DNA of 64,000 bases from Aestuariivirga litoralis (GTDB lineage Bacteria; Pseudomonadota; Alphaproteobacteria; Rhizobiales; Aestuariivirgaceae), in the NCBI RefSeq assembly GCF_003234965.1, contig NZ_QKVK01000002.1, positions 310,001 to 374,000 on the forward strand, given 5' to 3'. Positions 1 through 64,000 of the stretch are shown here, one piece after another. Positions within the stretch are counted from its first letter, which is position 1. Every line of letters starts with the position of its first letter. The notes under the pieces are model-generated. The model saw only the letters and a list, made by a program, of their open reading frames with translations. It ran no database searches and was not told where the DNA came from. A program made the translations under genes and the position numbers.

Positions 1-453
1 GGGCGACATGGTGACGGGCGCCATGCCCATGCCGGCCGAGACAAGCGACACGGCGAGGCTCCTGTGCGTGTCGAACCAGCCGGTGACGGTGGCCATGGTG
101 GGTGCGAAGAAGGCAGCCATGGCGCCGCCGATGAGCACGCCATAGATCGCCTGATAGGCGGCGAGCGAGGTCACCATGCTAAGGCCCCACAGGCTGGCGC
201 TGAGGATGACGGCCCCTGCCAGCACCACGGCGCGCGGGCCGAAGCGGTCCGACAGCATGCCCCAGACCATGCTGCCCGCTGCCATGGCGAGGAAGGCGAT
301 GGTCATGGCGGCGGAAATGCCGGTGCGCGTCCAGCCCGTCTCCTCCGCGATGGGAATGATGAAGACGGGGAGCGAGAACATGCAGCCGATGGCCACGCAG
401 CCGATGACGCCGCCTGCGGCGACGATGATCCAGCGATAGGTCTGGTCGGTCAT
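1..453 (-). CDS. MFS transporter, N-terminal part (3' end beyond the window)
   Basis: The reverse strand encodes a protein starting MTDQTYRWIIVAAGG, followed by alternating hydrophobic helices. The loop MVWGMLSDRFGPRAVV is the conserved loop 2-3 signature of the major facilitator superfamily (D-R-F-G-P-R). About 151 residues (four to five transmembrane segments) are visible and the frame runs off the left edge. An ATG two codons further upstream (459) is possible, but GAAGG lies 8 nt before the start chosen here. The gene is last in a three-gene operon with the ArsR and SRPBCC genes and starts 11 nt after the SRPBCC stop. The substrate cannot be told; co-regulation by ArsR suggests efflux or uptake of a small molecule. 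Confidence 0.85.
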   Translation of the reverse strand, partial: MTDQTYRWIIVAAGGVIGCVAIGCMFSLPVFIIPIAEETGWTRTGISAAMTIAFLAMAAGSMVWGMLSDRFGPRAVVLAGAVILSASLWGLSMVTSLAAYQAIYGVLIGGAMAAFFAPTMATVTGWFDTHRSLAVSLVSAGMGMAPVTMSP

Positions 454-464
454 TGTCATGTCCT

Positions 465-881
465 TCAGGCGGCGCGGAACTGCAGCGGGAAGCGGTCCAT
501 GAAATAGGACCAGCCCTCGCGGTGGGCTTCGCCATTGGCATTGCCGGGAAGGCCCGTGTGCACCAGCACCATGAGCGTGTCATGGCCCTGGGCGATGAAG
601 CTCACCGTGACCAGCGTCTCCTGGCCTTCGGTGTAGGGCGACATCCAGCTGTGGCTGATGAGCCGGCCCTGCGCCAGTTCGATGAAGCGGCCGTAATGCG
701 GCGTGTCGCTCATGCGGGCATAGAACAGGCCATCGGGCTTGCACTCCATGATGAGCTTGACGGCGGCATTCCAGGGCGTTCCCGGCACTTCGGGGTCGAG
801 CCAGGCCGCATAGGCGGCCTGCGGCGTCGCCTGGATGGTGCGTTCGATGCGGATATCGAGGCTGTTTGCGGCGCGGTCCAT
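465..881 (-). CDS. SRPBCC / AHSA1-type START-fold protein
   Basis: A 138-residue protein beginning MDRAANSLDIRIERTI. The N-terminal beta strand, the 'TPQAAYAAWLDPE' helix and the later 'PHYGRFIELAQGRLISHSWMS' segment fit the AHSA1 (activator of Hsp90 ATPase homologue) branch of the SRPBCC superfamily, which forms a hydrophobic ligand cavity. ArsR regulators with a directly downstream SRPBCC gene are a very common bacterial pairing; the ligand is generally unknown. The start codon overlaps the ArsR stop codon by one base (TGATG), showing translational coupling. A longer in-frame start inside the ArsR gene is rejected because it would overlap that gene by over 80 bp. Confidence 0.88.
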   Translation of the reverse strand: MDRAANSLDIRIERTIQATPQAAYAAWLDPEVPGTPWNAAVKLIMECKPDGLFYARMSDTPHYGRFIELAQGRLISHSWMSPYTEGQETLVTVSFIAQGHDTLMVLVHTGLPGNANGEAHREGWSYFMDRFPLQFRAA

Positions 882-1204
882 CAGTGCTTCTCCCTTTTTG
901 CCTTGAAGTGTTGCTGGAACTGGTCGAGCCGCTCGGTCCAGAACTGCTCGTAACGGTGGATCCACGAGGCCGCCTCGCGCAGCGGTTCCGGCTTCAGCGA
1001 GATGAACACCTCGCGGCCCTTGCGGGTGCGCTCGATCAACCCTGCCCGCTCCATCACCTTCAGATGCTTGGTGACGGCGTTCAGCGCGGTGTCGAAGCCC
1101 TCCGCCACATCGGTGAAGCGCGCCGGCCCCTTCACCAGGCGCTCGATGATGATGCGCCGGGAGGGGTGGGCCATGGCGGTGAAGACGTCGGTGAGATGAT
1201 CCAT
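881..1204 (-). CDS. ArsR-family winged-helix transcriptional regulator
   Basis: A 107-residue protein starting MDHLTDVFTAMAHPSRRIII, the typical ArsR N-terminus, followed by the recognition helix region 'FDTALNAVTKHLKVMERAGLIERTRKGRE' (residues about 37-65). The conserved arsenic-binding ELCVCDL cysteines are absent, so it is not a metal sensor of the classical type. It is first in the operon with the SRPBCC and MFS genes. A perfect 8-bp inverted repeat sits 6-26 bp upstream of its start, which suggests autorepression. Confidence 0.92.
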   Translation of the reverse strand: MDHLTDVFTAMAHPSRRIIIERLVKGPARFTDVAEGFDTALNAVTKHLKVMERAGLIERTRKGREVFISLKPEPLREAASWIHRYEQFWTERLDQFQQHFKAKREKH

Positions 1205-1210
1205 TCTTAC

Positions 1211-1230
1211 ATTACACCATTAGGTGTAAT
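1211..1230. promoter_or_regulatory. Inverted repeat, probable ArsR operator
   Basis: ATTACACC-ATTA-GGTGTAAT is a perfect 8-bp dyad with a 4-bp spacer, lying 7 bp upstream of the ArsR start codon, where the promoter of the leftward operon must be. Size, symmetry and AT-rich arms in a GC-rich genome fit an ArsR-dimer site. Binding by this ArsR is inferred from position. Confidence 0.7.
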
Positions 1231-1349
1231 ATCAGTCAACCAACCTTCGGACGCAAGAGGTTTTGACGGCCGCCTCGCGCGCGGAGGTATTGACAGGCCC
1301 CGCACATGGCCGGAAAGTTGCCGCACGCGTTGCGCTGGGAGGAAACGAC

Positions 1350-3053
1350 ATGACAGTTTTCCGGCACCTTCGGACAGCGATGCCGTCCATCCTGCTCACC
1401 GGGCTTCTTGGCGTGGGGGCGATCGCACTGGCCACGGAGGCCGCGGCCCAGGGCAGCAAGCCCAACATCCTGTTCATCGTCTCCGACGACACCGGCTATG
1501 GCGACCTCGGCCCCTATGGCGGCGGCGTGGGGCGCGGCATGCCAACCCCCAACATCGATGCGCTGGCCCGGCAGGGCATGACCTTCTTTTCCTTCTATGC
1601 CCAGCCCAGCTGCACGCCGGGGCGGGCTGCCATGCAGACCGGCCGCATTCCCAACCGCAGCGGCATGACGACGGTGGCCTTCCAGGGTGAAGGCGGCGGA
1701 CTTCCGCATGCCGAATGGACGCTCGCCTCGGTTCTGAAGACGGCCGGCTATGGCACCTACTTCACCGGCAAATGGCACCTGGGCGAGGCCGACTATGCGC
1801 TTCCCAATGCGCAGGGCTATGACGAGATGAAGTATGTGGGGCTCTATCACCTCAACGCCTATACCTATGGCGACCCCACCTGGTTTCCCGACATGGACCC
1901 GAAGCTGCGGGAGATGTTCAACAAGGTGACGATTGGCGCCCTGTCGGGCCTTGCCGGCCAGAAGGCGACGGAGGATTTCAAGATCAACGGGCAATATGTG
2001 AACGAGCCCGGCAAGAACGTGACCCTCGAGGGGATCAATTATCCCGATGGCGTGGTCGGCATTCCCTTCTTCGACAGCTATGTGGAGGCGGCCGCGCTGG
2101 AGTTCCTGGACAAGGCCGCAGCGAAGCCGGACCAGCCCTTCTTCATCAACGTGAACTTCATGAAGGTGCACCAGCCCAATCTTCCGGCGCCGGAATTCGT
2201 CCACACCTCGATGTCCAAGTCGAAATATGCCGACTCGGTGGTGGAGCTCGACACGCGCATCGGCAAGATCCTGGACAAGCTGAGGGAGCTGAAGCTCGAC
2301 CAGAACACGCTGGTGTTCTACACCACCGACAACGGCGCATGGCAGGATGTCTACCCCGATGCCGGCTACACGCCCTTCCGCGGCACCAAGGGAACGGTGC
2401 GCGAGGGCGGTAACCGCGTGCCCGCCATTGCAGTGTGGCCCGGCCACATCAAGCCCGACGTGAAGAACCATGACATCGTGGGCGGGCTGGACCTGATGGC
2501 GACCTTCGCCTCGGTGGCCGGCATCAAGCAGCTGCCGGCCAAGGACCGCGAGGGCCAGCCCATCATCTTCGACAGCTATGACATCACGCCGGTGCTGGAA
2601 GGCACCGGACCCGACCCGCGCAGCGCCTGGTTCTACTTCACCGAAAACGAGCTCTCACCCGGCGCCGTGCGCGAAGGCAACTACAAGGCCGTGTTCAACC
2701 TGCGCGGCGACGACGGGGCGAAGACGGGAGGCCTTGCCGTCGATTCGAACCTCGGCTGGAAGGGCGCGGAATCCTACGTGGCGACGGCCCCCCAGGTGTT
2801 CGACCTGTGGCAGGACCCGCAGGAACGCTATGACGTCTTCATGAACAACTTCACCGAACACACCTGGGTGATGGTGACCATCAGCAAGGTGATCGACGAT
2901 CTGATGAAGACCTATGTGACCTATCCGCCGCGCAAGCTGCAGAGCGGCACTTATACGGGGCCGATCACCATCAGCAATTACCAGAAGTTCCAGTGGGTGC
3001 GGGACCAGCTGGCGAAGGATGGCGTGGACCTGAGCCTGCCCACCGGCAATTAG
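1350..3053 (+). CDS. Secreted arylsulfatase (type I sulfatase)
   Basis: A 567-residue sulfatase that hydrolyses sulfate esters. The start is fixed by GGAGGAAACGAC before the ATG. Residues 1-34 form a Sec signal peptide with an AEAAA-type end, so the mature enzyme is periplasmic or secreted. Metal-binding DD (46-47), the C-T-P-G-R signature with Cys88 (converted to formylglycine in this family), the 'GKWHLG' motif and the later 'TTDNGAW' motif are all present. Length is normal. It is convergent with two Tat-exported SDRs and an outer-membrane barrel encoded on the other strand. The substrate is unknown; no sulfatase-modifying enzyme gene is seen in the window. Confidence 0.93.
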   Translation: MTVFRHLRTAMPSILLTGLLGVGAIALATEAAAQGSKPNILFIVSDDTGYGDLGPYGGGVGRGMPTPNIDALARQGMTFFSFYAQPSCTPGRAAMQTGRIPNRSGMTTVAFQGEGGGLPHAEWTLASVLKTAGYGTYFTGKWHLGEADYALPNAQGYDEMKYVGLYHLNAYTYGDPTWFPDMDPKLREMFNKVTIGALSGLAGQKATEDFKINGQYVNEPGKNVTLEGINYPDGVVGIPFFDSYVEAAALEFLDKAAAKPDQPFFINVNFMKVHQPNLPAPEFVHTSMSKSKYADSVVELDTRIGKILDKLRELKLDQNTLVFYTTDNGAWQDVYPDAGYTPFRGTKGTVREGGNRVPAIAVWPGHIKPDVKNHDIVGGLDLMATFASVAGIKQLPAKDREGQPIIFDSYDITPVLEGTGPDPRSAWFYFTENELSPGAVREGNYKAVFNLRGDDGAKTGGLAVDSNLGWKGAESYVATAPQVFDLWQDPQERYDVFMNNFTEHTWVMVTISKVIDDLMKTYVTYPPRKLQSGTYTGPITISNYQKFQWVRDQLAKDGVDLSLPTGN

Positions 3054-3099
3054 CCCCGGCGCCGCGGCGCCCCCGGAAAACCGCGGGCGTGCCGGCGGC

Positions 3100-4107
3100 T
3101 CAGTAATCCGTCCAGCCGCCATCCGTCGGATAGATGCCGCCGGTGAAATTGGCGGCTTCGGGAGACAGCAGGAAGAGCATCATCGACACCTGTTCGGCCA
3201 CCGTGGCGGGGCGATGGTTGGGGTCGGTCCAAGCGAGGATGGATTGGGTCTTGATGCTGCCCATGGTGGGGCCGGTGGAGGTCTTGCGCGAGGCAGCGAC
3301 AAGGGCTCCGGCGCGCGCGATCATCGGCGTGTCGGTGGCGGCCATGTTGACCGAGTTCACGCGGATGCCATAGGGCGCATAGTCGATGGCGGCATTGCGG
3401 GTGAGGCCGTTCAAGGCGTGCTTGCTCGCCACATAGGCGGGATTGCCGGAAAGCCCCGTCATGCCCGCGATCGAACCCACATTGACGATGGCGCCGCCCT
3501 TGAGCTGCGCCACCATCTGCCTGAGCTGGGCGCGCATCATCAGGAAGGTGCCGAGCGCATTGGTGCGGAAGACGTTGGACCAGTATTCCTCCGTCGCCTC
3601 GTGGATCGGCGCGAAGACCAGCGGCTTCTGCTTCTCGTAATCGATGGGCTCGCCCGAGAACACGCCGTCCATGACGCCGGCATTGTTGATGGCGCCGTCG
3701 AGCCGGCCGTAATTCGAGACCGCGGCCGCCACCGCCGCGTCGGCCGTCGCCGCCTCCGCGATGTCGCCATGGATGAAGACGCTCTTGCCGCCCTGCTTCA
3801 CGATTCCGGCGGTGGTTGCCTCGCCCAGGTCCTTGATCCAGTCGACGCCGACGACGTTGGCACCCTCGCGGGCGAGCCTGATGGCTGCGGCCGCACCCAT
3901 GCCGCGGGCCGAGCCGGTGACGATGAAGGTCTTGCCCGTGAAGCGGCCCGCAATGAAGGCATCGGGGTCCGGTGGCGAAATCTCGACCAGGGCATTGCCG
4001 CCCGCCGTAGCATTGCCCGCCTGCGCCGCGGCGGGCGCAGTGGCTGCCACGGTGGCGGCGGCTGCGGCCAGCGTGCCAGCGGCCATGATGAGGTCACGTC
4101 GTTCCAT
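3100..4107 (-). CDS. Short-chain dehydrogenase/reductase with Tat signal (second of tandem pair)
   Basis: A 335-residue SDR. TGSARGMG (64-71) is the Rossmann glycine motif, NNAG is at 141-144, and the catalytic triad is Ser212, Tyr225 and Lys229 (YVASK). The first 30 residues read ERRDLIMAAG followed by an alanine-rich hydrophobic run ending in APAAAQA, a twin-arginine signal with cleavage site. NAD(P)-dependent SDRs are normally cytoplasmic, so a Tat signal implies export of a folded, cofactor-loaded enzyme. The start has GGGAGAG upstream, and the gap to the preceding paralogue's stop is only 14 nt. It ends with the family's usual TDGGW-type tail. Substrate unknown; a secreted sulfatase is the convergent neighbour. 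Confidence 0.9.
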   Translation of the reverse strand: MERRDLIMAAGTLAAAAATVAATAPAAAQAGNATAGGNALVEISPPDPDAFIAGRFTGKTFIVTGSARGMGAAAAIRLAREGANVVGVDWIKDLGEATTAGIVKQGGKSVFIHGDIAEAATADAAVAAAVSNYGRLDGAINNAGVMDGVFSGEPIDYEKQKPLVFAPIHEATEEYWSNVFRTNALGTFLMMRAQLRQMVAQLKGGAIVNVGSIAGMTGLSGNPAYVASKHALNGLTRNAAIDYAPYGIRVNSVNMAATDTPMIARAGALVAASRKTSTGPTMGSIKTQSILAWTDPNHRPATVAEQVSMMLFLLSPEAANFTGGIYPTDGGWTDY

Positions 4108-4121
4108 TTCTGTCTCTCCCG

Positions 4122-5153
4122 TCAATAGGTGGCGAAATTGGCGCCCGTGAGGTTGGAGCTTTCGGGCGAGAGCAGGAACAGCATCATCGCCACCTGCTCG
4201 GCCGCCGTGGACCCGCGCTTTTCCTGGTTGCTCCATTGCAACAGGCTGTCGATCTTCAGCATGCCGATGCCGGTGTCCTTGAAGCCGCTGGCGGCGCGCT
4301 CTCTGAGCAGCTTGAAGGCGCGCTCATACATGGGCGTGATGGTGGTGCCCATGCAGACCGAGTTCACGCGGATGCCGAAAGGCGCATAATCGATGGCGGC
4401 ATTCTTGGTGAGCCCGTTCACCGCATGCTTCGAGGCGACATAGGAGGGCGTGCCGCCGAAGCCGCGGAGGCCGGCGACGGAGGCCACGTTGACGATCGCG
4501 CCGCCGCGTTGCTGCTTCAGGAACTGCTTCAGTTCGGCACGCATGGAGCGGAAGGTGCCGGTGGCGTTGACGCGCATGACGACGTCCCAATAGGCATCCG
4601 TCGCCTCGTCGATGCGCGACATGACGAGGTCCTTCTGCTTTTCATAATCGATGGGATCGCCCGGGAAGATCGCGTCCATGACGCCCGCGTTGTTGAGCGC
4701 GCAGTCGAGCCCGCCATAGGTGTCGACCGCGGCCTTCACCATGGCCTTGCAGACATCATCCTCCGAAATGTCGCCCTGGACGAAGATGGCCTTGCCGCCC
4801 TCCTTGACGATGCCGTCGATCACCGCCTTGCCCTCCTCCGCGAGCCAGTCGACGCCCACGACATTGGCGCCCTCGCGCGCCAGACGGATGCAGGCGAGCC
4901 GGCCCATGCCGCGGGCGCAGCCGGTGACCAGCGCCGTCTTGCCGGCGAAGCGGCCGGGCATGAAGTAATCCTCCGGCACCGGCACGATGTTCTGGCGCCC
5001 GGCGATGACGGGGTCCGGCGGGTTCCACGCTGTTGCATAGTCCCTGAGGTCGAGTTCGAGCTGGACGCCACTGGCATCCGCCGCACTGGCGGTGCCGGCC
5101 ACGGTGGCGGCAATGGCACCCACACCTGCAATCACGTTCCGGCGGTCAACCAT
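4122..5153 (-). CDS. Short-chain dehydrogenase/reductase with Tat signal (first of tandem pair)
   Basis: A 343-residue paralogue of the downstream SDR. The Rossmann motif TGCARGMG is at 77-84, NNAG at 154-157, and catalytic Ser225, Tyr238 and Lys242 are present. The N-terminus MVDRRNVIAG followed by a hydrophobic run ending TASAADA is again a twin-arginine signal. Compared with its neighbour it has a longer linker between signal and Rossmann fold (residues 25-70), and it stops at ...GANFATY, so it lacks the C-terminal DGGWTDY residues of the paralogue. The shared insertion after NNAGVMD (IDYEKQKxLV) shows that the two arose by duplication. It lies 39 nt downstream of the outer-membrane barrel gene, so the three probably form one operon. 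Confidence 0.9.
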   Translation of the reverse strand: MVDRRNVIAGVGAIAATVAGTASAADASGVQLELDLRDYATAWNPPDPVIAGRQNIVPVPEDYFMPGRFAGKTALVTGCARGMGRLACIRLAREGANVVGVDWLAEEGKAVIDGIVKEGGKAIFVQGDISEDDVCKAMVKAAVDTYGGLDCALNNAGVMDAIFPGDPIDYEKQKDLVMSRIDEATDAYWDVVMRVNATGTFRSMRAELKQFLKQQRGGAIVNVASVAGLRGFGGTPSYVASKHAVNGLTKNAAIDYAPFGIRVNSVCMGTTITPMYERAFKLLRERAASGFKDTGIGMLKIDSLLQWSNQEKRGSTAAEQVAMMLFLLSPESSNLTGANFATY

Positions 5154-5192
5154 GATGTTGCTTCCTTTCGATCTGACTTGGCGTGTTGATGA

Positions 5193-6950
5193 TCACAGCG
5201 AGTAGCGCACGAAGAGCATGGCGGCGAACCAGTCCTTCGCATCGTCGTTCAGCGCGTCCTGCACCGCCTGGCCCGGCACGGTGTAGGCCAGCATGCCGTG
5301 GACGTACCAGTTGCGGTTGGGGAACCACTTGACGGTGACATTTGCCTCGTAGCCATAGCTGTCGGCATCGAGGAAGCTCAGGGCAGGATTGCCCCCGAGG
5401 TTGTCGCGGCTGGGGGCGGTGAAGGCCCAGAGCTGCGGCACCACCTCCACCGTGGGAAGCGGGCGGAAGCGGCCCTGGATGCGCTGGGCGATGACGTTCG
5501 AATCCTGCACCACCTTGAACATCGAGGAGCCCTGCACCCATTGCTCGCCATTGCCGCCCGAGAGAAGCGGGTCCCAGCGTTCATAGGTTTCGGTGTCAGG
5601 GTCGTCGCCCGAGAAATAGGCGAGGCGATAGCTGATCGAGGGCGACCATGGCTTGTCGAGGAAGCTGTAGCCCGCCTCGGCATAGCCCGCGGTGGCCAGC
5701 ATGTCGAAGTCGCGGTGGTTCTGGATGGCGCCCTCGATGCCGAAGAAGGGGCCCGGTTGATTGGGCGCGTTGGGCGTCCAGGTGGCGCGCAGGTCATAGA
5801 CGTTGAGGCCCTCGCGCGTGCCGATCACCTGGCCTTCGGGGCCGTAATAGGCATAGTCTCCCTTGAGCGCGGTGACATAGCTCGCCGCCGCCGTCATTCC
5901 CGCGACCGGCCGCGCCTCGATGTTGAGGCCGGCGAGGCCGGTGTTGGTATTGATCACCGGAAGCTCGTCCGGCTCGACGTAGAAGGCTTCCAGCTTGGTG
6001 GCGTTGTAGCGCAGCTGCGCCAGCACCAGCATGTCGGACGCCCAGCGCGCATTGGCCTGCAGCGCCGCGCGGTTCCAGCCATTGGCCGCGGTGTTGGCGA
6101 TGAGAAAGCCATTGGCGAGCTGGAACTTCTGGCGGCCCGCACTGAAGTTGAAGGCGAGGCGGTTGCCCTTTTCGTCGGTGGTGCCGGTGATGAAGCCGGC
6201 ATAGGCGTCCTCGAAGAAGGTATAGCCGCGCGTTTCGTTGGTGAAGAGTTCCTGGCCTTTCGAGCCAGAGCTGATGGAACTCAGCCCGCCATAGACATAG
6301 AGCTTGTCGGTGACGGGGGTGATGCCATAGAGGCCGTAGTGGAGATAGCCTTCGACCCACTGGCTGTAGCCCGCCCCCGCGGGCTTGCCCTGCACCAGCG
6401 GATTGCCGTTCAGCATCGGACCCGGCTGGCCGAACCAGGCATTGTTGTTGGCGTAGGTGAGCGTCAGCGCCTCGAGCTTGGCGCGGACATAGGTGCCGTC
6501 CTTGTCGTAGAGGACCGGCAGGTCGGCCCGGTTGTTGGTGATCAGGAAGCCCTGGCCCTCGAACTTCCTGGCTCCCGTGGCGAGCGTGATGGTGAAGGTG
6601 ACGTCAAGCCCGCCGGCGCGGCCCAGCGCATAGGTGTAGGTGACATTGGCGATTTCCGGGTTGCGGCGCACCCGGGCAATGGCGAATTCCGCCGCATTGG
6701 GGCTGAAATAGTCGCCGGGATAGACCGCGAGGAACTTGCGCAAGCCATCGGTGACCTTGTCATTGTAGGCCTGGTCGGGCGCCGGGTTGGCAATGGTGAC
6801 GCTGACCGTCTCCACCCGCAGGCTGAGGAAACCCAAGTCGGCGCCATAGCTCTGGGCGCGGGCCGGGCGGGATTGAAGCGCGCAGCCGACCGCCCCCAGC
6901 AGGCCGAGGCCCAGCAGGATCAGCCTCCAGAATTGCCCGCGCGTCCGCAC
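5193..6950 (-). CDS. Outer-membrane beta-barrel protein with POTRA-like N-terminal domain
   Basis: A protein of 585 residues if translated from the GTG at 6950. That start puts a positively charged n-region and hydrophobic core directly before ARAQS, a good signal peptide; an ATG at 7046 would add 32 residues with no signal character. Residues about 35-127 (RVETVSVTIANPAPDQ ... RVRRNPEIANVTYTYAL ... GGLDVTFTITLA) have the strand-helix-helix-strand-strand look of a POTRA domain. The rest is alternating aromatic/polar strands, with a segment 'RLAFNFSAGRQKFQLANGFL' resembling alginate-export-type porins, and it ends with the amphipathic strand FVRYSL. It lies upstream of the two Tat-SDR genes in the same direction. 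Confidence 0.72.
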   Translation of the reverse strand: MRTRGQFWRLILLGLGLLGAVGCALQSRPARAQSYGADLGFLSLRVETVSVTIANPAPDQAYNDKVTDGLRKFLAVYPGDYFSPNAAEFAIARVRRNPEIANVTYTYALGRAGGLDVTFTITLATGARKFEGQGFLITNNRADLPVLYDKDGTYVRAKLEALTLTYANNNAWFGQPGPMLNGNPLVQGKPAGAGYSQWVEGYLHYGLYGITPVTDKLYVYGGLSSISSGSKGQELFTNETRGYTFFEDAYAGFITGTTDEKGNRLAFNFSAGRQKFQLANGFLIANTAANGWNRAALQANARWASDMLVLAQLRYNATKLEAFYVEPDELPVINTNTGLAGLNIEARPVAGMTAAASYVTALKGDYAYYGPEGQVIGTREGLNVYDLRATWTPNAPNQPGPFFGIEGAIQNHRDFDMLATAGYAEAGYSFLDKPWSPSISYRLAYFSGDDPDTETYERWDPLLSGGNGEQWVQGSSMFKVVQDSNVIAQRIQGRFRPLPTVEVVPQLWAFTAPSRDNLGGNPALSFLDADSYGYEANVTVKWFPNRNWYVHGMLAYTVPGQAVQDALNDDAKDWFAAMLFVRYSL

Positions 6951-7058
6951 CAGCCGAATCTTGCCCTCTAACCGCCAAGGTTGCACACACAATGCATGAT
7001 CCGGAGGGGGATGAAAGCCAGCCTGTGCCCAAACTGGGTTATCCACATGTGGGGCGGA

Positions 7059-7796
7059 TCAATGCCGCAGCAGCTGGTCCAGGAACTGCCGGGCGCGGGC
7101 CGAGGCCGGGCTGGTGAAGAATTCCGCCGGGGGCGCCTGCTCGACGATCTCGCCATGGTCCATGAAGACGATGCGGTCGGCCACCTTGCGGGCAAAGCCC
7201 ATCTCGTGGGTGACGCAGAGCATGGTCATGCCCTCGGTGGCGAGGGCGATCATGGTGTCGAGCACCTCCTTGATCATCTCGGGGTCCAGGGCCGAGGTGG
7301 GCTCGTCGAACAACATGATGCGCGGGCGCATGCAGAGCGAACGGGCAATGGCCACGCGCTGCTGCTGGCCGCCCGACAGCTGGCCCGGATATTTCCGCGC
7401 CTGTTCCGGGATCTTCACCTTGGCGAGGAAGTGCATGGCCAGGTCCTCGGCCTCCTTCGGCTTCAGGCCGCGGACATAGACGGGGGCCAGCGTGCAGTTC
7501 TCGAGCACGGTCAAGTGCGGGAAGAGGTTGAAGTGCTGGAACACCATGCCGACCTCGGAGCGGATCGCCGTAATGGTCTTCGACTTCTTCTGGACGCGCA
7601 TGCCGTCGACGTCGATCGAGCCCGCCTGGTATTCCTCCAGCCCGTTGATGCAGCGGATCAGTGTCGACTTGCCGGAACCCGAGGGGCCGCAGACGACGAT
7701 GCGCTCGCCCGAGGCCACGCCGAGGTTGATGCCCTTGAGGACGTGCAGCTTGCCGAACCACTTGTCGAGGTTGCGGATGTCGACGGCGGCTTCCAT
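7059..7796 (-). CDS. Polar amino-acid ABC transporter ATP-binding protein (GlnQ/HisP type)
   Basis: A 245-residue ABC ATPase with Walker A GPSGSGKST (37-45), Q-loop 'GMVFQHFNLFPHLTV', signature LSGGQQQRVAIA, Walker B IMLFDEPTSALDPE and the switch histidine in VTHEMGFA. Length and motifs match the amino-acid importer subfamily. It energises import with the permease and binding protein encoded upstream. The ATG overlaps the stop codon of the aminotransferase gene by one base (TGATG), so it is the last gene of a tightly coupled operon. Confidence 0.95.
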   Translation of the reverse strand: MEAAVDIRNLDKWFGKLHVLKGINLGVASGERIVVCGPSGSGKSTLIRCINGLEEYQAGSIDVDGMRVQKKSKTITAIRSEVGMVFQHFNLFPHLTVLENCTLAPVYVRGLKPKEAEDLAMHFLAKVKIPEQARKYPGQLSGGQQQRVAIARSLCMRPRIMLFDEPTSALDPEMIKEVLDTMIALATEGMTMLCVTHEMGFARKVADRIVFMDHGEIVEQAPPAEFFTSPASARARQFLDQLLRH

Positions 7797-8914
7797 CACG
7801 CGCTCCGCGTCAGCGGCGCGAGCGCCGACATGAGGGCTTCGATGTCGGCATCGGTGGTGATGATGCCGGGCGAGAGGCGGAGGATCGCGCCGCGCGCGTC
7901 GGCGGCGATGCCCTGCGCCCTCAGTGCGGCCACGATGGGCGCGCCATCTCCGGGCATGCGGCACATGATGGAGCCGCCGCGGCGGGCCTCGGCACGCGGT
8001 GTCACGATGTCGAGCCGCAAGCGCGTGGCCTCGGCGATGATCCACTCCGTGTGGCGGCGGTTCTGGGCGAGGATCGCGGCATGATCCTGCGCGGCGTGCC
8101 AGTCCATGGCGGGGAGCGAGGCGATGGCGGCCATGGAAGCGGGCGTGCCATTGTCGAAGCGGCGGATGTCGGGGGCATATTCGAAGCGGTCGAGCGCCCA
8201 GCTGAAGGGGTTGGGCTGGCTGAACCAGCCGCGCAGTTCCGGCTGGCAGCGCCGGGTGAGTTCCGGCGCGACATGGAGCACGCCGGCGCCGGGCGTGCCG
8301 CACATCCACTTGAGGCTGGTGGAAACGGCGAAGTCGATGGCGGGCGCCCTGACCGAGAAGGGGATGAGCCCCGCGGCCTGGGTGATGTCGACGCCGATCA
8401 CGCTGCCCATGGCGCGGCCGTGGGCGACGAGCGCCTCGAGATCGACACGGTGCGATGAGGTGGACGAGACCCAGGTGATGAGGGCCAGCGCCACGTCCGG
8501 CCCCCACTGCGTGATGAAATCCTCGCTCTCCACCCAGGCCGCTCCCTGGCGCGCGGCCACGGTGTCCAGCGTGAAGCCGAAACGCTCCTGCAGCTTGCTC
8601 AGCAGGAAGTGGTTCGACGGGAAACAGTCGGCGGCGACCAGGATGCGCTTGCCGCGCAGGGTTTCGGGCGGCAGCGCCGTCACCAGCATGTGGAGGCCCT
8701 GCGTGACGTTCTCGCAGGTGGTGACGGAGTGTTCCGGCGCATCGATGAGGGCGCGCCAGCGTTCGATGAAGCGGGCGCGCTGGCCCAGCACATGGCCCCA
8801 TTGCTGGTCGTCGGGTGCCGCCCAGGCGGCGGCGAAGCTGGCCATGACGCGGGTGATGTCGGCCTGCTTTTCCGGATACTGGCCGATCGAGTGATAGAGG
8901 AAATAGGCGGTCAC
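7796..8914 (-). CDS. Class V aminotransferase (kynureninase/cysteine-desulfurase fold)
   Basis: A 372-residue PLP enzyme. The motif STSLKWMCGTPGAGVLHV holds the Schiff-base lysine in the form typical of class V enzymes, and 'GVDITQAAG' holds the aspartate that contacts the PLP nitrogen. The start is a GTG preceded by AAAGG at 7 nt and lies 4 nt after the permease stop; its stop overlaps the ATPase start. It is thus embedded in an amino-acid ABC importer operon and probably acts on the imported compound. It is distinct from the true kynureninase encoded at 61340-62572. The reaction (transamination, lyase or hydrolase) cannot be fixed from sequence. Confidence 0.88.
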   Translation of the reverse strand: MTAYFLYHSIGQYPEKQADITRVMASFAAAWAAPDDQQWGHVLGQRARFIERWRALIDAPEHSVTTCENVTQGLHMLVTALPPETLRGKRILVAADCFPSNHFLLSKLQERFGFTLDTVAARQGAAWVESEDFITQWGPDVALALITWVSSTSSHRVDLEALVAHGRAMGSVIGVDITQAAGLIPFSVRAPAIDFAVSTSLKWMCGTPGAGVLHVAPELTRRCQPELRGWFSQPNPFSWALDRFEYAPDIRRFDNGTPASMAAIASLPAMDWHAAQDHAAILAQNRRHTEWIIAEATRLRLDIVTPRAEARRGGSIMCRMPGDGAPIVAALRAQGIAADARGAILRLSPGIITTDADIEALMSALAPLTRSA

Positions 8915-8918
8915 GGGC

Positions 8919-9593
8919 TTACCTTTGATAGGCACGTTGCAGGTGGTGCTCGAGCCAGCCGGTGAGGCGGACGAGCGGCCAGAGGATGGCGAGATAGATG
9001 AGGGCCGCCACCATGAGCGGTGTGGGGTTGGCGAAGAGCGCCTGCGCATCGGTCGCCTGCTTCAGGAGGTCAGACATGGCGACGACGGAGGCGAGAGACG
9101 TGTCCTTGATGATCGACACGCAGTTCGAGGCCTGCGGGGGAATGACGAGGCGGATCGCCTGCGGCAGCACCACCTTCTGCATCGAGCGGACGAAGCCGAG
9201 GCCCAGCGACGAGGCCGCCTCGAACTGGCCGTGCGGCACCGACTGGATGCCCGCCCGCATCACCTCCGCCGAATAGGCGCCGAGCACCAGCGAGAGCGCC
9301 ACGGCGGCGGCGGTGAAGGAGGAGAAGACGATGCCGGCGAAGGGCAGCGCGTAATAGATGAGGATCAGCACGACGAGCACGGGAAGTGCGCGCATGACAT
9401 CGGTGTAGCCCGCCGCCAGCAGCCGGAAGGGCAGCGGCGCGAAGAGGCGCACCAGCGCGATCGCCAGCCCCAGCAGCGTGCCGAAGACGATGGCGGTGAC
9501 GCCCAGCAGCAGCGTCATGCCCAGGCCCCGCAGCAGGATGGGGAAGGCGCGCGCGGCAATGTCCGGGTTGAAGAAGATCTCGAGTGCGTTCAT
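8919..9593 (-). CDS. Polar amino-acid ABC transporter permease (HisM/GlnP family)
   Basis: A 224-residue permease starting MNALEIFFNPDI. Five to six hydrophobic helices surround the EAA loop 'QFEAASSLGLGFVRSMQKVVLPQAIRLVIPP', the contact site for the ATPase in the HisMQ family. It is the only permease in this operon, so it should work as a homodimer. It is preceded by the binding-protein gene and a hairpin (9620-9649) and followed after 4 nt by the aminotransferase gene. Confidence 0.94.
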   Translation of the reverse strand: MNALEIFFNPDIAARAFPILLRGLGMTLLLGVTAIVFGTLLGLAIALVRLFAPLPFRLLAAGYTDVMRALPVLVVLILIYYALPFAGIVFSSFTAAAVALSLVLGAYSAEVMRAGIQSVPHGQFEAASSLGLGFVRSMQKVVLPQAIRLVIPPQASNCVSIIKDTSLASVVAMSDLLKQATDAQALFANPTPLMVAALIYLAILWPLVRLTGWLEHHLQRAYQR

Positions 9594-9619
9594 CGCCGTC
9601 CCCTGGCGCAATGGCGGAG

Positions 9620-9649
9620 AGGGGAGGAAGGCCCAGGCCCGCCTCCCCT
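9620..9649. terminator. Intergenic hairpin between binding-protein and permease genes
   Basis: AGGGGAGG (9620-9627) and CCTCCCCT (9642-9649) form a perfect 8-bp stem with a 14-nt loop, in the gap after the binding-protein stop. There is no U-run, so it is more likely an attenuator or mRNA-stabilising hairpin than a full terminator. Confidence 0.55.
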
Positions 9650-9658
9650 GCTCCGGCG

Positions 9659-10462
9659 TCAGTTGGCGGAGGTCGGCACCGGCATCGGGGTGACGGCGAA
9701 GCTGCCGGGCGCCGGGGCAACACCCATCCACTTCTCGTACATCTTGGGGAGCGTGCCGTCCTTCTTCATCTCGGAGATGATGTCATTGGCCTTCTGGAGC
9801 TTGTCGGAGCCCTTGGGCATCATGATGGCGAATTTCTCGCCGGTCACGATCTCGGCCCCCACCTTGAGGCCCTTCATCTGGCCGAAGGCATAGCGCAGGC
9901 CCACGACATCGTTCACCACCGCATCGATGCGGCCGTTCTGCAGGTCGGTGAGCATGTTGGCGGTGGTGTCATAGCTCTTGTTCTCGGCGAAGCCGATCTG
10001 GTCCTTGTGCTCGGCCAGGTACTTCTCGGGGAAGGAGGTAGCCACCGTGCCGATGACCTTGCCCTTCAGCCCCTCGAGCGAGGTGATGCCGGAATCCTCC
10101 TTGACGCCCACGCCCAGCGCGCCCTCGAAATAGGGCTGGGTGAAGGACTGGCTCTGCAGGCGCTCATCGGTGATGGTGAGCGAGGAGATGACCATGTCCA
10201 CCCGGCCCGCGGCGGAGGCGACAAAGAGCGCCTTGAAGTCCATGCCCTCGATGTCGGCGGTGGTTCCCATGCGCTTGGCGATTTCGTTGACGATGTCGAC
10301 CTCGAAGCCCTCGAAGGCGCCGGACTCGGTCTTGTTCTCCCATGGCGGGTTGGCCGGATAGGCGGCAACCTTGAGCGGGTCGGCGGCATGGGCCGTGACG
10401 CTCATGCCCGCACCCATGGCGAGCACGGCGAGCCCTACGGCCAGGCGTCTGTTGAGTTTCAT
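9659..10462 (-). CDS. Amino-acid ABC transporter periplasmic substrate-binding protein (family 3)
   Basis: A 267-residue binding protein with a Sec signal (MKLNRRLAVGLAVLAMG ... AHAA). The body has the family 3 pattern: 'FEGFEVDIVNEIAKRMG', 'DMVISSLTITDERLQSQSFTQPYF' and 'LQNGRIDAVVNDVVG', with the aspartate and arginine that usually bind the amino-acid backbone. GGAGGAACGCG precedes the ATG. It is first of the four-gene operon (binding protein, permease, aminotransferase, ATPase). The ligand is not identifiable from sequence; the embedded PLP enzyme suggests an amino acid. Confidence 0.94.
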   Translation of the reverse strand: MKLNRRLAVGLAVLAMGAGMSVTAHAADPLKVAAYPANPPWENKTESGAFEGFEVDIVNEIAKRMGTTADIEGMDFKALFVASAAGRVDMVISSLTITDERLQSQSFTQPYFEGALGVGVKEDSGITSLEGLKGKVIGTVATSFPEKYLAEHKDQIGFAENKSYDTTANMLTDLQNGRIDAVVNDVVGLRYAFGQMKGLKVGAEIVTGEKFAIMMPKGSDKLQKANDIISEMKKDGTLPKMYEKWMGVAPAPGSFAVTPMPVPTSAN

Positions 10463-10501
10463 CGCGTTCCTCCACATTGCATCGGTTCTTGGCGTTTCTT
10501 G

Positions 10502-10522
10502 GCATCCGGGCGGGCCGGATGC
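10502..10522. terminator. Hairpin downstream of the small secreted protein gene
   Basis: GCATCCGG and CCGGATGC form a perfect 8-bp stem with a 5-nt GCGGG loop. It lies between the stop of the leftward gene at 10596 and the start of the binding-protein gene at 10462, so it can end the former transcript. No clear U-run follows. Confidence 0.55.
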
Positions 10523-10595
10523 GGGGGAGCTTCGCCAAGTTTGGGGCGTCTGGCAATGGCCCAGCGGCGGCTCGCTGGCGGAGGCTGCGCCGCGG

Positions 10596-11153
10596 TCAGC
10601 CGCCGAGGCCGCAGGAGCTGAGCGCGGCCGTGAGCTTGTTATCCACCGGCACGTTGACCGTCCTGCCGCCCTGCCCGATGAGCATGACGGCGGCACCATC
10701 CTTTTCGCTGGTGAGCGCCTTCCACAGCCTGTCGCCATAGTCGAGGCGCACCACGAATTGTTCCGCCAGGTTCGACTTCGGATCATTGACCGGTTTCACC
10801 TCGAGGCTCTTGCGGATGTTGCGGCCGTTGGCGCGGAAAGTGACCTGATAGCCGGCTCCCGTCTTCACGAGGGTGGAGGCGGGGCCGTTGCTGTCGGAAA
10901 CGTCGCCATCGGCCTCGGGCGAGACCGGCAGCATGACGCGCAGCGACTTCGAGCCGTCGCTGCAGACGACATGGATGAGCTCATATTCCTCGCTCACGGC
11001 GCTGCCATCGACGCCATACTTGTAGTCATAGACCGCGCCGCCCTTGATGCGGCTGAAGGTGGAGACCTCGTCTCCCTGCTCCTGGGACTGGGCGGCGGTG
11101 CCGGCAAGCAGCGTGGCGAGGACAGCGAGGGCGAGGCGCGGGGCGACGGTCAT
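10596..11153 (-). CDS. Small secreted protein of unknown function
   Basis: A 185-residue protein with a clear Sec signal (MTVAPRLALAVLATLLAG, cleavage near TAAQS) and CCGGAGGAACTCCC before the ATG. Two cysteines (in HVVCSDG and SSCGLGG) could form a disulfide. No family is recognised. It is 27 nt downstream of another small secreted protein gene in the same direction, so the pair may be co-transcribed and act in the periplasm. Confidence 0.8.
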   Translation of the reverse strand: MTVAPRLALAVLATLLAGTAAQSQEQGDEVSTFSRIKGGAVYDYKYGVDGSAVSEEYELIHVVCSDGSKSLRVMLPVSPEADGDVSDSNGPASTLVKTGAGYQVTFRANGRNIRKSLEVKPVNDPKSNLAEQFVVRLDYGDRLWKALTSEKDGAAVMLIGQGGRTVNVPVDNKLTAALSSCGLGG

Positions 11154-11180
11154 GGGAGTTCCTCCGGGTGATGGCATGGA

Positions 11181-11681
11181 TCAATTGAAGCGGCAGGCGC
11201 TGGCGGGGGCGGGGCGGAGACGCACCACGCGATCATCATCGCCGGCCACGCCCAGCACCGGTGAAAACTCCGTCTCGCCTTCGACGCCCACCTCGGCGAG
11301 GGTGAGCAACAGGCCCTTGCCATCCGCCTTCATGGTGAAGTGGCCGCCATCGCCCTCGACGCCGCAGTTCGCCGTGTGCGGTCCGCCGCGACAGATGCCC
11401 TCGCCCTCGAAGGCCTCGTCATGGCCCTTCACGCGGAACTGGAAGGTGACATCGAATTCGCCCTTCACGGAAGACGGATACTTGCTGGCGGTGAGGGCGA
11501 AATGGGTGAGCTGCTGCTTCGGATGGGCGGCAAGGTGCCCGGCATCATAGACCCGCGCAAAGCAGGGTGAGCCCGGCTTCCAGTCCTTGAAGGCGGGCGC
11601 GGCGCTGGCCGGCAGGGCGAGCAGCAGCAGCGGCAGGCCGGTACATGCGAGGCGGGCGATGAGGGCGGTGGTGCAAGTCAT
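11181..11681 (-). CDS. Small secreted protein of unknown function
   Basis: A 166-residue protein with signal peptide MTCTTALIARLACTGLPLLL ending ALPASAA. The mature part has four cysteines (SPCFARV, EGICRGG, TANCGVE, SACRFN), consistent with two disulfides, and a beta-rich pattern (FALTASKYP, EFDVTFQFRVKG, GGHFTMKADG). GGAGAAG precedes the ATG. No known family was recognised. It lies just upstream of a second secreted protein gene. Confidence 0.8.
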   Translation of the reverse strand: MTCTTALIARLACTGLPLLLLALPASAAPAFKDWKPGSPCFARVYDAGHLAAHPKQQLTHFALTASKYPSSVKGEFDVTFQFRVKGHDEAFEGEGICRGGPHTANCGVEGDGGHFTMKADGKGLLLTLAEVGVEGETEFSPVLGVAGDDDRVVRLRPAPASACRFN

Positions 11682-11727
11682 GGCGGCTTCTCCGTGATGC
11701 AGCCATCCAACCACAGATCCGCACCGT

Positions 11728-11751
11728 CAACCGTGACGCGAGTCACGGTTG
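11728..11751. terminator. Strong hairpin at the end of the polyamine-type ABC operon
   Basis: CAACCGTGAC and GTCACGGTTG pair perfectly over 10 bp around a GCGA tetraloop. Outer CCGCA/TGCGG arms can extend the stem past a small bulge. It lies 9 nt beyond the stop of the last ABC permease gene (11760), as expected for the operon terminator. Confidence 0.7.
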
Positions 11752-11759
11752 TGCGGCCC

Positions 11760-12572
11760 TCACGCCGTGGCGGCGGCGCGCAGGCGGAAGCGGTTGGCCA
11801 GGATGACGAGCAGGATGCCGGGAATGAACACGACGGTGGCAATCGCCGGGTAGAGCGGCGAGGAACCGACCGCGATGCCGGAGAAGATGAAGGTGGGGAT
11901 CGTCCGCGTCGAGCCCGCCAGGCTGTAGGTGATGTAGAAGTTGCCCCAGCTCAGCAGGAAGGCGAAGATCGCCGCGGAGAAGATGCCGGGCCACAGCAGC
12001 GGGATGGTCACGTGGCGATAGACCTCCCAGGTGGTGGCGCCGCAGTCGCGCGCCGCATCCTCCAGCACCGGATCGAAGTTGTAGACCTGCACGGCGACGA
12101 TCACCATGGCGAAGGGTGCGATATAGACGATGTGGCCGATGATGGCCGTGACGATGCCGGTGTTGAAGCCGAACCAGCGGCCGAGCACCGAGAACCACAG
12201 CAGCAGCACGATGCCCAGCAGCAGTTGCGGGAAGGCGAGCGGTGCGCCCGCCAGCCCCTGGAAGGCCAGCTTGCCCTTGAAGCGGTAGCGCACCGCGACG
12301 ATCGCCGCCATGGTGCCGATGGTGGTGGCCACCAGCGTGGCGATGATGGCGATGAGGGTGGAATTCCACAGCGCGGTGAGCGCCGGGCCCGACTGGAAGA
12401 GTGCGCCATACCATTTCAGCGACACGCCCTCGAAGGGCAGCGTGAGGAAGCGGCCCTCCTGGAAGGAGAAAGCGATGAGCGTGAAGATCGGCACGTAGAA
12501 GAAGACCAGCACCGCCGCCATCGACCCATAGAGGATGACGTTGGCCAGCGCACTCTCGAAGCGGTGGTTCAT
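11760..12572 (-). CDS. ABC transporter permease, PotC-like
   Basis: A 270-residue permease with six predicted helices and the EAA loop 'EDAARDCGATTWEVYRHVTIPLLWPGIFSA' characteristic of PotC/YdcV-type importers. The first ATG overlaps the stop of the upstream PotB-like gene by 4 bp. Together with that partner, the PotA-like ATPase and the Tat-exported binding protein, it forms a spermidine/putrescine-type importer; the real ligand is not certain. Confidence 0.93.
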   Translation of the reverse strand: MNHRFESALANVILYGSMAAVLVFFYVPIFTLIAFSFQEGRFLTLPFEGVSLKWYGALFQSGPALTALWNSTLIAIIATLVATTIGTMAAIVAVRYRFKGKLAFQGLAGAPLAFPQLLLGIVLLLWFSVLGRWFGFNTGIVTAIIGHIVYIAPFAMVIVAVQVYNFDPVLEDAARDCGATTWEVYRHVTIPLLWPGIFSAAIFAFLLSWGNFYITYSLAGSTRTIPTFIFSGIAVGSSPLYPAIATVVFIPGILLVILANRFRLRAAATA

Positions 12573-13435
12573 GCCCCTGCCCTCCGCATGCCGGCCACAC
12601 GGCTGAACAGCAGCACGACGAAGATGGCGACGACCATCAGCACCAGGGTGAGCGCGGCACCGAGCGGCCAGTTGACGCGCGTCTCGAAGGTCTGGCGGAT
12701 CAGCTCCGCCGACATGGGCGACTTGCCGCCGCCCAGCACCTTGGGCTCGAGGAAGACGCCGACGCCGAGCAGGAAGATCAGCACGCTGCCGGCCCAGATG
12801 CCGGGGCGCGACAGCGGCAGCGTCACCTCCCAGAAGGCGCGGAACTTGCCTGCGCCTGCATCATAGGCGGCGAGGATGAGCGATCGGTCGATGTTGTCGA
12901 TCGAGAGATAGATGGTGAAGATGGCGAAGGGCAGGAGATTGTAGACCATGCCCAGCAGTGTGGCCCAGTCGGTGAACAGGAAGGCCACCGTGTCCGGCGG
13001 GAAGCCGATGTGCGCGAGGAGATAGTTGGCAGCCCCCTTCTTGTCGAGGAACAGCACCCAGCCGAAGGTCTTGAGCGTTGCATCGGTGATGAAGGCGAAG
13101 GTGATGAGCACCTTGATCTCGTTGTCGAGCTTCTTGAAGCGCGTGGCCAGCCCATAGGCGATGGGAAAGGCGATGACGATGCAGATGACGACGCAGGCCA
13201 CCGCCATGAACAGCGTGTGGCCGAGGATGGTCCAGTAATGCGGCTTCGAAAACACGTCCTTCCAGGTGGCGAGGTTCCACACCCAGGTGAGCTGGAAGCT
13301 CTGCGTCTTCTGGAAGGTGAGGATGAAGGTCATCACCAGCGGTGCGAGGAAGCATGTGGTCTGCAGCACCACGCTGGGCAGCGCCTTCACCCAGAGTTCC
13401 GGGTCACGCCAGCTGCGGGAGACCTCCATCTCCAT
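12569..13435 (-). CDS. ABC transporter permease, PotB-like
   Basis: A 288-residue permease. The N-terminal helix follows 'SWRDPELWVKALPSVVLQTT', and the EAA loop is 'ILAAYDAGAGKFRAFWEVTLPLSRPGIWAG'. The start lies 4 nt after the ATPase stop. It pairs with the PotC-like gene, with a 4-bp ATGA overlap. A second ATG two codons downstream (13429) could also serve. Confidence 0.93.
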   Translation of the reverse strand: MEMEVSRSWRDPELWVKALPSVVLQTTCFLAPLVMTFILTFQKTQSFQLTWVWNLATWKDVFSKPHYWTILGHTLFMAVACVVICIVIAFPIAYGLATRFKKLDNEIKVLITFAFITDATLKTFGWVLFLDKKGAANYLLAHIGFPPDTVAFLFTDWATLLGMVYNLLPFAIFTIYLSIDNIDRSLILAAYDAGAGKFRAFWEVTLPLSRPGIWAGSVLIFLLGVGVFLEPKVLGGGKSPMSAELIRQTFETRVNWPLGAALTLVLMVVAIFVVLLFSRVAGMRRAGA

Positions 13436-13438
13436 GGC

Positions 13439-14542
13439 TCACGCCTCGCCCGGCTTGAGGACCCAGATGTCCTTCTTCGACCAGCCGAGCCAGACGTCCT
13501 CGCCCAGCTGCATGGGAAGATGCGACGTGCCCTGGATCTCGATGGCGAGTTCCTGGCCTCCGGGCGTTCGCGCGCGGTACTGCACCGTGCCGCCCTTGGT
13601 GAAGAGCTCCGTCACCGTGGCGGGAAGCTTGCAGTCGACGTGCGCGTCCTTCTCGCAGCGGCGGATGAGCTCGGGCCGGACATTCATCAGGGCGGGCCCC
13701 TGCCCGACGTCGGCGGCAACGAGCGATGACGGAAGCGATCCCGCGGCATCGACGATCTCGCTGCTGGCGTAGCTGACCTGATCGCCGCTGCGCGCGCCGA
13801 TGGTGATCGGCAGCAGGTTGGTCTCGCCGATGAAGCCGGCGACGAAGGGGTCTGCCGGGCGGTAATAGATGTCGGACGGTTCGCCGAGCTGCAGGATCTT
13901 GCCCGAGCGCATGACGCAGATGCGGTCGGCCAGCATCATCGCCTCTTCCAGGTCATGCGTCACATGCACGAAGGTGACACCGACGGAGCGGTGCAGCCGC
14001 TTCAGCTCCGCCTGCAGCACCTTCTTGAGCTTGACGTCGAGGGCCGAGAGCGGCTCGTCGAGGAGCAGCAGCTTGGGGGACGAGATCATCGAGCGCGCCA
14101 GCGCCACGCGCTGCTGCTCGCCGCCTGACAGTGCACGCGGATAGCGCGTGAGATATTCGGGCTTCAACTCCATCAGGCGGATCATCTCGTCCACGTGGCC
14201 GGCAATCACCTTGGGATCGACCTTGCGGAGCTTCAGCGGGAAGCCGATGTTCTGCGCCACCGTCATGTGCGGGAACAGCGCCAGCTTCTGGAACACCATG
14301 GAGGTGGGCCGAAGTGCTGCGGGAACCCCCGCCATGTCATTGCCCTCGATGCGGATCGTCCCCGAGGTCGTGTCCTCGAAGCCCGCGACCTGCTTCAGAA
14401 GCGTGGTCTTGCCGCAGCCCGAGGGGCCGACGAGGGCGATGAACTCGCCCTGCCTGACATCGAGCGACACGCCCTTCAGCGCCGGATAGCTGCCATAGGA
14501 CTTGTGGACGTCGGTGATCGAGAGGATGGGTGCGGCGGTCAT
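13439..14542 (-). CDS. ABC transporter ATP-binding protein, PotA-like
   Basis: A 367-residue ATPase: Walker A GPSGCGKTT, Q-loop 'TSMVFQKLALFPHMTV', signature LSGGEQQRVALA, Walker B LLLLDEPLSALD and H-loop VTHDLEEAM. A C-terminal TOBE-like regulatory region follows from about residue 235. It is separated from the upstream binding-protein gene by a 30-nt hairpin (14563-14592) and followed by the two permeases. Confidence 0.95.
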   Translation of the reverse strand: MTAAPILSITDVHKSYGSYPALKGVSLDVRQGEFIALVGPSGCGKTTLLKQVAGFEDTTSGTIRIEGNDMAGVPAALRPTSMVFQKLALFPHMTVAQNIGFPLKLRKVDPKVIAGHVDEMIRLMELKPEYLTRYPRALSGGEQQRVALARSMISSPKLLLLDEPLSALDVKLKKVLQAELKRLHRSVGVTFVHVTHDLEEAMMLADRICVMRSGKILQLGEPSDIYYRPADPFVAGFIGETNLLPITIGARSGDQVSYASSEIVDAAGSLPSSLVAADVGQGPALMNVRPELIRRCEKDAHVDCKLPATVTELFTKGGTVQYRARTPGGQELAIEIQGTSHLPMQLGEDVWLGWSKKDIWVLKPGEA

Positions 14543-14562
14543 GTGGTCTCTGGAAACAATGA

Positions 14563-14592
14563 GGGCCGGGCATGCAGCGGCACGCCCGGCCC
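14563..14592. terminator. Intergenic hairpin between binding-protein and ATPase genes
   Basis: GGGCCGGGC (14563-14571) and GCCCGGCCC (14584-14592) form a 9-bp GC stem, with an inner TGC/GCA extension beyond one mismatch. It sits right after the binding-protein stop, so it probably attenuates read-through or protects the 3' end of the binding-protein message. Confidence 0.65.
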
Positions 14593-14601
14593 GTCAAGGC
14601 G

Positions 14602-15786
14602 TCATTGCGCGGCGGCGAGCTCTTCCTGCCAGATCGCCAGCATCTCGTCGATGTTGGGCGCGATGCGGTGCATCTGGGAATTGTCGTAGGCCGTCCACAT
14701 GTAGTCCATCTGGAGAATGTCCTTCTCCTCCGGCGTGAAGGCGGATTCGACGGCCTTGTTGGTGACGACGTTGCAGGTGGAATCGAGCAGCGCCAGGATG
14801 TGCGCGGCATCCTTGGAAACGACGTGCTTGAGGAGCTTCTGCGAGAGTTCCGGCTGGTCCGTCTCCTTCAGCACCGCGGTGGCCTCGACCCAGATGATGC
14901 CCTGCTTCAGCCCGTTCTTCGGCTCCGGCACCACGGCCATGATGTTCTTGTGGCCCTGCTTGCGGACAGCCGAGGTGAGGTAGGAGCCGGCACCGATGCA
15001 GCCCAGCAGCGAGCCGTCGAGCAGGCCCTTCTGCGCCTGGGTGAGATCGCCCACCAGCGTGCGGGTGTTCTTGAACATGGCGCGCAGCACCTTGCGCACC
15101 TCCTCGAGCTGCTTCTCGTCCAGCGGCTCGTAGGGGTTGATGCCGGCATGGAGCGCCATGGGCAGGATCGGCCAGTCGCCCCAGTCCATGACGCAGATCT
15201 TGTCCTTGTTGGCGGGGTCGAAGACCGGGTCATAGGTCTTCCACACCTCGGGCTTGGTGACGTCGGTGTTGAGGCAGGGGCCGACCCAGCCCCAGCGCGT
15301 GGCCACACCGATGGTCTTGCCCTCGTTCATCAGGGGTTCGAAGGGCGGTTTGAACTGGTCGTAGAAGTCGGCGTAGACGTCCTTGTAGTCGTCCGGGTTC
15401 AGCTCGAGCGCCAGGCCCGCCGGGCCCATGCGGGTGATCCACGGCATGTCGCTCGACACGAGGTCGACCTCGCGCGAGGCGCCAGCCTGCAGCTTGGCGA
15501 AGCCGCCGGGGCTGTCGACGATCAGGTCGAAGCTGATCTCGGTGTCGTTCGCCTTGTTGAAGGGGTCGATGATGCGCGGGTCGTTGTAGCCTTCCCAGCA
15601 CATGTAGGTCATCTGGGTCGCCGCCTGCGCCTGGCGGGTGTTCATCTTGCCCAGCATGGCGACGCCTGCCGCACCGGCCATGCCCTTGAGCAGGCGGCGG
15701 CGGTTCATGCCGGCCTCGTCAAGGCCCATCGCACGGATCTGGCGCTGATAGTATTGGGGCAGGTCGCTGTACCAGTTCTTCGACAT
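14602..15786 (-). CDS. Tat-exported ABC substrate-binding protein (PotD/PotF-type)
   Basis: A 394-residue binding protein. The twin-arginine motif NRRRLLKG sits at about residues 28-35, after an unusually long n-region, and is followed by a hydrophobic stretch and a site near RQAQAA. The mature part begins MTYMCWEGYNDPRIIDPFNK, like polyamine-binding proteins. GGAGGAAGAATCCC precedes the ATG. It is first in the importer operon. The gap to the LuxR-type regulator stop is only 16 nt, so the operon promoter must lie inside the regulator gene or transcription runs on from it. Confidence 0.92.
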   Translation of the reverse strand: MSKNWYSDLPQYYQRQIRAMGLDEAGMNRRRLLKGMAGAAGVAMLGKMNTRQAQAATQMTYMCWEGYNDPRIIDPFNKANDTEISFDLIVDSPGGFAKLQAGASREVDLVSSDMPWITRMGPAGLALELNPDDYKDVYADFYDQFKPPFEPLMNEGKTIGVATRWGWVGPCLNTDVTKPEVWKTYDPVFDPANKDKICVMDWGDWPILPMALHAGINPYEPLDEKQLEEVRKVLRAMFKNTRTLVGDLTQAQKGLLDGSLLGCIGAGSYLTSAVRKQGHKNIMAVVPEPKNGLKQGIIWVEATAVLKETDQPELSQKLLKHVVSKDAAHILALLDSTCNVVTNKAVESAFTPEEKDILQMDYMWTAYDNSQMHRIAPNIDEMLAIWQEELAAAQ

Positions 15787-15802
15787 GGGATTCTTCCTCC
15801 GG

Positions 15803-16648
15803 TTATCGTGATTTGCGGCGATGCTGTGGGATTTGCGGGGCTTCGGCCATATCCCTCGGGGAATAGGCATCGGGCGGGTGGCCGAGAAAGGCGGCGAAGA
15901 GCTCCGCCTGGGTGGAGACCTTCAGCTTGCGGTAGATGTTCTTGCGGTGGATCTTCACCGTGCCGGGGCTGATGCCCAGCTGCATGGCGATCGACTCGGT
16001 CGAATGGCCGCGCAGCACCATGGTGATGATCTCGCGTTCACGCAGCGTCAGGCTTGCGAGGCTGGGCTGCGCCGTCCTCGGCTGCGGCGGCTCGCGCCTG
16101 GCGTGCAGGTTGGACCAGTGCGCCGCGCACAGGGCCCCGATTGCAGGTTCCAGCGCGCGCAGCAGGTCGAGATCGGCCCGGGTGATGGGCGGGGAGCTGT
16201 CCCAGCGCCCGAAGGAGGTGACGCCGGTGAGGCCGCCGCCGATGTCGAAGAACACGCCGATCTCCTCGCCGATGCCGGTGCGGCCGTAATGGATGCGGAA
16301 ATACTCGCTGCGGCGGAAATGGTCGGGCGCGATGTCGTGGAGCCGGTAGCAGCCGGTGCGGCGGCCCTCCTCGACGAGGCGGAAGAACGGATCGAGCAGG
16401 AACGGCCCATCGGCATAATCCTCGGCGATGATGCCGTGGCGCTGCGCATCCAGCGTGTCGGCCAGGGTCAGGGGGCGGGCCGTGCCGGCATAGGCGAAGA
16501 CCATGACGAAGTCGAAATCGACGAGGCGCTTGACGCTGGCCAGGAGCGCCGGAACGAAGGACGGCCCCCGCTGTGCGGCGGCAATGTCGGCGACAGCACG
16601 GCTCCATTGCTCGAGCAGGCGCAGCTTGGGGGTGGTGGGGGTCATCAT
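15803..16648 (-). CDS. LuxR-type helix-turn-helix transcriptional regulator
   Basis: A 281-residue regulator. The C-terminal HTH is 'LTLREREIITMVLRGHSTESIAMQLGIS' continuing to 'GTVKIHRKNIYRKL' (residues about 205-250), a clear LuxR/GerE domain. The N-terminal two thirds have no recognisable autoinducer-binding signature and look like a GAF-like sensor. ATGs at 16648 and 16645 are both possible. It lies between the ABC operon (same strand, downstream) and a divergent zinc alcohol dehydrogenase. A near-perfect palindrome lies 7 bp before its start, and an 11-bp part of it recurs upstream of the ABC operon, so it probably controls both. Confidence 0.88.
   Translation of the reverse strand: MMTPTTPKLRLLEQWSRAVADIAAAQRGPSFVPALLASVKRLVDFDFVMVFAYAGTARPLTLADTLDAQRHGIIAEDYADGPFLLDPFFRLVEEGRRTGCYRLHDIAPDHFRRSEYFRIHYGRTGIGEEIGVFFDIGGGLTGVTSFGRWDSSPPITRADLDLLRALEPAIGALCAAHWSNLHARREPPQPRTAQPSLASLTLREREIITMVLRGHSTESIAMQLGISPGTVKIHRKNIYRKLKVSTQAELFAAFLGHPPDAYSPRDMAEAPQIPQHRRKSR
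15845..15855 (-). promoter_or_regulatory. Copy of the GGGATATGGCC element upstream of the ABC operon
   Basis: On the reverse strand this reads GGGATATGGCC, identical over 11 bp to part of the palindrome at 16655-16672. It lies about 60-70 bp upstream of the binding-protein start, inside the 3' end of the LuxR-type gene, where an activator site would be expected. Confidence 0.45.
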
Positions 16649-16654
16649 CCTTTG

Positions 16655-16672
16655 GGGATATGGCCACATCCC
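16655..16672. promoter_or_regulatory. Palindrome between LuxR-type regulator and alcohol dehydrogenase, probable operator
   Basis: GGGATATGGCCACATCCC is an 18-bp dyad with a single mismatched pair, lying in the 69-bp gap between divergent genes. Symmetry, length and placement fit a LuxR-family dimer site controlling both directions. Binding is inferred. Confidence 0.6.
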
Positions 16673-16687
16673 GCAGCCGAAATCTAT

Positions 16688-16710
16688 CCTCGCTCCAATT
16701 GCAAGCGAGG
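16688..16710 (+). promoter_or_regulatory. Leader hairpin overlapping the alcohol dehydrogenase ribosome-binding site
   Basis: CCTCGCT (16688-16694) pairs perfectly with AGCGAGG (16704-16710) across a 9-nt loop. The 3' arm contains the GAGG that serves as Shine-Dalgarno for the ATG at 16718. When folded it would hide the ribosome-binding site. It could instead be a DNA operator dyad. Confidence 0.45.
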
Positions 16711-16717
16711 GATGACC

Positions 16718-17752
16718 ATGACGCAGACGATGAAGGCCGCCGTTCTCCATGAACTGAGGACACCGCTCAAGATCGAGCGCGTACCGGTGCCGGAGCCCGG
16801 CCATGGCGACCTGCTCATCAAGGTGACGGCCTGCGGCGTGTGCCACAGCGACCTCCACGCGGTGGACGGCGACTGGACGCCCTTGCCGGTGATCCCGCTG
16901 ATCCCCGGCCACGAGGTGGCGGGCAAGGTGGCCAAGGTGGGCCCCGGCGTCACCGGCTTCAAGGTCGGCGACGAGGTGGGCGTGCCGTGGATGTATTCCT
17001 CCTGCGGCCAGTGCGAATTCTGCCTCGCGGGCATGGAGACGATCTGCAAGTCGGCCGAGGCCACGGGCTATACGAAGCCCGGCGGCTATGCCGAATACCT
17101 GGTGGCGCCTGCGGCCTATGTCGGCCGGCTTCCCGAGGGCACCGACCCCTATGCCATGGCGCCCATCCTCTGCGCCGGCGTCACCACCTATCGCGGGCTG
17201 AAGCGCACCGGTGCCAGGCCCGGACAGTGGGTGGCGGTCGTCGGCATCGGCGGGCTTGGCCACATCGCCATCCAGTATGCCCGCGCCATGGGGCTCCGCG
17301 TCGCGGCCGTCGACGTCTCGAAGGAGAAGCTCGATCTGGCGACGTCGCTGGGGGCCGAAATCGTGGTGAACGGGGCGGAGACCGATCCTGCCGCCGCCAT
17401 ACAGGAGCAGATCGGCGGCACCCATGCGGCGGTGGTCACGGCGGTTGCCGCCAAGGCCTTCGAGCAGGCGGTGCTGATGCTGAGGCCGGGCGGCACGGTG
17501 GCCTATATCGGCCTTCCGGGCGGCAAGTCGGACGAGATCCGCGCCTCGATCTCGGCCATCACCAACTGGGAGCTTTCGGTTAGGGGTTCCAACGTCGGCA
17601 CCAGGCAGGACCTGAACGAGGCCATCGCCTTCGCCGCCAACGGCCTCGTCAAGGCGACGATCCGCACGGCGGAGCTCGAGGAGATCAACGCCGTGTTCGA
17701 GGAGATGCGCAAGGGCCGGATCGTCGGCCGCGTGGTGCTGAAGATGGCGTGA
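16718..17752 (+). CDS. Zinc-dependent alcohol dehydrogenase (medium-chain, AdhP-like)
   Basis: A 344-residue MDR enzyme oxidising alcohols with NAD. Catalytic zinc ligands are Cys42 (CGVCHSD), His65 (GHEVAG) and Cys152. Structural zinc cysteines are 96, 99, 102 and 110 (CGQCEFCLAGMETIC). The Rossmann motif GIGGLG is at 176-181. The ATG at 16718 is preferred over the one at 16712 because GAGG is then 7 nt upstream. It is divergent from the LuxR-type regulator and convergent with a cupin gene 10 nt away. Confidence 0.95.
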   Translation: MTQTMKAAVLHELRTPLKIERVPVPEPGHGDLLIKVTACGVCHSDLHAVDGDWTPLPVIPLIPGHEVAGKVAKVGPGVTGFKVGDEVGVPWMYSSCGQCEFCLAGMETICKSAEATGYTKPGGYAEYLVAPAAYVGRLPEGTDPYAMAPILCAGVTTYRGLKRTGARPGQWVAVVGIGGLGHIAIQYARAMGLRVAAVDVSKEKLDLATSLGAEIVVNGAETDPAAAIQEQIGGTHAAVVTAVAAKAFEQAVLMLRPGGTVAYIGLPGGKSDEIRASISAITNWELSVRGSNVGTRQDLNEAIAFAANGLVKATIRTAELEEINAVFEEMRKGRIVGRVVLKMA

Positions 17753-17762
17753 GGTGCCGGCC

Positions 17763-18125
17763 TCAGGACGCCTTCTCGTACTTGATGAGGTAAAGCTTGC
17801 GGGTGGTCTCGTGCAGGGTCCACTCGCCCTTCCAGCCGATGGGCAACACCAGCATCTCGCCGGGGCCGACGTCACGCGTGCGGCCGTCCTCGTCATGCAG
17901 CGTCACGCGGCCCGAGACGATGTGGCAGATTTCGGAATTGGTGTCGCGCCGCGCGGTGAAGCGGCCAGGGGTGCATTCCCACACGCCAACCTCGGCCAGC
18001 CCGTCAGGCGAGGTCCAGAGCGTCAGCGCTGCCTCCACCTGGTTGCCGGCGACCGAGGTGGGCTTGGGGGCAGGCGCGCCCAGGTCGAGGCTGGCGAGAT
18101 GGGCGAAGGTCTGGAAGGGGATCAT
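17763..18125 (-). CDS. Cupin-domain protein (DUF861 / EutQ-like)
   Basis: A 120-residue single-domain cupin. The first motif region is 'GVWECTPGRFTARRDTNSEICHIVSGRVTL' and the second 'VGPGEMLVLPIGWKGEWTLHE', matching the DUF861 family, in which only some of the metal ligands are kept (E and H visible). It is divergent from the saccharopine dehydrogenase pair and may act in the same small-molecule pathway; its function is not known. Confidence 0.85.
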   Translation of the reverse strand: MIPFQTFAHLASLDLGAPAPKPTSVAGNQVEAALTLWTSPDGLAEVGVWECTPGRFTARRDTNSEICHIVSGRVTLHDEDGRTRDVGPGEMLVLPIGWKGEWTLHETTRKLYLIKYEKAS

Positions 18126-18147
18126 GCGCGGGGCTCCTGTGGCTGGG

Positions 18148-18168
18148 GCCGCTTATGCCGCAAGCGGC
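18148..18168. promoter_or_regulatory. Inverted repeat between cupin and LYS1-like genes
   Basis: GCCGCTT and AAGCGGC are perfect 7-bp arms around 7 nt, within the 139-bp gap between divergent genes. It may be an operator or a hairpin; no specific regulator is implied. Confidence 0.3.
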
Positions 18169-18264
18169 GCGCCCTTTCCACCGGCTGTTGAGGGCGCCGA
18201 GACGGCTCTGGAACCGCACCCGCATTTGCGCCATACACGCTGGGTTTTTCCGAAGGTGCAGTGA

Positions 18265-19314
18265 ATGACACATCTGTGGGTCAGGGCCGAGCAGCGGCCG
18301 AACGAGGAACGCGTGGGGCTGACGCCCGAGGGGGCGGCGGCGCTCGTCAGGGCGGGGATCACGGTCACCGTCGAGGAAAGCTCGGTCAGGGCCATTCCGA
18401 TCGACGGATACAAGGCGGCGGGCTGCGCCATTGCGCCCGAGAACCTGTGGCCCCAGGCGCCGGCCGACGCCATCATCTTCGGGCTGAAGGAACTGCCGGA
18501 AGACGGCACACCCCTCACCCACCGCCACATCATGTTCGGCCATGCCTACAAGGGCCAGCCGGCAGGGCAGGTGCTGCTGAAGCGCTTCAAGGCGGGCGGC
18601 GGCACGCTCTATGACCTCGAATACCTCGTCGACGAGACCGGCCGCCGCGTTGCCGCCTTCGGCTACTGGGCGGGCTTTGCGGGGGCCGCGATCTCGCTCA
18701 AGGCCTGGGCGGCGCAGCAGAAGGGCTTCCTGTGCGGGCCGGTCGAGAAATACCCGAGCAGGCAGGCACTGCTCGACGCGCTGAAGGCGGAGCTGCCCAC
18801 GGGGCAGCGGCCACGCGCCATCATCATCGGGGCGCTGGGACGCGTCGGTACGGGGGCAGCGGACCTGTGCGGCGCGATGGATGTGCCGGTCACCCGGTGG
18901 GACATGGCGGAGACGGCCTCGGGCGGTCCCTTCCCCGAGATCCTGGCGCACGAGATCTTCCTCAACTGCATCCTGGCGCGGCCGGGCTGCCCGGTCTTCG
19001 TGCCGGAGGAGGCCAAGCGCGCCCAGCGGGCCCTCACCGTGATCGGCGACATCGCCTGCGACCCGACCTCCGACTTCTCGCCCATCAAGGTCTATACCCA
19101 AGCCACAGACTGGCTGCTGCCGGCGCTGCGCGTGTGGGACTCGCCGCCGCTCGACGTGATGGCGATCGACAACCTGCCCTCGCTGCTGCCCGTGGAGAGC
19201 AGCGAGGATTATGCCAGGCAGCTGCTGCCTTCGCTGCTGACGCTCGGCGACATCACCGCCGGCGTCTGGGGCCGGGCCTTCACCGAATTCACCCGCCACA
19301 CGGCGACACTCTGA
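18265..19314 (+). CDS. Saccharopine dehydrogenase, LYS1-like (AlaDH/PNT fold)
   Basis: A 349-residue protein starting MTHLWVRAEQRPNEERVGLT, the alanine-dehydrogenase/transhydrogenase N-terminal fold used by LYS1 enzymes, which interconvert saccharopine with lysine plus 2-oxoglutarate. 'ERVGLTPE', 'YDLEYLVDETGRRVAAFGYWAGFAGA' and the nucleotide-binding 'IIIGALGRVGTGA' are the family landmarks. It is followed after 11 nt by a LYS9-like gene, giving a compact two-gene saccharopine module. The direction (lysine breakdown or synthesis) is not shown, but breakdown is more usual in bacteria. Confidence 0.9.
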   Translation: MTHLWVRAEQRPNEERVGLTPEGAAALVRAGITVTVEESSVRAIPIDGYKAAGCAIAPENLWPQAPADAIIFGLKELPEDGTPLTHRHIMFGHAYKGQPAGQVLLKRFKAGGGTLYDLEYLVDETGRRVAAFGYWAGFAGAAISLKAWAAQQKGFLCGPVEKYPSRQALLDALKAELPTGQRPRAIIIGALGRVGTGAADLCGAMDVPVTRWDMAETASGGPFPEILAHEIFLNCILARPGCPVFVPEEAKRAQRALTVIGDIACDPTSDFSPIKVYTQATDWLLPALRVWDSPPLDVMAIDNLPSLLPVESSEDYARQLLPSLLTLGDITAGVWGRAFTEFTRHTATL

Positions 19315-19325
19315 CGGAGACGGAC

Positions 19326-20468
19326 ATGACGACGATTCACTGGTGCGGCACGGGCCTTTCCTCCGGCCCCGGCTTGCGGCGGCTGCTGGAAAACGGCCAC
19401 AAGGTGGTGGTGTGGAACCGCACCGTCTCCAAGGCGCAGGAGGTGGTGGGCGACCTGACGAAGGACGTGCGCCCCTACTCCCTCGAGGCGCTGACGGCCG
19501 CGCTCGAACCGGGCGACATCGCCATTTCCATGCTGCCCGCCGACCAGCATGTGGCGATCGCCAAGGCGTGCCTCGCCAGGAACGCGAACTTCGTTTCCTC
19601 CTCCTACATCGCGCCGGAGATGCGGGCGCTGGACGCGGAGTTCAAGGCGAAGGGCCTCGTGTCGGTGAACGAGGTGGGCCTCGACCCCGGCATCGACCAC
19701 CTGATGGCACATGACCTGGTGGCGCGCTACCGCGCATCGCCCGCCTACCACGCCGACAACGTGCTGAGCTTCACCTCCTATTGCGGCGGCGTGCCGAAGA
19801 TCGCCAACCCGTTCAAATACAAGTTCAGCTGGGCGCCGGTGGGCGTGCTGAAGGCGCTGCGCTCGCCGTCCCGCAGCCTGCGCGACTTCAAGGAACTGAA
19901 GGTCGACCGGCCGTGGAACGCCATCACCAGCTATGACGCGCCGCTGCCCAGCCCTGAAAGCTTCGAGGTCTATCCCAACCGCGACAGCTATCCCTTCATG
20001 GAGGACTATCGCTTTGACAAGGCCTGGAAGGTGAAGGACTTCGTGCGCGGCACGATTCGCCTCAATGGCTGGTCACAGGCCTGGGACCCGGTGTTCAGGG
20101 AGATCGAGACGCTGTCCGGCCCCGCGGGCGACGCGCGGCTGGCCGAGATGGCGAATGAATTCCTGAAGGAAAACGCCTACCAGCCGGGCGAGCCCGACCG
20201 GGTGATCCTGTTCGTGTCGCTGAAGGCCGAGCGCGACGGCAAGGCAGTGTGGCACGAGACCTGGGCGATGGATGCCTGGGGCGACGAGCGCGGCACCGCC
20301 ATGGGCCGCCTCGTGTCGATGCCGGTGTCCTTCGCGGTGGAATCGGTGCTGAACAAGGAATTCGCCCCCGGCGTTCACGCGGCGCCGGCCGACCCCAAGA
20401 TCCTCGCGAAATGGCTCGGCCAGGTTCAGGGACTGGCGCAATACATGCAGAGGTTGAACATGGCGTGA
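19326..20468 (+). CDS. Saccharopine dehydrogenase, LYS9-like (glutamate-forming type)
   Basis: A 380-residue protein with an N-terminal Rossmann start (MTTIHWCGTGLSSGPGLRRLL), the segment 'EVGLDPGIDHLMAHDLV' and 'SFTSYCGGVP', hallmarks of the saccharopine dehydrogenase/homospermidine synthase family. The enzyme should split saccharopine into glutamate and aminoadipate semialdehyde. GGAGACGG precedes the ATG. It follows the LYS1-like gene directly, so both steps of a saccharopine pathway are adjacent as separate proteins, unlike the fused plant and animal enzyme. Confidence 0.9.
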   Translation: MTTIHWCGTGLSSGPGLRRLLENGHKVVVWNRTVSKAQEVVGDLTKDVRPYSLEALTAALEPGDIAISMLPADQHVAIAKACLARNANFVSSSYIAPEMRALDAEFKAKGLVSVNEVGLDPGIDHLMAHDLVARYRASPAYHADNVLSFTSYCGGVPKIANPFKYKFSWAPVGVLKALRSPSRSLRDFKELKVDRPWNAITSYDAPLPSPESFEVYPNRDSYPFMEDYRFDKAWKVKDFVRGTIRLNGWSQAWDPVFREIETLSGPAGDARLAEMANEFLKENAYQPGEPDRVILFVSLKAERDGKAVWHETWAMDAWGDERGTAMGRLVSMPVSFAVESVLNKEFAPGVHAAPADPKILAKWLGQVQGLAQYMQRLNMA

Positions 20469-20514
20469 CGGCAGCCACGCCGGCGCCGTAACTTACCCTG
20501 ATGCACCGAATTAC

Positions 20515-20545
20515 TTGAGTAAGCCCGGCATGACCCGTGTATAGT
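20515..20545 (+). promoter_or_regulatory. Possible sigma70-type promoter of the Rap1a/Tai-like gene
   Basis: TTGAGT (20515-20520) and TATAGT (20540-20545) are spaced by 19 bp, 55 bp upstream of the ATG. A small dyad TTACT-TG-AGTAA overlaps the -35. The spacing is longer than ideal. Confidence 0.4.
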
Positions 20546-20599
20546 GCTGCACGCCTGCCGCCGAAGGCGCGGCCTTGCATGCATCTGGAGCATGGTGAA

Positions 20600-20962
20600 A
20601 TGATCCGCACGTCACGCCTGCTGTCTGCCGCCCTTTTCGCCCTCGCTGGGCTTGCGCCCCTGCCGGCCTCCGCCGGCACGGTGACGGGCCAGCAGCTTCT
20701 GTCGCTGTGCACCGCCAACATGTGGGGCAAGGGCCACGCCACCGAGGCGGCGGAATGCATGGGCTATGTGATCGGCGTGTCCGACACCTTCAACTGCATC
20801 GAGAGTGACCATGGCTTCACCTGGGACAGCGGGCGCGGCGTGAGCCAGCCCGCCATGGTGGCCTCAGTGGTGCAGTGGCTGCAGAACCACCCCGAGGCGC
20901 TGCAGTTCGAGGCCCACCGGGTGGTGGGTGCGGCCCTTCAGGCCGCCTTTCCCTGCAAATAG
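20600..20962 (+). CDS. Small secreted Rap1a/Tai-domain-like protein
   Basis: A 120-residue protein with signal MIRTSRLLSAALFALAGL ending PASAG. The mature part has 'LLSLCTANMWGKGHATEAAECMGYVIGVSDTFNC' and a final cysteine (FPCK). This four-cysteine helical pattern is that of the Rap1a/Tai immunity family, first seen as type VI secretion immunity proteins but widespread as lone genes. No secretion genes or toxin are nearby, so an immunity role is not supported here. Confidence 0.8.
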   Translation: MIRTSRLLSAALFALAGLAPLPASAGTVTGQQLLSLCTANMWGKGHATEAAECMGYVIGVSDTFNCIESDHGFTWDSGRGVSQPAMVASVVQWLQNHPEALQFEAHRVVGAALQAAFPCK

Positions 20963-20974
20963 CGGGCTGATCCG

Positions 20975-22597
<1,623 letters not shown>

Positions 22598-22673
22598 GGA
22601 GCCTGGAGGACCTGCGAAACCGGTGTTGCGGCAGGCCATAAGCCATGTGGCCTGCCCACGGAAGGGCAGGAAT

Positions 22674-23150
22674 TCAGGCCTTGCGGGTGGCGGCGCGGAG
22701 CAGGACGGGAAGCAGGACCATTTCGGCGATGGTGATGACGAGGAGCAGGCCGAAATTGTTCGGCGCGAAATTGCCGCCCAGCGACTCCCGCACATGGCCC
22801 ACCGCGACGCCGAAGTTGAACAGCACGATATAGAGAACCACCGCCGCCTTGAACGGCAGGGCCCGCCAGAACGAGACGATGCCCGCAATGCCGATCGCCG
22901 CATCGGCCACACCGATCTCGAACTGGAAGGGGCTGGGCTGCCAGCCGATCGACTGCGCCGCGATGGCGGGGAAGGTGATGTGGAAGAAGCCGGCCCACAC
23001 GCCGCCGATGCCGACGGGCAGCAGCAGCATCCAGTCCAGCAGGCGGGCCGCAAGGGACCGCCCGTCATGGCGCAGCAGGGCCAGCAGAATGGCCAGCGCA
23101 AAACAGACGGCCGGGATGTTGGAGAGAATATAGGAGATCACTGCGGCCAT
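22674..23150 (-). CDS. Small integral membrane protein (DUF6790-like)
   Basis: A 158-residue protein with about five hydrophobic helices. The motif 'GIGGVWAGFFHITFPAIAAQSIGW' and 'FEIGVADAAIGIAGIVSFW' recall the DUF6790 family of unknown function. The start at 23150 has GGAAGG upstream; longer frames are not supported. It lies upstream of the ABC-F gene with 76 nt between. Confidence 0.75.
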   Translation of the reverse strand: MAAVISYILSNIPAVCFALAILLALLRHDGRSLAARLLDWMLLLPVGIGGVWAGFFHITFPAIAAQSIGWQPSPFQFEIGVADAAIGIAGIVSFWRALPFKAAVVLYIVLFNFGVAVGHVRESLGGNFAPNNFGLLLVITIAEMVLLPVLLRAATRKA

Positions 23151-23287
23151 GGCACCTTCCCTGCTGCCTGCCCAGCTTAGGCGATGGCGCGGCAAGGACA
23201 AGCAACCTGCTGTTGGCGCACTTGCGTTGCCGTCATCGCGGACTAAGCTTGCACCCGGGCCGGCGCCCATGACGAGCAGGAGTCATC

Positions 23288-23782
23288 ATGACGCAAGCCA
23301 AGAACACGATCTGCCTGTGGTTCGACAGGGACGCCGAGGCGGCGGCCAGATTCTATGCGGCGACCTTTCCCGGCAGTTCGGTCGACGGGGTGTTCCGCGC
23401 GCCGTCCGACTTTCCCTCGGGCAAGGCGGGTGACGTGCTGACGGTGACCTTCACCGTGGCGGGCATTCCTTGCCTCGGCCTCAATGGCGGGCCGGCCTTC
23501 ACGCAATCGGAGGCCTTCTCCTTCCAGATCGCCACCGACAGCCAGGAAGAGACCGACCGTTACTGGAACGCCATCGTCGGCAATGGCGGGCAGGAAAGCG
23601 CCTGTGGCTGGTGCAAGGACCGCTGGGGCGTGTCCTGGCAGATCACGCCGCGCGTGCTGACCGATGCGCTGGCGGCTGGCGGTGCCGAAGCGCGCGCCGC
23701 CTTCGACGCGATGATGGAGATGCGCAAGATCGACGTGGCGGCAATCGAAGCCGCGGTTGCGGCGGCGCGGCGCGGCCGCTGA
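23288..23782 (+). CDS. VOC-superfamily protein (PhnB / 3-demethylubiquinone methyltransferase-like fold)
   Basis: A 164-residue protein. 'TICLWFDRDAEAAARFYAATFPGSS', 'GLNGGPAFTQSEAFSFQIATDSQEETDRYW' and 'CGWCKDRWGVSWQITPRVL' are the standard landmarks of the PhnB-like glyoxalase/VOC family. Its enzymatic role is generally unknown despite the methyltransferase name. Monocistronic, ending before a perfect 28-bp palindrome. Confidence 0.9.
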   Translation: MTQAKNTICLWFDRDAEAAARFYAATFPGSSVDGVFRAPSDFPSGKAGDVLTVTFTVAGIPCLGLNGGPAFTQSEAFSFQIATDSQEETDRYWNAIVGNGGQESACGWCKDRWGVSWQITPRVLTDALAAGGAEARAAFDAMMEMRKIDVAAIEAAVAAARRGR

Positions 23783-23804
23783 GCCATGCCGGCCCGAAAC
23801 GGCA

Positions 23805-23832
23805 GGCGGCCCCGGCACGTGCCGGGGCCGCC
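23805..23832. terminator. Perfect 28-bp palindrome, probable bidirectional terminator
   Basis: Two 14-bp arms meet with no spacer (centre CAC/GTG, ends GGCGGC and GCCGCC). It lies in the gap between the convergent VOC and glycine-rich protein genes, so it can stop both transcripts. No U-run is present on either side. Confidence 0.65.
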
Positions 23833-23847
23833 ATGGCGAAGCCCTGA

Positions 23848-24201
23848 TCAGAGCGGCGTGACGCCGGTGATGTTGCCCGCGGCGTTGACGCGCACCTTGT
23901 ACTTGCTGCCGCCCTGCCAGGCGATGAAGCGGTAGCTGGGCGCCGAGCAGTCGATGGCCTTGACCTTGTAGAAGCCGCTGCCCTTGACGATGCTGCGCGC
24001 CTGGGCGCAGCTGACGCCGTAGTAGGGCTCGTAATAGGCACCGGGAACATAGACCCCGCCATAGCCATAGCCGGGGTAGAAGCCGCCGACACCGATGCCG
24101 ATGCCGACACCGACATTGACCTTGGCTTCGGCCGGCGCGGCCAGCGCCACACCAAGGGAAGCAAGCACGGCAAGAATGGCAATCCTGGACTTGTTGAGCA
24201 T
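23848..24201 (-). CDS. Small secreted glycine/tyrosine-rich protein
   Basis: A 117-residue protein with signal MLNKSRIAILAVLASLGVALA ending APAEA. It continues as a low-complexity glycine/tyrosine/valine region (about residues 28-60) and a C-terminal domain with two cysteines ('GVSCAQARSIVKGSGFYKVKAIDCSAP'). GGAGGAACC precedes the ATG. Similar small proteins are common in Hyphomicrobiales without known function; an envelope location is likely. Confidence 0.8.
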   Translation of the reverse strand: MLNKSRIAILAVLASLGVALAAPAEAKVNVGVGIGIGVGGFYPGYGYGGVYVPGAYYEPYYGVSCAQARSIVKGSGFYKVKAIDCSAPSYRFIAWQGGSKYKVRVNAAGNITGVTPL

Positions 24202-24303
24202 TGGGTGGTTCCTCCGTTTCAATGAGGACACCCTAACCCCGCGCCGGACCGGCTGCTGTGGCCTGCATCACAGGCCGGTGCAGGAGTGCGTTTTTTGTGC
24301 GGG

Positions 24304-25074
24304 CTACTGGTTATCCCGCCCGTCCCGCTGGCGTTCGGGGAAATTGAACTCCGGCGAGGGCGTGGGCTGCTGGAAGCCGTTGTTGCGCAACGGCGGCGCA
24401 AGACCCGCACAGGAGGCTCCGGCAAGGAAGCCGCGCGGCACGCGCACCGTGCCCGCGAGGAAGGGGAAGGCCTCGGCGGCGGGAACGCCCAGCCCGAGGT
24501 TGCGGGTGATGCCGCGGGGCTTGGTGACCGCGCCGCCCGGCCGGGCGATGATGACCTCGCAGCGCCGTGTCAGCGTCTGGCAGCCCGATGCGCCGCAGAA
24601 GCGGGCCTGGCCATTGAGCAGGGTGACGGCGGTGACGCCGTTGCGGCCGACATAGATGTCGAAGGCCGTGCCGCGCACCCCGAGCGTGCCCGAGGGCGTC
24701 CTGATCTTGTAGGCGGAGTGATCCGACTTGCCGCTGATCCAGCGCAGCGTGCCCTTGGTGGCGCCGATGGCGAGCCGCTTCGCGGTGCTGCCGCCGGCAT
24801 AGACATACCGGTCGATGACCACCGTGGAATTGGGGCCGATCGCCAGCTTGGTGCCGTCATCGAAGCGGAAGCCGCCCACGCCCGAGGCGTTGGTGCGGAT
24901 GCGCTCGTCGCGGTGGATCGCGCCGCCCCGGGCAATCTCGCCATCCTGGCCGGTGACGCGCAGGGTGACCTCCACCGCCTCGCCCACCTTGACGGCGGCC
25001 GAGGCCGGCAGGCTCAAGGCCGCCGCGGAGAGGAGACCGAGGATAAGCTTGCGGGAAAGAGCGGGAGTCGCCAT
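24304..25074 (-). CDS. FecR-domain secreted protein
   Basis: A 256-residue protein with signal peptide (MATPALSRKLILGLLSAAAL ... PASA). 'GEIARGGAIHRDERIRTNASG', 'TKLAIGPNSTVVIDRYVY' and 'YKIRTPSGTLGVRGTAFDIYV' are the beta-strand repeats of the FecR domain seen in periplasmic scaffold or sensor proteins. A C-terminal unstructured tail is rich in P, N and Q. It follows the CHASE2-cyclase gene by 60 nt; FecR next to a CHASE2 adenylate cyclase is a recurrent pairing, suggesting that the FecR protein feeds the CHASE2 sensor. Confidence 0.88.
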   Translation of the reverse strand: MATPALSRKLILGLLSAAALSLPASAAVKVGEAVEVTLRVTGQDGEIARGGAIHRDERIRTNASGVGGFRFDDGTKLAIGPNSTVVIDRYVYAGGSTAKRLAIGATKGTLRWISGKSDHSAYKIRTPSGTLGVRGTAFDIYVGRNGVTAVTLLNGQARFCGASGCQTLTRRCEVIIARPGGAVTKPRGITRNLGLGVPAAEAFPFLAGTVRVPRGFLAGASCAGLAPPLRNNGFQQPTPSPEFNFPERQRDGRDNQ

Positions 25075-25134
25075 GCCGTCACACCCCATTGAGCGCTGCC
25101 TGTCGGCAAATCTAGGCACAAGCGTCGCCGGCCT

Positions 25135-27042
25135 TCAAGAGAGATCGTTTTCAGCCGCGCGGCCGACGAGGTAGAACACCTCGTCCACATGGCTCTTGCC
25201 GCGCAGGTGGACCTCGCCGGCGAGCGCCGTGCGGAACTGCGGCAGGAGCTGCGCCGTGGCGCCGGACACGAGGATGTCGGTGGCGAAATCCTTGCAGGCC
25301 GCCTCGATGCGGGCGGCGGTGTTCACCGTGTCGCCCACGGCGGAATAGTTGAGGCGGCTCTGGGTGCCGAGATTGCCGACACAGGCGAGCCCGGTGTGGA
25401 TGCCGATGCCGATCCGCACGTGCCGGCCCTTCGGCAGGCCGAAGGCGCCTTGCTCGTTCAGCCGGCGCAGCGCCTGGCGCATGCGCAGCGCCGCCTCCGC
25501 CGCCTTGGCGGCATGATCGCCCACGTCGAGCGGTGCGTTCCAGAAGGCCATCAGACTGTCGCCGATATATTTGTCGAGGGTGCCGTCCATCTCCATCACC
25601 GGGACGCTCAGGGCGCCATGCACGGTATTGAGGAAGCGGATCGTCTCCTGCGGGGTCAGGCTCTCGCTCAGGGAGGTGAAGCCGCGCACGTCCATGAACA
25701 GCACGGTGATCTCGCGGTTGACGCCGCCGAGCTTCAGCGCCTCCGGGCTCTGCTCGATGCGCGCCAGCAGGGCGGGCGAGACATAGCGGCCAAAGGCCTG
25801 GCGGATGTAGCGGCGCTGGCGCTCGATGACGATGTACCAGAAGGCGGTGGTGGCGAAGACCGTGAGCAGCGCGCCGCCCATCGGCGAGACGGGATCGATG
25901 AGCAGGCCCCGGGCGGCGAACAGCCACCAGCACAGCCCGGCGATGAGCACCATGGCGGCACCCGCGGCGACGAGGCCCGCCAGCGGCCCGATGAAGCTGG
26001 CGATGGCGACCAGCAGCAGCGAGAGCGCGGCAATGGCCAGCACCTCCGCCCCGTCGACCCAGGCCGGGCGGTTGAGGAACTGGCCCGCCATGATCTGGCT
26101 GATGAGCTGGGCATGGATCTTGACGCCCGGCACCGCCTCGCCCAGCGGCGTCACGCGGATGTCCTGCAGGCCCGCGGCGGAGACGCCGACGAGCACGATG
26201 GCGCCCTGGATCTTCGCAGGATCCGCCCGGCCTGACAGCACGTCAGCGGCGGAGACCGTGGGCGTCGAGGCCTCCGGCGCGGCATAGAAGCGGATCTGGC
26301 CCCTTTCATCCGTCGGCGCGGTGAAGTCGGCAACGCGCAGCGACTGCATGGCACCGGGCAGCAGCGGATCGCCCTCGACCACATAGGTCGAGGCCCCCGC
26401 CCCCAGCCGCAATGCCTCGAGCAGGAAGGCGGGATAGAGATTGCCGCCATTGGAGAGAAGCAGCGGCACCTCGCGCACCGTGGTGCCCGCCTGGTGGCCG
26501 CTGAGCGTGATGTGGCCGAGGCCCGCGGCGGCCGCCGTCAGCTGCGGCAAGGGCAGGATGGCGGACTGGAGCCTCGTCACCCCGCTCGCCACCTCCTCGC
26601 CCGACACCGCAAAGCCCGCCTTGACGGGGGGAAGCGCTCCCCCGCCCGGCGCATCGGTGAAGGCGAGCGCCACGGGCCGCTCCGCAATGGCCGCGGCGAG
26701 ATCCGCATCACCATCGCGCTGCGCAGATGTCAGGCGGTCCGGCTCGGCGAAGAGAATGTCGAAGCCCACAGAGGCCGCGCCCATGTCGAGCAGGCGGTGC
26801 GCGAGACTGGCCATGGTGGCGCGCGGCCAGGGCCACTGTCCCTGCGACTGCAGGGCCGCCTCGTCGATGGCGACCACGGTGACCGGCGTCTCCACCGCGG
26901 CGCGCGGCTGCAGGCGCTGGTAGATGTCGAGGGAGGCCGCGCGCAGCTCCTGCATGGGCTGCGGATCGAGCCAGCGCAGCAGGGTGAGGAGTGCCGCGAT
27001 CAGGACACCGAGTAGGAAGCCGCCGCGCCGTGCCTTCTTCAT
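25135..27042 (-). CDS. CHASE2-domain adenylate/guanylate cyclase
   Basis: A 635-residue membrane enzyme. The first helix is at residues 8-25, an extracytoplasmic CHASE2 sensor spans about 30-330 ('VTVVAIDEAALQSQGQWPWPR', 'SVGFDILFAEPD', 'VLVGVSAAGLQDIRVTPLG'), three helices follow at about 335-415, and a class III cyclase ends the protein. The cyclase has the two metal aspartates ('VLFMDVRGFTSLSE' and 'DKYIGDSLMAFWNAP') and the 'YSAVGDTVNTAARIE' motif. It makes cAMP or cGMP in response to a periplasmic signal. It lies between an unknown protein gene (upstream) and the FecR gene. Confidence 0.92.
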   Translation of the reverse strand: MKKARRGGFLLGVLIAALLTLLRWLDPQPMQELRAASLDIYQRLQPRAAVETPVTVVAIDEAALQSQGQWPWPRATMASLAHRLLDMGAASVGFDILFAEPDRLTSAQRDGDADLAAAIAERPVALAFTDAPGGGALPPVKAGFAVSGEEVASGVTRLQSAILPLPQLTAAAAGLGHITLSGHQAGTTVREVPLLLSNGGNLYPAFLLEALRLGAGASTYVVEGDPLLPGAMQSLRVADFTAPTDERGQIRFYAAPEASTPTVSAADVLSGRADPAKIQGAIVLVGVSAAGLQDIRVTPLGEAVPGVKIHAQLISQIMAGQFLNRPAWVDGAEVLAIAALSLLLVAIASFIGPLAGLVAAGAAMVLIAGLCWWLFAARGLLIDPVSPMGGALLTVFATTAFWYIVIERQRRYIRQAFGRYVSPALLARIEQSPEALKLGGVNREITVLFMDVRGFTSLSESLTPQETIRFLNTVHGALSVPVMEMDGTLDKYIGDSLMAFWNAPLDVGDHAAKAAEAALRMRQALRRLNEQGAFGLPKGRHVRIGIGIHTGLACVGNLGTQSRLNYSAVGDTVNTAARIEAACKDFATDILVSGATAQLLPQFRTALAGEVHLRGKSHVDEVFYLVGRAAENDLS

Positions 27043-27061
27043 CGGAGGCCCGGCTCCTGCC

Positions 27062-27844
27062 TCAATACATCGACTTGATGTCGGCCAGTTCGCGGGCGAG
27101 GCCTGCCTCGTCATGGGCTTCGATGAAGCGGGCGATGGCGGGCAGGCGCGGGCCGATCAGGGCGCCGGTGACGGTGAAGAACTCGTCCTCGTCGATCGCC
27201 TCGGCGGGCTTGCCCTCCTCGGCGAACAGCAGGGCCACGCAGGCGATCGAGAACACGGCAACGTTGGGCTCTACCTGGGCGAAGAAGCGGTTCTTCTCCG
27301 TCACCTTGCCGATGCGCGCCACCGGCCCCTGTTCCACCAGCGCGATGAGGATGCGGGCCATCATGGCGCTGTCCGAGACCGATTCATCGAGGCGCGGCGC
27401 GAGGCTGCGGCGCGCGGCATCCACCCGGTGCTCGAGGATCAGCCAGGGCGGCGCGGAATAGCGACCGGCAACGTGGATGGCGGCGCGGTAGAAATAGGCA
27501 TTGAAGGTGGGGTTGTGGGTGAGGCTGTCGTTGCGGATGTCGCGGGCGACCGCGTGCATCAGCCCGGGCGTGAAAGGCGAGGGCAGCTTGCGCCAGGAGG
27601 GCAGGAACAACGAGATCGAGAGATCGGCCCCGCAGCTCATCAGCCCATCGACCAGGCGCGCACCGCGGGCGACGACACGCGACAGGAAGGGCACGCGGGC
27701 GGGTTCGCCCTTGCCGAAACGGTCGGCATTGGCAAGGTCGCGGATGTAATACTGCGCGGCGCGCAACCCATCGCGCACCCCTGCGGCGGCGCAGGTGGCA
27801 TGGGCGGCAAAGGGCACGTTTTCAGCACGGGATGCAGTGGTCAT
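27062..27844 (-). CDS. Unknown conserved-looking cytoplasmic protein upstream of the CHASE2 cyclase
   Basis: A 260-residue protein with no recognised family. It is mainly helical, with tryptophan/proline-rich spots ('LFLPSWRKLPSPFTPGLM', 'YSAPPWLILEHRV'), no signal peptide and no clear membrane helix. Codon use resembles its neighbours, and the stop is 20 nt before the cyclase start, so co-transcription is likely. Start chosen at 27844 with GGGGGC upstream; an ATG 36 nt further up is possible. Confidence 0.72.
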   Translation of the reverse strand: MTTASRAENVPFAAHATCAAAGVRDGLRAAQYYIRDLANADRFGKGEPARVPFLSRVVARGARLVDGLMSCGADLSISLFLPSWRKLPSPFTPGLMHAVARDIRNDSLTHNPTFNAYFYRAAIHVAGRYSAPPWLILEHRVDAARRSLAPRLDESVSDSAMMARILIALVEQGPVARIGKVTEKNRFFAQVEPNVAVFSIACVALLFAEEGKPAEAIDEDEFFTVTGALIGPRLPAIARFIEAHDEAGLARELADIKSMY

Positions 27845-27918
27845 GCCCCCATTTGACCCCCTCGGGGGCCCTGCCGTCAAGTTTTCCTATCTGGCCGTTT
27901 TGCTATCGGGCCGCTTTC

Positions 27919-29586
27919 CTATTTGGCCAGGGCGGCGTTGCGGATGTCGCTCAGGCTGCGGGCAGGCGTGATGGCCTCCGGGTCGATGAGGCAGTGGATG
28001 ATGGCCGGCTTGCCGCTGGCCCGGGCGCGCGCCAGGGCGGGGCCGAATTCGGCGGTCGCCCGCACGGTTTCGCCATGGCCGCCATAGGCGCGCGCGAGAG
28101 CCGCGAAATCCGGGTTCTTCAGCTCGGTCGCCGAGATGCGGTTGGGGTATTCCCGCTCCTGATGCATGCGGATGGTGCCATACATGCCGTTGTCGACCAC
28201 CACCACGATGACGGGGAGGTCATATTGCATCAGGGTGGCGAATTCCTGGCCGTTCATCATGAAGCAGCCGTCGCCCGCAAAGGCGATCACATTGCGGTGA
28301 GGCTGCAGCGCCTTGGCAGCGACCGAGGCCGGAACGCCATAGCCCATGGTGCCCGACGTGGGGGCGAGTTGCGAGGCGAAGGCGCGGAAGGGCCAGAAGC
28401 GGTGCACCCAGGTGGCGTAGTTGCCGGCACCGTTGCAATATACGGTGTCGGCCGGCATCACCTCCCTGAGCTGCGCCATGACGCCCGCCATCTGCAGGTC
28501 GCCCGCCGTCCTGATCTTCGACGGATCACTCCAGGCGAGATACTCGGCATGGGCGGCCTTGGGCGCGCCCGCCCAGGTGACCGTGTTGGGCTTCGGCAAT
28601 TCCGCCGCAGCGGCCGCGAAGGCCTGCGGCGTCGCCAGGATGCCGAGCCCCGCGCGATAGACCTTGTTCAGTTCCTCCGCACCCGGATGGACATGGACGA
28701 GCTTCGACCCGTCGCCCGGAATGTCGAGCAGCGTGTAGCTCTGCGACGGCATCTCGGAGAGACGGCCACCCACCAGCAGCACGAGGTCGGCATCCTTCAC
28801 CCGCTCCAGCAGCTTCGGATTGGGGCCGATGCCGAGGTCGCCCGCGAAATTGGGGTGGTCCGCGGGAAACAGCATCTGGCGACGGAAGCTCACCGCGACG
28901 GGCAGATCGAAATTCTCGGCGAAGCGCACGAGGTCGTTGACCCCCTGCTCGCTCCAGCCCGACCCGCCGGCGAGCACGATGGGGCGCTCGGCGGCGAGCA
29001 GGCGGCGCTGCAGCGCCTCCATGTCGGCCTGACCGGGCTTCATCACCACCGGCGCATAGGGCAGCGCGTCGGCCACCTCCACCTCGTCGGTGAGCATGTC
29101 CTCGGGGAGTGCCACCACCACCGGGCCGGGGCGGCCCTGGGTTGCCACATGGAAGGCGCGGCTGACGAGTTCCGGGATGCGCTCGGCGCGGTCGATCTCG
29201 ACCACCCACTTGGCCATGGAGCCGAAGACCGCCTTGTAGTCGATCTCCTGGAAGGCCTCGCGCTCCTTCATGTCGCGCGCCACCTGGCCCACGAACATGA
29301 TGAGGGGTGTGGAATCCTGCGAGGCCACATGCACGCCGCAGGAGGCATTGGTGGCGCCGGGGCCGCGCGTGACCATGACGATGCCGGGCGCCCCCGTGAT
29401 CTTGCCGGCGGCCTCGGCCATGTAGGCGGCCCCGCCCTCCTGGCGGCACACGATGGTCCTGATGTCCGCGTCATGCAGCGCGTCGAGCACCGCGAGGTAG
29501 CTTTCGCCCGGCACGCAGAAGACATGGCTCGTGCCATGGATCTTCAGCTGGTCGACGAGGATCTGGCCGCCGGTGCGCCTGGTCAT
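27919..29586 (-). CDS. Thiamine-diphosphate-dependent enzyme, acetolactate-synthase-like
   Basis: A 555-residue ThDP enzyme with all three domains: N-terminal PYR domain with the catalytic glutamate in 'VCRQEGGAAYMAEA', the central TH3 domain, and the C-terminal PP domain with the ThDP/Mg motif 'AFAGDGCFMMNGQEFATLMQYDLPVIVVVVDN'. It is not clearly IlvB, and no small regulatory subunit is nearby. It is last in a leftward run of six genes, and its start overlaps the HisD-like stop by 4 bp. It probably decarboxylates or carboligates a 2-oxoacid made by the pathway. Confidence 0.9.
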   Translation of the reverse strand: MTRRTGGQILVDQLKIHGTSHVFCVPGESYLAVLDALHDADIRTIVCRQEGGAAYMAEAAGKITGAPGIVMVTRGPGATNASCGVHVASQDSTPLIMFVGQVARDMKEREAFQEIDYKAVFGSMAKWVVEIDRAERIPELVSRAFHVATQGRPGPVVVALPEDMLTDEVEVADALPYAPVVMKPGQADMEALQRRLLAAERPIVLAGGSGWSEQGVNDLVRFAENFDLPVAVSFRRQMLFPADHPNFAGDLGIGPNPKLLERVKDADLVLLVGGRLSEMPSQSYTLLDIPGDGSKLVHVHPGAEELNKVYRAGLGILATPQAFAAAAAELPKPNTVTWAGAPKAAHAEYLAWSDPSKIRTAGDLQMAGVMAQLREVMPADTVYCNGAGNYATWVHRFWPFRAFASQLAPTSGTMGYGVPASVAAKALQPHRNVIAFAGDGCFMMNGQEFATLMQYDLPVIVVVVDNGMYGTIRMHQEREYPNRISATELKNPDFAALARAYGGHGETVRATAEFGPALARARASGKPAIIHCLIDPEAITPARSLSDIRNAALAK

Positions 29587-30908
29587 TTGTTGGTCCTCAG
29601 CAGGCGGGCGCGGGTTTCCGACACGGCATTGGCATGGCCGTCGAAGCCCTCGTAACGGGCGATGACCTCGCCGTGCCTCGCGAGCTCCGGATAGCCCTTG
29701 GCCGTGACATAGGCGACCGAGGTGCGCTTCATGAAGTCATGCACGGTGAGCGGCGAGCCGGTCTTGGCCCAGCCGCTGGTGGGCAGCACGTGGTTGACGC
29801 CGATGGTGAAGTTGCCGAGCGTCGGCGGCGTGTGGCGGCCGAGCAGGATCTCGCCCGCATTCTCGAGGCGGCCCAGATACTGGAAGGGCTCGTCGGAGTG
29901 GACGCCCAGGTGCTCCGGCGCATAATCGTTGCAGAAGGCGATGGCCTCCGCCTCGTCGCGCGCCAGCACGATGCCGCCCATCGGGCCGCCGAGCACGGCG
30001 GAGGAATATGCCACGCGCTGCTCGCCCATCTGCTTCCAGAATTCGGGGATCGCCTGCATCGCGTCCTCGGCCACCTTGCGGCTCCACGTCACGAGGAAGG
30101 CGGAGGAGTCCGGCCCGTGTTCCGACTCGATGATGAGGTCGAGGCCGGCGAGACGGCCATCGGCCGTGTCATCCGCCAGCACGATCAGCTCGCTGGGGCC
30201 CGCCGGCGTACCGACGTCGATCACATGCGAGCACAGGCGCTTGGCGGCCCCCACCCAGGGGCTTCCCGGCCCGACGACCTTTGCGCATTTGGGGATCGTC
30301 GCCGTGCCATAGGCCACCGCGGCGATGCCTTGCGCGCCGCCCGCCTTGAAGACCCTGGAGACACCCGCCATGCGCGCCGCGACCAGCGTCGCGTCATCGA
30401 TGTGTCCGTCAGGCCCGGGCGGGGTGATGATGCAGATCTCCTTCACCCCCGCCACGTGCGCGGGGATCGACTGCATCAGCACGGATGATGGGAAGGCTCC
30501 CTTGCCGCGCGGGATGTAGCAGGCGACGGAGGGAATGGCTGTGGTGCGGTCGCCTGCGAAGACGCCGGGGCGGATCTCGTGGAACCACATTTCCTCCGGC
30601 TTCTGGTCTTCGTGGAACTTGCGGATATTGGTGGCCATGAAGGCCAGCGCCTCCTTCACCTTCGGGTCGAGCGTCTTCTCGGCGCGGGCGAAGTCGGCCT
30701 CGGTGGCGGCGAGGGCATCGGCCTCCACCGGTGCCTTGTCGAACTGGCGGGCGAAGCGCGCCACGGCCGCGTCACCCTCATGGCGCACGGCGTGGATGAT
30801 GGGCTTCACCTTCTCCTCGAATTCGGTGAGGTCTGCCTCGGCGCGCTTCAGCAGCTGGTCGCGCGCGGTGCGCGTCATCTTGGAAAGGTCGTGGAAGGAA
30901 ATGGCCAT
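29583..30908 (-). CDS. HisD-like NAD-dependent dehydrogenase (catabolic paralogue)
   Basis: A 441-residue member of the histidinol dehydrogenase family. 'VACYIPRGKGAFPSSVLM', 'FKAGGAQGIAAVAYGTATIPKCAKVVGPG' and the zinc-site region 'NHVLPTSGWAKTGSPLTVHDFMKRTS' are visible. Family relatives outside histidine operons oxidise other diols, for example HpsN acting on dihydroxypropanesulfonate. No other his gene is present; neighbours are PuuE and a ThDP enzyme. A catabolic alcohol-to-acid oxidation is therefore more likely than histidine synthesis. The substrate is unknown. Confidence 0.88.
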   Translation of the reverse strand: MAISFHDLSKMTRTARDQLLKRAEADLTEFEEKVKPIIHAVRHEGDAAVARFARQFDKAPVEADALAATEADFARAEKTLDPKVKEALAFMATNIRKFHEDQKPEEMWFHEIRPGVFAGDRTTAIPSVACYIPRGKGAFPSSVLMQSIPAHVAGVKEICIITPPGPDGHIDDATLVAARMAGVSRVFKAGGAQGIAAVAYGTATIPKCAKVVGPGSPWVGAAKRLCSHVIDVGTPAGPSELIVLADDTADGRLAGLDLIIESEHGPDSSAFLVTWSRKVAEDAMQAIPEFWKQMGEQRVAYSSAVLGGPMGGIVLARDEAEAIAFCNDYAPEHLGVHSDEPFQYLGRLENAGEILLGRHTPPTLGNFTIGVNHVLPTSGWAKTGSPLTVHDFMKRTSVAYVTAKGYPELARHGEVIARYEGFDGHANAVSETRARLLRTNK

Positions 30909-30919
30909 GCTGCGTCCGA

Positions 30920-31834
30920 TCAGAGTGAGCCGAAGGTCTTGTGCCAGTGCCGCGCGATGTCGATGCGGCGCGGGATCCACACCTTGTCGTGGCCCAGCAC
31001 GTAGTCGATGAATTTCGCCAGCCCCAGCGCCCGGCCCGGCCGGCCGACGAGGCGGCAGTGCAGGCCCACCGACATCATCTTCGGCGAACCGCGGCGGCCT
31101 TCCTCATAGAGGCAGTCGAAGCTGTCCTTGAGATACTGGTAGAAATGTTCGCCGGTGTTGAAGCCCTGCGGCGTGGCAAAGCGCATGTCGTTGGCATCGA
31201 GCGTGTAGGGGATCACGAGGTGCTTGCCGCCATCCCGCTTCTTCAGGAAATAGGGCAGGTCGTCGGAGTAATCATCAGAGGAGTAGAGGAATCCGCCCTC
31301 CTCCATGACGAGCTTCGTGGTGTTCATCGAGCAGCGGCCGGTATACCAGCCGAGCGGGCGCTCGCCCGTCACCTCCGTGTGCAGCCGGATCGCCTCGGCG
31401 ATCTGGCGGCGCTCCTCGTCTTCCGGCATGTCCTTGTGCTCGACCCATTTGAGGCCGTGGCTGGCGATTTCCCATTGGGCTTCCTGCATCGCCTGCACCT
31501 GCTCGGGCGAGCGCGCCATGGCGCTGGCCACGCCATAGATGGTGAGCGGCACGCGGCGTTCGGTGAACATGCGCCACAACCGCCAGAAGCCGGCACGCGC
31601 GCCATATTCATAGATCGACTCCATGTTCCAGTGGCGCTGGCCCACCCAGGGCTGGGCGCCGACGATCTCGGAGAGGAAGGCCTCGGAGGCGGCATCGCCG
31701 TGCAGGATGTTGTTCTCGCCCCCCTCCTCGTAGTTCAGTACGAACTGCACCGCGACATGGGCGCCGCCCGGCCATTTGGGATCGGGGATCGCCCGGCCAT
31801 AGCCCTTCATGTCGCGCGGGTAGGAGGTGGTCAT
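30920..31834 (-). CDS. puuE: PuuE-type allantoinase / polysaccharide-deacetylase-fold hydrolase
   Basis: A 304-residue NodB-fold hydrolase. 'YPRDMKGYGRAIPDPKWPGG', 'QFVLNYEEGGEN', 'EYGARAGFWRLWRMF', 'IASHGLKW', 'GWYTGRCSMNTTKLV' and 'LHCRLVGRPGRALGL' follow the pattern of metal-independent allantoinase PuuE from pseudomonads almost throughout. PuuE opens the hydantoin ring of allantoin. No other ureide genes are close, so in this operon it may hydrolyse another cyclic amide. GAGGAG precedes the ATG. The symbol is given by family, not proven function. Confidence 0.85.
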   Translation of the reverse strand: MTTSYPRDMKGYGRAIPDPKWPGGAHVAVQFVLNYEEGGENNILHGDAASEAFLSEIVGAQPWVGQRHWNMESIYEYGARAGFWRLWRMFTERRVPLTIYGVASAMARSPEQVQAMQEAQWEIASHGLKWVEHKDMPEDEERRQIAEAIRLHTEVTGERPLGWYTGRCSMNTTKLVMEEGGFLYSSDDYSDDLPYFLKKRDGGKHLVIPYTLDANDMRFATPQGFNTGEHFYQYLKDSFDCLYEEGRRGSPKMMSVGLHCRLVGRPGRALGLAKFIDYVLGHDKVWIPRRIDIARHWHKTFGSL

Positions 31835-31844
31835 CGCGTGCTCC

Positions 31845-32858
31845 TCAGTAGGATACTTTCTTGTAGTAGCGCCTCGTGGTGAGCGGATGGTTGCGCTTCA
31901 CCTCGAGATGCGCCGAGAGGCGTTCGAGAATGGTGGCGAGGACCACGGGCGACACCAGCGCGCGCGTTTCCGCCGACACGCCGGGCATGGCGAAGCGCGC
32001 CGTGTCCAGCACCGTCACCTTGTCGGTGAAGTCGCGGACGAATTTTTCAACGCGGTCGGTGAGCGGGCGATAGGCATCCTCGCCCTTGAAGACGATGACA
32101 CTGACGCCCTTCTCGACGAGTTCCAGCGTGCCGTGGAAGAAATCCGCCGCATGCACGGGACGGGTCCTGATCCACTGCATCTCCTCGAGGATGCACATGC
32201 CGTAGTACCAGGCCTCGGCCCAGCTGCCGCCGGCGGCGGTGATGATGTGATAGGGCTCCGTGCGGAAGGCCTCGGCGAGGCGTTCCGCCTCCGGCTCGAA
32301 GGCCCGCTTGGCGGCGAGCAGGTGCTGCGGCAGCGTTGCGAGCTCGGCGACGGTGCCGTCATAACCGGGGAACTCGCTACGATGCGCCATGACCGAGAGG
32401 GCGACCAGCAGCGACTGGAGATAGAAGGACTCGGAAGACGTGTCGTCCTCGGCGAAGTTGACGAAGGCGTGGTCGGCCTTCAGGCCGAGCGGCGTGTCGC
32501 TGTGGCCCACCAGGGCGATGACGGTGGCGCCGCGCTCCCTGCAATAGTCCAGGGTCGCCACCGACTCCTTCGTGGTGCCCGAAAGTGACGGGATCACCAC
32601 GATCGAATCCCTGCCCAGCGCATGATGGCCGCTGGCGACGAGTTCCGCCGCGATTTCCATGAAGGCCGGAAAGCCCGAGCGGCGCTGCAGCATCAGGGCT
32701 GCCGGCTGCATCAGGATCGCCGCACCGCCGGTGCCGAGGAAGAAGATGTTCTTCGCACCCCCGGCCAGCGCAGCGCCGATGGCGGCATGGATCGGGCCTG
32801 CCAGCGCCAGTGCGCCGGACTGGATTGCCAGGAAGCGGTCACGATCGAAGTTCAGCAT
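31845..32858 (-). CDS. SIS-domain sugar isomerase/deglycase (FrlB-like)
   Basis: A 337-residue protein with two SIS phosphosugar-binding domains. 'NIFFLGTGGAAILMQ' and 'IVVIPSLSGTTKESVATLDYCRERGATVIAL' form the first; 'TAAGGSWAEAWYYGMCILEEMQW' with 'FFHGTLELVEKGVSVIVF' the second. This layout matches fructoselysine-6-phosphate deglycase FrlB and the glucosamine isomerase half of GlmS, enzymes that act on amino-linked sugars. The start overlaps the TerC stop by one base and PuuE follows after 10 nt. Confidence 0.87.
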   Translation of the reverse strand: MLNFDRDRFLAIQSGALALAGPIHAAIGAALAGGAKNIFFLGTGGAAILMQPAALMLQRRSGFPAFMEIAAELVASGHHALGRDSIVVIPSLSGTTKESVATLDYCRERGATVIALVGHSDTPLGLKADHAFVNFAEDDTSSESFYLQSLLVALSVMAHRSEFPGYDGTVAELATLPQHLLAAKRAFEPEAERLAEAFRTEPYHIITAAGGSWAEAWYYGMCILEEMQWIRTRPVHAADFFHGTLELVEKGVSVIVFKGEDAYRPLTDRVEKFVRDFTDKVTVLDTARFAMPGVSAETRALVSPVVLATILERLSAHLEVKRNHPLTTRRYYKKVSY

Positions 32859-33517
32859 CAGGTGAGCACCGGATAGAGTTCGAGAATGCCGCGCCAGATC
32901 ATGTCGAGCGCCACATAGAGGATGATGGCGAGGCCGACATAGGCGATCCAGCGGTGGCGGTTGAGCAGCCGGGCGATGAAGGAAGCGGCAAGGCCCATCA
33001 GCGCAATCGACAGCGCGAGGCCGATGACCAGCACGCCCGGGTGCTCGCGCGCCGCACCGGCGACGGCGAGCACGTTGTCGAGCGACATCGAGACATCGGC
33101 GACGATGATCTGCCAGGCCGCCTGGGCGAAGCTCTTGCGCGGCGCGCCGCCGGCGATGGCGCCGTCGGCGTTGACGTCCTCGCCGGTGACGGCTTCGACT
33201 CCGGCTTCCTCGCCATGGCCGTCGCGCAGCTCGCGCCACATCTTCCAGCTGACCCACAGCAGCAGGATGCCGCCGATGAGGATGAGGCCGAGGAGCTGCA
33301 TCAGCTGGGTGGCGATGCCGGCGAACAGGATGCGCAGCACGGTGGCCGCGATGATGCCGACGAAGATCGCCTTGTTGCGCTGGTCCCGGGGCAGGCCCGC
33401 CGCGGCAAGGCCGATGACCACCGCATTGTCGCCCGCCAGCACGAGGTCGATCATGATGACCTGGCCCAGCGCCCAGAGGGCCTCGCCCGTCAGCAGGGAC
33501 TGCACGAATTCAAGCAT
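32858..33517 (-). CDS. TerC-family integral membrane protein
   Basis: A 219-residue membrane protein with about seven helices. 'VIMIDLVLAGDNAVVIGLAAAGLP' and 'IIVADVSMSLDNVLAVAGAA' are the paired acidic DN motifs of the TerC/Alx family, members of which export manganese. An acidic/histidine-containing loop (GHGEEAGVEAVTGEDVNAD) lies mid-protein. A strong AAGGAG precedes the ATG. It is oddly placed inside a catabolic operon, with its stop overlapping the SIS gene start. Confidence 0.92.
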   Translation of the reverse strand: MLEFVQSLLTGEALWALGQVIMIDLVLAGDNAVVIGLAAAGLPRDQRNKAIFVGIIAATVLRILFAGIATQLMQLLGLILIGGILLLWVSWKMWRELRDGHGEEAGVEAVTGEDVNADGAIAGGAPRKSFAQAAWQIIVADVSMSLDNVLAVAGAAREHPGVLVIGLALSIALMGLAASFIARLLNRHRWIAYVGLAIILYVALDMIWRGILELYPVLT

Positions 33518-33591
33518 GTGATACTCCTTGCGGCTTTCAGCACCAACGGGGCGGAAAGCGCAAGGGTTTCCTGCGGGTGAGCCCTATGCGC

Positions 33592-34419
33592 TCAGGTGAT
33601 CCGCTTGATCGAGGCGGCGATTTCCTGGGGTTCGAAGACTCGCTTCCAGTCGTCCCGCATCAGCATGGGCTTGCCGAAGGTGATGGCCTTGTTGCAGGCG
33701 TCCGAGAACACGCCCGGCTGCTCCTTGAAGATCACCGCGGCCAGGATGTTCATGTGGCCCAGGAGGAAGTCGCGCGCCGCCTCCGCCGGGACGCCGCGGG
33801 CCACTACCTCGTCCATTGCCTCGCGCATGACGTCGAGGAGCGAGGCGACCACGGTTTCGGACAGGCCCGGCTCCAGCAGCGCCATCTGCTCCACCGTCAC
33901 CCGGTGCGAGCGCATGACGGGGGCCCAGATGGTGCGCGCCACCTCCTCGCCCAGCGCATAGTGCTCCTCCGGCCCCTGCATGAGGGCGGAGACGATGTGC
34001 TGCTTCGCCGCGATGCCGCCGAAACGGTCGAGCTTCGCCTCCATAACCGTCTCGTCGTTGAAAATCGGCGGGTGGCAGGGGTGGGTGACGAAATAGGTGA
34101 GGTCCGGCCGCTCCGGCAGATGACCCGCAAAGGGCGCCGCGGCGTCGAGCACGACGACCATGGTGCCGGGCTTCAGCAGGTGGTTGATCGACTGGGCCAC
34201 CTTGCCGATGTGGGTGTCCGGCACCGCGAGGATGGCCACCTCGGCGTCGGCCAGCGCCACCTCGGGCGAGACGCATTGCACGCCGAAATCCTGCGCCAGC
34301 CGCGCCCGGCCCGGCTCGCTCACCTCGACGTGCCGAACGGTGAAGGCGGAGTCCTTCAGGTTGCGGGACAGGCGGTGGCCCATTTTGCCACCAGCCCCGA
34401 AGAGAGCGATTGACGTCAT
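33592..34419 (-). CDS. NAD-binding oxidoreductase, D-apionate oxidoisomerase-like (PGDH_C domain)
   Basis: A 275-residue protein with an N-terminal Rossmann fold (MTSIALFGAGGKMGHRLSRNL) and a helical domain that resembles the phosphogluconate-dehydrogenase C-terminal family, with 'YFVTHPCHPPIFND' and 'LGHMNILAAVIFKEQPGVFSDACNKAI'. ApnO, which converts D-apionate to 3-oxo-isoapionate, belongs to this family. The presence of apionate lactonase in the divergent operon supports such a role. It is first in the leftward operon, 103 bp from the divergent aldolase. The exact substrate is inferred. Confidence 0.8.
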   Translation of the reverse strand: MTSIALFGAGGKMGHRLSRNLKDSAFTVRHVEVSEPGRARLAQDFGVQCVSPEVALADAEVAILAVPDTHIGKVAQSINHLLKPGTMVVVLDAAAPFAGHLPERPDLTYFVTHPCHPPIFNDETVMEAKLDRFGGIAAKQHIVSALMQGPEEHYALGEEVARTIWAPVMRSHRVTVEQMALLEPGLSETVVASLLDVMREAMDEVVARGVPAEAARDFLLGHMNILAAVIFKEQPGVFSDACNKAITFGKPMLMRDDWKRVFEPQEIAASIKRIT

Positions 34420-34458
34420 GCAGAAACCTCGGATAGCGTTTAGCTCTGCTTACATGCT

Positions 34459-34473
34459 ACTGGTATGACAAGT
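34459..34473. promoter_or_regulatory. GntR(FadR/FCD)-type operator in the divergent promoter region
   Basis: ACTGGTATGACAAGT has the dyad form ACTnGTnnnACnAGT and contains TGGTATGACAA, which fits the TNGTNNNACNA core of FadR-subfamily GntR regulators. It lies in the only gap between the leftward ApnO-like operon and the rightward aldolase/ABC operon, so one regulator could control both. No GntR gene is in the window. Confidence 0.55.
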
Positions 34474-34522
34474 CAATCAGTGTGACCCGGAGCCAACCGG
34501 GCCGTTTGGGAGGACGACCCCG

Positions 34523-35293
34523 ATGGGGCTCAAGGAACTCGCGCGCGCGCCGGGGCCGAAGATCGGCAATTTCATCGTCGAGTTTGCCACGCCGGGCATC
34601 GGCCACATCATCAAGGCTGCGGGGCTCGACTTCGCCTTCTTCGACATGGAGCACTCGGGCTTCTCCTTCGAGACGCTGAAGAGCGCCATCCGCTATTTCG
34701 AGGCGGCCCAGGTGCCGCTCATCGTGCGCGTTCCCGCCCAGGAGAACGACATGCTGGCCCGGGCCTGCGACATGGGCGCGGAGGGGCTGATCGCGCCGAT
34801 GATCTCAACACGCGCCCAGGCGCAGGCGATGGTCGATTCGGTGAAGTATTTCCCGGAAGGCAAGCGCGGGGTGGGCCTGCAGATGGCCCATGACAACTAC
34901 CGCGCCGCACCGGTGGCGGATGCCCTGAAGGCCGCCAACGCCCGCACCGCCGTGATCTGCCTGATCGAGACGGCGGAAGGGGCCGAGAACGTCGATGCCA
35001 TCGCATCGGTGAAGGGTGTCGACGGCTTGTGGGTCGGCCACTTCGACCTTTCGGTGTCGCTTGGCATTCCGGGCGAGTTCACCCACCCCGCCTTCACCGC
35101 CGCCATCGACCGCATCGTCGCGGCGGCCGGGAGCCACGGCAAGTTCCTCGGGCGGCTGGTGCCCACCCCCGAAGCGGGCATCGCCTTCTACAGGCAGGGC
35201 TTCGACTTCATCTGCTATTCCGGCGACATCTGGGTGCTGCGCGACGGGCTGGCAGCGGCGGGCAAGGCGATCCGCGAGGGGGTGAAGCCATGA
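34523..35293 (+). CDS. HpcH/HpaI-family class II aldolase
   Basis: A 256-residue TIM-barrel aldolase. 'LDFAFFDMEHSGFSFETL' carries the conserved catalytic-site acid and histidine, 'VPLIVRVPAQENDMLARACDMGAEGLIAPMI' and 'VICLIETAEGAENVDAIASVKGVDGLWVGHFDLSVSLG' are the metal-ligand segments (E and D). Such enzymes split hydroxy-oxoacids into pyruvate plus an aldehyde (GarL, HpaI). GGGAGGA precedes the ATG. It opens the rightward operon and overlaps the next gene by 4 bp (ATGA). Confidence 0.92.
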   Translation: MGLKELARAPGPKIGNFIVEFATPGIGHIIKAAGLDFAFFDMEHSGFSFETLKSAIRYFEAAQVPLIVRVPAQENDMLARACDMGAEGLIAPMISTRAQAQAMVDSVKYFPEGKRGVGLQMAHDNYRAAPVADALKAANARTAVICLIETAEGAENVDAIASVKGVDGLWVGHFDLSVSLGIPGEFTHPAFTAAIDRIVAAAGSHGKFLGRLVPTPEAGIAFYRQGFDFICYSGDIWVLRDGLAAAGKAIREGVKP

Positions 35294-36333
35294 GCGCGTT
35301 CCGCGTCGCGCTGTCCGGCGACTTCCGCAAGGCGGACGGCACGCCCACCTTCCCCGATTTCGACCTGACACCGCTCACATCGGCCAGGAACGTCGAGACG
35401 GTGTTCCTCGACAATGCCTCGCCGCTGAGGCCCGAGCAGTTGCAGGATTTCGACGCGCTGATCCTGCTCGCCCACCGCTTCGATGCCGCGAGCGTGCCGA
35501 CCTCCGGCCGCCTTGCCGTCATTGCGCGCTTCGGCGTTGGCTATGACACGGTGGACGTTCCGGCCTGCACGGCCAACGACATCGCGCTCGTCATCACGCC
35601 CGACGGCGTCAGGCGGCCCGTTGCCGTCTCCATCCTCACCTTCATCCTGGCGCTCACCGGCAAGCTGATGGTGAAGGACCAGCTCGCCCGCTCCGGCCCT
35701 GCGGGCTTCGCGGCGCGCGGGAGCCATATGGGCGTGGGTCTCGTCGGCAAGGTGCTGGGCTCGCTGGGGGTGGGCAATATCGGGGCGGAAATGTTCCGCC
35801 TCGCCCGGCCCTTCGACATGCGCTTCATCGCGCATGATCCCTTCGCCGACCCGAAGCTGGCCGCCGAACTCGGCATCGAGCTCGTGTCGCTGGAGGAGTT
35901 GTTCCGGCGTGCCGACATCCTCTGCGTCAACTGCCCGCTGACACCGGAGACGCACCACATCGTCAGTGCCGAACGCCTCGCGCTGATGAAGCCCACCGCC
36001 TATTTCATCAACACGGCGCGCGGGCCGATCGTCGACCAGAAGGCGCTCACCCGTGTACTGCAGGACCGCAAGATCGCCGGCGCCGGCCTCGACGTGTTCG
36101 AGCAGGAGCCGACGGACCCGGATGACCCGCTGCTCAAGCTCGACAACATCATCGTGGCGCCGCACGCCCTGTGCTGGACCGACCAGTGCTTCGCGGGCAA
36201 CGGGGCCGCCGACGTGAAGGCGGTGCTCGACGTGATGAAGGGCCAGGTGCCGCGCGGCGTGGTCAACCGGGATGTTCTGGACAGGGAGGGTTTCAAGGCC
36301 AAGCTCGCGGGCTTCGGCACGCGCTTCGGCTGA
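35290..36333 (+). CDS. D-isomer-specific 2-hydroxyacid dehydrogenase
   Basis: A 347-residue NAD-dependent dehydrogenase interconverting a 2-hydroxyacid and a 2-oxoacid. The Rossmann motif is 'LGSLGVGNIGAEMFR', and the catalytic residues are in 'FINTARGPIVD' (Arg), 'DVFEQEP' (Glu) and 'APHALCWTDQC' (His). The ATG overlaps the aldolase stop (ATGA), so the two enzymes are translationally coupled: oxoacid handling next to an aldolase is coherent for sugar-acid breakdown. Confidence 0.93.
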   Translation: MSAFRVALSGDFRKADGTPTFPDFDLTPLTSARNVETVFLDNASPLRPEQLQDFDALILLAHRFDAASVPTSGRLAVIARFGVGYDTVDVPACTANDIALVITPDGVRRPVAVSILTFILALTGKLMVKDQLARSGPAGFAARGSHMGVGLVGKVLGSLGVGNIGAEMFRLARPFDMRFIAHDPFADPKLAAELGIELVSLEELFRRADILCVNCPLTPETHHIVSAERLALMKPTAYFINTARGPIVDQKALTRVLQDRKIAGAGLDVFEQEPTDPDDPLLKLDNIIVAPHALCWTDQCFAGNGAADVKAVLDVMKGQVPRGVVNRDVLDREGFKAKLAGFGTRFG

Positions 36334-36340
36334 AGGAGAA

Positions 36341-36359
36341 TTCCCCGGCCAACGGGGAA
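36341..36359. terminator. Short hairpin between dehydrogenase and binding-protein genes
   Basis: TTCCCCG and CGGGGAA form a perfect 7-bp stem around GCCAA, 7 nt after the dehydrogenase stop. It may separate the enzyme genes from the transporter genes or act as a weak attenuator. Confidence 0.4.
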
Positions 36360-36407
36360 ACACGAATGGCTGCCGTGGGGCCGCCGTTCACAATGGGAGG
36401 AAGGACG

Positions 36408-37865
36408 ATGGTTACAAGACGTGACGTGGGCAAGATTGGCCTTGCGGCCGGGCTTGCCGGTTCGACCAGCTTCGCGGCCCGCCAGGCCGCCGCGGCAGAC
36501 GCAGCGCAGGTGGCGGTGGACGCCGCCAAGCAGTATTCCGGCCAGACGATCTCCATCGTCTGGGAGGCGGGCCTGCAGGCGCTGGACCCCCTCAACTTCT
36601 CCGGCCCGAAGTGGAAGGAACTGACCGGCATCGACATCAAGGTGGTCGAAGTCTCGACCGCCGAGATGTTCACCAAGATCATGCAGGACTACAAGTCGGG
36701 TGCCGGCGCCTATGACGCGCTGAACGTCATCCCGTCCTGGATGCCGGACCTCGCCAATGCCGGGGCCCTCGAGGTGCTGGACCCCTATGTCGACAAATAC
36801 GGCTACCGCGAGGAACTGCAGAAGATCGCCGCCACCTACCGCGACAACCAGATGATGGTGAACGGCAAGATCTATGGCCTGCCGGATGATGGCGACGTCT
36901 TCGTCATGTATTACCGCAAGGACATCTTCTCCGACCCCGCGGTGCAGGCGGCCTTCAAGGAGAAGACCGGCAAGGACCTCGCCGTGCCCACCACCTGGGC
37001 CGAGTTCGACGCCACCGGCCCCGTGCTGACGGACATCCTCAAGGACAAGGGCACCTATGGCGCCGGCTTCTTCCGCCAGCCGCCCTACACCATGTTCATG
37101 TTCCAGGAGCGCTTCCGCAACGAGGGCGGCAAGTTCTTCGACGCCGACTCGATGAAGGCGACGATCAACTCCGACGTGGGCGTGAAGGTGCTGACCGACA
37201 TGCGCGCCGAAAATGCCTGGATGCCGCCGGGCGTCGAACAATGGGGCTTCGTGGAGAACCTCGCCGCCTTCCTGCAGGGCCAGACGGCGATGACCATTTC
37301 CTGGCCGCCCTATGGCCGCTGGGCCGCGGGCTATGGCACCGACCAGGAGGTGCTGAGCTGGGTTCCGAAATCGACGATCGCCGGCAAGGTGGGCTATGCC
37401 ATGCCGCCGGGCGGCCACCCGGAACTGGCGGCGGGCTTCTGCCTCTCCGTCGCCTCGACCTCGAAGAACAAGGATGCCGCCTATCTGTTCATCCAGTGGC
37501 TGAACAGCGAGTCGATCTCGATGGAGCGCGTGCAGCTGCCCTATGCGCTGCGCGACCCGTTCCGCGACTCGCACTTCGTCTCGCCCGAGTATCTGGCCAA
37601 GTGGCCCGATGCCAAGGACTACCTCGCGGCCCTGCAGGCCGGCGCGCAGAACGGCCTGCTCGACCTGTCGCTGCTGCAGACCGACAAGTACGAGGAGGTG
37701 CTGCGCCAGATGATCTCCAAGCTGTGGGCGGGCGATGACCCCAAGGCCATCGCCGACGCGGCGGCGGCCGAGTGGGACGCCATCACCGAGAAGATCGGCG
37801 TCGACAAGCAGAAGGAGGTCTATGCCAACTGGGCCTCGAAGTCGGGCGCCTATCCGAAGATGTGA
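36408..37865 (+). CDS. Tat-exported carbohydrate ABC substrate-binding protein (family 1)
   Basis: A 485-residue binding protein. The N-terminus MVTRRDVGKIGLAAGLAGS has the twin-arginine motif TRRDVGK and a hydrophobic run, ending near ARQAAAADA. The body is a large family 1 (MalE/UgpB-like) protein: 'GAYDALNVIPSWMPDLANAGALEVLDPYVDK' and 'GLPDDGDVFVMYYRKDIF'. GGGAGGAAGGACG precedes the ATG. It supplies the downstream MalF/MalG/MalK-like subunits. Its ligand is likely the acid, lactone or glycoside degraded by the enzymes around it. Confidence 0.93.
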   Translation: MVTRRDVGKIGLAAGLAGSTSFAARQAAAADAAQVAVDAAKQYSGQTISIVWEAGLQALDPLNFSGPKWKELTGIDIKVVEVSTAEMFTKIMQDYKSGAGAYDALNVIPSWMPDLANAGALEVLDPYVDKYGYREELQKIAATYRDNQMMVNGKIYGLPDDGDVFVMYYRKDIFSDPAVQAAFKEKTGKDLAVPTTWAEFDATGPVLTDILKDKGTYGAGFFRQPPYTMFMFQERFRNEGGKFFDADSMKATINSDVGVKVLTDMRAENAWMPPGVEQWGFVENLAAFLQGQTAMTISWPPYGRWAAGYGTDQEVLSWVPKSTIAGKVGYAMPPGGHPELAAGFCLSVASTSKNKDAAYLFIQWLNSESISMERVQLPYALRDPFRDSHFVSPEYLAKWPDAKDYLAALQAGAQNGLLDLSLLQTDKYEEVLRQMISKLWAGDDPKAIADAAAAEWDAITEKIGVDKQKEVYANWASKSGAYPKM

Positions 37866-37874
37866 GCATGCCGC

Positions 37875-37902
37875 GTGTCCCTCCCCCCGCGGGGAGGGAC
37901 AC
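37875..37902. terminator. Strong hairpin after the binding-protein gene
   Basis: GTGTCCCTCCCC and GGGGAGGGACAC pair perfectly over 12 bp around CCGC, starting 9 nt after the stop codon. There is no U-run. It probably stabilises the binding-protein transcript and lowers expression of the permease genes behind it. Confidence 0.75.
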
Positions 37903-37955
37903 CGCTTCTGCCTGACCCTTGCCGGGCGGCGCAATTCACGGGACAAAGGGACGGC

Positions 37956-38357
37956 ATGTCACTCGAGCCCCTCATCACCGCATCGCTGCCCGTCCAGATT
38001 CATGCCTTTGCGGCGCTGGCGGCACTGGTGCTGGGTGCCGCGCAACTCCTCCGCCGCAAGGGCGGCGGGGCTCATCGCGCCATGGGTTATGTCTGGGCGA
38101 CCCTGATGCTGGTGATCGCGATATCCGGACTGTTCATCCATGAAATCCACATGATCGGGCCGTTCAGCCCCATCCACATTCTGTCGCTGGTCATCCTGGT
38201 CACCGTGCCGCTGGGCGTCATCCGCGCCCGGCAAGGCAGGATCGTTGCCCACCGCAGCACCATGCTGAACATCTATTGGATCGCCCTCGTCGGGGCAGGC
38301 CTTTTCACCATGCTGCCTGGCCGGATCATGGGCCAGGTTCTGTTCGGAACCCACTAG
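37956..38357 (+). CDS. DUF2306 membrane protein
   Basis: A 133-residue protein with four hydrophobic helices and the motif 'LLRRKGGGAHRAMGYVWATLM' together with 'RIVAHRSTMLNIYW', typical of DUF2306. AAAGGG precedes the ATG. It lies between the binding-protein and permease genes, and the MalF-like start follows its stop codon with no gap, which is unusual for an ABC operon. Function unknown. Confidence 0.85.
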   Translation: MSLEPLITASLPVQIHAFAALAALVLGAAQLLRRKGGGAHRAMGYVWATLMLVIAISGLFIHEIHMIGPFSPIHILSLVILVTVPLGVIRARQGRIVAHRSTMLNIYWIALVGAGLFTMLPGRIMGQVLFGTH

Positions 38358-39242
38358 ATGCAGCTTGCAGCCCACCACCCGCCGGACCGGAACTTCAAGT
38401 ACTGGATCATCGCGCCCGCGGTGTTCCTGCTGCTGGCGGTCGGGCTGTTCCCGCTGATCTATTCACTCGTCGTGTCCTTCATGCGCATCGACATGATGGA
38501 CACCGACACTTCCTTCGCGGGTCTCTACAATTACAAGCAGTTGTTCAAGGATGCGCGGCTCTGGCAGTCGCTGCTCCACACCCTGATCATCACCGCCGTG
38601 GCGCTGCCGCTGGAACTGATCCTCGGCCTCGCCATGGCCTATCTCTTCCTCGAGCGCATGCCGGGGCGGCAGATCTTCGTGTCGCTGCTGGTGCTGCCCA
38701 CCATCATCTCGCCCATCGTGGCGGGCGCCACCTGGCGGCTGCTGCTCGACAACCAGTATGGCCCGATCAACCAGATCCTCGGCTGGTTCGCGGGCCAGCG
38801 GGTGAACCTGCTGTGGACGATCAATCCCCACCTCGTCTATCCCGCCATCATCTTCTGCGAGATCTGGCAGTGGACGCCCTTCATGTTCCTGATCCTGCTC
38901 GCGGCCCTCTCCAACGTCGACAAGTCGCAGACGGAAGCCGCCGAGATCGACGGCGCCTCCTTCCTGCGCACCTTCCGCTACATCGTGCTGCCGGCGATCT
39001 GGCCGGTCATGGCGATTGCCATCCTGATCCGCGGGCTCGACCTGTTCCGCATCTTCGACATCATCTGGGCGCTCACCATGGGCGGGCCCGGCACCATGAC
39101 CGAGACGATCTCGATCTATACCTATAACCAGGGCTTCAAGCAGTTCGAGACGAGCTACACGGCGGCCATCGCCTTCCTCGTCATCGCCATCCTTACCGTC
39201 GTCGTCACCTGGGCCATCCGCAGAATGGGACTCGCCAAATGA
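38358..39242 (+). CDS. Sugar ABC transporter permease, MalF/UgpA-like
   Basis: A 294-residue permease with six helices. The EAA loop is 'EAAEIDGASFLRTFRYIVLPAIWPVMAIA', matching the carbohydrate importer family. It begins directly after the DUF2306 stop and overlaps the second permease by 4 bp (ATGA). Confidence 0.94.
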   Translation: MQLAAHHPPDRNFKYWIIAPAVFLLLAVGLFPLIYSLVVSFMRIDMMDTDTSFAGLYNYKQLFKDARLWQSLLHTLIITAVALPLELILGLAMAYLFLERMPGRQIFVSLLVLPTIISPIVAGATWRLLLDNQYGPINQILGWFAGQRVNLLWTINPHLVYPAIIFCEIWQWTPFMFLILLAALSNVDKSQTEAAEIDGASFLRTFRYIVLPAIWPVMAIAILIRGLDLFRIFDIIWALTMGGPGTMTETISIYTYNQGFKQFETSYTAAIAFLVIAILTVVVTWAIRRMGLAK

Positions 39243-40081
39243 GCGCCACCCTGCCCTTCCACCGCAGGCCGGGAACACGGCTGGCCCTGCGCTATCTGCT
39301 GGCGCTGGTCCTCACCGTGATCTTCGTCTTCCCGGTCTACTGGCTCTTCATCATCTCGTTCAAGACGCCGGACGAGATCTTCGCCTTTCCGCCGGTGTGG
39401 TATCCGAAATCGCTGCAGCTCGCGAACTACCATGTGCTGTTCAAGGACGGCGATGCAGCCACCGTCGGCAACAGCCTGATCCTCGCCTCGGTGTCGACCT
39501 TCTTCGCCATGATCCTCGGCACCATTGCGGCCTACAGCCTGGTGCGCTTCCGGACGGGGGGCGAGAACCTGGCGGTGTGGATCATCTCGCAGCGCATGAT
39601 GCCGCCGGTGGCGATCGTGTTCCCGATCTTCCTCGTCTATGTCTGGCTTGGCTGGGTCGACACCTATGTCGGGCTCATCGTGCTCTACACCGCCTTCTCG
39701 CTGCCCTATGTCATCTGGATGATGCGCGGCTACATCGAGGACATTCCGCTGGAGCTTGAGGAATCGGCGCTGGTCGACGGCTGCACGCGCGCGCAGGTGC
39801 TGTGGAAGGTCGTCTTCCCCATGGCGCGCACCGGGCTCTTCGCCACCGCCGTCTTCACCTTCGTCTTCGCCTGGAACGACTTCCTCTTCGCGCTGGTGCT
39901 GACGCGCACCGAGGTGACCACCTACACCGTGCAGGTGACGCATTACTTCGGCGGCCAGTCGAACTTCTGGGCCAAGATCGCCGCCATGTCGGTGCTGGGC
40001 ACCATTCCCGTTTTCTTCACCGTCGCGGTGATGCAGCGCTACCTGGTGCGCGGCATCTCCATGGGCGCCGTGAAGGGCTAA
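39239..40081 (+). CDS. Sugar ABC transporter permease, MalG/UgpE-like
   Basis: A 280-residue permease with six helices and the EAA loop 'EESALVDGCTRAQVLWKVVFPMARTGLFA'. 'WYPKSLQLANYHVLF' is the usual periplasmic segment before helix 2. It forms the heterodimer with the MalF-like partner. Confidence 0.94.
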   Translation: MSATLPFHRRPGTRLALRYLLALVLTVIFVFPVYWLFIISFKTPDEIFAFPPVWYPKSLQLANYHVLFKDGDAATVGNSLILASVSTFFAMILGTIAAYSLVRFRTGGENLAVWIISQRMMPPVAIVFPIFLVYVWLGWVDTYVGLIVLYTAFSLPYVIWMMRGYIEDIPLELEESALVDGCTRAQVLWKVVFPMARTGLFATAVFTFVFAWNDFLFALVLTRTEVTTYTVQVTHYFGGQSNFWAKIAAMSVLGTIPVFFTVAVMQRYLVRGISMGAVKG

Positions 40082-40099
40082 GAGATTGAAGGGCTAGAG

Positions 40100-41173
40100 A
40101 TGTCGGACCTCAAGATCACCAAGCTCAACAAGCATTATGGTGCCTTCCATGCGGTGAAGGGCATCGACCTCGAGGTGCCGTCGGGCGAGTTCACCGTGCT
40201 GGTGGGGCCTTCGGGCTGCGGCAAGTCAACCCTGCTGCGCACCATCGCGGGGCTGGAGGAAGCAAGTTCCGGCACGGTCGAGATCGGCGGGCAGGACGTG
40301 ACCTGGGCCAGGCCGCGCGACCGCAACATCGCCATGGTGTTCCAGAACTACGCGCTCTACCCCTATCTCAACGTGAAGGACAACATCGCCTTCGGCCTGC
40401 GCTCGCGCAAGGTGGCGGAAGCGGAGGTCGAGAAGCGGGTGAAGCGCGCCGCCGAGATGCTGGGGATCGCGCATCTCCTCGCCCGCTTCCCGCGCGAGCT
40501 TTCGGGTGGGCAGCGCCAGCGCGTGGCCATCGGCCGGGCCATCGTGCGCGACGCCATCCTCTATCTCTTCGACGAGCCGCTCTCCAACCTCGATGCGCAG
40601 CTGCGCGACGACATGCGCGTCGAGATCAAGCGCCTGCACCAGGAGCTTGGCCGCACCATGATCTATGTGACGCATGACCAGATCGAGGCCATGACGCTCG
40701 CCGACCGCATCGTGCTGCTGCGCGACGGGCTGATCGAGCAGCAGGGCGCACCGCTCGACCTGTTCGAAAGGCCGAAGACGCGCTTCGTCGCGGGCTTCCT
40801 CGGCAGCCCCAAGATGAACTTCATTCCCGCCACCCTCACCGAAACCGGCGTGGCTTTGAGCGACGGCACGGCGCTCGAACTGCCGGGCCGCAGGGGGCTC
40901 AAGGCGGGCCAGGCCGTGGTGCTGGGGCTGCGGCCGCAATATATCTCGATGGCGGGACAGGCGCTGGCGCCGGGCCACGCCCGCGTGCCCGTCACCATCG
41001 AGCTCGTGCAGCCCACCGGTTCGCGGGTGCAGGCCACCATGCCGCTGGGCGGCGCCTCGATCATCGCCGAACTCGCCGCGCATGATGTTTCCCGCCCCGG
41101 CGAGCGGACGGCGATTGACATCGACATGACACGTGCGGTCATCATCGATCCCCAGAGCGAACAGGTCATTTGA
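40100..41173 (+). CDS. Sugar ABC transporter ATP-binding protein, UgpC/MalK-like
   Basis: A 357-residue ATPase with GPSGCGKST, 'IAMVFQNYALYPYLNV', LSGGQRQRVAIG, LYLFDEPLSNLDAQLR and VTHDQIEAMTLADR. The C-terminal regulatory OB-fold region (about 240-357) is complete. It follows the MalG-like gene by 18 nt and overlaps no other gene. Confidence 0.95.
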   Translation: MSDLKITKLNKHYGAFHAVKGIDLEVPSGEFTVLVGPSGCGKSTLLRTIAGLEEASSGTVEIGGQDVTWARPRDRNIAMVFQNYALYPYLNVKDNIAFGLRSRKVAEAEVEKRVKRAAEMLGIAHLLARFPRELSGGQRQRVAIGRAIVRDAILYLFDEPLSNLDAQLRDDMRVEIKRLHQELGRTMIYVTHDQIEAMTLADRIVLLRDGLIEQQGAPLDLFERPKTRFVAGFLGSPKMNFIPATLTETGVALSDGTALELPGRRGLKAGQAVVLGLRPQYISMAGQALAPGHARVPVTIELVQPTGSRVQATMPLGGASIIAELAAHDVSRPGERTAIDIDMTRAVIIDPQSEQVI

Positions 41174-41181
41174 GGACACCC

Positions 41182-43149
41182 ATGGCGAAGAGCACCCTCA
41201 CCCGCGCAGTGAAGCTGACCGGCACCGACGTGGCCGAAGGCAAGCGCCGCACCCTGACGGCGGGGCCGATCACCGCCATGTTCGACAATGGCGCGCTGCG
41301 CTACATCCGCTACCGGGGCGCCGAGGTGCTGCGCGGCATCGCCTATCTGGTGCGCGACAAGGACTGGGGCACCTATGCGCCGGCCATCGAGAACCTCAAG
41401 ATCAGGCAGGGCAAGGACGGCTTCTCCATCAGCTATGCCGCGACCACGAAGGACAAGGCGCAGGGCCTCCATTACGTGGCGAAGATCGAGGCCAGCGCGA
41501 AGGGCACGCTGAGCTTCACCGTCACCGGCACGCCGCTCACCGACTTCCTCACCAACCGCACCGGCTTCACCATTCTCCACCCGCTCAACGGCGTGGTCGG
41601 CGAGCCCGTGGAGATCGTCCACACCGACGGCCGCAAGAAGAAGGGCCGCTTCCCCAAATTCATCAGCCCCGGCCAGCCGGTGTTCGAGATCCGCTCGCTG
41701 AAGCACCAGGTGGTGCCCGGCGTCACCGCCACGGTGCTGATGGAGGGCAACAAGTTCGAGATGGAGGACCACCGCAACTGGATGGATGCCTCCTACAAGA
41801 CCTATGTCTGCTCGCTGCTCGACCCCTGGCCCTATACGCTGAAGAAGGGCGAGGCCTTCACCCAGACGATCACCGTGACGATCGAGGGCAAGCCCGCGGC
41901 GAAGAAGGGCGCCAGGGCGGCCTCGGGCCTCGGCGTCGATGTGGGCGGGGTGAAGGGCATGATCCCGGCCATCGGCGTGGGCGTGCCCATGGCGGAAGCC
42001 GCCCATGCGCTCGCCAAGGCCGACCTCATCGCCGCCATGGATGCCAATCACCTCGTCTGCCAGATCGACGGGCGCCAGAAGAACCAGCGCGAGGCCGCGG
42101 CCGCCTTCCGCGAACTGCGCGAGCGCACCGGGGCCCTCTCCTTCCTCGAGATCGTGCTGCCCGCGAAGAAGCCCGCGGCGGAGGAAGTCGCCGCCATCGC
42201 CAAGGAGCTGCGCGCCGCGGATTACAAGCCCGATGCCATCGTGGTCACGCAGGTGCATGACCTCAAGTCCTTCCAGCCCAACACGCCGCGCCCCTGGGGG
42301 CCGAGCTACGAGGAAATGGCGGCGGCGGTGCGCAGGGAATTTCCCGGCGTCACGCTGGGCGGCGGCATGCTGTCCTTCTTCACCGAACTCAACCGCAAGC
42401 CGGTGCCGAAGGGCGTGTTCGACTTCATCACCCACACGGTGTGCCCCATCGTCCACGCGGCGGACGATATCTCGGTGATGGAGACGCTGGAGTCGCTGCC
42501 CTCCATCATCGCCTCCACCCGCAACATGATCGGCAAGGACACGCCCTATCTGCTGGGGCCTTCCTCCATTCCCTGTCGCGACAATCCCTATGGCGCGGTG
42601 GTCTCCGCCAACCCTGGCAATTCCCGCGTCTGCCTCGCCGACATGGACCCGCGCCAGCGCGGCCTCTTCGCCGCGGCGTGGAATGTGGGCCTGCTCGCGG
42701 CCTTCGCCAAGGGCGGGCTCGATGCCGTGGCGCTGGGCGCCGTCACCGGCCCGCAAGGTGCCATCTACCGCAAGGCGGAGCATGCGCAGCCCTGGTTCGA
42801 TGGCGCCAGGGCCGAGGTCTATCCCACCTATCACGTGCTTGCTGGCCTTGCGGCGGCGAGCGGCAACCGCCGGCGCGACGCCGTGTCCAGCGCGCCCTCC
42901 ACCATCGCGGCCGTGGCGCACAAGTCGCCCGAAGGCAGCGAAGTCTGGCTCGCCAATCTCACGCCCGAGGCGCAGAAGGTGAAGGTCTCGGGCCTTGAAG
43001 GTGCCGCCGAAATCCACCGCCTGTCGGATGCCAACTTCCAGAAGCTGGCGACGACGCCCGACTTCCTGCTCGGCCAGGGCGAGAGGGTGAGGAAGGTTTC
43101 GGGCGTCGAGCTCGGCCCCTATGGCGTGGTCCGCATCCGCACGGCCTAG
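41182..43149 (+). CDS. apnL: D-apionate lactonase (ApnL family)
   Basis: A 655-residue protein. The N-terminal half is beta-rich ('PITAMFDNGALRYIRYRGAE', 'HPLNGVVGEPVEIVHTDGR', 'MEDHRNWMDASYKTYVCSL') and the C-terminal half is a TIM-barrel-like region ('FDFITHTVCPIVHAADDISVMETLES', 'GPSSIPCRDNPYG'), the arrangement I recognise from D-apionate lactonase, which opens D-apionolactone to D-apionate. GAGGACACCC precedes the ATG; a TTG four codons earlier overlaps the ATPase stop and is less likely. It sits between the ABC importer and the kinase, as in sugar-acid operons. Family assignment is from memory of the pattern. Confidence 0.8.
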   Translation: MAKSTLTRAVKLTGTDVAEGKRRTLTAGPITAMFDNGALRYIRYRGAEVLRGIAYLVRDKDWGTYAPAIENLKIRQGKDGFSISYAATTKDKAQGLHYVAKIEASAKGTLSFTVTGTPLTDFLTNRTGFTILHPLNGVVGEPVEIVHTDGRKKKGRFPKFISPGQPVFEIRSLKHQVVPGVTATVLMEGNKFEMEDHRNWMDASYKTYVCSLLDPWPYTLKKGEAFTQTITVTIEGKPAAKKGARAASGLGVDVGGVKGMIPAIGVGVPMAEAAHALAKADLIAAMDANHLVCQIDGRQKNQREAAAAFRELRERTGALSFLEIVLPAKKPAAEEVAAIAKELRAADYKPDAIVVTQVHDLKSFQPNTPRPWGPSYEEMAAAVRREFPGVTLGGGMLSFFTELNRKPVPKGVFDFITHTVCPIVHAADDISVMETLESLPSIIASTRNMIGKDTPYLLGPSSIPCRDNPYGAVVSANPGNSRVCLADMDPRQRGLFAAAWNVGLLAAFAKGGLDAVALGAVTGPQGAIYRKAEHAQPWFDGARAEVYPTYHVLAGLAAASGNRRRDAVSSAPSTIAAVAHKSPEGSEVWLANLTPEAQKVKVSGLEGAAEIHRLSDANFQKLATTPDFLLGQGERVRKVSGVELGPYGVVRIRTA

Positions 43150-43152
43150 ACC

Positions 43153-44412
43153 ATGATCCTGGGCTGCATCGCCGACGACTTCACCGGGGCCACCGACCTC
43201 GCCAACACGCTCACCCGCCGCGGCATGCACACGGTGCAGACCATCGGCATTCCGCAGGGCGCTGCCCCCGAGGCCGATGCCGTGGTGGTGGCGCTGAAGT
43301 CGCGCACCGTTCCGGCAGCGGAGGCCGTGGCGCAGTCGCTCGCCGCCTGCCGCTGGCTGAAATCCCATGGCGCGCGCCAGATCTTCTTCAAGTACTGCTC
43401 GACCTTCGATTCGACGGATGCTGGCAACATCGGCCCGGTGGCCGATGCGCTGCTCGACGCGCTGGGCGCGGGCTTCACCATCGCCTGCCCGGCCTTCCCG
43501 GAGAACGGGCGGAGCATTTATCTGGGCCACCTCTTCGTGGGCGGCGAACTCCTGTCCGACTCGCCCATGAAGAACCATCCGCTCACCCCCATGCGCGATG
43601 CCAGCCTCGTGCGCGTGCTGGGGCGGCAGACGCCGCACAAGGTGGGGCTGGTGCCCTACCGCACGGTGAAGCAGGGTGCCCCCGCCATCGCCGAAGCCTA
43701 TGCATCGCTCGCGGCGCAAGGCATCCGCCACGCCATCGTCGATGCGCTGGAGGACCGCGACCTGGAGCACATCGGTGCGGCGTCCTCCGCCTTGCCGCTC
43801 ATCACCGGCGGTTCGGGCGTCGCCATCGGACTGCCGCAGAACTATCTCACGGCGCGGCTCATCCCCAGGCGTGAGGGGGCGGCGGCGCTGGACAAGGTCG
43901 GCGGGCCCGGCATCGTGCTGTCTGGCTCCTGCTCCGCCGCCACGCTGGGCCAGGTCGAGCGCTTCGCCGCCACGCACCCTGCACGGGCCATCGACCCGGC
44001 GGCCCTGGCGGCCGATCCGGAGGCGACGGTGCGCGATCTTCTCGCCTGGGCCACGGCCGCGCTGAAGCAGGGCCCGGCCCTGATCTATGCCTCGGCCCCG
44101 CCCGACAAGGTGGCCGCGGTGCAGGCGCAGTTCGGCCGCGACAGAGCAGGCGCGATGATCGAGCAGGCGATCGCCCGGCTCGCCCAGGGCCTTGCCGCTG
44201 ACGGCGTGCGGCGCTTCGTGATCGCGGGCGGGGAAACCTCCGGCGCAGTGGTTTCGGCGCTGAAGGTCGAGGCGCTCGAGATCGGGCCGCAGATCGCACC
44301 CGGCGTTCCGGCCTGCCTCGCCCATGGCGCGCCGCGTTATGCGCTGGCGCTCAAATCCGGCAACTTCGGCGGCCCGGACTTCTTCGGCCAAGCCCTCGAG
44401 GCACTGGCATGA
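43153..44412 (+). CDS. Four-carbon acid sugar kinase family protein (DUF1537; OtnK/OiaK-like)
   Basis: A 419-residue kinase. 'CIADDFTGATDLANTL' is the N-terminal DUF1537 signature, 'FFKYCSTFDSTDAGNIGPVADAL' the substrate site, and the nucleotide-binding half has 'LSGSCSAATLGQVERF' and 'VIAGGETSGAVV'. Members phosphorylate 3-oxo-tetronate (OtnK) or 3-oxo-isoapionate (OiaK). Next to ApnL the OiaK role is attractive; next to an OtnC-like aldolase the OtnK role is equally so. Stop and next start overlap by 4 bp. Confidence 0.88.
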   Translation: MILGCIADDFTGATDLANTLTRRGMHTVQTIGIPQGAAPEADAVVVALKSRTVPAAEAVAQSLAACRWLKSHGARQIFFKYCSTFDSTDAGNIGPVADALLDALGAGFTIACPAFPENGRSIYLGHLFVGGELLSDSPMKNHPLTPMRDASLVRVLGRQTPHKVGLVPYRTVKQGAPAIAEAYASLAAQGIRHAIVDALEDRDLEHIGAASSALPLITGGSGVAIGLPQNYLTARLIPRREGAAALDKVGGPGIVLSGSCSAATLGQVERFAATHPARAIDPAALAADPEATVRDLLAWATAALKQGPALIYASAPPDKVAAVQAQFGRDRAGAMIEQAIARLAQGLAADGVRRFVIAGGETSGAVVSALKVEALEIGPQIAPGVPACLAHGAPRYALALKSGNFGGPDFFGQALEALA

Positions 44413-45044
44413 GCGAGGCACAGGCGCGTGAGCTGATCTGCGAGATGGGCCGCTCGATGTTCGAGCGAAGGCTGACCTTCGGCTCCTCCGGCAACATCTC
44501 GCTGCGCACCGATGACGGCTGGCTGATGACGCCCACGGGCTCGTCCCTCGGCCGGCTGGACCCCGCCCGCCTGTCGAAGCTCGATGACACGGGCAGGCTC
44601 GTCAGCGGCGATGCGCCCACCAAGGAAAGCTTCCTGCACCTCGCCATGTATCGCGAGCGGGCGAAGGCGGGTGCCGTGGTGCACCTCCATTCCACACACT
44701 CGGTGGCCGTCTCCTGCCTCGACGGCATCGACCACGAGGACGTGCTGCCGCCGATCACCGCCTATTACGTGATGCGCGTGGGCAAGCTGCCGCTGATCCC
44801 CTATTACGCGCCCGGCGACAAGGCGCTGGGCGAGGCCGTGGGCCGCGCCGCCGCCAGACACAATGCCATGCTGCTGGCCAATCACGGCCCGGTGGTGGCA
44901 GGCACCAGCCTCTCCGCCGCGGTCGATGCCATCGAGGAGCTGGAGGAGACGGCGCGGCTCTACCTGCTCCTGCATGGACGCCCCACACGCTACCTGACGC
45001 CGGAACAGGTGGAGGACCTGAAGCGCCGCTTCCCGCCGCAGTAG
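44409..45044 (+). CDS. Class II aldolase/adducin-fold decarboxylase (OtnC-like)
   Basis: A 211-residue metal-dependent aldolase-fold enzyme. 'GSSGNISLRTDDGWLMTPTGSSLG' is the phosphate-binding region, 'PTKESFLHLAMY' holds the catalytic glutamate, and 'VVHLHSTHSVAV' plus 'LLANHGPVV' give the zinc histidines. OtnC decarboxylates 3-oxo-tetronate 4-phosphate to dihydroxyacetone phosphate. Coupled by ATGA to the kinase gene, it should act on the kinase product. In known apionate pathways that step uses a RuBisCO-like protein, which is absent here. Confidence 0.9.
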   Translation: MSEAQARELICEMGRSMFERRLTFGSSGNISLRTDDGWLMTPTGSSLGRLDPARLSKLDDTGRLVSGDAPTKESFLHLAMYRERAKAGAVVHLHSTHSVAVSCLDGIDHEDVLPPITAYYVMRVGKLPLIPYYAPGDKALGEAVGRAAARHNAMLLANHGPVVAGTSLSAAVDAIEELEETARLYLLLHGRPTRYLTPEQVEDLKRRFPPQ

Positions 45045-45050
45045 GTGGCC

Positions 45051-46349
45051 TCAGCCCCGCCCCAGCCTGCCCTGCAGGGCCATGGCCCAGTGCGCGAGTG
45101 TCTCCTCTCCCGGGTAGCTGTTGGCATAATGCATCACCCCACCCTCGCCGTGCAGCAGGATGCCGGGGTTGAGCGGCACCTCCGGCGCGGGTGCCGCGGG
45201 TCCTTCGCCGACGCGGTGAAGGAACTGGCCGGCCTCTCCGCCGAGCGACTGGAGAAAACGTTGCGAAGGTGAAAGTCCGGCACCCGGCAGCGGCGGGCGC
45301 CGCCGCTTGGGCTTCCCGGCAAGTCCGGCATAGAGGCCGGCCATGGTTGCGGCATTGCGCCGAGGATCGAAGCGTTGCAGCGCCATGCTGCGGGCCGCGC
45401 CGCCGATGCGGCTGCGCAAGGCGCCATCCCCGGCCAGGCGCATGAGGGCCGCGGCGAACCCGTTACAGTCCTGCGCCACGAAACCGGTGACGCCCTCCTC
45501 GATCCAGCCGGTTGCCGCCGTTCCCGCCAGCAGCACCGGCGGAAGACCTGCCCACATCGCCTCCTGCAGCGCCTTCTCGCTGGTGACGTAGCTGCCTGCG
45601 GCCAGCGGATAGGCAAAGATGTCTGCCTCGGCGAAGGCCTCGGCAATGTTTTCCACATGGCCATGGAAGCGGACGCGGGCACCGGCCCTGCGCATCTCGA
45701 GGTCATGCTTCAGCCGCTCCAGGGTCGCGGCGTCACCGTCGCCATAGAGATCGAAGGTGACATCGGGGTGATGGGTGGCGGCCACGATGTCCGGAAACGC
45801 GGGGCTCAGCTTGGTGGCGGCAAGGCTGCCGAGATAGGCGATGCGCAGGCCCTGGTGCGGGCGCGGCGCATGGCCTGCGAGGCGCGTCATGTCGGAGAGG
45901 GCCGGAATGTGGTGCACGTCACCATGGCCTTTCAGACTGGCGCCGTGGCCGGGAGGTGCCGAAAGCACCCAGCAATCGGCCAGTGCCACGAGATCGGGAT
46001 ACAGGATGTGCGGCAAGGTGTTGCCGGCGATCGCCGCGCGGATGAGCAGGCGTGCCGGCGGCAGGTCGCGGCGCAGCAGGTCAAGCAGAAGCGGGTGGTT
46101 CCAGTAGGTGACCTCGACGATATCCGCCGCGGCGATCTCGCGCGCCAGGTCTTCCGGAAGCGGGTTCACCACCAGCACAACGCCCAGCCGCCGCGCGCGG
46201 ATGAACAGCGGCGCGGATACCGGCGTGTCGAGCACCACCACGCGGCGCGTCATGCCGCCGGGCAGGTCCTTGTCATGGCGGGCGATTTCCAGGATGCCGC
46301 GTTCGGGCCCGCCGCCGATCCAGCGCGGGATGATGTGCAGGATCCTCAT
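45051..46349 (-). CDS. Glycosyltransferase family 4 protein
   Basis: A 432-residue GT-B enzyme starting MRILHIIPRWIGGGPERGIL. 'GLRIAYLGSLAATKLSPAFPDI' begins the C-terminal Rossmann domain, and 'EKALQEAMWAGLPPVLLAGTAATGWIEEGVTGFV' is the GT4 donor-site E-x7-E region. After about residue 350 there is an extra 80-residue tail (RRRPPLPGAGLSPSQRFLQS ...) outside the usual fold. Its start overlaps the neighbouring GT2 gene by 4 bp. Acceptor and sugar unknown. Confidence 0.88.
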   Translation of the reverse strand: MRILHIIPRWIGGGPERGILEIARHDKDLPGGMTRRVVVLDTPVSAPLFIRARRLGVVLVVNPLPEDLAREIAAADIVEVTYWNHPLLLDLLRRDLPPARLLIRAAIAGNTLPHILYPDLVALADCWVLSAPPGHGASLKGHGDVHHIPALSDMTRLAGHAPRPHQGLRIAYLGSLAATKLSPAFPDIVAATHHPDVTFDLYGDGDAATLERLKHDLEMRRAGARVRFHGHVENIAEAFAEADIFAYPLAAGSYVTSEKALQEAMWAGLPPVLLAGTAATGWIEEGVTGFVAQDCNGFAAALMRLAGDGALRSRIGGAARSMALQRFDPRRNAATMAGLYAGLAGKPKRRRPPLPGAGLSPSQRFLQSLGGEAGQFLHRVGEGPAAPAPEVPLNPGILLHGEGGVMHYANSYPGEETLAHWAMALQGRLGRG

Positions 46350-47056
46350 GCGCCGCCACGCCGGGCGCGCGCGATGAAGCGGCGGGCGATGAGCATCATC
46401 TCGGCGCGATAGGCCGCCACGTCGGTGGACAGGCTGCCGGGCCGCAGGCCCTTCTCGAGCACGAGCTGCGGGATGACGAGCGGCGGCCCCAGGGCCTGCG
46501 CCGCGCGGAGGATCCAGTCGCCATCGGCACCGATGCGCAGCGCCGCATCGAAGGGGCCGACGGACTGGAAGGCGTGGCGGCGGATGAGCATGGCGCCCGG
46601 TGTGAAGCCCGGGTGCTCGGCGCCCTCGACGCGGCGCACCGGGGCGGCGGATGCATCACCCGCGACGGAGACGAAGCGCACCTGGCCCGTTGCCGCCCAG
46701 ATGTCGGGCCTGAGGCGCAACGCGGCGAGCCGCAGGGTGATCGCGCCCGGCGTCCAGCGGTCATCGGCATCGCAGAAGCCGATGAGCGGCGCGGAGGATG
46801 ACGCCACCGCCTCGTTGCGCGCCGCGGCCAGGCCGCGCGTGGATTGATGAAGGATGCGCAGGCCCGGCAATGCCTGCCGCCGCGCCTCGGCCTCGGCGAT
46901 GGTGTCATCGGTCGATCCGCCATCGATGAGGATCACCTCCGGTGGCGGCCCCGCAAGACCGGCGCATGCAGCGGCGACACTGTCCAGCGCCGCGCCGATG
47001 GTTGCCCCGGCGTTCAGGCTCGGAACGATGATCGAGAGCATGGCAGCATCCGTCAT
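46346..47056 (-). CDS. Glycosyltransferase family 2 protein
   Basis: A 236-residue GT-A enzyme. 'LSIIVPSLNAGATIGAALDSV', 'EVILIDGGSTDDTIAEAE' and 'GFCDADDRWTPGAI' (DxD-type metal motif) are diagnostic, and 'IGADGDWILRAAQAL' is the acceptor-side ED-like region. It overlaps both neighbours by 4 bp, so the three glycosyltransferases are translated as a unit. Confidence 0.92.
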   Translation of the reverse strand: MTDAAMLSIIVPSLNAGATIGAALDSVAAACAGLAGPPPEVILIDGGSTDDTIAEAEARRQALPGLRILHQSTRGLAAARNEAVASSSAPLIGFCDADDRWTPGAITLRLAALRLRPDIWAATGQVRFVSVAGDASAAPVRRVEGAEHPGFTPGAMLIRRHAFQSVGPFDAALRIGADGDWILRAAQALGPPLVIPQLVLEKGLRPGSLSTDVAAYRAEMMLIARRFIARARRGGA

Positions 47057-48174
47057 GATGCGGGCCCCGGCTGTCCTGCGCCGTCGCCCAGTGCATGCCG
47101 CCAGCGCCCGATGGCGGCGGGATCGACGCCGGTTCGGCCAAGGTGCTCGATCAGCCGTCGCGTCTCTTCCATGTGGCGGAACGGCAGCAGATGCAGGCGC
47201 AGCGCGGCATCGAGCGGAAGATCGCCGCGCCGGGCCAGGCGGCGGGCCATGGCGGGGTCGCGGCTGCGCACCAGAAGCTCGAGCAGCACGCGCGCGCGGT
47301 CATAGGCGGGGTCATCGGCCCCTTCGGCAAGCAGGCGAAGACATGGCGGCGCCAGCAGCGCATCCGCCGCCGCCCGATCGGGATAGGTTCCGCGCGGCAG
47401 GAAGAACAGCATGTCGTCGCCGTCCCTGGTGATGGTCGCGTCGGGCCCCAGGCCCAGGTTGTGCACGAGATTGACCGGCGACACGATGGCAATCCGCCCA
47501 GAGATTGCCATGCGCAGCGACCACTCGACATCCCATGACAGGCTGGTCACCTGCCGCGCCTGATCGAGATAGAAGGTGAAGAGCGCCGCGAGTGCCGGAT
47601 CGAAGCCACGGGCCGCCACGTCCTCGCAGGCCGTGGCGCCGGGTTCGCCCTTGAAGGTCTGGCGGATGGCGCGCCACCGGTCCCGCCATGTGGCCCAGCC
47701 ATAGATGCCGCCGCGGCGGCTGGGAATTCCGGCGGTGCCTGGCATGACATCCGGCCACCACACCAGCGGATTGTGACCTGTCAGCATGGCCACGTCGTCC
47801 CGGTTTTCATAGGCCGCGAGCATGCGGGCCGCCCAGCCGAAGAAGCGCGGATCGGCGTCGATGTCGTCTTCGAGAATGATGGCGCGCTCGACCAGCCCGA
47901 AGGCCCAGTCCAGCCCGGTGAGGATGCGCCTGCGGCAGCCGAGATTGCCTGAGGCCGCGTCGCGGCGGATTTCGCAATCCCAGTCGATGCGGTCGAGTTC
48001 GGCCCGGGCGCGGGCACAGGCCTCGGCATCCGCCGGATCGCCGCGCTTCGGCCCATCGGCCACGATCAGCAGCTGCCGCGGCCTCAGCCGCCGCAACCCG
48101 TCGACCAGCCGGCGGACCATCCGGGCCCGGTTGTAGATGATGCAGACGATCGGCACATCCACCGGCCCGATCAT
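47053..48174 (-). CDS. Glycosyltransferase, GT-A type (hemolytic protein HlpA-like)
   Basis: A 373-residue enzyme starting MIGPVDVPIVCIIYNRARMV. 'LLIVADGPKRGDPADAEAC', 'AIILEDDIDADPRFFGWAARML' (EDD metal motif) and 'GGIYGWATWRDRW' match the HlpA-like glycosyltransferase group. The ATG overlaps the HprK-related kinase stop by 4 bp (ATGA), linking the glycosyltransferases to the kinase/PqqD pair. Confidence 0.88.
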   Translation of the reverse strand: MIGPVDVPIVCIIYNRARMVRRLVDGLRRLRPRQLLIVADGPKRGDPADAEACARARAELDRIDWDCEIRRDAASGNLGCRRRILTGLDWAFGLVERAIILEDDIDADPRFFGWAARMLAAYENRDDVAMLTGHNPLVWWPDVMPGTAGIPSRRGGIYGWATWRDRWRAIRQTFKGEPGATACEDVAARGFDPALAALFTFYLDQARQVTSLSWDVEWSLRMAISGRIAIVSPVNLVHNLGLGPDATITRDGDDMLFFLPRGTYPDRAAADALLAPPCLRLLAEGADDPAYDRARVLLELLVRSRDPAMARRLARRGDLPLDAALRLHLLPFRHMEETRRLIEHLGRTGVDPAAIGRWRHALGDGAGQPGPAS

Positions 48175-49154
48175 GCCATGACCTCGCCGCCAGCGAGCAA
48201 TGCGCCGAGAGCCGCGTCGATGCGGGCGAAGTCCCAGCCGATGCGCATGCGCCAGGCCGGCACCATGCGGGACAGGCCCGCCAGCTGCCGGACCCAGTCG
48301 GCCGAGGGGCCATGCGCCTGCAGCGCGGGGGCCAGCGCTGCCTGCCACGGCACCAGCGCATCCCGCCGCGCCATGGCCTCCGGCTCGTAAAGCCGTCCGG
48401 CTTCGGGCGAGACCCAGACGACGCCGGCGAGATCAGCCTCGTGCGCCATGGCAATGGCGGGGGGAAGACGGCGGGCATGCTTGCCGTGATGCGTGATGCC
48501 GATGTCCTGCCAGTCGCGGGCCTGAAGCCGCGACAGGGAATTGCCGGTGACCACGGCCGTGGCATAGAGGCTCGCCACCCGTGGACCGGCAGCCTCGCGG
48601 TAGAGGAAGCAGCGGTCATCGCCCACCAGACTCCAGCCGCGCTCCGCCAGGGCCAGCGCGGTGGTGGTCTTGCCGCTGCCGCTGTCGCCCAGCAGGATCA
48701 GCGCACGGCCGCCCCGCGCAATGCCGGAGGCATGAATGGGAAGAATGCCCCGGCTCGCGGCCCAGGCGGAAATCACCTCGACCCCCGGCCGCGCCTGCAG
48801 GCTGCCGTCCAGCCCCTGCGACCGGTCGAGGACGACACGCGCCATCGCCGGTTCGCCGGCATCCGGCGCGGCCAGCACCAGCGACTGGAGATGGCGCGGA
48901 TTGGGCGCAAGCCAGAGATGGGCGTCGCCCCGGCGGCGGTGCTGCGAGGCCAGTGCCACGTCCTGCAGGGCCTCGTCCACGGCTGCCGGATCGATGCGGA
49001 AGGAGACGGTGAGGTCGGCCGGCCCGCGCTGTTCCTCATCCCGCCTCGCGAAGGACTGAGCGAGGTGGGCGGTCTCCGGCGGCAGTTCGATGTCGATGGC
49101 CTGCCCGGCAAGCGACGTGCGCATGCGCTTCGCGGCGAGTGGCTGCTGCGACAC
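48171..49154 (-). CDS. HprK-related kinase (HPr-rel-A type)
   Basis: A 327-residue protein whose C-terminal half is an HPr-kinase fold: His141 (ILPIHASG), Walker A GDSGSGKTT (156-164) and 'RGWSLVGDD', the bifunctional-kinase acid site. The N-terminal half is unlike HprK. Relatives occur with a PqqD-like protein and a nucleotidyltransferase, and in lasso-peptide clusters such kinases phosphorylate the peptide. Here the PqqD-like gene is 5 nt upstream and the nucleotidyltransferase is divergent. The target is unknown. Confidence 0.88.
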   Translation of the reverse strand: MSQQPLAAKRMRTSLAGQAIDIELPPETAHLAQSFARRDEEQRGPADLTVSFRIDPAAVDEALQDVALASQHRRRGDAHLWLAPNPRHLQSLVLAAPDAGEPAMARVVLDRSQGLDGSLQARPGVEVISAWAASRGILPIHASGIARGGRALILLGDSGSGKTTTALALAERGWSLVGDDRCFLYREAAGPRVASLYATAVVTGNSLSRLQARDWQDIGITHHGKHARRLPPAIAMAHEADLAGVVWVSPEAGRLYEPEAMARRDALVPWQAALAPALQAHGPSADWVRQLAGLSRMVPAWRMRIGWDFARIDAALGALLAGGEVMA

Positions 49155-49159
49155 GCCTG

Positions 49160-49573
49160 TCAGTCGCGGCCGTCGAAGGGCCAGCCGCGCTGGGGGTCGA
49201 TGTCGTGGATGGGATCCATGGTGATGATGCTGGTCATGTCGTCATACTGCGTCAGAAGGAATGACCCGAGGTCTGCCGGCCACTGGCCCGTGGTGTCCGG
49301 CAGTTCGGTCGCGTCGTCGACAGCGGCCTCGGACGCCAACCCCAGCGCCAGCAGACGGTCGAGGAAATCCTGCGCCTCCCGAACGGCACCGCCGCGTGAC
49401 TGAACCGCGGCGATGAGCGCATCGCGGCCGGCCCCCCGGGTGATGCTGTCCCACAGCACGGCTGCCCCCTGTTCGAGCAGGAAAAGGCGCCCGCTGACGG
49501 TGTCCATCACGATGGTCTCGCCGTCGAGGGGATCGCTGACAAACCGCTTGCCGTCGACGTCGAACCGAATCAT
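49160..49573 (-). CDS. PqqD-like peptide-chaperone-fold protein
   Basis: A 137-residue protein. 'FVSDPLDGETIVMDTVSGRLFLLEQGAAVLWDSI' is the PqqD/RRE winged-helix segment that binds leader peptides in RiPP pathways, followed by a C-terminal tail with 'LLTQYDDMTSIITMDPIHDIDPQRGWPF'. The ATG at 49573 has GGGGAAG upstream; a GTG two codons earlier is less well spaced. It is first in the leftward operon, divergent from the nucleotidyltransferase. Confidence 0.85.
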   Translation of the reverse strand: MIRFDVDGKRFVSDPLDGETIVMDTVSGRLFLLEQGAAVLWDSITRGAGRDALIAAVQSRGGAVREAQDFLDRLLALGLASEAAVDDATELPDTTGQWPADLGSFLLTQYDDMTSIITMDPIHDIDPQRGWPFDGRD

Positions 49574-49669
49574 GGCCACTCTTCCCCACTGGCATATAAA
49601 TGGCCTCTGAGCTTATGTGGTGAGCAGGCAGCACACAAGGCGGCACCGGCGCGTGACGCGGGAGACGGA

Positions 49670-50806
49670 ATGAGCGACGAGACGGCCGGCACAAGGGCAC
49701 TGCTGACCTCCTTCCTCGGCGGCCCGGGCAGCGACAGCGGCTGGTCGCTGCTGGCGCCGCGCATCCATGCGCCCGACGATCTGTCGCCCCTTGAAAGGAC
49801 CCTGCTGCCGCTGGCCTTCGAGCGCTGGCGGCAGGATGGCCGGGCAATCGACAGCATGCACGTGCTGCGCGGCATTCACCGCAAGACCGTGGTGAGGAAC
49901 CGGCTGTTCCTGCTTGAATCCGCAAGGTCGTTGGCCGCGCTGCGCGCCGCGGGCGTCGATGCGCTGGTGTTCAAGAGCGGCGGCCTTCTGGGCCGCCTGC
50001 TGCCCGACACCGGCCTGCGGCCCATCGCCGATATCGACCTCTGGGTGCGGCCCAGCCAGATCAGGGCAGCGACGCGCGCGCTCGGCACGGCCGGAGCCTC
50101 GCCCGGCGAGGACCACGCGGTGACGATCGAAATCGCCAGCGGCCTGCAACTGGACCTGCACAGCCTGCCAAGCCACATCCACACCAGCCGCCTCGCAACG
50201 GCGGCGAGCGCCGAAGCGCTGTTCGACAGCGCCTGGGCGCAGCGTGAAGACGGCGCCCTGTCGGCGGCCGACCTGCTGTATTTTTCATTCCTCAACCCGC
50301 TCTACTCACACCCTCCGGGCGGGGCGCGGGCCGCCTTCGCCCTCCTCGAACTCGCTGCGGCCCTGGGCGCACTGCCCGTCACTGACGACGTTCTGCAAGG
50401 CGTCCTGCGGCGGGTGCAGGATGACGGGTCGGCCGCAGTGTTCCTCGAGCACGCCTCGTGGCTGGGCCCCGGCGTGTCACCCGCCATCGACCGGTTCATC
50501 GCCACGGCGGTGCAGCCTGCTGCCACGCCGCATGACATCGAACTGGCACTCCGGCTGTCGCGCCAGGCCCGGAACACCGCGGGGCTCAGCGTCCACCAGC
50601 GCTGGCTTCGCACCCATGCGCGTGGCGAGGCGCTGGCCTCGCGCCGCATGCCCGGCGGAACGCCCGCCACCTATTCCGGCGTGGCCCGGCACTTCCTTGG
50701 CGTGATGCGGCGCAATCCGCGCATGCTGCTGGTATGGGCCGGACGCCCCAGCAGCTGGCGGCGCCTGTGGCACATCGGGCGCCATGTCGCCGGGGCGGAT
50801 TCCTGA
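49670..50806 (+). CDS. Nucleotidyltransferase-family protein (NTP_transf_5-like)
   Basis: A 378-residue protein. 'LRAAGVDALVFKSGGLLGRLLPDTGLRPIADIDLWVRP' shows the nucleotidyltransferase pattern of a G-G turn followed by D-x-D (IADIDL), as in the family found beside HprK-related kinases, lasso-peptide and PqqD genes. 'LQLDLHSLPSHIHTSRL' supplies a further acidic site. GGGAGACGGA precedes the ATG. Divergent from the PqqD-like gene across a 96-bp gap that must hold both promoters. Confidence 0.85.
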   Translation: MSDETAGTRALLTSFLGGPGSDSGWSLLAPRIHAPDDLSPLERTLLPLAFERWRQDGRAIDSMHVLRGIHRKTVVRNRLFLLESARSLAALRAAGVDALVFKSGGLLGRLLPDTGLRPIADIDLWVRPSQIRAATRALGTAGASPGEDHAVTIEIASGLQLDLHSLPSHIHTSRLATAASAEALFDSAWAQREDGALSAADLLYFSFLNPLYSHPPGGARAAFALLELAAALGALPVTDDVLQGVLRRVQDDGSAAVFLEHASWLGPGVSPAIDRFIATAVQPAATPHDIELALRLSRQARNTAGLSVHQRWLRTHARGEALASRRMPGGTPATYSGVARHFLGVMRRNPRMLLVWAGRPSSWRRLWHIGRHVAGADS

Positions 50807-50885
50807 GCGTTCCGTTGCGCCGCCCCTCCCCGGGCGCGCAGCGGGTTCGCGCTGGCGGCGGTTCCCTCCGCAGCTGAACCACCCT

Positions 50886-51995
50886 ATGATCCGCGCCATG
50901 GACATGCTCGCTCATTTCACCCTCGCGGATGCAGGCCGCCGGCTCGAGGATCTTGAAACCCCCGTTCCGGTCATCGACATCGACGTGGTGGAGCGCAATC
51001 TGCGCCGCTGGCAGCAACGCTGCGACGAGGCGGGCCTCGCCAACCGCCCCCACATCAAGACGCACAAGCTTGTGCCGCTGGCGAAGGCCCAGATCGAACT
51101 CGGCGCGAAAGGCATCACGGTGCAGAAGCTGGGCGAGGCGGAGGTGATGGCTGATGCCGGCATCACCGACATGCTGCTCACCTTCAACGTGGTGGGCGGC
51201 CACAAGCTGGGCCGCCTCGCCGACCTCGCCAGGCGCACCGCCATCAAGCTGGTGGCCGACAACGAGGCGGTGCTCGAAGGCCTGTCGCAGGCGGCGGCGC
51301 AGGCGGGCCGCGGCATCGAAGTGCTGGTCGAATGCGACACTGGTGCCGCCCGCAACGGTGTTCAGAGCCCCGCGGCGGCGATTGCCCTGGCGCAGGCCAT
51401 CGACCGCATGCCGGGCCTTGCCTTCGGCGGGTTGATGACGCTGCCGAAGAACGGCGCCCGGCAGCAGATGGCAGAGTTCCTTGGCGAGGCGCAGGCCGGG
51501 CTGGCGGCGTCGGGCCTCGATGTTCCCACCGTTTCCACCGGCGGCTCGCCCGACATGTGGAAGGACGACGGGCTGGCGCAGGTGAGCGAATATCGCGCCG
51601 GCACCTATATCTACATGGACCGCATGCAAGTCGCCGCGGGGTCCGCCACGCCGGATGATTGCGCGCTGACGGTGCTGTCGACCGTGGTCAGCGTGCCGAC
51701 GGGCGACCGCGCCATGATCGATGCGGGCTCGAAGTCGCTCACCAGCGATCTCGTCGGGCTCGAAGGCTATGGCGAAGTGCGTGCGCTGTCCGGCGCCCGG
51801 GTCTACAATATGTCTGAGGAACATGGCTTCCTCGACATCTCGCGGCTCAACCACAAGCCGCGCGTCGGCGACCTCGTCCGCATCACGCCCAACCACGTCT
51901 GCCCGGTGACCAACCTGTTCGACAAGGTCGTGCTGGTGCGTGGCAGCGAGGTGCTCGGCGCCGTCAGGGTCGATGCGCGCGGCACGGTGCAGTAG
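50886..51995 (+). CDS. D-threonine aldolase-like PLP enzyme (alanine-racemase fold III)
   Basis: A 369-residue enzyme. 'LETPVPVIDIDVVERNLRRWQ', 'RPHIKTHKLVPLAKAQIELGAKGITVQKLGEAEVM' (PLP lysine in KTHK) and the C-terminal metal site 'MSEEHGFLDI' with 'VRITPNHVCPVTN' (His and Cys ligands) define the D-threonine aldolase / D-serine dehydratase-like group. It cleaves or dehydrates D-hydroxy-amino acids. No good ribosome-binding site precedes any of the ATGs at 50886, 50898 or 50904, so the start is uncertain. Confidence 0.9.
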   Translation: MIRAMDMLAHFTLADAGRRLEDLETPVPVIDIDVVERNLRRWQQRCDEAGLANRPHIKTHKLVPLAKAQIELGAKGITVQKLGEAEVMADAGITDMLLTFNVVGGHKLGRLADLARRTAIKLVADNEAVLEGLSQAAAQAGRGIEVLVECDTGAARNGVQSPAAAIALAQAIDRMPGLAFGGLMTLPKNGARQQMAEFLGEAQAGLAASGLDVPTVSTGGSPDMWKDDGLAQVSEYRAGTYIYMDRMQVAAGSATPDDCALTVLSTVVSVPTGDRAMIDAGSKSLTSDLVGLEGYGEVRALSGARVYNMSEEHGFLDISRLNHKPRVGDLVRITPNHVCPVTNLFDKVVLVRGSEVLGAVRVDARGTVQ

Positions 51996-52000
51996 CGCGC

Positions 52001-53683
52001 TCAGCCCTCATGGCCATAATCCCTGCGCGCCGCCTCCACCGTCACCAGCCCGGCGGCGATATCCGCTTCCAGCGCCGCGCGGTCGCGCCGGTCGGGCCTG
52101 CCGAAGCCGCCGCCGCCGGGGAGTTCAAGCACCAGCGAGTCGCCTGCCTCGATGATGTGGATGCCCTTGTCGGGGAGCTTCGAGCCCGACCCGCGCGCCG
52201 CGAGGCCGACGCAGCCGGGCTGGCCGCCCTCGCGACCCTGCGCGGGGTGGATGACGCGGTCGAAGGTGGCGGCCGAAATCGCAAACGGCGCGTCCTCGGT
52301 GTTGGCGATCTCGATCCGCTGCGAGACGCCGCCGCGCCACTGGCCGGCGCCGCCCGAGTCAGCAAGGTAATGCTTGCGGCGGAAATAGAGCGGGCACTGG
52401 GTTTCCGTCACCTCGATGGGGATGGTGCCCACGCCCGAGGGGAAGGCGGTGGTGGCCAGCCCGTCCTTGCCGGGCCTGCCGCCGATGCCGCCGAGGCCCA
52501 TGTTGATCACCGCAAAATTCTTCGCCTTCGCCGTCTGCTCCGGCGGAACCCGTCCGTGGGCGGAGTAAAGCGACAGGATCCAGATCGGGCCGGCGCTTTC
52601 CGCCTGCACCGTGCCGGGCAGCGCCTGGGCGAGGCAGCCGAAGACGCTGTCGGCCAGCATCTGGCCGATCACGTGGCGCGCCGTCACGGGCGAGGGGCGG
52701 ATCGGGTCCACGATGGTGCCGGGCTCGGTGACGAGGTCGAAGCAGGAGAGGGAGCCGATGTTGTTCGGCACATGCGGTGCGATCACCGCCTTCAGGCCGA
52801 ACACCGCGTAGGCATGGGTGTAGGTACGCGGGCTGTTGATGCCGAAGAGCGAGGCGGGCGAACTCCCTGAGAAGTCGACCGTGATCTTGCCGCCCTTGAT
52901 GATGAGCTTCGACTTGAGGGTGAGCTCGCGCTCATAGCCGTCGAGCGGCATCTCGTAGGACCATTCGCCCTCGGGCAGCGCCTTGATCGCCTCGCGCGCG
53001 CCCTTCTCGGACTGCCTGAGGATGTGCTTCGCCAGCGCATCCAATGAGGTGAGGCTGAACTCCTTCATCATGTCGACGAGGCGGCGCGCACCCGTGTCGT
53101 TGGCGCTCACCAGCGAGAGGATATCGCCGCGCACTTCCACAGGCGAACGCGAATTGGCGAGGATCACCGAGAGCAGTTCCTCGTTGAGCCTGCCCTCCTT
53201 CCTGACTTTGAGGTGCGGGATCAGTGTGCCTTCCTCGAAGGAGGAGTTCGCCTTGGCCGTCATGCCCACGCCCCCCACGTCGATGACGTGGCAGGTGGAC
53301 GCGAAGAAGGCCACGAGCTTTTTGCCCAGGAACACCGGCGTCATCATCACGTAGTCGAAGAGGTGCCCGGTGCCGAGCCACGGATCATTGGTGATGAAGA
53401 CATCGCCCGGCTTCATCGTCGACTGCGGATAATGCTTGAAGAAGTGCGCGACCGCCGTGGCCATGGTGTTGACGTGGCCGGGCGTGCCCGTCATAGCCTG
53501 GGCGATCATGTTGCCATTCACATCGTAAACGCCGGCGGAGAGGTCGCCCGCCTCGCGCGTGATGGTGCCGAAGGCGGTGCGCAGCAGCGACTGCGCCTGT
53601 TCCTCCACCACCGCGATCAGGCGGTTCCACATGACCTGCGTGCGGATGGCGGCGAGTGCGTCCCTGCTTGCAGTCCTGCTCAT
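52001..53683 (-). CDS. hyuB: Hydantoinase/oxoprolinase subunit B
   Basis: A 560-residue HyuB-type protein. 'GVYDVNGNMIAQAMTGTPGHVNTM', 'GDVFITNDPWLGTGHLFDYVMMTPVF', 'RTYTHAYAVFGLKAVI' and 'GGAGQWRGGVSQRIEI' are the family landmarks. With HyuA it forms an ATP-dependent amidohydrolase opening hydantoin, N-methylhydantoin or oxoproline rings. Its ATG overlaps the HyuA stop by 4 bp. It is convergent with the D-threonine aldolase-like gene (5-nt gap). Confidence 0.93.
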   Translation of the reverse strand: MSRTASRDALAAIRTQVMWNRLIAVVEEQAQSLLRTAFGTITREAGDLSAGVYDVNGNMIAQAMTGTPGHVNTMATAVAHFFKHYPQSTMKPGDVFITNDPWLGTGHLFDYVMMTPVFLGKKLVAFFASTCHVIDVGGVGMTAKANSSFEEGTLIPHLKVRKEGRLNEELLSVILANSRSPVEVRGDILSLVSANDTGARRLVDMMKEFSLTSLDALAKHILRQSEKGAREAIKALPEGEWSYEMPLDGYERELTLKSKLIIKGGKITVDFSGSSPASLFGINSPRTYTHAYAVFGLKAVIAPHVPNNIGSLSCFDLVTEPGTIVDPIRPSPVTARHVIGQMLADSVFGCLAQALPGTVQAESAGPIWILSLYSAHGRVPPEQTAKAKNFAVINMGLGGIGGRPGKDGLATTAFPSGVGTIPIEVTETQCPLYFRRKHYLADSGGAGQWRGGVSQRIEIANTEDAPFAISAATFDRVIHPAQGREGGQPGCVGLAARGSGSKLPDKGIHIIEAGDSLVLELPGGGGFGRPDRRDRAALEADIAAGLVTVEAARRDYGHEG

Positions 53684-55758
53684 CGGCGGCGCTCCAGAAT
53701 GATGTAGCCCAGCGAATTGACTGACGCCGTGAAATTGGCGCCCACGATGGTCGAGGTTTCGTCCTCGGCGATGATGGCGGGGCCCTTGATGGCCGCACCG
53801 GGCTTCATGTCGAAGCGCCAGTAGACGGGCGCTGCAACCTGCCTGCCGAGAGCCGGATCATAGATCGTGCGCTTCGAACGTGGCTTGGGTGCTGCCTTCT
53901 TCGTGGCCTTCGCCGCACGCTTCGGCTTCTTCGCCTGCGACGACACGGTGACCGACCAGGTGATCGCCTCCGCCTCCTGGTTGGGGATGCGCAGGCCATA
54001 GACCTGCTCGTAGAGCTTTTCGAAGGCGGCCTTCAGCTTCGCGCCATCGGCTGGCATCAGCTTCCTCACCGGCACGGGCACGCGGATTTCGTGGCCCTGG
54101 CCGATGTAGCGGCAGTCGGCGATGACCTGCACGGTGGGCTTGGCCTTGCCGAGGGCGGGCTGCACCACGGCGCGGGCATCCGCCGTCATCGCCGCGAGCA
54201 GCCTGTTGACGCGCGCGGCGTCGAAATTCTCGAGCGAGACGACCGCACTCTTGGTGATCTCATAGGCCACGGGCGCGCGCAGGAAGCCGATGGCGGAGCC
54301 GACGCCCGCGCCCTTCGGCACGATGATGGTGTCGACCCCCACCTTCTCGGCGAGCCTGCAGGCATGGAGCGGCGCGCCGCCGCCAAAGGCGATCATGGTG
54401 CAGGCAGCGATGTCATGCCCGCGCTCGATCGCATGCACGCGCGCCGCATTGGCCATGTTCTCTTCGACGATCTCGGTGACGCCCGCGGCAGGCCAGAAGT
54501 CCTTGAGGCCCAGCTTCGCGCCGATATTCTTCTGCAGGGCAGCCTTGGCCGCGGCTTCGTCGAGCGCGATCTTGCCGCCGGCGAAATAGGCGGGGTCGAT
54601 CTTGCCGAGTGCGAGGTTCGCATCCGTCACCGCGGGCTCGGTGCCGCCGCGGCCATAGCAGACGGGGCCCGGAGTCGAGCCAGCGCTGTCCGGCCCCACG
54701 GTGATGCGCGACAGCTTGTCGACGCGCGCGATGGAGCCGCCACCGGCACCGATCTCCACCATCTCGATGACGGGAATGCGGACAGGGATGCCGGAGCCCT
54801 TCATGTCGCGATAGGCGCGTGCGATCTCGAACTTCCGTGCGCGCTCCGGCTCGCCATCGGTCAAGAGGCAGATCTTCGCCGTGGTGCCGCCCATGTCGAA
54901 GGAAAGGACATGCGGCAGCGCGCATTCCGCTGCGATCTGGCTCGCGAGGATCGCGCCACCGGCGGGGCCTGATTCCACGAGGCGGATGGGGAAGCGCGCC
55001 GCCGTCTCCAGCGTCGTCAACCCGCCGCCGGACATCATCAGGAACAGCGGGGCCGACAGCTTCATCGCCTTCAGCTGGTCGCGCAGGCGATAGAGATAGC
55101 TCGCCATCAGCGGGCGCACATAGGCGTTGGCGACGGTGGTCGAGAAGCGCTCGTATTCACGGATCTCGGGGGCGACCTCGGAGGAGATGCAGACGGTCAC
55201 GTCCTGCGGCAGCAGCCTGGTGAGCAGCTCGCGCACCCGCGCCTCGTGCCGGTCATGCGCATAGGCATGGAGGAAGCCGATGGCGACGGATTTGACGTCC
55301 TCGGCGATGATGCGTTGCGCCAGCTTCTTCACCGCGCCCTCGTCCAGCGGCAGCAGCTCGCGGCCGTCGGCGGCAAGGCGCTCGGTGATCTCGAAGCGCA
55401 GCGTGCGCGGCACCAGCGGCACCGGGCGGTCGATCATCAGGTCGTAATGGTCGAAGCGCTTCTCGTAGCCCTGTTCGATGATGTCGCGGAAGCCCTCGGT
55501 GGTGATGAAGGCCGTCTTTGCACCCTTGCGCTCGATCAGTGCATTGGTGGCGAGCGTGGTGCCATGGATGAAGACGCCGATGTCCTGCGGCTTCAGGCCC
55601 GAGGCCTCCAGCACCAGCCCGATGCCCTCGATCACGCCCAGTTCCGGCGCATCGGTGGTGGTCAGCACCTTGCCGGACCAGCGCTTGGCGCCGTCCTCCA
55701 GCACGATGTCGGTGAAGGTGCCGCCAATGTCGGCGGCGAGCTTTGCTGTCTTGGGCAT
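53680..55758 (-). CDS. hyuA: Hydantoinase/oxoprolinase subunit A
   Basis: A 692-residue HyuA. 'AADIGGTFTDIVLEDG' is the ASKHA phosphate-binding motif, 'VFIHGTTLATNALIERKGAKTAFITTEGFRDIIEQG' the conserved region, and 'VLSFDMGGTTAKICLL' the second ATP motif. A lysine-rich insertion (KKPKRAAKATKKAAPKPRSK) near residue 630 is unusual and probably a flexible linker. It starts 89 bp from the divergent LacI-type gene, which may regulate it. Confidence 0.93.
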   Translation of the reverse strand: MPKTAKLAADIGGTFTDIVLEDGAKRWSGKVLTTTDAPELGVIEGIGLVLEASGLKPQDIGVFIHGTTLATNALIERKGAKTAFITTEGFRDIIEQGYEKRFDHYDLMIDRPVPLVPRTLRFEITERLAADGRELLPLDEGAVKKLAQRIIAEDVKSVAIGFLHAYAHDRHEARVRELLTRLLPQDVTVCISSEVAPEIREYERFSTTVANAYVRPLMASYLYRLRDQLKAMKLSAPLFLMMSGGGLTTLETAARFPIRLVESGPAGGAILASQIAAECALPHVLSFDMGGTTAKICLLTDGEPERARKFEIARAYRDMKGSGIPVRIPVIEMVEIGAGGGSIARVDKLSRITVGPDSAGSTPGPVCYGRGGTEPAVTDANLALGKIDPAYFAGGKIALDEAAAKAALQKNIGAKLGLKDFWPAAGVTEIVEENMANAARVHAIERGHDIAACTMIAFGGGAPLHACRLAEKVGVDTIIVPKGAGVGSAIGFLRAPVAYEITKSAVVSLENFDAARVNRLLAAMTADARAVVQPALGKAKPTVQVIADCRYIGQGHEIRVPVPVRKLMPADGAKLKAAFEKLYEQVYGLRIPNQEAEAITWSVTVSSQAKKPKRAAKATKKAAPKPRSKRTIYDPALGRQVAAPVYWRFDMKPGAAIKGPAIIAEDETSTIVGANFTASVNSLGYIILERRR

Positions 55759-55847
55759 GGTGCTTGGTTAGCCCGTCCGCGAGGCTTTCGCATCCGGATT
55801 CTGAGGTGCGTGTTGCAGAAAGCGCAGCATCCCTCTATCAATCCCTC

Positions 55848-56873
55848 ATGGCTAAGGTGACCATCCAGGATGTGGCCCGCGTGGCGGGCGTGAGCGTTGC
55901 GACCGTCGACCGGGTGCTGAACCGCCGTCCCGGCGTCAGGAGCGTCACCGTCAACAAGGTCGAGACCGCGATCAGGGACCTCAACTACCAGCCGGACCGC
56001 ATCGCGGCGCGGCTTGCCCGTTCGCGCGAATACCGCTTCTGCTTTGTGCTGCCCGACCGGGCGGGCGATTTCTGGGAGCGCATCAACGAGGAAGTGCGCA
56101 CCATGGCGGAGCGCATGGCGGGCGAGCGCGTGGCCATCACCGTGAAGCGCGTCGACGTCTTCGACGGCGAACTCCTGGCTTCGACCCTCGATTCGATCGG
56201 CGACGTGCATGACGGCGTGGCCGTGGCGGCATTGGACCATCCCGCGGTGCGCGAGGCGATCAATGCGCTGGCCGCCCGCGGCGTCACCGTGGTGACGCTC
56301 GTCTCCGACGTGCCAGGCTCGAAGCGCATGCATTATGCCGGCATCGACAATTCGTCTGCCGGGCGCACCGCGGCGAGCCTGATGGGCCGCTTCCTGCGGG
56401 GGCTGACCGGCAAGGTGGGCCTCATCGCCGGGTCCCTCGCATTGCGTGACCACATCGAGCGCCAGTTCGGCTTCGAGCAGGTGCTGACGCATGAATACCC
56501 AAACCTGCAGGTGCTGCCGGTGCGCGAGTCGCGCGACGACTGGAGGAAGCTCGAGGAGATGACCGCACAGCTCCTCGCCGAGCATCACGATCTCGTCGGC
56601 ATCTACAATGTCGGCGGCGGCACGCGCGGCATCGTCTCGGCGCTGGAAGCCGCGGGCCGGGCGAAGGACGTGGTGCTGCTGGGCCATGACCTGTCGGACG
56701 CCAACCGCAAGGCGCTGATCCGCGGCACCATCGACGCGGTGATCAACCAGGACCCCGGCCACGAAGTGCGCTCCGCCATCCGCGTGCTGATCGCCAAGGC
56801 CGACAACGTGCCGCTGATCGAGAGCCAGGAGCGGATCAGGATCGATATCTTCCTGCGGGATAATTTGCCGTAG
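55848..56873 (+). CDS. LacI-family transcriptional regulator
   Basis: A 341-residue regulator. The HTH is 'VTIQDVARVAGVSVATVDRVLN' with hinge 'YQPDRIAARLARS', followed by a type I periplasmic-binding-like sensor domain ('FCFVLPDRAGDFWERINEEV', 'GIDNSSAGRTAASLM', 'GIYNVGGGTRGIVSAL') of the ribose/sugar type. Divergent from hyuAB and upstream of a Gfo/Idh/MocA gene on the opposite strand; its target could be either. The ATG has no strong ribosome-binding site. Confidence 0.92.
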   Translation: MAKVTIQDVARVAGVSVATVDRVLNRRPGVRSVTVNKVETAIRDLNYQPDRIAARLARSREYRFCFVLPDRAGDFWERINEEVRTMAERMAGERVAITVKRVDVFDGELLASTLDSIGDVHDGVAVAALDHPAVREAINALAARGVTVVTLVSDVPGSKRMHYAGIDNSSAGRTAASLMGRFLRGLTGKVGLIAGSLALRDHIERQFGFEQVLTHEYPNLQVLPVRESRDDWRKLEEMTAQLLAEHHDLVGIYNVGGGTRGIVSALEAAGRAKDVVLLGHDLSDANRKALIRGTIDAVINQDPGHEVRSAIRVLIAKADNVPLIESQERIRIDIFLRDNLP

Positions 56874-56901
56874 GGCGCTGCTACGTTTGCTCCCCCAAGG
56901 C

Positions 56902-56984
56902 CGTCACCCCGGCGAAAGCCGGGGCCCCGCTTTGGATCAGCATGACGGAAGGAAAGCGGGGTCCCGGCTTTCGCCGGGATGACG
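56902..56984. repeat. Large imperfect inverted repeat (palindromic intergenic element)
   Basis: Arms of 32 nt (56902-56933 and 56953-56984) match with two mismatches around a 19-nt loop. Each arm itself contains a GGCGAAAGCC-type mini hairpin. This form, with CCCGGCGAAAGCCGGG, is typical of dispersed palindromic repeats in alphaproteobacterial gaps. It lies between the ends of the convergent LacI and Gfo/Idh/MocA genes, so it may also terminate transcription. Confidence 0.8.
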
Positions 56985-56991
56985 AAACAAA

Positions 56992-57002
56992 GGGGGGGGG
57001 GG
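56992..57002. repeat. Run of eleven G residues
   Basis: A homopolymer G11 lies 13 nt from the Gfo/Idh/MocA stop codon, next to the palindromic repeat. Such runs are prone to slippage; the exact length may also be a sequencing artefact. Confidence 0.7.
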
Positions 57003-57014
57003 TGTTACGGGCAA

Positions 57015-58016
57015 TCAGGAATACAGCCCCGGCCTCTTCTCATAGCCGATCGCCACCGTCTCTCCCGTCTTCAGCGACTTCACTCCCGCATCCGTCACGG
57101 TGGTCGCCACATAGCCGTCCCACGCACTCGACCCCACCGGCACGCCCGAAGCGATCGACCTGATCCAGGCCTGGTTCTGGATGCGGTAGGCCGCCGCGAA
57201 GCGCGGACGCCAGTCGGGGGCGAGCGAGGTGGCGTGAACGCCATTGGCGCGAATGTCGGTGTTGAGTGTCGGGCCAAAGGAAATGGTGCCCGTCTCGCAG
57301 ACCAGTTCGCCCTTCACGTCATAGCCATATTGCGCGTTGATGAAGAGTTCGACGTCGACCAGCTGGCCCTTGTCGGTCTCGAACACGACGAGCATCGGAT
57401 CGTCGAATGTCGCGTGGCGCGAACGCTTCGCCTTCAGCACCTGCACCGAGGCGAGCTCCGCCGAGAGCACGAAGCGCGAGACATCCACCTCGTGCCCGCA
57501 GGAGCTGACGATGGCCGCGGCGGAATCGAAATGCGCAGGCGCAGAGGCATTGCGGTGCACGCAGTGGAAGGCCAGCGCTTCGCCATAGCGGCCGGAGTCG
57601 AGCAGGCCCTTCATCTCGACATAGCCGGGGTCGAAGCGGCGCATGTAGCCGAGCTGCACGAGGCGCCTGCCCGCGGCGACCTCGGCCTCGATCACCCGCA
57701 GGCCTTCCGCCGCCGTGGGCGCCAAGGGCTTCTCGCACAGCACCGGCTTGCCGGCCTTGATGCAGGCGATGGCGAAGTCGGCATGGGTGGCATCGGGCGA
57801 GGCGATCAGCACGGCGTCGACGGCGGGATCGTTGATGACAGCAAGCGCGTCGCTCGTTGCACGCGCGGCCCCCGTCTCCCGCGCCACGGCCCCGGCGCGT
57901 GCTTCGTCGGCATCCGAGATCGCCACCAGATGCGCGCCGGCGATCTGGCCAGCGAAGATGCGCGCATGGTCCGCCCCCATGATGCCTGTCCCGATGATGC
58001 CGACCCCGATGCTCAT
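57015..58016 (-). CDS. Gfo/Idh/MocA-family dehydrogenase (inositol 2-dehydrogenase-like)
   Basis: A 333-residue NAD(P)-dependent oxidoreductase. 'GVGIIGTGIMGADHARIF' is the Rossmann motif, 'VLCEKPLAPTAAEGLRVI' carries the EKP catalytic lysine, and 'SSCGHEVDVSRFVL' the D/H pair that is H-E-V-D-V-S-R here. This fits inositol dehydrogenase (IolG) and related sugar dehydrogenases. The nearby mmsA (IolA-type) gene and LacI regulator support inositol-like catabolism, but the full iol set is not present. Confidence 0.88.
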   Translation of the reverse strand: MSIGVGIIGTGIMGADHARIFAGQIAGAHLVAISDADEARAGAVARETGAARATSDALAVINDPAVDAVLIASPDATHADFAIACIKAGKPVLCEKPLAPTAAEGLRVIEAEVAAGRRLVQLGYMRRFDPGYVEMKGLLDSGRYGEALAFHCVHRNASAPAHFDSAAAIVSSCGHEVDVSRFVLSAELASVQVLKAKRSRHATFDDPMLVVFETDKGQLVDVELFINAQYGYDVKGELVCETGTISFGPTLNTDIRANGVHATSLAPDWRPRFAAAYRIQNQAWIRSIASGVPVGSSAWDGYVATTVTDAGVKSLKTGETVAIGYEKRPGLYS

Positions 58017-58097
58017 GCGCGTCTCCCCTTTGTGGCGAGATTAGCGGAGGGAAAGAAGATCGACCACAGGCAATGCCGCCTCCGAAACAATTCAGAT

Positions 58098-58173
58098 CAT
58101 CATGCGCGGGCTCGTCCCGCGCATCCTTTTGGCGGCCCCAAAGAGGATGCCCGGGACGAGCCCGGGCATGATG
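58098..58173. repeat. Palindromic intergenic element, 30-nt arms
   Basis: Arms 58098-58127 and 58144-58173 match as inverted repeats with two mismatches around a 16-nt loop. The core CCCGGGxxxxCCCGGG form is that of common alphaproteobacterial dispersed repeats. It lies between the Gfo/Idh/MocA start and the mmsA stop. Confidence 0.78.
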
Positions 58174-58202
58174 AGGTGTGAGGGTGAAGGACCCCGATGC
58201 AG

Positions 58203-58226
58203 ATCCCCGGGTCGGAGCCCGGGGAT
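58203..58226. repeat. Second palindromic unit / hairpin before mmsA end
   Basis: ATCCCCGGG and CCCGGGGAT form a perfect 9-bp stem with a 6-nt loop, 19 bp beyond the mmsA stop codon. It probably ends the mmsA transcript and belongs to the same repeat class as its neighbour. Confidence 0.65.
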
Positions 58227-58245
58227 GAGGCCCGCTGCGCGGGCG

Positions 58246-59742
58246 TCACTTCATCGTCGGCATGACGAAGTCGGCGCCGGAGCGGATGCCCGTGGGCCAG
58301 CGCGAGGTGATGGTCTTGAGCCTGGTGTAGAAGCGGATGCCTTCCGGCCCGTGCATGTGGTGGTCGCCGAAGAGGGACGACTTCCAGCCGCCGAAGGAGT
58401 GGAAGGCCATGGGCACCGGGATCGGCACGTTGATGCCCACCATGCCGACCTGGATCTGGTGCGCGAATTCGCGCGCCGCGTCGCCGTCGCGGGTGAAGAT
58501 GGCGGTGCCGTTACCGTATTCGTGTTCATTGATCATGGTCGCGGCCTCCTCATAGGTCTTGGCGCGCACGACCGAGAGCACGGGTCCGAAGATCTCTTCC
58601 TTGTAGATCTTCATCTCCGGCGTCACGTTGTCGAACAGCGTGCCGCCGACGAAATAGCCGTTCTCATAGCCCTGCAGCTTGAGGCCGCGGCCATCGACCA
58701 CGAGCTTCGCACCTTCGGCAACACCCGCATCGATGTAGCCCTTCACCTTCTCCTGGTGCTGCTTCGTCACCAGCGGGCCCATTTCGGCTTCGGGGTCCGT
58801 GCCGGGGCCGACCTTCAGCGCCCGCACCTTGGGCTCGAGCTTGGCGATCAGCGCATCCGCCGTCTTCTGGCCGATCGGCACGGCGACCGAGATCGCCATG
58901 CAGCGCTCGCCGGCGGAGCCATAGGCCGCACCCATCAGCGCATCGACCGCCTGGTCCATGTCGGCATCGGGCATGATGATCATGTGGTTCTTGGCCCCGC
59001 CAAGCGCCTGGCAGCGCTTGCCGGTGCGGGCGGCGGTTTCATAGATGTAGCGCGCGATGGGGGTGGAGCCCACGAAGCTCACCGCCTGGATGTCGGGCGA
59101 GTGGAGGATGGCATCGACCGCCTCCTTGTCGCCATGGACGACGTTGAACACGCCATCAGGCAGGCCCGCCTCCGTGAGCCACTTCGCGAGCAGCAGCGAG
59201 GCGGACGGATCACGCTCCGAGGGCTTCAGGATGAAGCAGTTGCCCGCGGCGAGTGCGACCGGGAACATCCACATCGGCACCATGGCCGGGAAGTTGAAGG
59301 GCGTGATGCCGGCGACGACGCCCAGCGGCTGGCGCAGCGAATGGCTGTCGACGCGGGTGCCGACATTCTCGGTGACTTCACCCTTCAGGAGCTGCGGTGC
59401 GGCGGTGGCGAATTCCACGACCTCGGCGCCGCGCTGGATCTCGCCCTTGGCATCCGACAGCACCTTGCCGTGCTCGGCGGTGATGACGGCGGCGAGCTCG
59501 TCGGTGCGCTCCTCGAGGATGCGCAGAAACTTGTTGAGGATGCGGGCGCGGCGCAGCGGCGGGGTGGCGGCCCAGCCGGGGAAGGTTTTCCTGGCGACAG
59601 CGATGGCCTCGTTCACCTCGGCCGTGGAGGCAAGCGAGACGGAGCCCGACTGCTCGCCCGTCGCCGGGTTGAATACGGCGGCGGTGCGGCCCTTGCCGGT
59701 CACTTCGGTGCCGTTGATGTAGAACGGAATGGTCTTCGCCAT
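58246..59742 (-). CDS. mmsA: CoA-acylating methylmalonate-semialdehyde dehydrogenase
   Basis: A 498-residue aldehyde dehydrogenase. '[23 protein letters not shown]', '[20 protein letters not shown]', '[16 protein letters not shown]' and the catalytic cysteine in '[11 protein letters not shown]' are typical of MmsA/IolA, which converts (methyl)malonate semialdehyde to propionyl- or acetyl-CoA in valine or inositol breakdown. A GGAGGACTCCC lies before the ATG. A LysR gene starts 99 bp away in the opposite direction and is the likely regulator. Confidence 0.95.
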
Positions 59743-59785
59743 GGGGAGTCCTCCTGAATTGATGCCCCCCTATGCGCCTCTGAAA

Positions 59786-59826
59786 TCTGCACAGCAATGG
59801 ACAGGATTGCGCTTTCGATGTGCAGA
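59786..59826. promoter_or_regulatory. Spaced dyad between mmsA and LysR gene, candidate LysR sites
   Basis: TCTGCACA (59786-59793) and TGTGCAGA (59819-59826) are perfect 8-bp inverted half-sites 33 bp apart, about three helical turns. Inside is a further dyad GCAAT-N7-ATTGC (59794-59810). The arrangement in a divergent gap fits a LysR-type recognition/activation region. Confidence 0.5.
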
Positions 59827-59841
59827 AATTAAAGTACCAGC

Positions 59842-60729
59842 ATGGACTGGGACCGCATCCGCATCTTCCTCGCCGTCGCCCGCTCGGGGCAAATCTTAGG
59901 TGCCGCCAGGCACTTGGGGCTCAACCACGCCACTGTCGGCCGCCAGCTCACCGCGCTGGAGGAGGAGCTCGGCACGGCCCTTGTCGAGCGCCAGACCAAT
60001 GGCTGCGTCCTCACCCAGGCCGGCGAGGTGCTGATGCGCGCGGCCGAGAAGGTCGAGTCGGAGCTCCTCCAGGCCGGCACGCGCCTGTCGGGCGCCACCG
60101 AGGCGCTGACCGGCACGGTGCGCGTCGGCGCGCCCGATGGCCTGGGCAATTATTTCCTGTCGCGCACGCTGGGCGCACTGGCGGAGCTGCACCCGGACCT
60201 CACCATCCAGCTCGTGCCGCTGCCGCGTACCTTCTCGCTGTCGCGCCGCGAGGCCGACATCGTGGTGACGCTGGACCGGCCGAAGCAGGGGCGGCTGATC
60301 GTCAGAAAGCTCACCGACTATTCGCTCAGCGTCTATGCGGCGAAATCCTATCTCGACCAGCGCGGGGCCATCGCATCCGTCGATGATCTCGACGGCCATC
60401 TCTTCGTCACCCATGTCGAGGACTTCGTCTATTCCCGCGCGCTGGACTATGCGGCGGAACTCGGCAAGCGCATGAAGCGGCACTATGAGTGCGGCAGCGT
60501 GGTAGCCCAGATGGAAGCCGTGCGCGCCGGCCATGGCGTGGGCATCCTGCATGATTATGCCGCCGTGCAATATCCCGAGCTGCGGCGGCTGCTGCCGGAA
60601 CTGCGCTTCACGCGCACCTACTGGCTGATGTCGCACCCGGACACGCATGACACGCGCCGCGTGGCGGAAGTCTATGCCGCGATCACGCGGGCGGTGGGGG
60701 AAGCCAAGGGGCGCTTCGTGCTGGCCTAG
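59842..60729 (+). CDS. LysR-family transcriptional regulator
   Basis: A 295-residue regulator. The N-terminal HTH '[36 protein letters not shown]' is diagnostic, and the effector domain follows ('[20 protein letters not shown]'). It is divergent from mmsA across a 99-bp gap with dyads, which suggests that it controls mmsA. Its stop codon overlaps the stop codon of the convergent kynB gene. Confidence 0.94.
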
Positions 60730-61343
60730 CGCCGAAGCACGGCGCGCACCGGGCTTGCATCCAGGTTCTCGAATTTCAGCGGCAGGGCGATGAGCTCATA
60801 GTCCCCCGGCTCGACATACGACAGCACGAGGTTTTCGAGGATCCGCATGTCCGCCGCGCGGCAGGCATGGTGCGCGGCGAGCGTCTTCGATGTTTCGGGG
60901 TCGACCGAGGGCGTGTCGATGCCCACCAGCCTCACGCCCTTCGATGCCAGCAGATCCACTGTCTCCGGCGCCAGCGCGCGGAAACCGGTGGGCCATACCT
61001 TGGGATCGAGCCGGTCCATCAGCCGCAGCAGGATGCGCGGCGGGGCATCGGTCAGTGCAGCAGCAATCTGCGCAGGCTCGCAGACCGGCCCCGCCCCGCG
61101 CGCGTCGATGACGCGGCACGGGCCGATATAGGGTTCGAGCGGCAGGGCCGCAGCAGCCGCACCCTGCGCGTCATAATGCAGCGGCGCATCGGCATGCGTG
61201 CCGCAATGGACCGAGAAGCTGACGCGCGAGACGTTCACCGGGCAGTCGGGGCCGAGGCGGAAGGTCCAGCCCTCGGCGTAGGCCGCGTCGCCCGGAAAAC
61301 CCGCCATGCCGGGCGACAGCCCTTGAGTGATGTCGATGATCAC
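60726..61343 (-). CDS. kynB: Kynurenine formamidase (cyclase-like, KynB)
   Basis: A 205-residue metal hydrolase. '[18 protein letters not shown]' and '[17 protein letters not shown]' (the HxGTHxDxPxH metal motif) identify KynB, which hydrolyses N-formylkynurenine to kynurenine. The GTG start overlaps the KynU stop by 4 bp (GTGA), giving a coupled kynU-kynB order. An upstream ATG frame would overlap KynU by 43 bp and is rejected. The tryptophan dioxygenase gene (kynA) is not seen here. Confidence 0.93.
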
Positions 61344-62572
61344 GTGACGGCCTTCCGGGCCAGGAACTGCGGCTGGTTCCACTCAGCCTTGTCGAGGATG
61401 CGGGCGAGGATGTCGACGGCGTCCCACACCTCCGTGAAGCTCGTGTAGAGCGGCGTGAAGCCGAAGCGCATCATGTCCGGCGCGCGGAAGTCGCCCACCA
61501 CATTGGCGGCGATCAGCGCCTGCATCACGGCATAGCCCTGCGGATGGTGGATGGAGACGTGGCTGCCGCGCCGCGCCATGTCGCGCGGGCCTTCCACCGT
61601 CACGCCATGCGACGCGAGGCGGCTCTCGACCAGGTCGATGAAGGCCTTGCACAGGGCGAGGGACTTCTGGCGCAGCACGTTCATGTCGACATCGTCCCAC
61701 ACGTCCAACGCCGCATCGAGGGCGGCCATCGACAGCATGGGCTGCGTGCCGCACTGGTTGCGGATGATGCCGGGGTGCGGCCGGTAGTCGAGGTCGAAGG
61801 CGAAGGGTGCCGCATGGCCCCACCAGCCGGCGAGCGGCGGCTGCACGCGGTCCTGCAGCTCCGGCTTCACATAGAGGAAGGCGGGGGCGCCCGGACCGCC
61901 GTTCAGGTATTTGTAGGTGCAGCCCAGCGCGAAGTCGGCGTCGCAGGCGGCAAGCTGAACGGGCGTGGCACCGGCCGAATGGGCGAGGTCCCAGATGGTC
62001 AGCGCACCCTTCTCATGCGCGCGGCTCGTCACCGCCTTCATGTCGTGGAGGCGTGCCGAGCGGTAGTCGACCTCGGTGATCATGGTGAAGGCCACGGTCT
62101 CGTCGATCGCGTCCATCACCTGTTCGGGATCGACCACCTTCAGCACGTAGCCGTCATCCATCAGGTCGCGGAAGCCTTGCGCCACGTAGAGGTCGGAGGG
62201 GAAGTTACCGTTGTCGGAGAGGATCACGCGGCGCGACGGGTTCAGCTTCGCCGCCGCCCCCAGCAGCTTGAACAAGTTGACCGAGATGGTGTCGCCCGCG
62301 ATCACGCTGCCGGCGGGCGCGCCGATGAGCCTGGCGATGCGGTCGCCGATCTTCTGCGGCAAATGGAACCAGCCATGCTCGTTCCACGACTTGATGAGCG
62401 TCTGGCCCCACTGCTTCTCTGCCACCTCGGCCACGCGCTTGGGAACATTGACAGGCAGCACGCCCAGCGAATTGCCGTCGAGATAGATCATGCCTTCGGG
62501 GATCGAGAAGGCGGCGCGCTTGTGCTTCAAGGGGTCTTGCGCGTCGAGGGCTTGGCAGTCGCTGCGGTTCAT
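61340..62572 (-). CDS. kynU: Kynureninase
   Basis: A 410-residue PLP enzyme that cleaves kynurenine to anthranilate and alanine. 'MIYLDGNSLGVLP', 'SWNEHGWFHLPQKIGDRIARLIGA', 'WDLAHSAGATPVQL' and 'GCTYKYLNGGPGAPAFLYVKPEL' (Schiff-base lysine) are all diagnostic of KynU. It is 5 nt downstream of the phosphotransferase gene and overlaps kynB, so the three probably form an operon. Confidence 0.96.
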   Translation of the reverse strand: MNRSDCQALDAQDPLKHKRAAFSIPEGMIYLDGNSLGVLPVNVPKRVAEVAEKQWGQTLIKSWNEHGWFHLPQKIGDRIARLIGAPAGSVIAGDTISVNLFKLLGAAAKLNPSRRVILSDNGNFPSDLYVAQGFRDLMDDGYVLKVVDPEQVMDAIDETVAFTMITEVDYRSARLHDMKAVTSRAHEKGALTIWDLAHSAGATPVQLAACDADFALGCTYKYLNGGPGAPAFLYVKPELQDRVQPPLAGWWGHAAPFAFDLDYRPHPGIIRNQCGTQPMLSMAALDAALDVWDDVDMNVLRQKSLALCKAFIDLVESRLASHGVTVEGPRDMARRGSHVSIHHPQGYAVMQALIAANVVGDFRAPDMMRFGFTPLYTSFTEVWDAVDILARILDKAEWNQPQFLARKAVT

Positions 62573-62577
62573 GCGGG

Positions 62578-63483
62578 TCAGGCTCCGTAAGTCTTCACAT
62601 ACTCAGCATGGACTGCCTCGAAGCGGCCCAGATATTCTTTCGCATAGGCGACGTAATCCACGCCGGGCGCGGCGAGGAAGAGTTCCGAGATCATGCCCCA
62701 CACCGCCTCGCGCAGCGCGCTCGCTGCCTTCATGGCATGGAAGGCGCGCCACAGGGCCTCCGTCGGTTCCGCTTCGAAATAGCGCTCGAGGATCAGCCTC
62801 TCGCCGCCCGCATCGAAGGAGTTGTTGGCCGCAATGGAGGCCAGGTCGAACATCGCGGTGCCGAAGGCGCCATATTCCCAGTCGATGAGCCACAGCCTCT
62901 GGCCGTCATCCATGAAGTTGGTGGGCAATATGTCATGGTGGCCGAAGACGATGGGGAGCGGCAGCTGCGCGGCCTCCAGCCGGTCGACGACAGCCATCCA
63001 TTGCGGCACGTGCGGGGCAAGCCTGTGGTTGTGCTGCTCGAGCGTGCGGCCATAATCGCGCAGGATCTGGAACACCCAGAAGATCGCCCCCTGCCCCGTG
63101 ATGCGCTTGCCCATCTCGGCATGGCAGCGCTTGAGGATGTCGACACAGGCGCCGGCATTGGCGCGCACGTCGGCCTCCGCATAGGTCCGGGCCGCGATGA
63201 AGCGCATCACCATGACCCCGTCCCCGGCATGGACCAGCTCCGGCGACAGCCCCGCCTCGAAGGCGGCACGCGACGCGATGGCTTCACGTTCGCGTGAGAC
63301 TTGGTGGAAGGGGTAATCGCCGCCCAGCCGGGCGACATAGCTCCCGGTCGAATCAGTGACCTTGAAGCTGGCATTGCTCACGCCGCCCTTCAGGGGCGTG
63401 ACGGTGAGGGGCCCTTTCCACAGGGGAAGCGCCCTCACCCGCGCCTCGTCCGCGCCGCCTGCAATCGTGTTTTCCGCCCCCAT
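62578..63483 (-). CDS. Choline/ethanolamine kinase-like phosphotransferase (APH family)
   Basis: A 301-residue kinase-fold protein. 'LKGGVSNASFKVTDSTGSYVARLG' is the nucleotide loop, 'IVFGHHDILPTNFMDDGQRLWLIDWEYGAFG' contains the catalytic HxDxxxxN and the metal DWE. This is the choline kinase / LicA / homoserine-kinase type II pattern. It heads the kynU-kynB operon, which is unusual; its substrate may be an amino alcohol or a pathway compound. Start at 63483 chosen over a frame 52 codons longer that is rich in shadow-like sequence. Confidence 0.88.
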   Translation of the reverse strand: MGAENTIAGGADEARVRALPLWKGPLTVTPLKGGVSNASFKVTDSTGSYVARLGGDYPFHQVSREREAIASRAAFEAGLSPELVHAGDGVMVMRFIAARTYAEADVRANAGACVDILKRCHAEMGKRITGQGAIFWVFQILRDYGRTLEQHNHRLAPHVPQWMAVVDRLEAAQLPLPIVFGHHDILPTNFMDDGQRLWLIDWEYGAFGTAMFDLASIAANNSFDAGGERLILERYFEAEPTEALWRAFHAMKAASALREAVWGMISELFLAAPGVDYVAYAKEYLGRFEAVHAEYVKTYGA

Positions 63484-63612
63484 CCGCCCATTCCCGCCGT
63501 TTGGCTGTTTGGCCGCGACATTCCACCCCGGCGGGCGCTGCGTCAACAAACCGTCACGACCGCAGGGCGCACTCGCCTGCACCGCGCACATGCCGGATTC
63601 GCGCCACGGTGG

Positions 63613-63642
63613 TTGACCTTTGGGGGTGGGCTGGCCCAAAAT
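63613..63642 (+). promoter_or_regulatory. Possible sigma70-type promoter of the CoxM-type gene
   Basis: TTGACC (63613-63618) and CAAAAT (63637-63642) are spaced by 18 bp, 31 bp upstream of the ATG. The match to consensus is moderate and the assignment tentative. Confidence 0.4.
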
Positions 63643-63672
63643 GCGCGGCGAAATTCAAACAGGTGACGCAAC

Positions 63673-64000
63673 ATGCAATATGAAGCACCAGAAACCACCA
63701 AGGCGGCAGTCGGCCTGCTCGCCAAGGCCAAGGGGAGCGCCTATGTGCTGGCGGGCGGTTCCGACCTGCTCGTCCGCATGAAGGGCGGGTTCGTCGAGCC
63801 CGATCTCGTCGTCGACATCAAGCGCATCAAGCCGATGCGCGAGATCAAGAAGACGGCGAGCGGATTCACCATCGGCGCCGCCGTCTCCTGCGCCGAGATG
63901 AACGAGAACAAGGCCCTGATCAAGGCCTGGCCGGGTGTGGTGGAGGCCGCCGGCCTCATCGGCTCGAAGCAGGTCCAGAGCCGCTGCACCGTCACCGGCA
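63673..64000 (+). CDS. FAD-binding (CoxM/CutM-type) subunit of a molybdenum hydroxylase, N-terminal part
   Basis: The first 109 residues are visible: MQYEAPETTKAAVGLLAK, then 'YVLAGGSDLLVRMKGG' (the AGGTDLL-type FAD motif), 'DLVVDIKRIKPMREI' and 'TIGAAVSCAEMNENKAL'. This is the FAD domain of xanthine-dehydrogenase-type molybdenum enzymes. AGGTGA precedes the ATG. The rest, including the partner subunits, lies beyond the window, so the substrate cannot be inferred. Confidence 0.9.
   Translation, partial: MQYEAPETTKAAVGLLAKAKGSAYVLAGGSDLLVRMKGGFVEPDLVVDIKRIKPMREIKKTASGFTIGAAVSCAEMNENKALIKAWPGVVEAAGLIGSKQVQSRCTVTG

Follow-up and report, generated by a model that had tools for sequence, protein, structure and literature searches.

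A probable apionate regulon with a recruited importer block lies beside a probably separate TerC operon in Aestuariivirga litoralis

Introduction

Do the divergent gene sets at positions 27919-45044 of the window (the whole 64,000-nucleotide stretch of DNA analysed here) encode one catabolic pathway or several neighbouring functions? A five-enzyme set for D-apionate breakdown is described in passages of PMC11747546, and a preliminary description of this region, made from its sequence, had linked it to D-apionate. It had also counted the SIS, PuuE, HisD-like, and ThDP enzymes encoded here as members of the pathway, which was said to start from a more complex apiose-like or amide-linked compound. 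We think it likely that the region instead joins an apionate regulon (ApnL, ApnO, a distant OiaK-like kinase, and OiaX) to a recruited importer block and a tetronate tail, all beside an unrelated TerC operon. A puzzling mixed pathway is replaced by two testable modules, and the case warns against grouping adjacent genes by their spacing only, since unrelated ones may then be taken for a unit.

Results and Discussion

Layout of the locus

The two gene sets diverge from a 103-bp promoter region (34420-34522), in which motif comparison across genomes places an operator-like core, CTGGTATGACAAG, at 34460-34472. On the minus strand, the open reading frame calls give gaps of 74, -1, 10, 11, and -4 bp between the genes for ApnO, TerC, SIS, PuuE, HisD, and ThDP. 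The gene order and left-hand gaps of the preliminary description agree exactly with these calls, its divergent gap was borne out, and the enzyme classes that it named agree with our family scans. Its gene list overlooked only a DUF2306 membrane protein gene (37875-38357, plus strand; PF10067, 61.6 bits, cut-off 31.6), located between those for the importer's solute-binding protein and first permease. No counterpart was called at the same place in the sibling loci compared, and the protein had no match in PADLOC.

D-Apionate genes at two loci

The gene apnO (33592-34419, minus strand; PF16896, 248 bits) encodes a D-apionate oxidoisomerase of the PGDH_C family, with full-length identity of 79.6-81.5% to homologues in three annotated apiose-type clusters of Shinella and Sinorhizobium. 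In those three clusters a Gfo/Idh gene and a gene of ApnL size accompany the apnO homologue, and in the two from Shinella, OiaX and a DUF1537 kinase come next. The proposed link to D-apionate stands by virtue of this identity; the unusual partners, discussed below, are not supported as pathway members.

The window ApnL (41170-43149, plus strand) is an apionolactonase-like variant. It scores 622.9 bits on the ApnL equivalog model NF049900, against a cut-off of 750 and 818.2 bits for a classical Shinella ApnL, so that its earlier naming holds for the family and not for the equivalog. Comparison of this protein with PDB profiles returned two chance-level matches (E values of 0.55 and 0.57), and its predicted structure had a mean pLDDT of 41.1, too low for use.

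OiaX is encoded in the same genome (G000:C12:394629-395900; 768.8 bits, cut-off 700). The DUF1537 kinase of the window was considered as OiaK and rejected, at 141.4 bits against a cut-off of 700; the best candidate is an OiaK-like kinase with 430.4 bits, also below that cut-off. The genes for OiaX, the OiaK-like kinase, and a NanR-type GntR regulator are found at G000:C12:393-397 kb, 51 kb from the apnO promoter. For the apiose dehydrogenase ApsD, the window and three other stretches of its genome yielded only matches of 22-23% identity.

An operator-like motif shared between the loci

The sequence CTGGTATGAYRA has three exact copies in the 4.23-Mb genome, and its reversed control has none. 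One copy is in the apnO/HpcH promoter, one in the oiaX/GntR promoter 51 kb away, and the third inside a gene. The core CTGGTATGAYRAG was present in all seven sibling junctions examined, as well as 5' of apnO in Sinorhizobium meliloti and four further genomes (G019, G024, G027, and G058). The oiaX/GntR site is less exact in G019 and G024 and was not seen in G004, and the apnO of Shinella zoogloeoides is not preceded by an exact core. A shorter word, TGGTATGA, occurs elsewhere too, for example within apnL of G025 and of Mesorhizobium. A scan for promoter and terminator consensus sequences gave nothing informative. The NanR-type GntR beside oiaX probably binds the motif at apnO. In several Hyphomicrobiales, the motif links apionate genes that lie apart.

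As we picture the first module, apnO and the divergent importer/ApnL block would be fired from one promoter region carrying this motif. Apionate or apionolactone would enter through the importer, the ApnL variant would open the lactone, and ApnO would yield 3-oxo-isoapionate, which the distant OiaK-like kinase would phosphorylate and OiaX would then decarboxylate. Counting against this picture are the ApnL and OiaK-like scores below their cut-offs, the ApsD result for the stretches covered, and the less exact or missing motif sites in other genomes.

The importer block and its tetronate tail

Rightward, on the plus strand, lie genes for an HpcH/HpaI-type 2-oxo-acid aldolase (34523-35293; PF03328, 106.1 bits; HpaI 140.4, below the cut-off of 368.8), a D-2-hydroxyacid dehydrogenase (35290-36333; PF02826, 184.9 bits), and an ABC importer. 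The last comprises a solute-binding protein (36408-37865; PF01547, 111.7 bits), two permeases (38358-39242 and 39239-40081; both PF00528), and an ATPase of the UgpC/MalK type (40100-41173; PF00005 and PF17912). Neither the dehydrogenase nor the aldolase matched an equivalog above cut-off; the nearest solved relatives of the former are glyoxylate reductase/phosphoglycerate dehydrogenase. Beyond apnL, the gene formerly described by its DUF1537 class, which was correct, can be specified as that of the 3-oxo-tetronate kinase OtnK (43153-44412; NF043035, 616.3 bits, cut-off 350), and the neighbour described as OtnC-like passes the OtnC cut-off (44409-45044; NF043034, 328.3 bits, cut-off 250; PF00596). 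Passages of PMC12540250 describe the Aldolase_II protein OtnC as the 3-oxo type, pairing with OtnI, and an OtnI above cut-off (348.4 bits versus 325) is encoded ~51 kb from otnC. These three enzymes would take tetronate-derived 3-oxo-tetronate to dihydroxyacetone phosphate.

The preliminary description had proposed checking relatives for a conserved neighbourhood, and the apnO/right-block arrangement does recur: TerC-ApnO with a divergent HpcH-to-ApnL block is present on one contig, beyond chance, in G001, G018, G028, G029, and G034. The right block also travels more widely. At least six genus genomes (G002, G004, G005, G010, G023, and G024) have it without the left block, and it occurs in genomes with no apnO match (G002, G010, G023, and, in part, G017, where the contig ends) and in other families (G049 and G059). 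Mesorhizobium ciceri and Bradyrhizobium CB82 have similar plasmid-borne blocks without a neighbouring apnO, with ApnL proteins 43% and 65% identical, respectively. In right-block genomes with no apnO match the block is accompanied by its own GntR; in G059, an apionate-type motif, CTGGTATGATAAG, precedes the block's own GntR.

It is possible, though in our estimation unlikely, that the right block provides an ApnO-independent route for apionate or a close branched aldonate, parallel to the ApnO route in the window. After import and the ApnL variant, the 2-hydroxyacid dehydrogenase would oxidize C2 to give 2-oxo-apionate, and HpcH would, by a presumed retro-aldol reaction, release formaldehyde and 2-oxo-tetronate, leaving OtnI, OtnK, and OtnC to form dihydroxyacetone phosphate; the operator read by the GntR would resemble the one at classical apionate genes. 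The recurrence of the block where no apnO match was found and the motif in G059 both argue for such a route, as do the OtnK and OtnC genes directly after the ApnL block in G010 and G023, the OtnI of the window's genome, and a formaldehyde dehydrogenase gene (579.7 bits versus 544) next but one to apnL of G025. However, the dehydrogenase and aldolase lack an equivalog assignment, and the stretches fetched for the Mesorhizobium and Bradyrhizobium blocks, G002, G049, and G059 showed no OtnK or OtnC. The formaldehyde dehydrogenase may be there by chance, as apnL of G025 is ~8 kb from HpcH/HADH, and the L-threonate dehydrogenase that follows OtnK and OtnC in G023 (440.7 bits versus 350) and, by reading, in G010 fits plain threonate use equally well. 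For Mesorhizobium and Bradyrhizobium, moreover, the statement on apnO covers the neighbourhood of the block. The passages of the literature consulted describe no HpcH-dehydrogenase-importer-ApnL block and assign it no chemistry; the block may provide another means of consuming apiose, a sugar of plant cell walls.

The TerC block as a probable separate unit

The order in the window is g10-ThDP-HisD-PuuE-SIS-TerC ... g14-hyuBA-lacI-iolG. In G031 and G025, TerC directly adjoins g14, with no ApnO or importer block between. The region upstream of TerC (33518-33591, minus strand) contains the element CTTGCGC...GTTGGTGCTGAAAGCC. Each of the 11 genomes aligned shows it recognizably and with the same spacing, also G031 and G025, which have no apnO upstream; base changes occur in G006, G025, G028, and G034. 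Because of this synteny and the conserved element of its own, we regard the TerC block as separate from apnO. Its first gene encodes a TerC/YjbE-type membrane protein (32858-33517, minus strand; TIGR03717, 219.7 bits versus 134.8) and its last a ThDP enzyme of the PRK08199 subfamily (27919-29586, minus strand; NF006052, 903.7 versus 539). Since apnO and TerC are co-oriented and only 74 bp apart, read-through and common control are possible.

That 74-bp gap folds as a single strand more stably than shuffled sequences (z = -2.38), but the alignment fold was weak (-5.8). An Rfam search of 33300-34700 gave one chance-level match (22.4 against a gathering score of 75). We accordingly claim no RNA upstream of TerC, whether a manganese riboswitch or one of another known kind.

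The view that the whole region serves a single pathway, which would break down a complex apiose-like or amide-linked compound and in which SIS, PuuE, HisD, and ThDP would have peripheral roles, draws on the tight left-hand spacing and on the apnO-TerC junction, which occurs in nine genomes counting the window. The ThDP gene of the left block also occurs with apnO more often than expected (10/12 versus 9/25, Fisher P = 0.013, across 37 genus genomes and ignoring descent), and this speaks against treating the block as separate. Against a single pathway, G031 and G025 have the left block without adjoining apnO or right block, and at least six genus genomes have the reverse. Membership of the left block itself varies, with SIS and PuuE absent from it in G025, and PuuE absent in G011 and G034, where it is encoded elsewhere. 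No further HisD or PuuE was found in the window's genome, and SIS belongs to Amadori clusters in other genomes. Together, the synteny and the single-copy, housekeeping-type genes led us to reject a single pathway, which we regard as very improbable; on the same grounds, neither the membership of PuuE, SIS, HisD, and ThDP nor the more complex starting compound found support. We therefore retain TerC-SIS-PuuE-HisD-ThDP as an independent operon, beside which the apionate cassette would have been set. In the HisD tree, G031, which lacks the right block, stands next to G028, which has it; the block must therefore have been lost as well as gained.

HisD, PuuE, and SIS

The divergent histidinol dehydrogenase (29583-30908, minus strand) scores 438.9 bits on TIGR00069 (versus 243.8), and its PEH motif carries the catalytic Glu-His. 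It forms a deep separate branch in the HisD tree. Metal-ligand roles in the HisD family are given in passages of PMC11382572; at two of these positions, as mapped here, Glu and Asn appear in every one of the 25 genus genomes (from a set of 37) for which they were read out, against Gln and Asp in 23/23 canonical rows. The two changes look compensatory.

Both the deep branch and the altered ligands could suggest a catabolic HisD-like dehydrogenase, either HpsN-type or a sugar-alcohol oxidase, with the histidine biosynthesis step coming from another source. Related second HisD copies do adjoin binding-protein importers in G018 and G029. We nevertheless find this improbable. The protein is the sole PF00815 match in G000 (the window's genome), G025, G028, and G031, and G000 also encodes HisG and HisB. 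Its nearest solved relatives are HisDs, with HpsN scoring lower. Passages of PMC11382572 give a diagnostic His in the 122-126 motif as the HpsN marker; the window protein reads PRGKGAFPSS at the position that we aligned to it, without that His, and a second HisD of G001 reads GGRYAH. An HpsN-type role was rejected for the window protein. Most likely, the window HisD makes histidine, and the genus appears to have replaced the canonical enzyme with a divergent, metal-site-altered form for this purpose.

PuuE (30920-31834, minus strand) is most likely an ordinary allantoinase. It scores 543.1 on TIGR03212 (cut-off 424.6), matches the solved PuuE 3cl6, and is the single match in the genome at E <= 1e-40. 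Of eight neighbourhoods fetched for its relatives, only that of G004 is a clear purine cluster, and for this reason we claim allantoinase identity alone. In G011 and G025, PuuE is beside a branched-chain-type importer and a gene reading like hydantoin racemase, which in G011 had no NCBIfam match; the G020 neighbourhood is a single gene call, and the remainder are scattered.

The SIS protein (31845-32858, minus strand; PF01380) resembles Amadori-type deglycases, with 2a3n/8glr as its closest solved relatives and 82.9 bits on the FrlB model PRK11382, below the cut-off of 430. Its orthologues elsewhere are found in Amadori-product clusters: among 71 loci, 51 have PfkB within six genes and 57 have importer or FAD-oxidoreductase genes.

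Comparison with known systems

The window SIS is orthologous to one found in Amadori/fructosamine operons of the frlB-frlD type with a PfkB kinase, a GntR, and an amino-acid importer, but the window block has no kinase, importer, or regulator. With canonical histidinol dehydrogenases the window HisD shares the Glu-His pair of the catalytic site and the two His residues that bind metal; at two other metal-ligand positions, Glu replaces Gln and Asn replaces Asp.

With the L-threonate/D-erythronate pathway (LtnD, OtnI, OtnK, and OtnC) the window operon shares OtnK and OtnC above cut-offs and, ~51 kb from otnC, OtnI. It differs in having no LtnD beside OtnK and OtnC, with no match in the window or three other stretches of its genome, whereas G023 has an LtnD above cut-off, and G005 and G010 have one as judged by reading.

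From the D-apiose/D-apionate pathway (ApsD, ApnL, ApnO, OiaK, and OiaX) the system differs in the split of its genes between two loci 51 kb apart, in a divergent ApnL whose block also encodes an importer of the UgpC type, an HpcH aldolase, and a 2-hydroxyacid dehydrogenase, and in the neighbours of that ApnL, which are OtnK and OtnC rather than OiaK and OiaX. What the two have in common is an ApnO orthologue, an ApnL family member, an OiaX above cut-off, an OiaK-like kinase, and an operator-like motif that the window shares with apnO of S. meliloti.

Gene content of the region

Family scans bore out the enzyme classes assigned in the preliminary description, and its gene calls, the five left-hand gaps, and the 103-bp divergent gap were all correct. 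Its gene list had the classes right but missed a DUF2306 membrane protein (37875-38357), located between the binding protein and permease, for which no counterpart was called at the same place in the sibling loci compared. Two names have also become more specific, with the DUF1537 kinase and the class II aldolase scoring over the curated cut-offs for 3-oxo-tetronate kinase OtnK and decarboxylase OtnC, respectively. The ApnL-like protein missed its cut-off (622.9 versus 750); among seven relatives scored with this model, the classical Shinella protein alone passed (818.2), and the other six, including the shorter, 533-aa reading from genome G027, reached 568 to 652. Between OtnC and g14 (numbers of this form come from gene clustering) lies an island (45051-50806) with two glycosyltransferases, a nucleotidyltransferase, an HPr-kinase-like protein scoring below cut-off, and unknowns. 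The assembly (G000) comprises 4.23 Mb in 26 contigs, and the host is an Aestuariivirga-type alphaproteobacterium of the Hyphomicrobiales.

ApnO and its probable distant partner genes

ApnO is assigned as a D-apionate gene, with 81.5% identity to a Shinella protein over its full length. Homologues are present in 251 plasmid records. In three annotated examples, apnO is accompanied by an importer of the ribose type, a Gfo/Idh-type dehydrogenase, and a protein of ApnL size, and in both Shinella clusters among them OiaX and a DUF1537 kinase come next. The D-apionate route has a known five-enzyme set, as outlined in PMC11747546. In G000, the likely remainder of the route lies 51 kb away: OiaX (768.8 versus a cut-off of 700) adjoins an OiaK-like second DUF1537 kinase at 393.9 kb of the window's contig, which does not reach its cut-off (430.4 versus 700). 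Next to these two, the gene for a NanR-type GntR regulator lies in divergent orientation. OtnI is encoded at 405.6 kb of the same contig (348.4 versus 325), ~51 kb from otnC. No apiose dehydrogenase was found in the window and three other stretches of G000. The most likely route would involve import, lactone opening, ApnO, the distant OiaK-like kinase, and OiaX. Tetronates, whose breakdown is summarized as a four-step scheme in PMC12540250, would be handled by OtnK/OtnC with OtnI. The scores of ApnL and the OiaK-like kinase below their cut-offs count against the apionate assignment.

The window's apnO/HpcH gap contains CTGGTATGACAAG at 34460, and the oiaX/GntR gap of the same genome contains CTGGTATGATGAG. 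The motif core, CTGGTATGAYRAG, was present in all seven sibling apnO/HpcH junctions examined, and CTGGTATGATGAGTCAA occurs upstream of apnO in S. meliloti, G019, G024, G027, and G058. One-base variants of the core were seen at Shinella HZN7 and G004, and the exact core was not found in Shinella zoogloeoides. At the oiaX/GntR site the motif was less exact in G019 and G024 and was not seen in G004. Across the whole of G000, CTGGTATGAYRA had three copies, the third within a coding gene, and its reversed control had none. The shorter word TGGTATGA was found also where no apionate promoter fits. In G059, CTGGTATGATAAG lies upstream of the right block's own GntR gene, and a sister motif, CTGGTATGACAGG, directly precedes that gene in G004 and G023. 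We infer that the apnO/HpcH and oiaX/GntR sites form one regulon with a putative operator-like motif.

The right block as a unit

The right block forms a separate unit running HpcH aldolase, dehydrogenase, binding protein, two permeases, ATPase, and ApnL, headed by a GntR gene and, in many cases, also having a small ABM-domain protein (assigned by Pfam in Mesorhizobium and by reading in G004, G005, G010, and G023). One ABM-domain protein between GntR and aldolase (L252:8839-9144) scored 38.1 bits against the LsrG isomerase model, whose cut-off is 135. Plasmids of Mesorhizobium ciceri and Bradyrhizobium CB82 carry the block without an annotated apnO in the vicinity. It is also present in members of other families (G049 and, in altered gene order, G059) and in Aestuariivirga genomes that gave no apnO match (G002, G010, G023, and, in part, G017). 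An ApnL match of the classical or block type was found in 24/37 genus genomes and apnO at ≥76% in 19/37; seven of the 24 lack apnO at that level, one of which (G005) has a 50% homologue. In the window, and likewise at its sibling junctions, HpcH is preceded by neither a GntR nor an ABM gene, and the block has its promoter region in common with apnO.

A bolder reading, which we consider rather unlikely, is that the right block oxidizes apionate at C2, a retro-aldol step frees formaldehyde, and the resulting 2-oxo-tetronate passes to OtnI-OtnK-OtnC. It would employ every enzyme gene of the block and would explain why the block occurs without apnO and why, within the genus, it is joined to OtnK and OtnC: in G010 and G023 it is directly followed by these two and an L-threonate-dehydrogenase-type gene (above cut-off in G023, by reading in G010; G005 is similar by reading). 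A weak hint is a formaldehyde dehydrogenase, annotated as S-(hydroxymethyl)glutathione dehydrogenase (L094:5305-6384), which in G025 is separated from apnL by a single gene.

Probable separation of the left block

The leftward genes had been read as part of one pathway, a claim that two genomes speak against. The window's order is g10-ThDP-HisD-PuuE-SIS-TerC, ApnO to OtnC, the island, and g14-hyuB-hyuA-lacI-iolG. TerC is directly followed by g14, lacI, and hyuA in G031 and by g14, iolG, lacI, and hyuA in G025, with apnO and the right block absent between, and neither genome had an apnO match genome-wide at the threshold applied. G028, the neighbor of G031 in the HisD tree, carries the ApnO-to-ApnL block at the same spot. 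Synteny indicates that the left set is two things, with ApnO apart from the block from TerC onward.

The 74-bp gap before TerC (33518-33591) contains an element, CTTGCGC ... GTTGGTGCTGAAAGCC, with fixed spacing in 11/11 aligned genomes. It is recognizable also in G031 and G025, shows base changes in G006, G025, G028, and G034, and had no Rfam match. It may be either a promoter or a leader, and because of it the genes from TerC onward are probably transcribable independently; against this, transcription of apnO may run on into TerC.

In G025, the left block comprises just TerC-HisD-ThDP; in G011 and G034, PuuE is missing from it and encoded elsewhere. The ThDP enzyme (PRK08199 subfamily) was matched at E ≤ 1e-150 in 12/37 genus genomes and adjoins HisD in 10 of the 12, with contig breaks in G006 and G035. 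Within the genus it co-occurs with apnO (10/12 versus 9/25; p = 0.013, uncorrected for descent), which counts against the two-module reading.

HisD, PuuE, and SIS proteins

The window's HisD (29583-30908) is the sole PF00815 match in G000, where HisG and HisB were also found. Across 61 genomes, the best HisD scored 532 to 575 bits in 23 of the 24 non-genus genomes (the exception, G049, at 456) and ≤481 bits in all 37 genus genomes, none of which reached the canonical score range. The metal ligands of HpsN include Gln248 and Asp352, according to PMC11382572. At the two HisD positions that we mapped to them, Glu and Asn occur in 25/25 genus genomes read out (12 were left out) and Gln and Asp in 23/23 canonical rows. 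In the HisD tree, the 25 genus proteins, G049 (another family), and two extra copies form one group on a long branch (support 100/99). The window's protein lacks the His that marks HpsN and is most likely the histidine-biosynthesis enzyme of G000.

PuuE (543.1 versus a cut-off of 424.6) has a single match in G000 (E ≤ 1e-40) and was matched in 31/37 genus genomes, two partially; in G004, genes for guanine deaminase and OHCU decarboxylase accompany it in a purine cluster.

SIS neighborhoods were compared for the best 80 of 323 relatives. Eight of these are from genus genomes with the left block, and apnO adjoins in seven. The other 72 loci include one genus genome (L109), and SIS was called in 71. 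In one of these 72, L171 of Sinorhizobium americanum (15000-21011), ApnL and a DUF1537 kinase lie ≤10 kb from the SIS cluster. Within six genes of SIS, these 71 loci have a GntR regulator in 61/71 and a PfkB kinase in 51/71, and amino-acid importer or FAD-oxidoreductase genes are nearby in 57/71, the names resting on Pfam for one representative each. This is the same make-up as that of Amadori operons, as described for frlB/frlD in PMC12632257.
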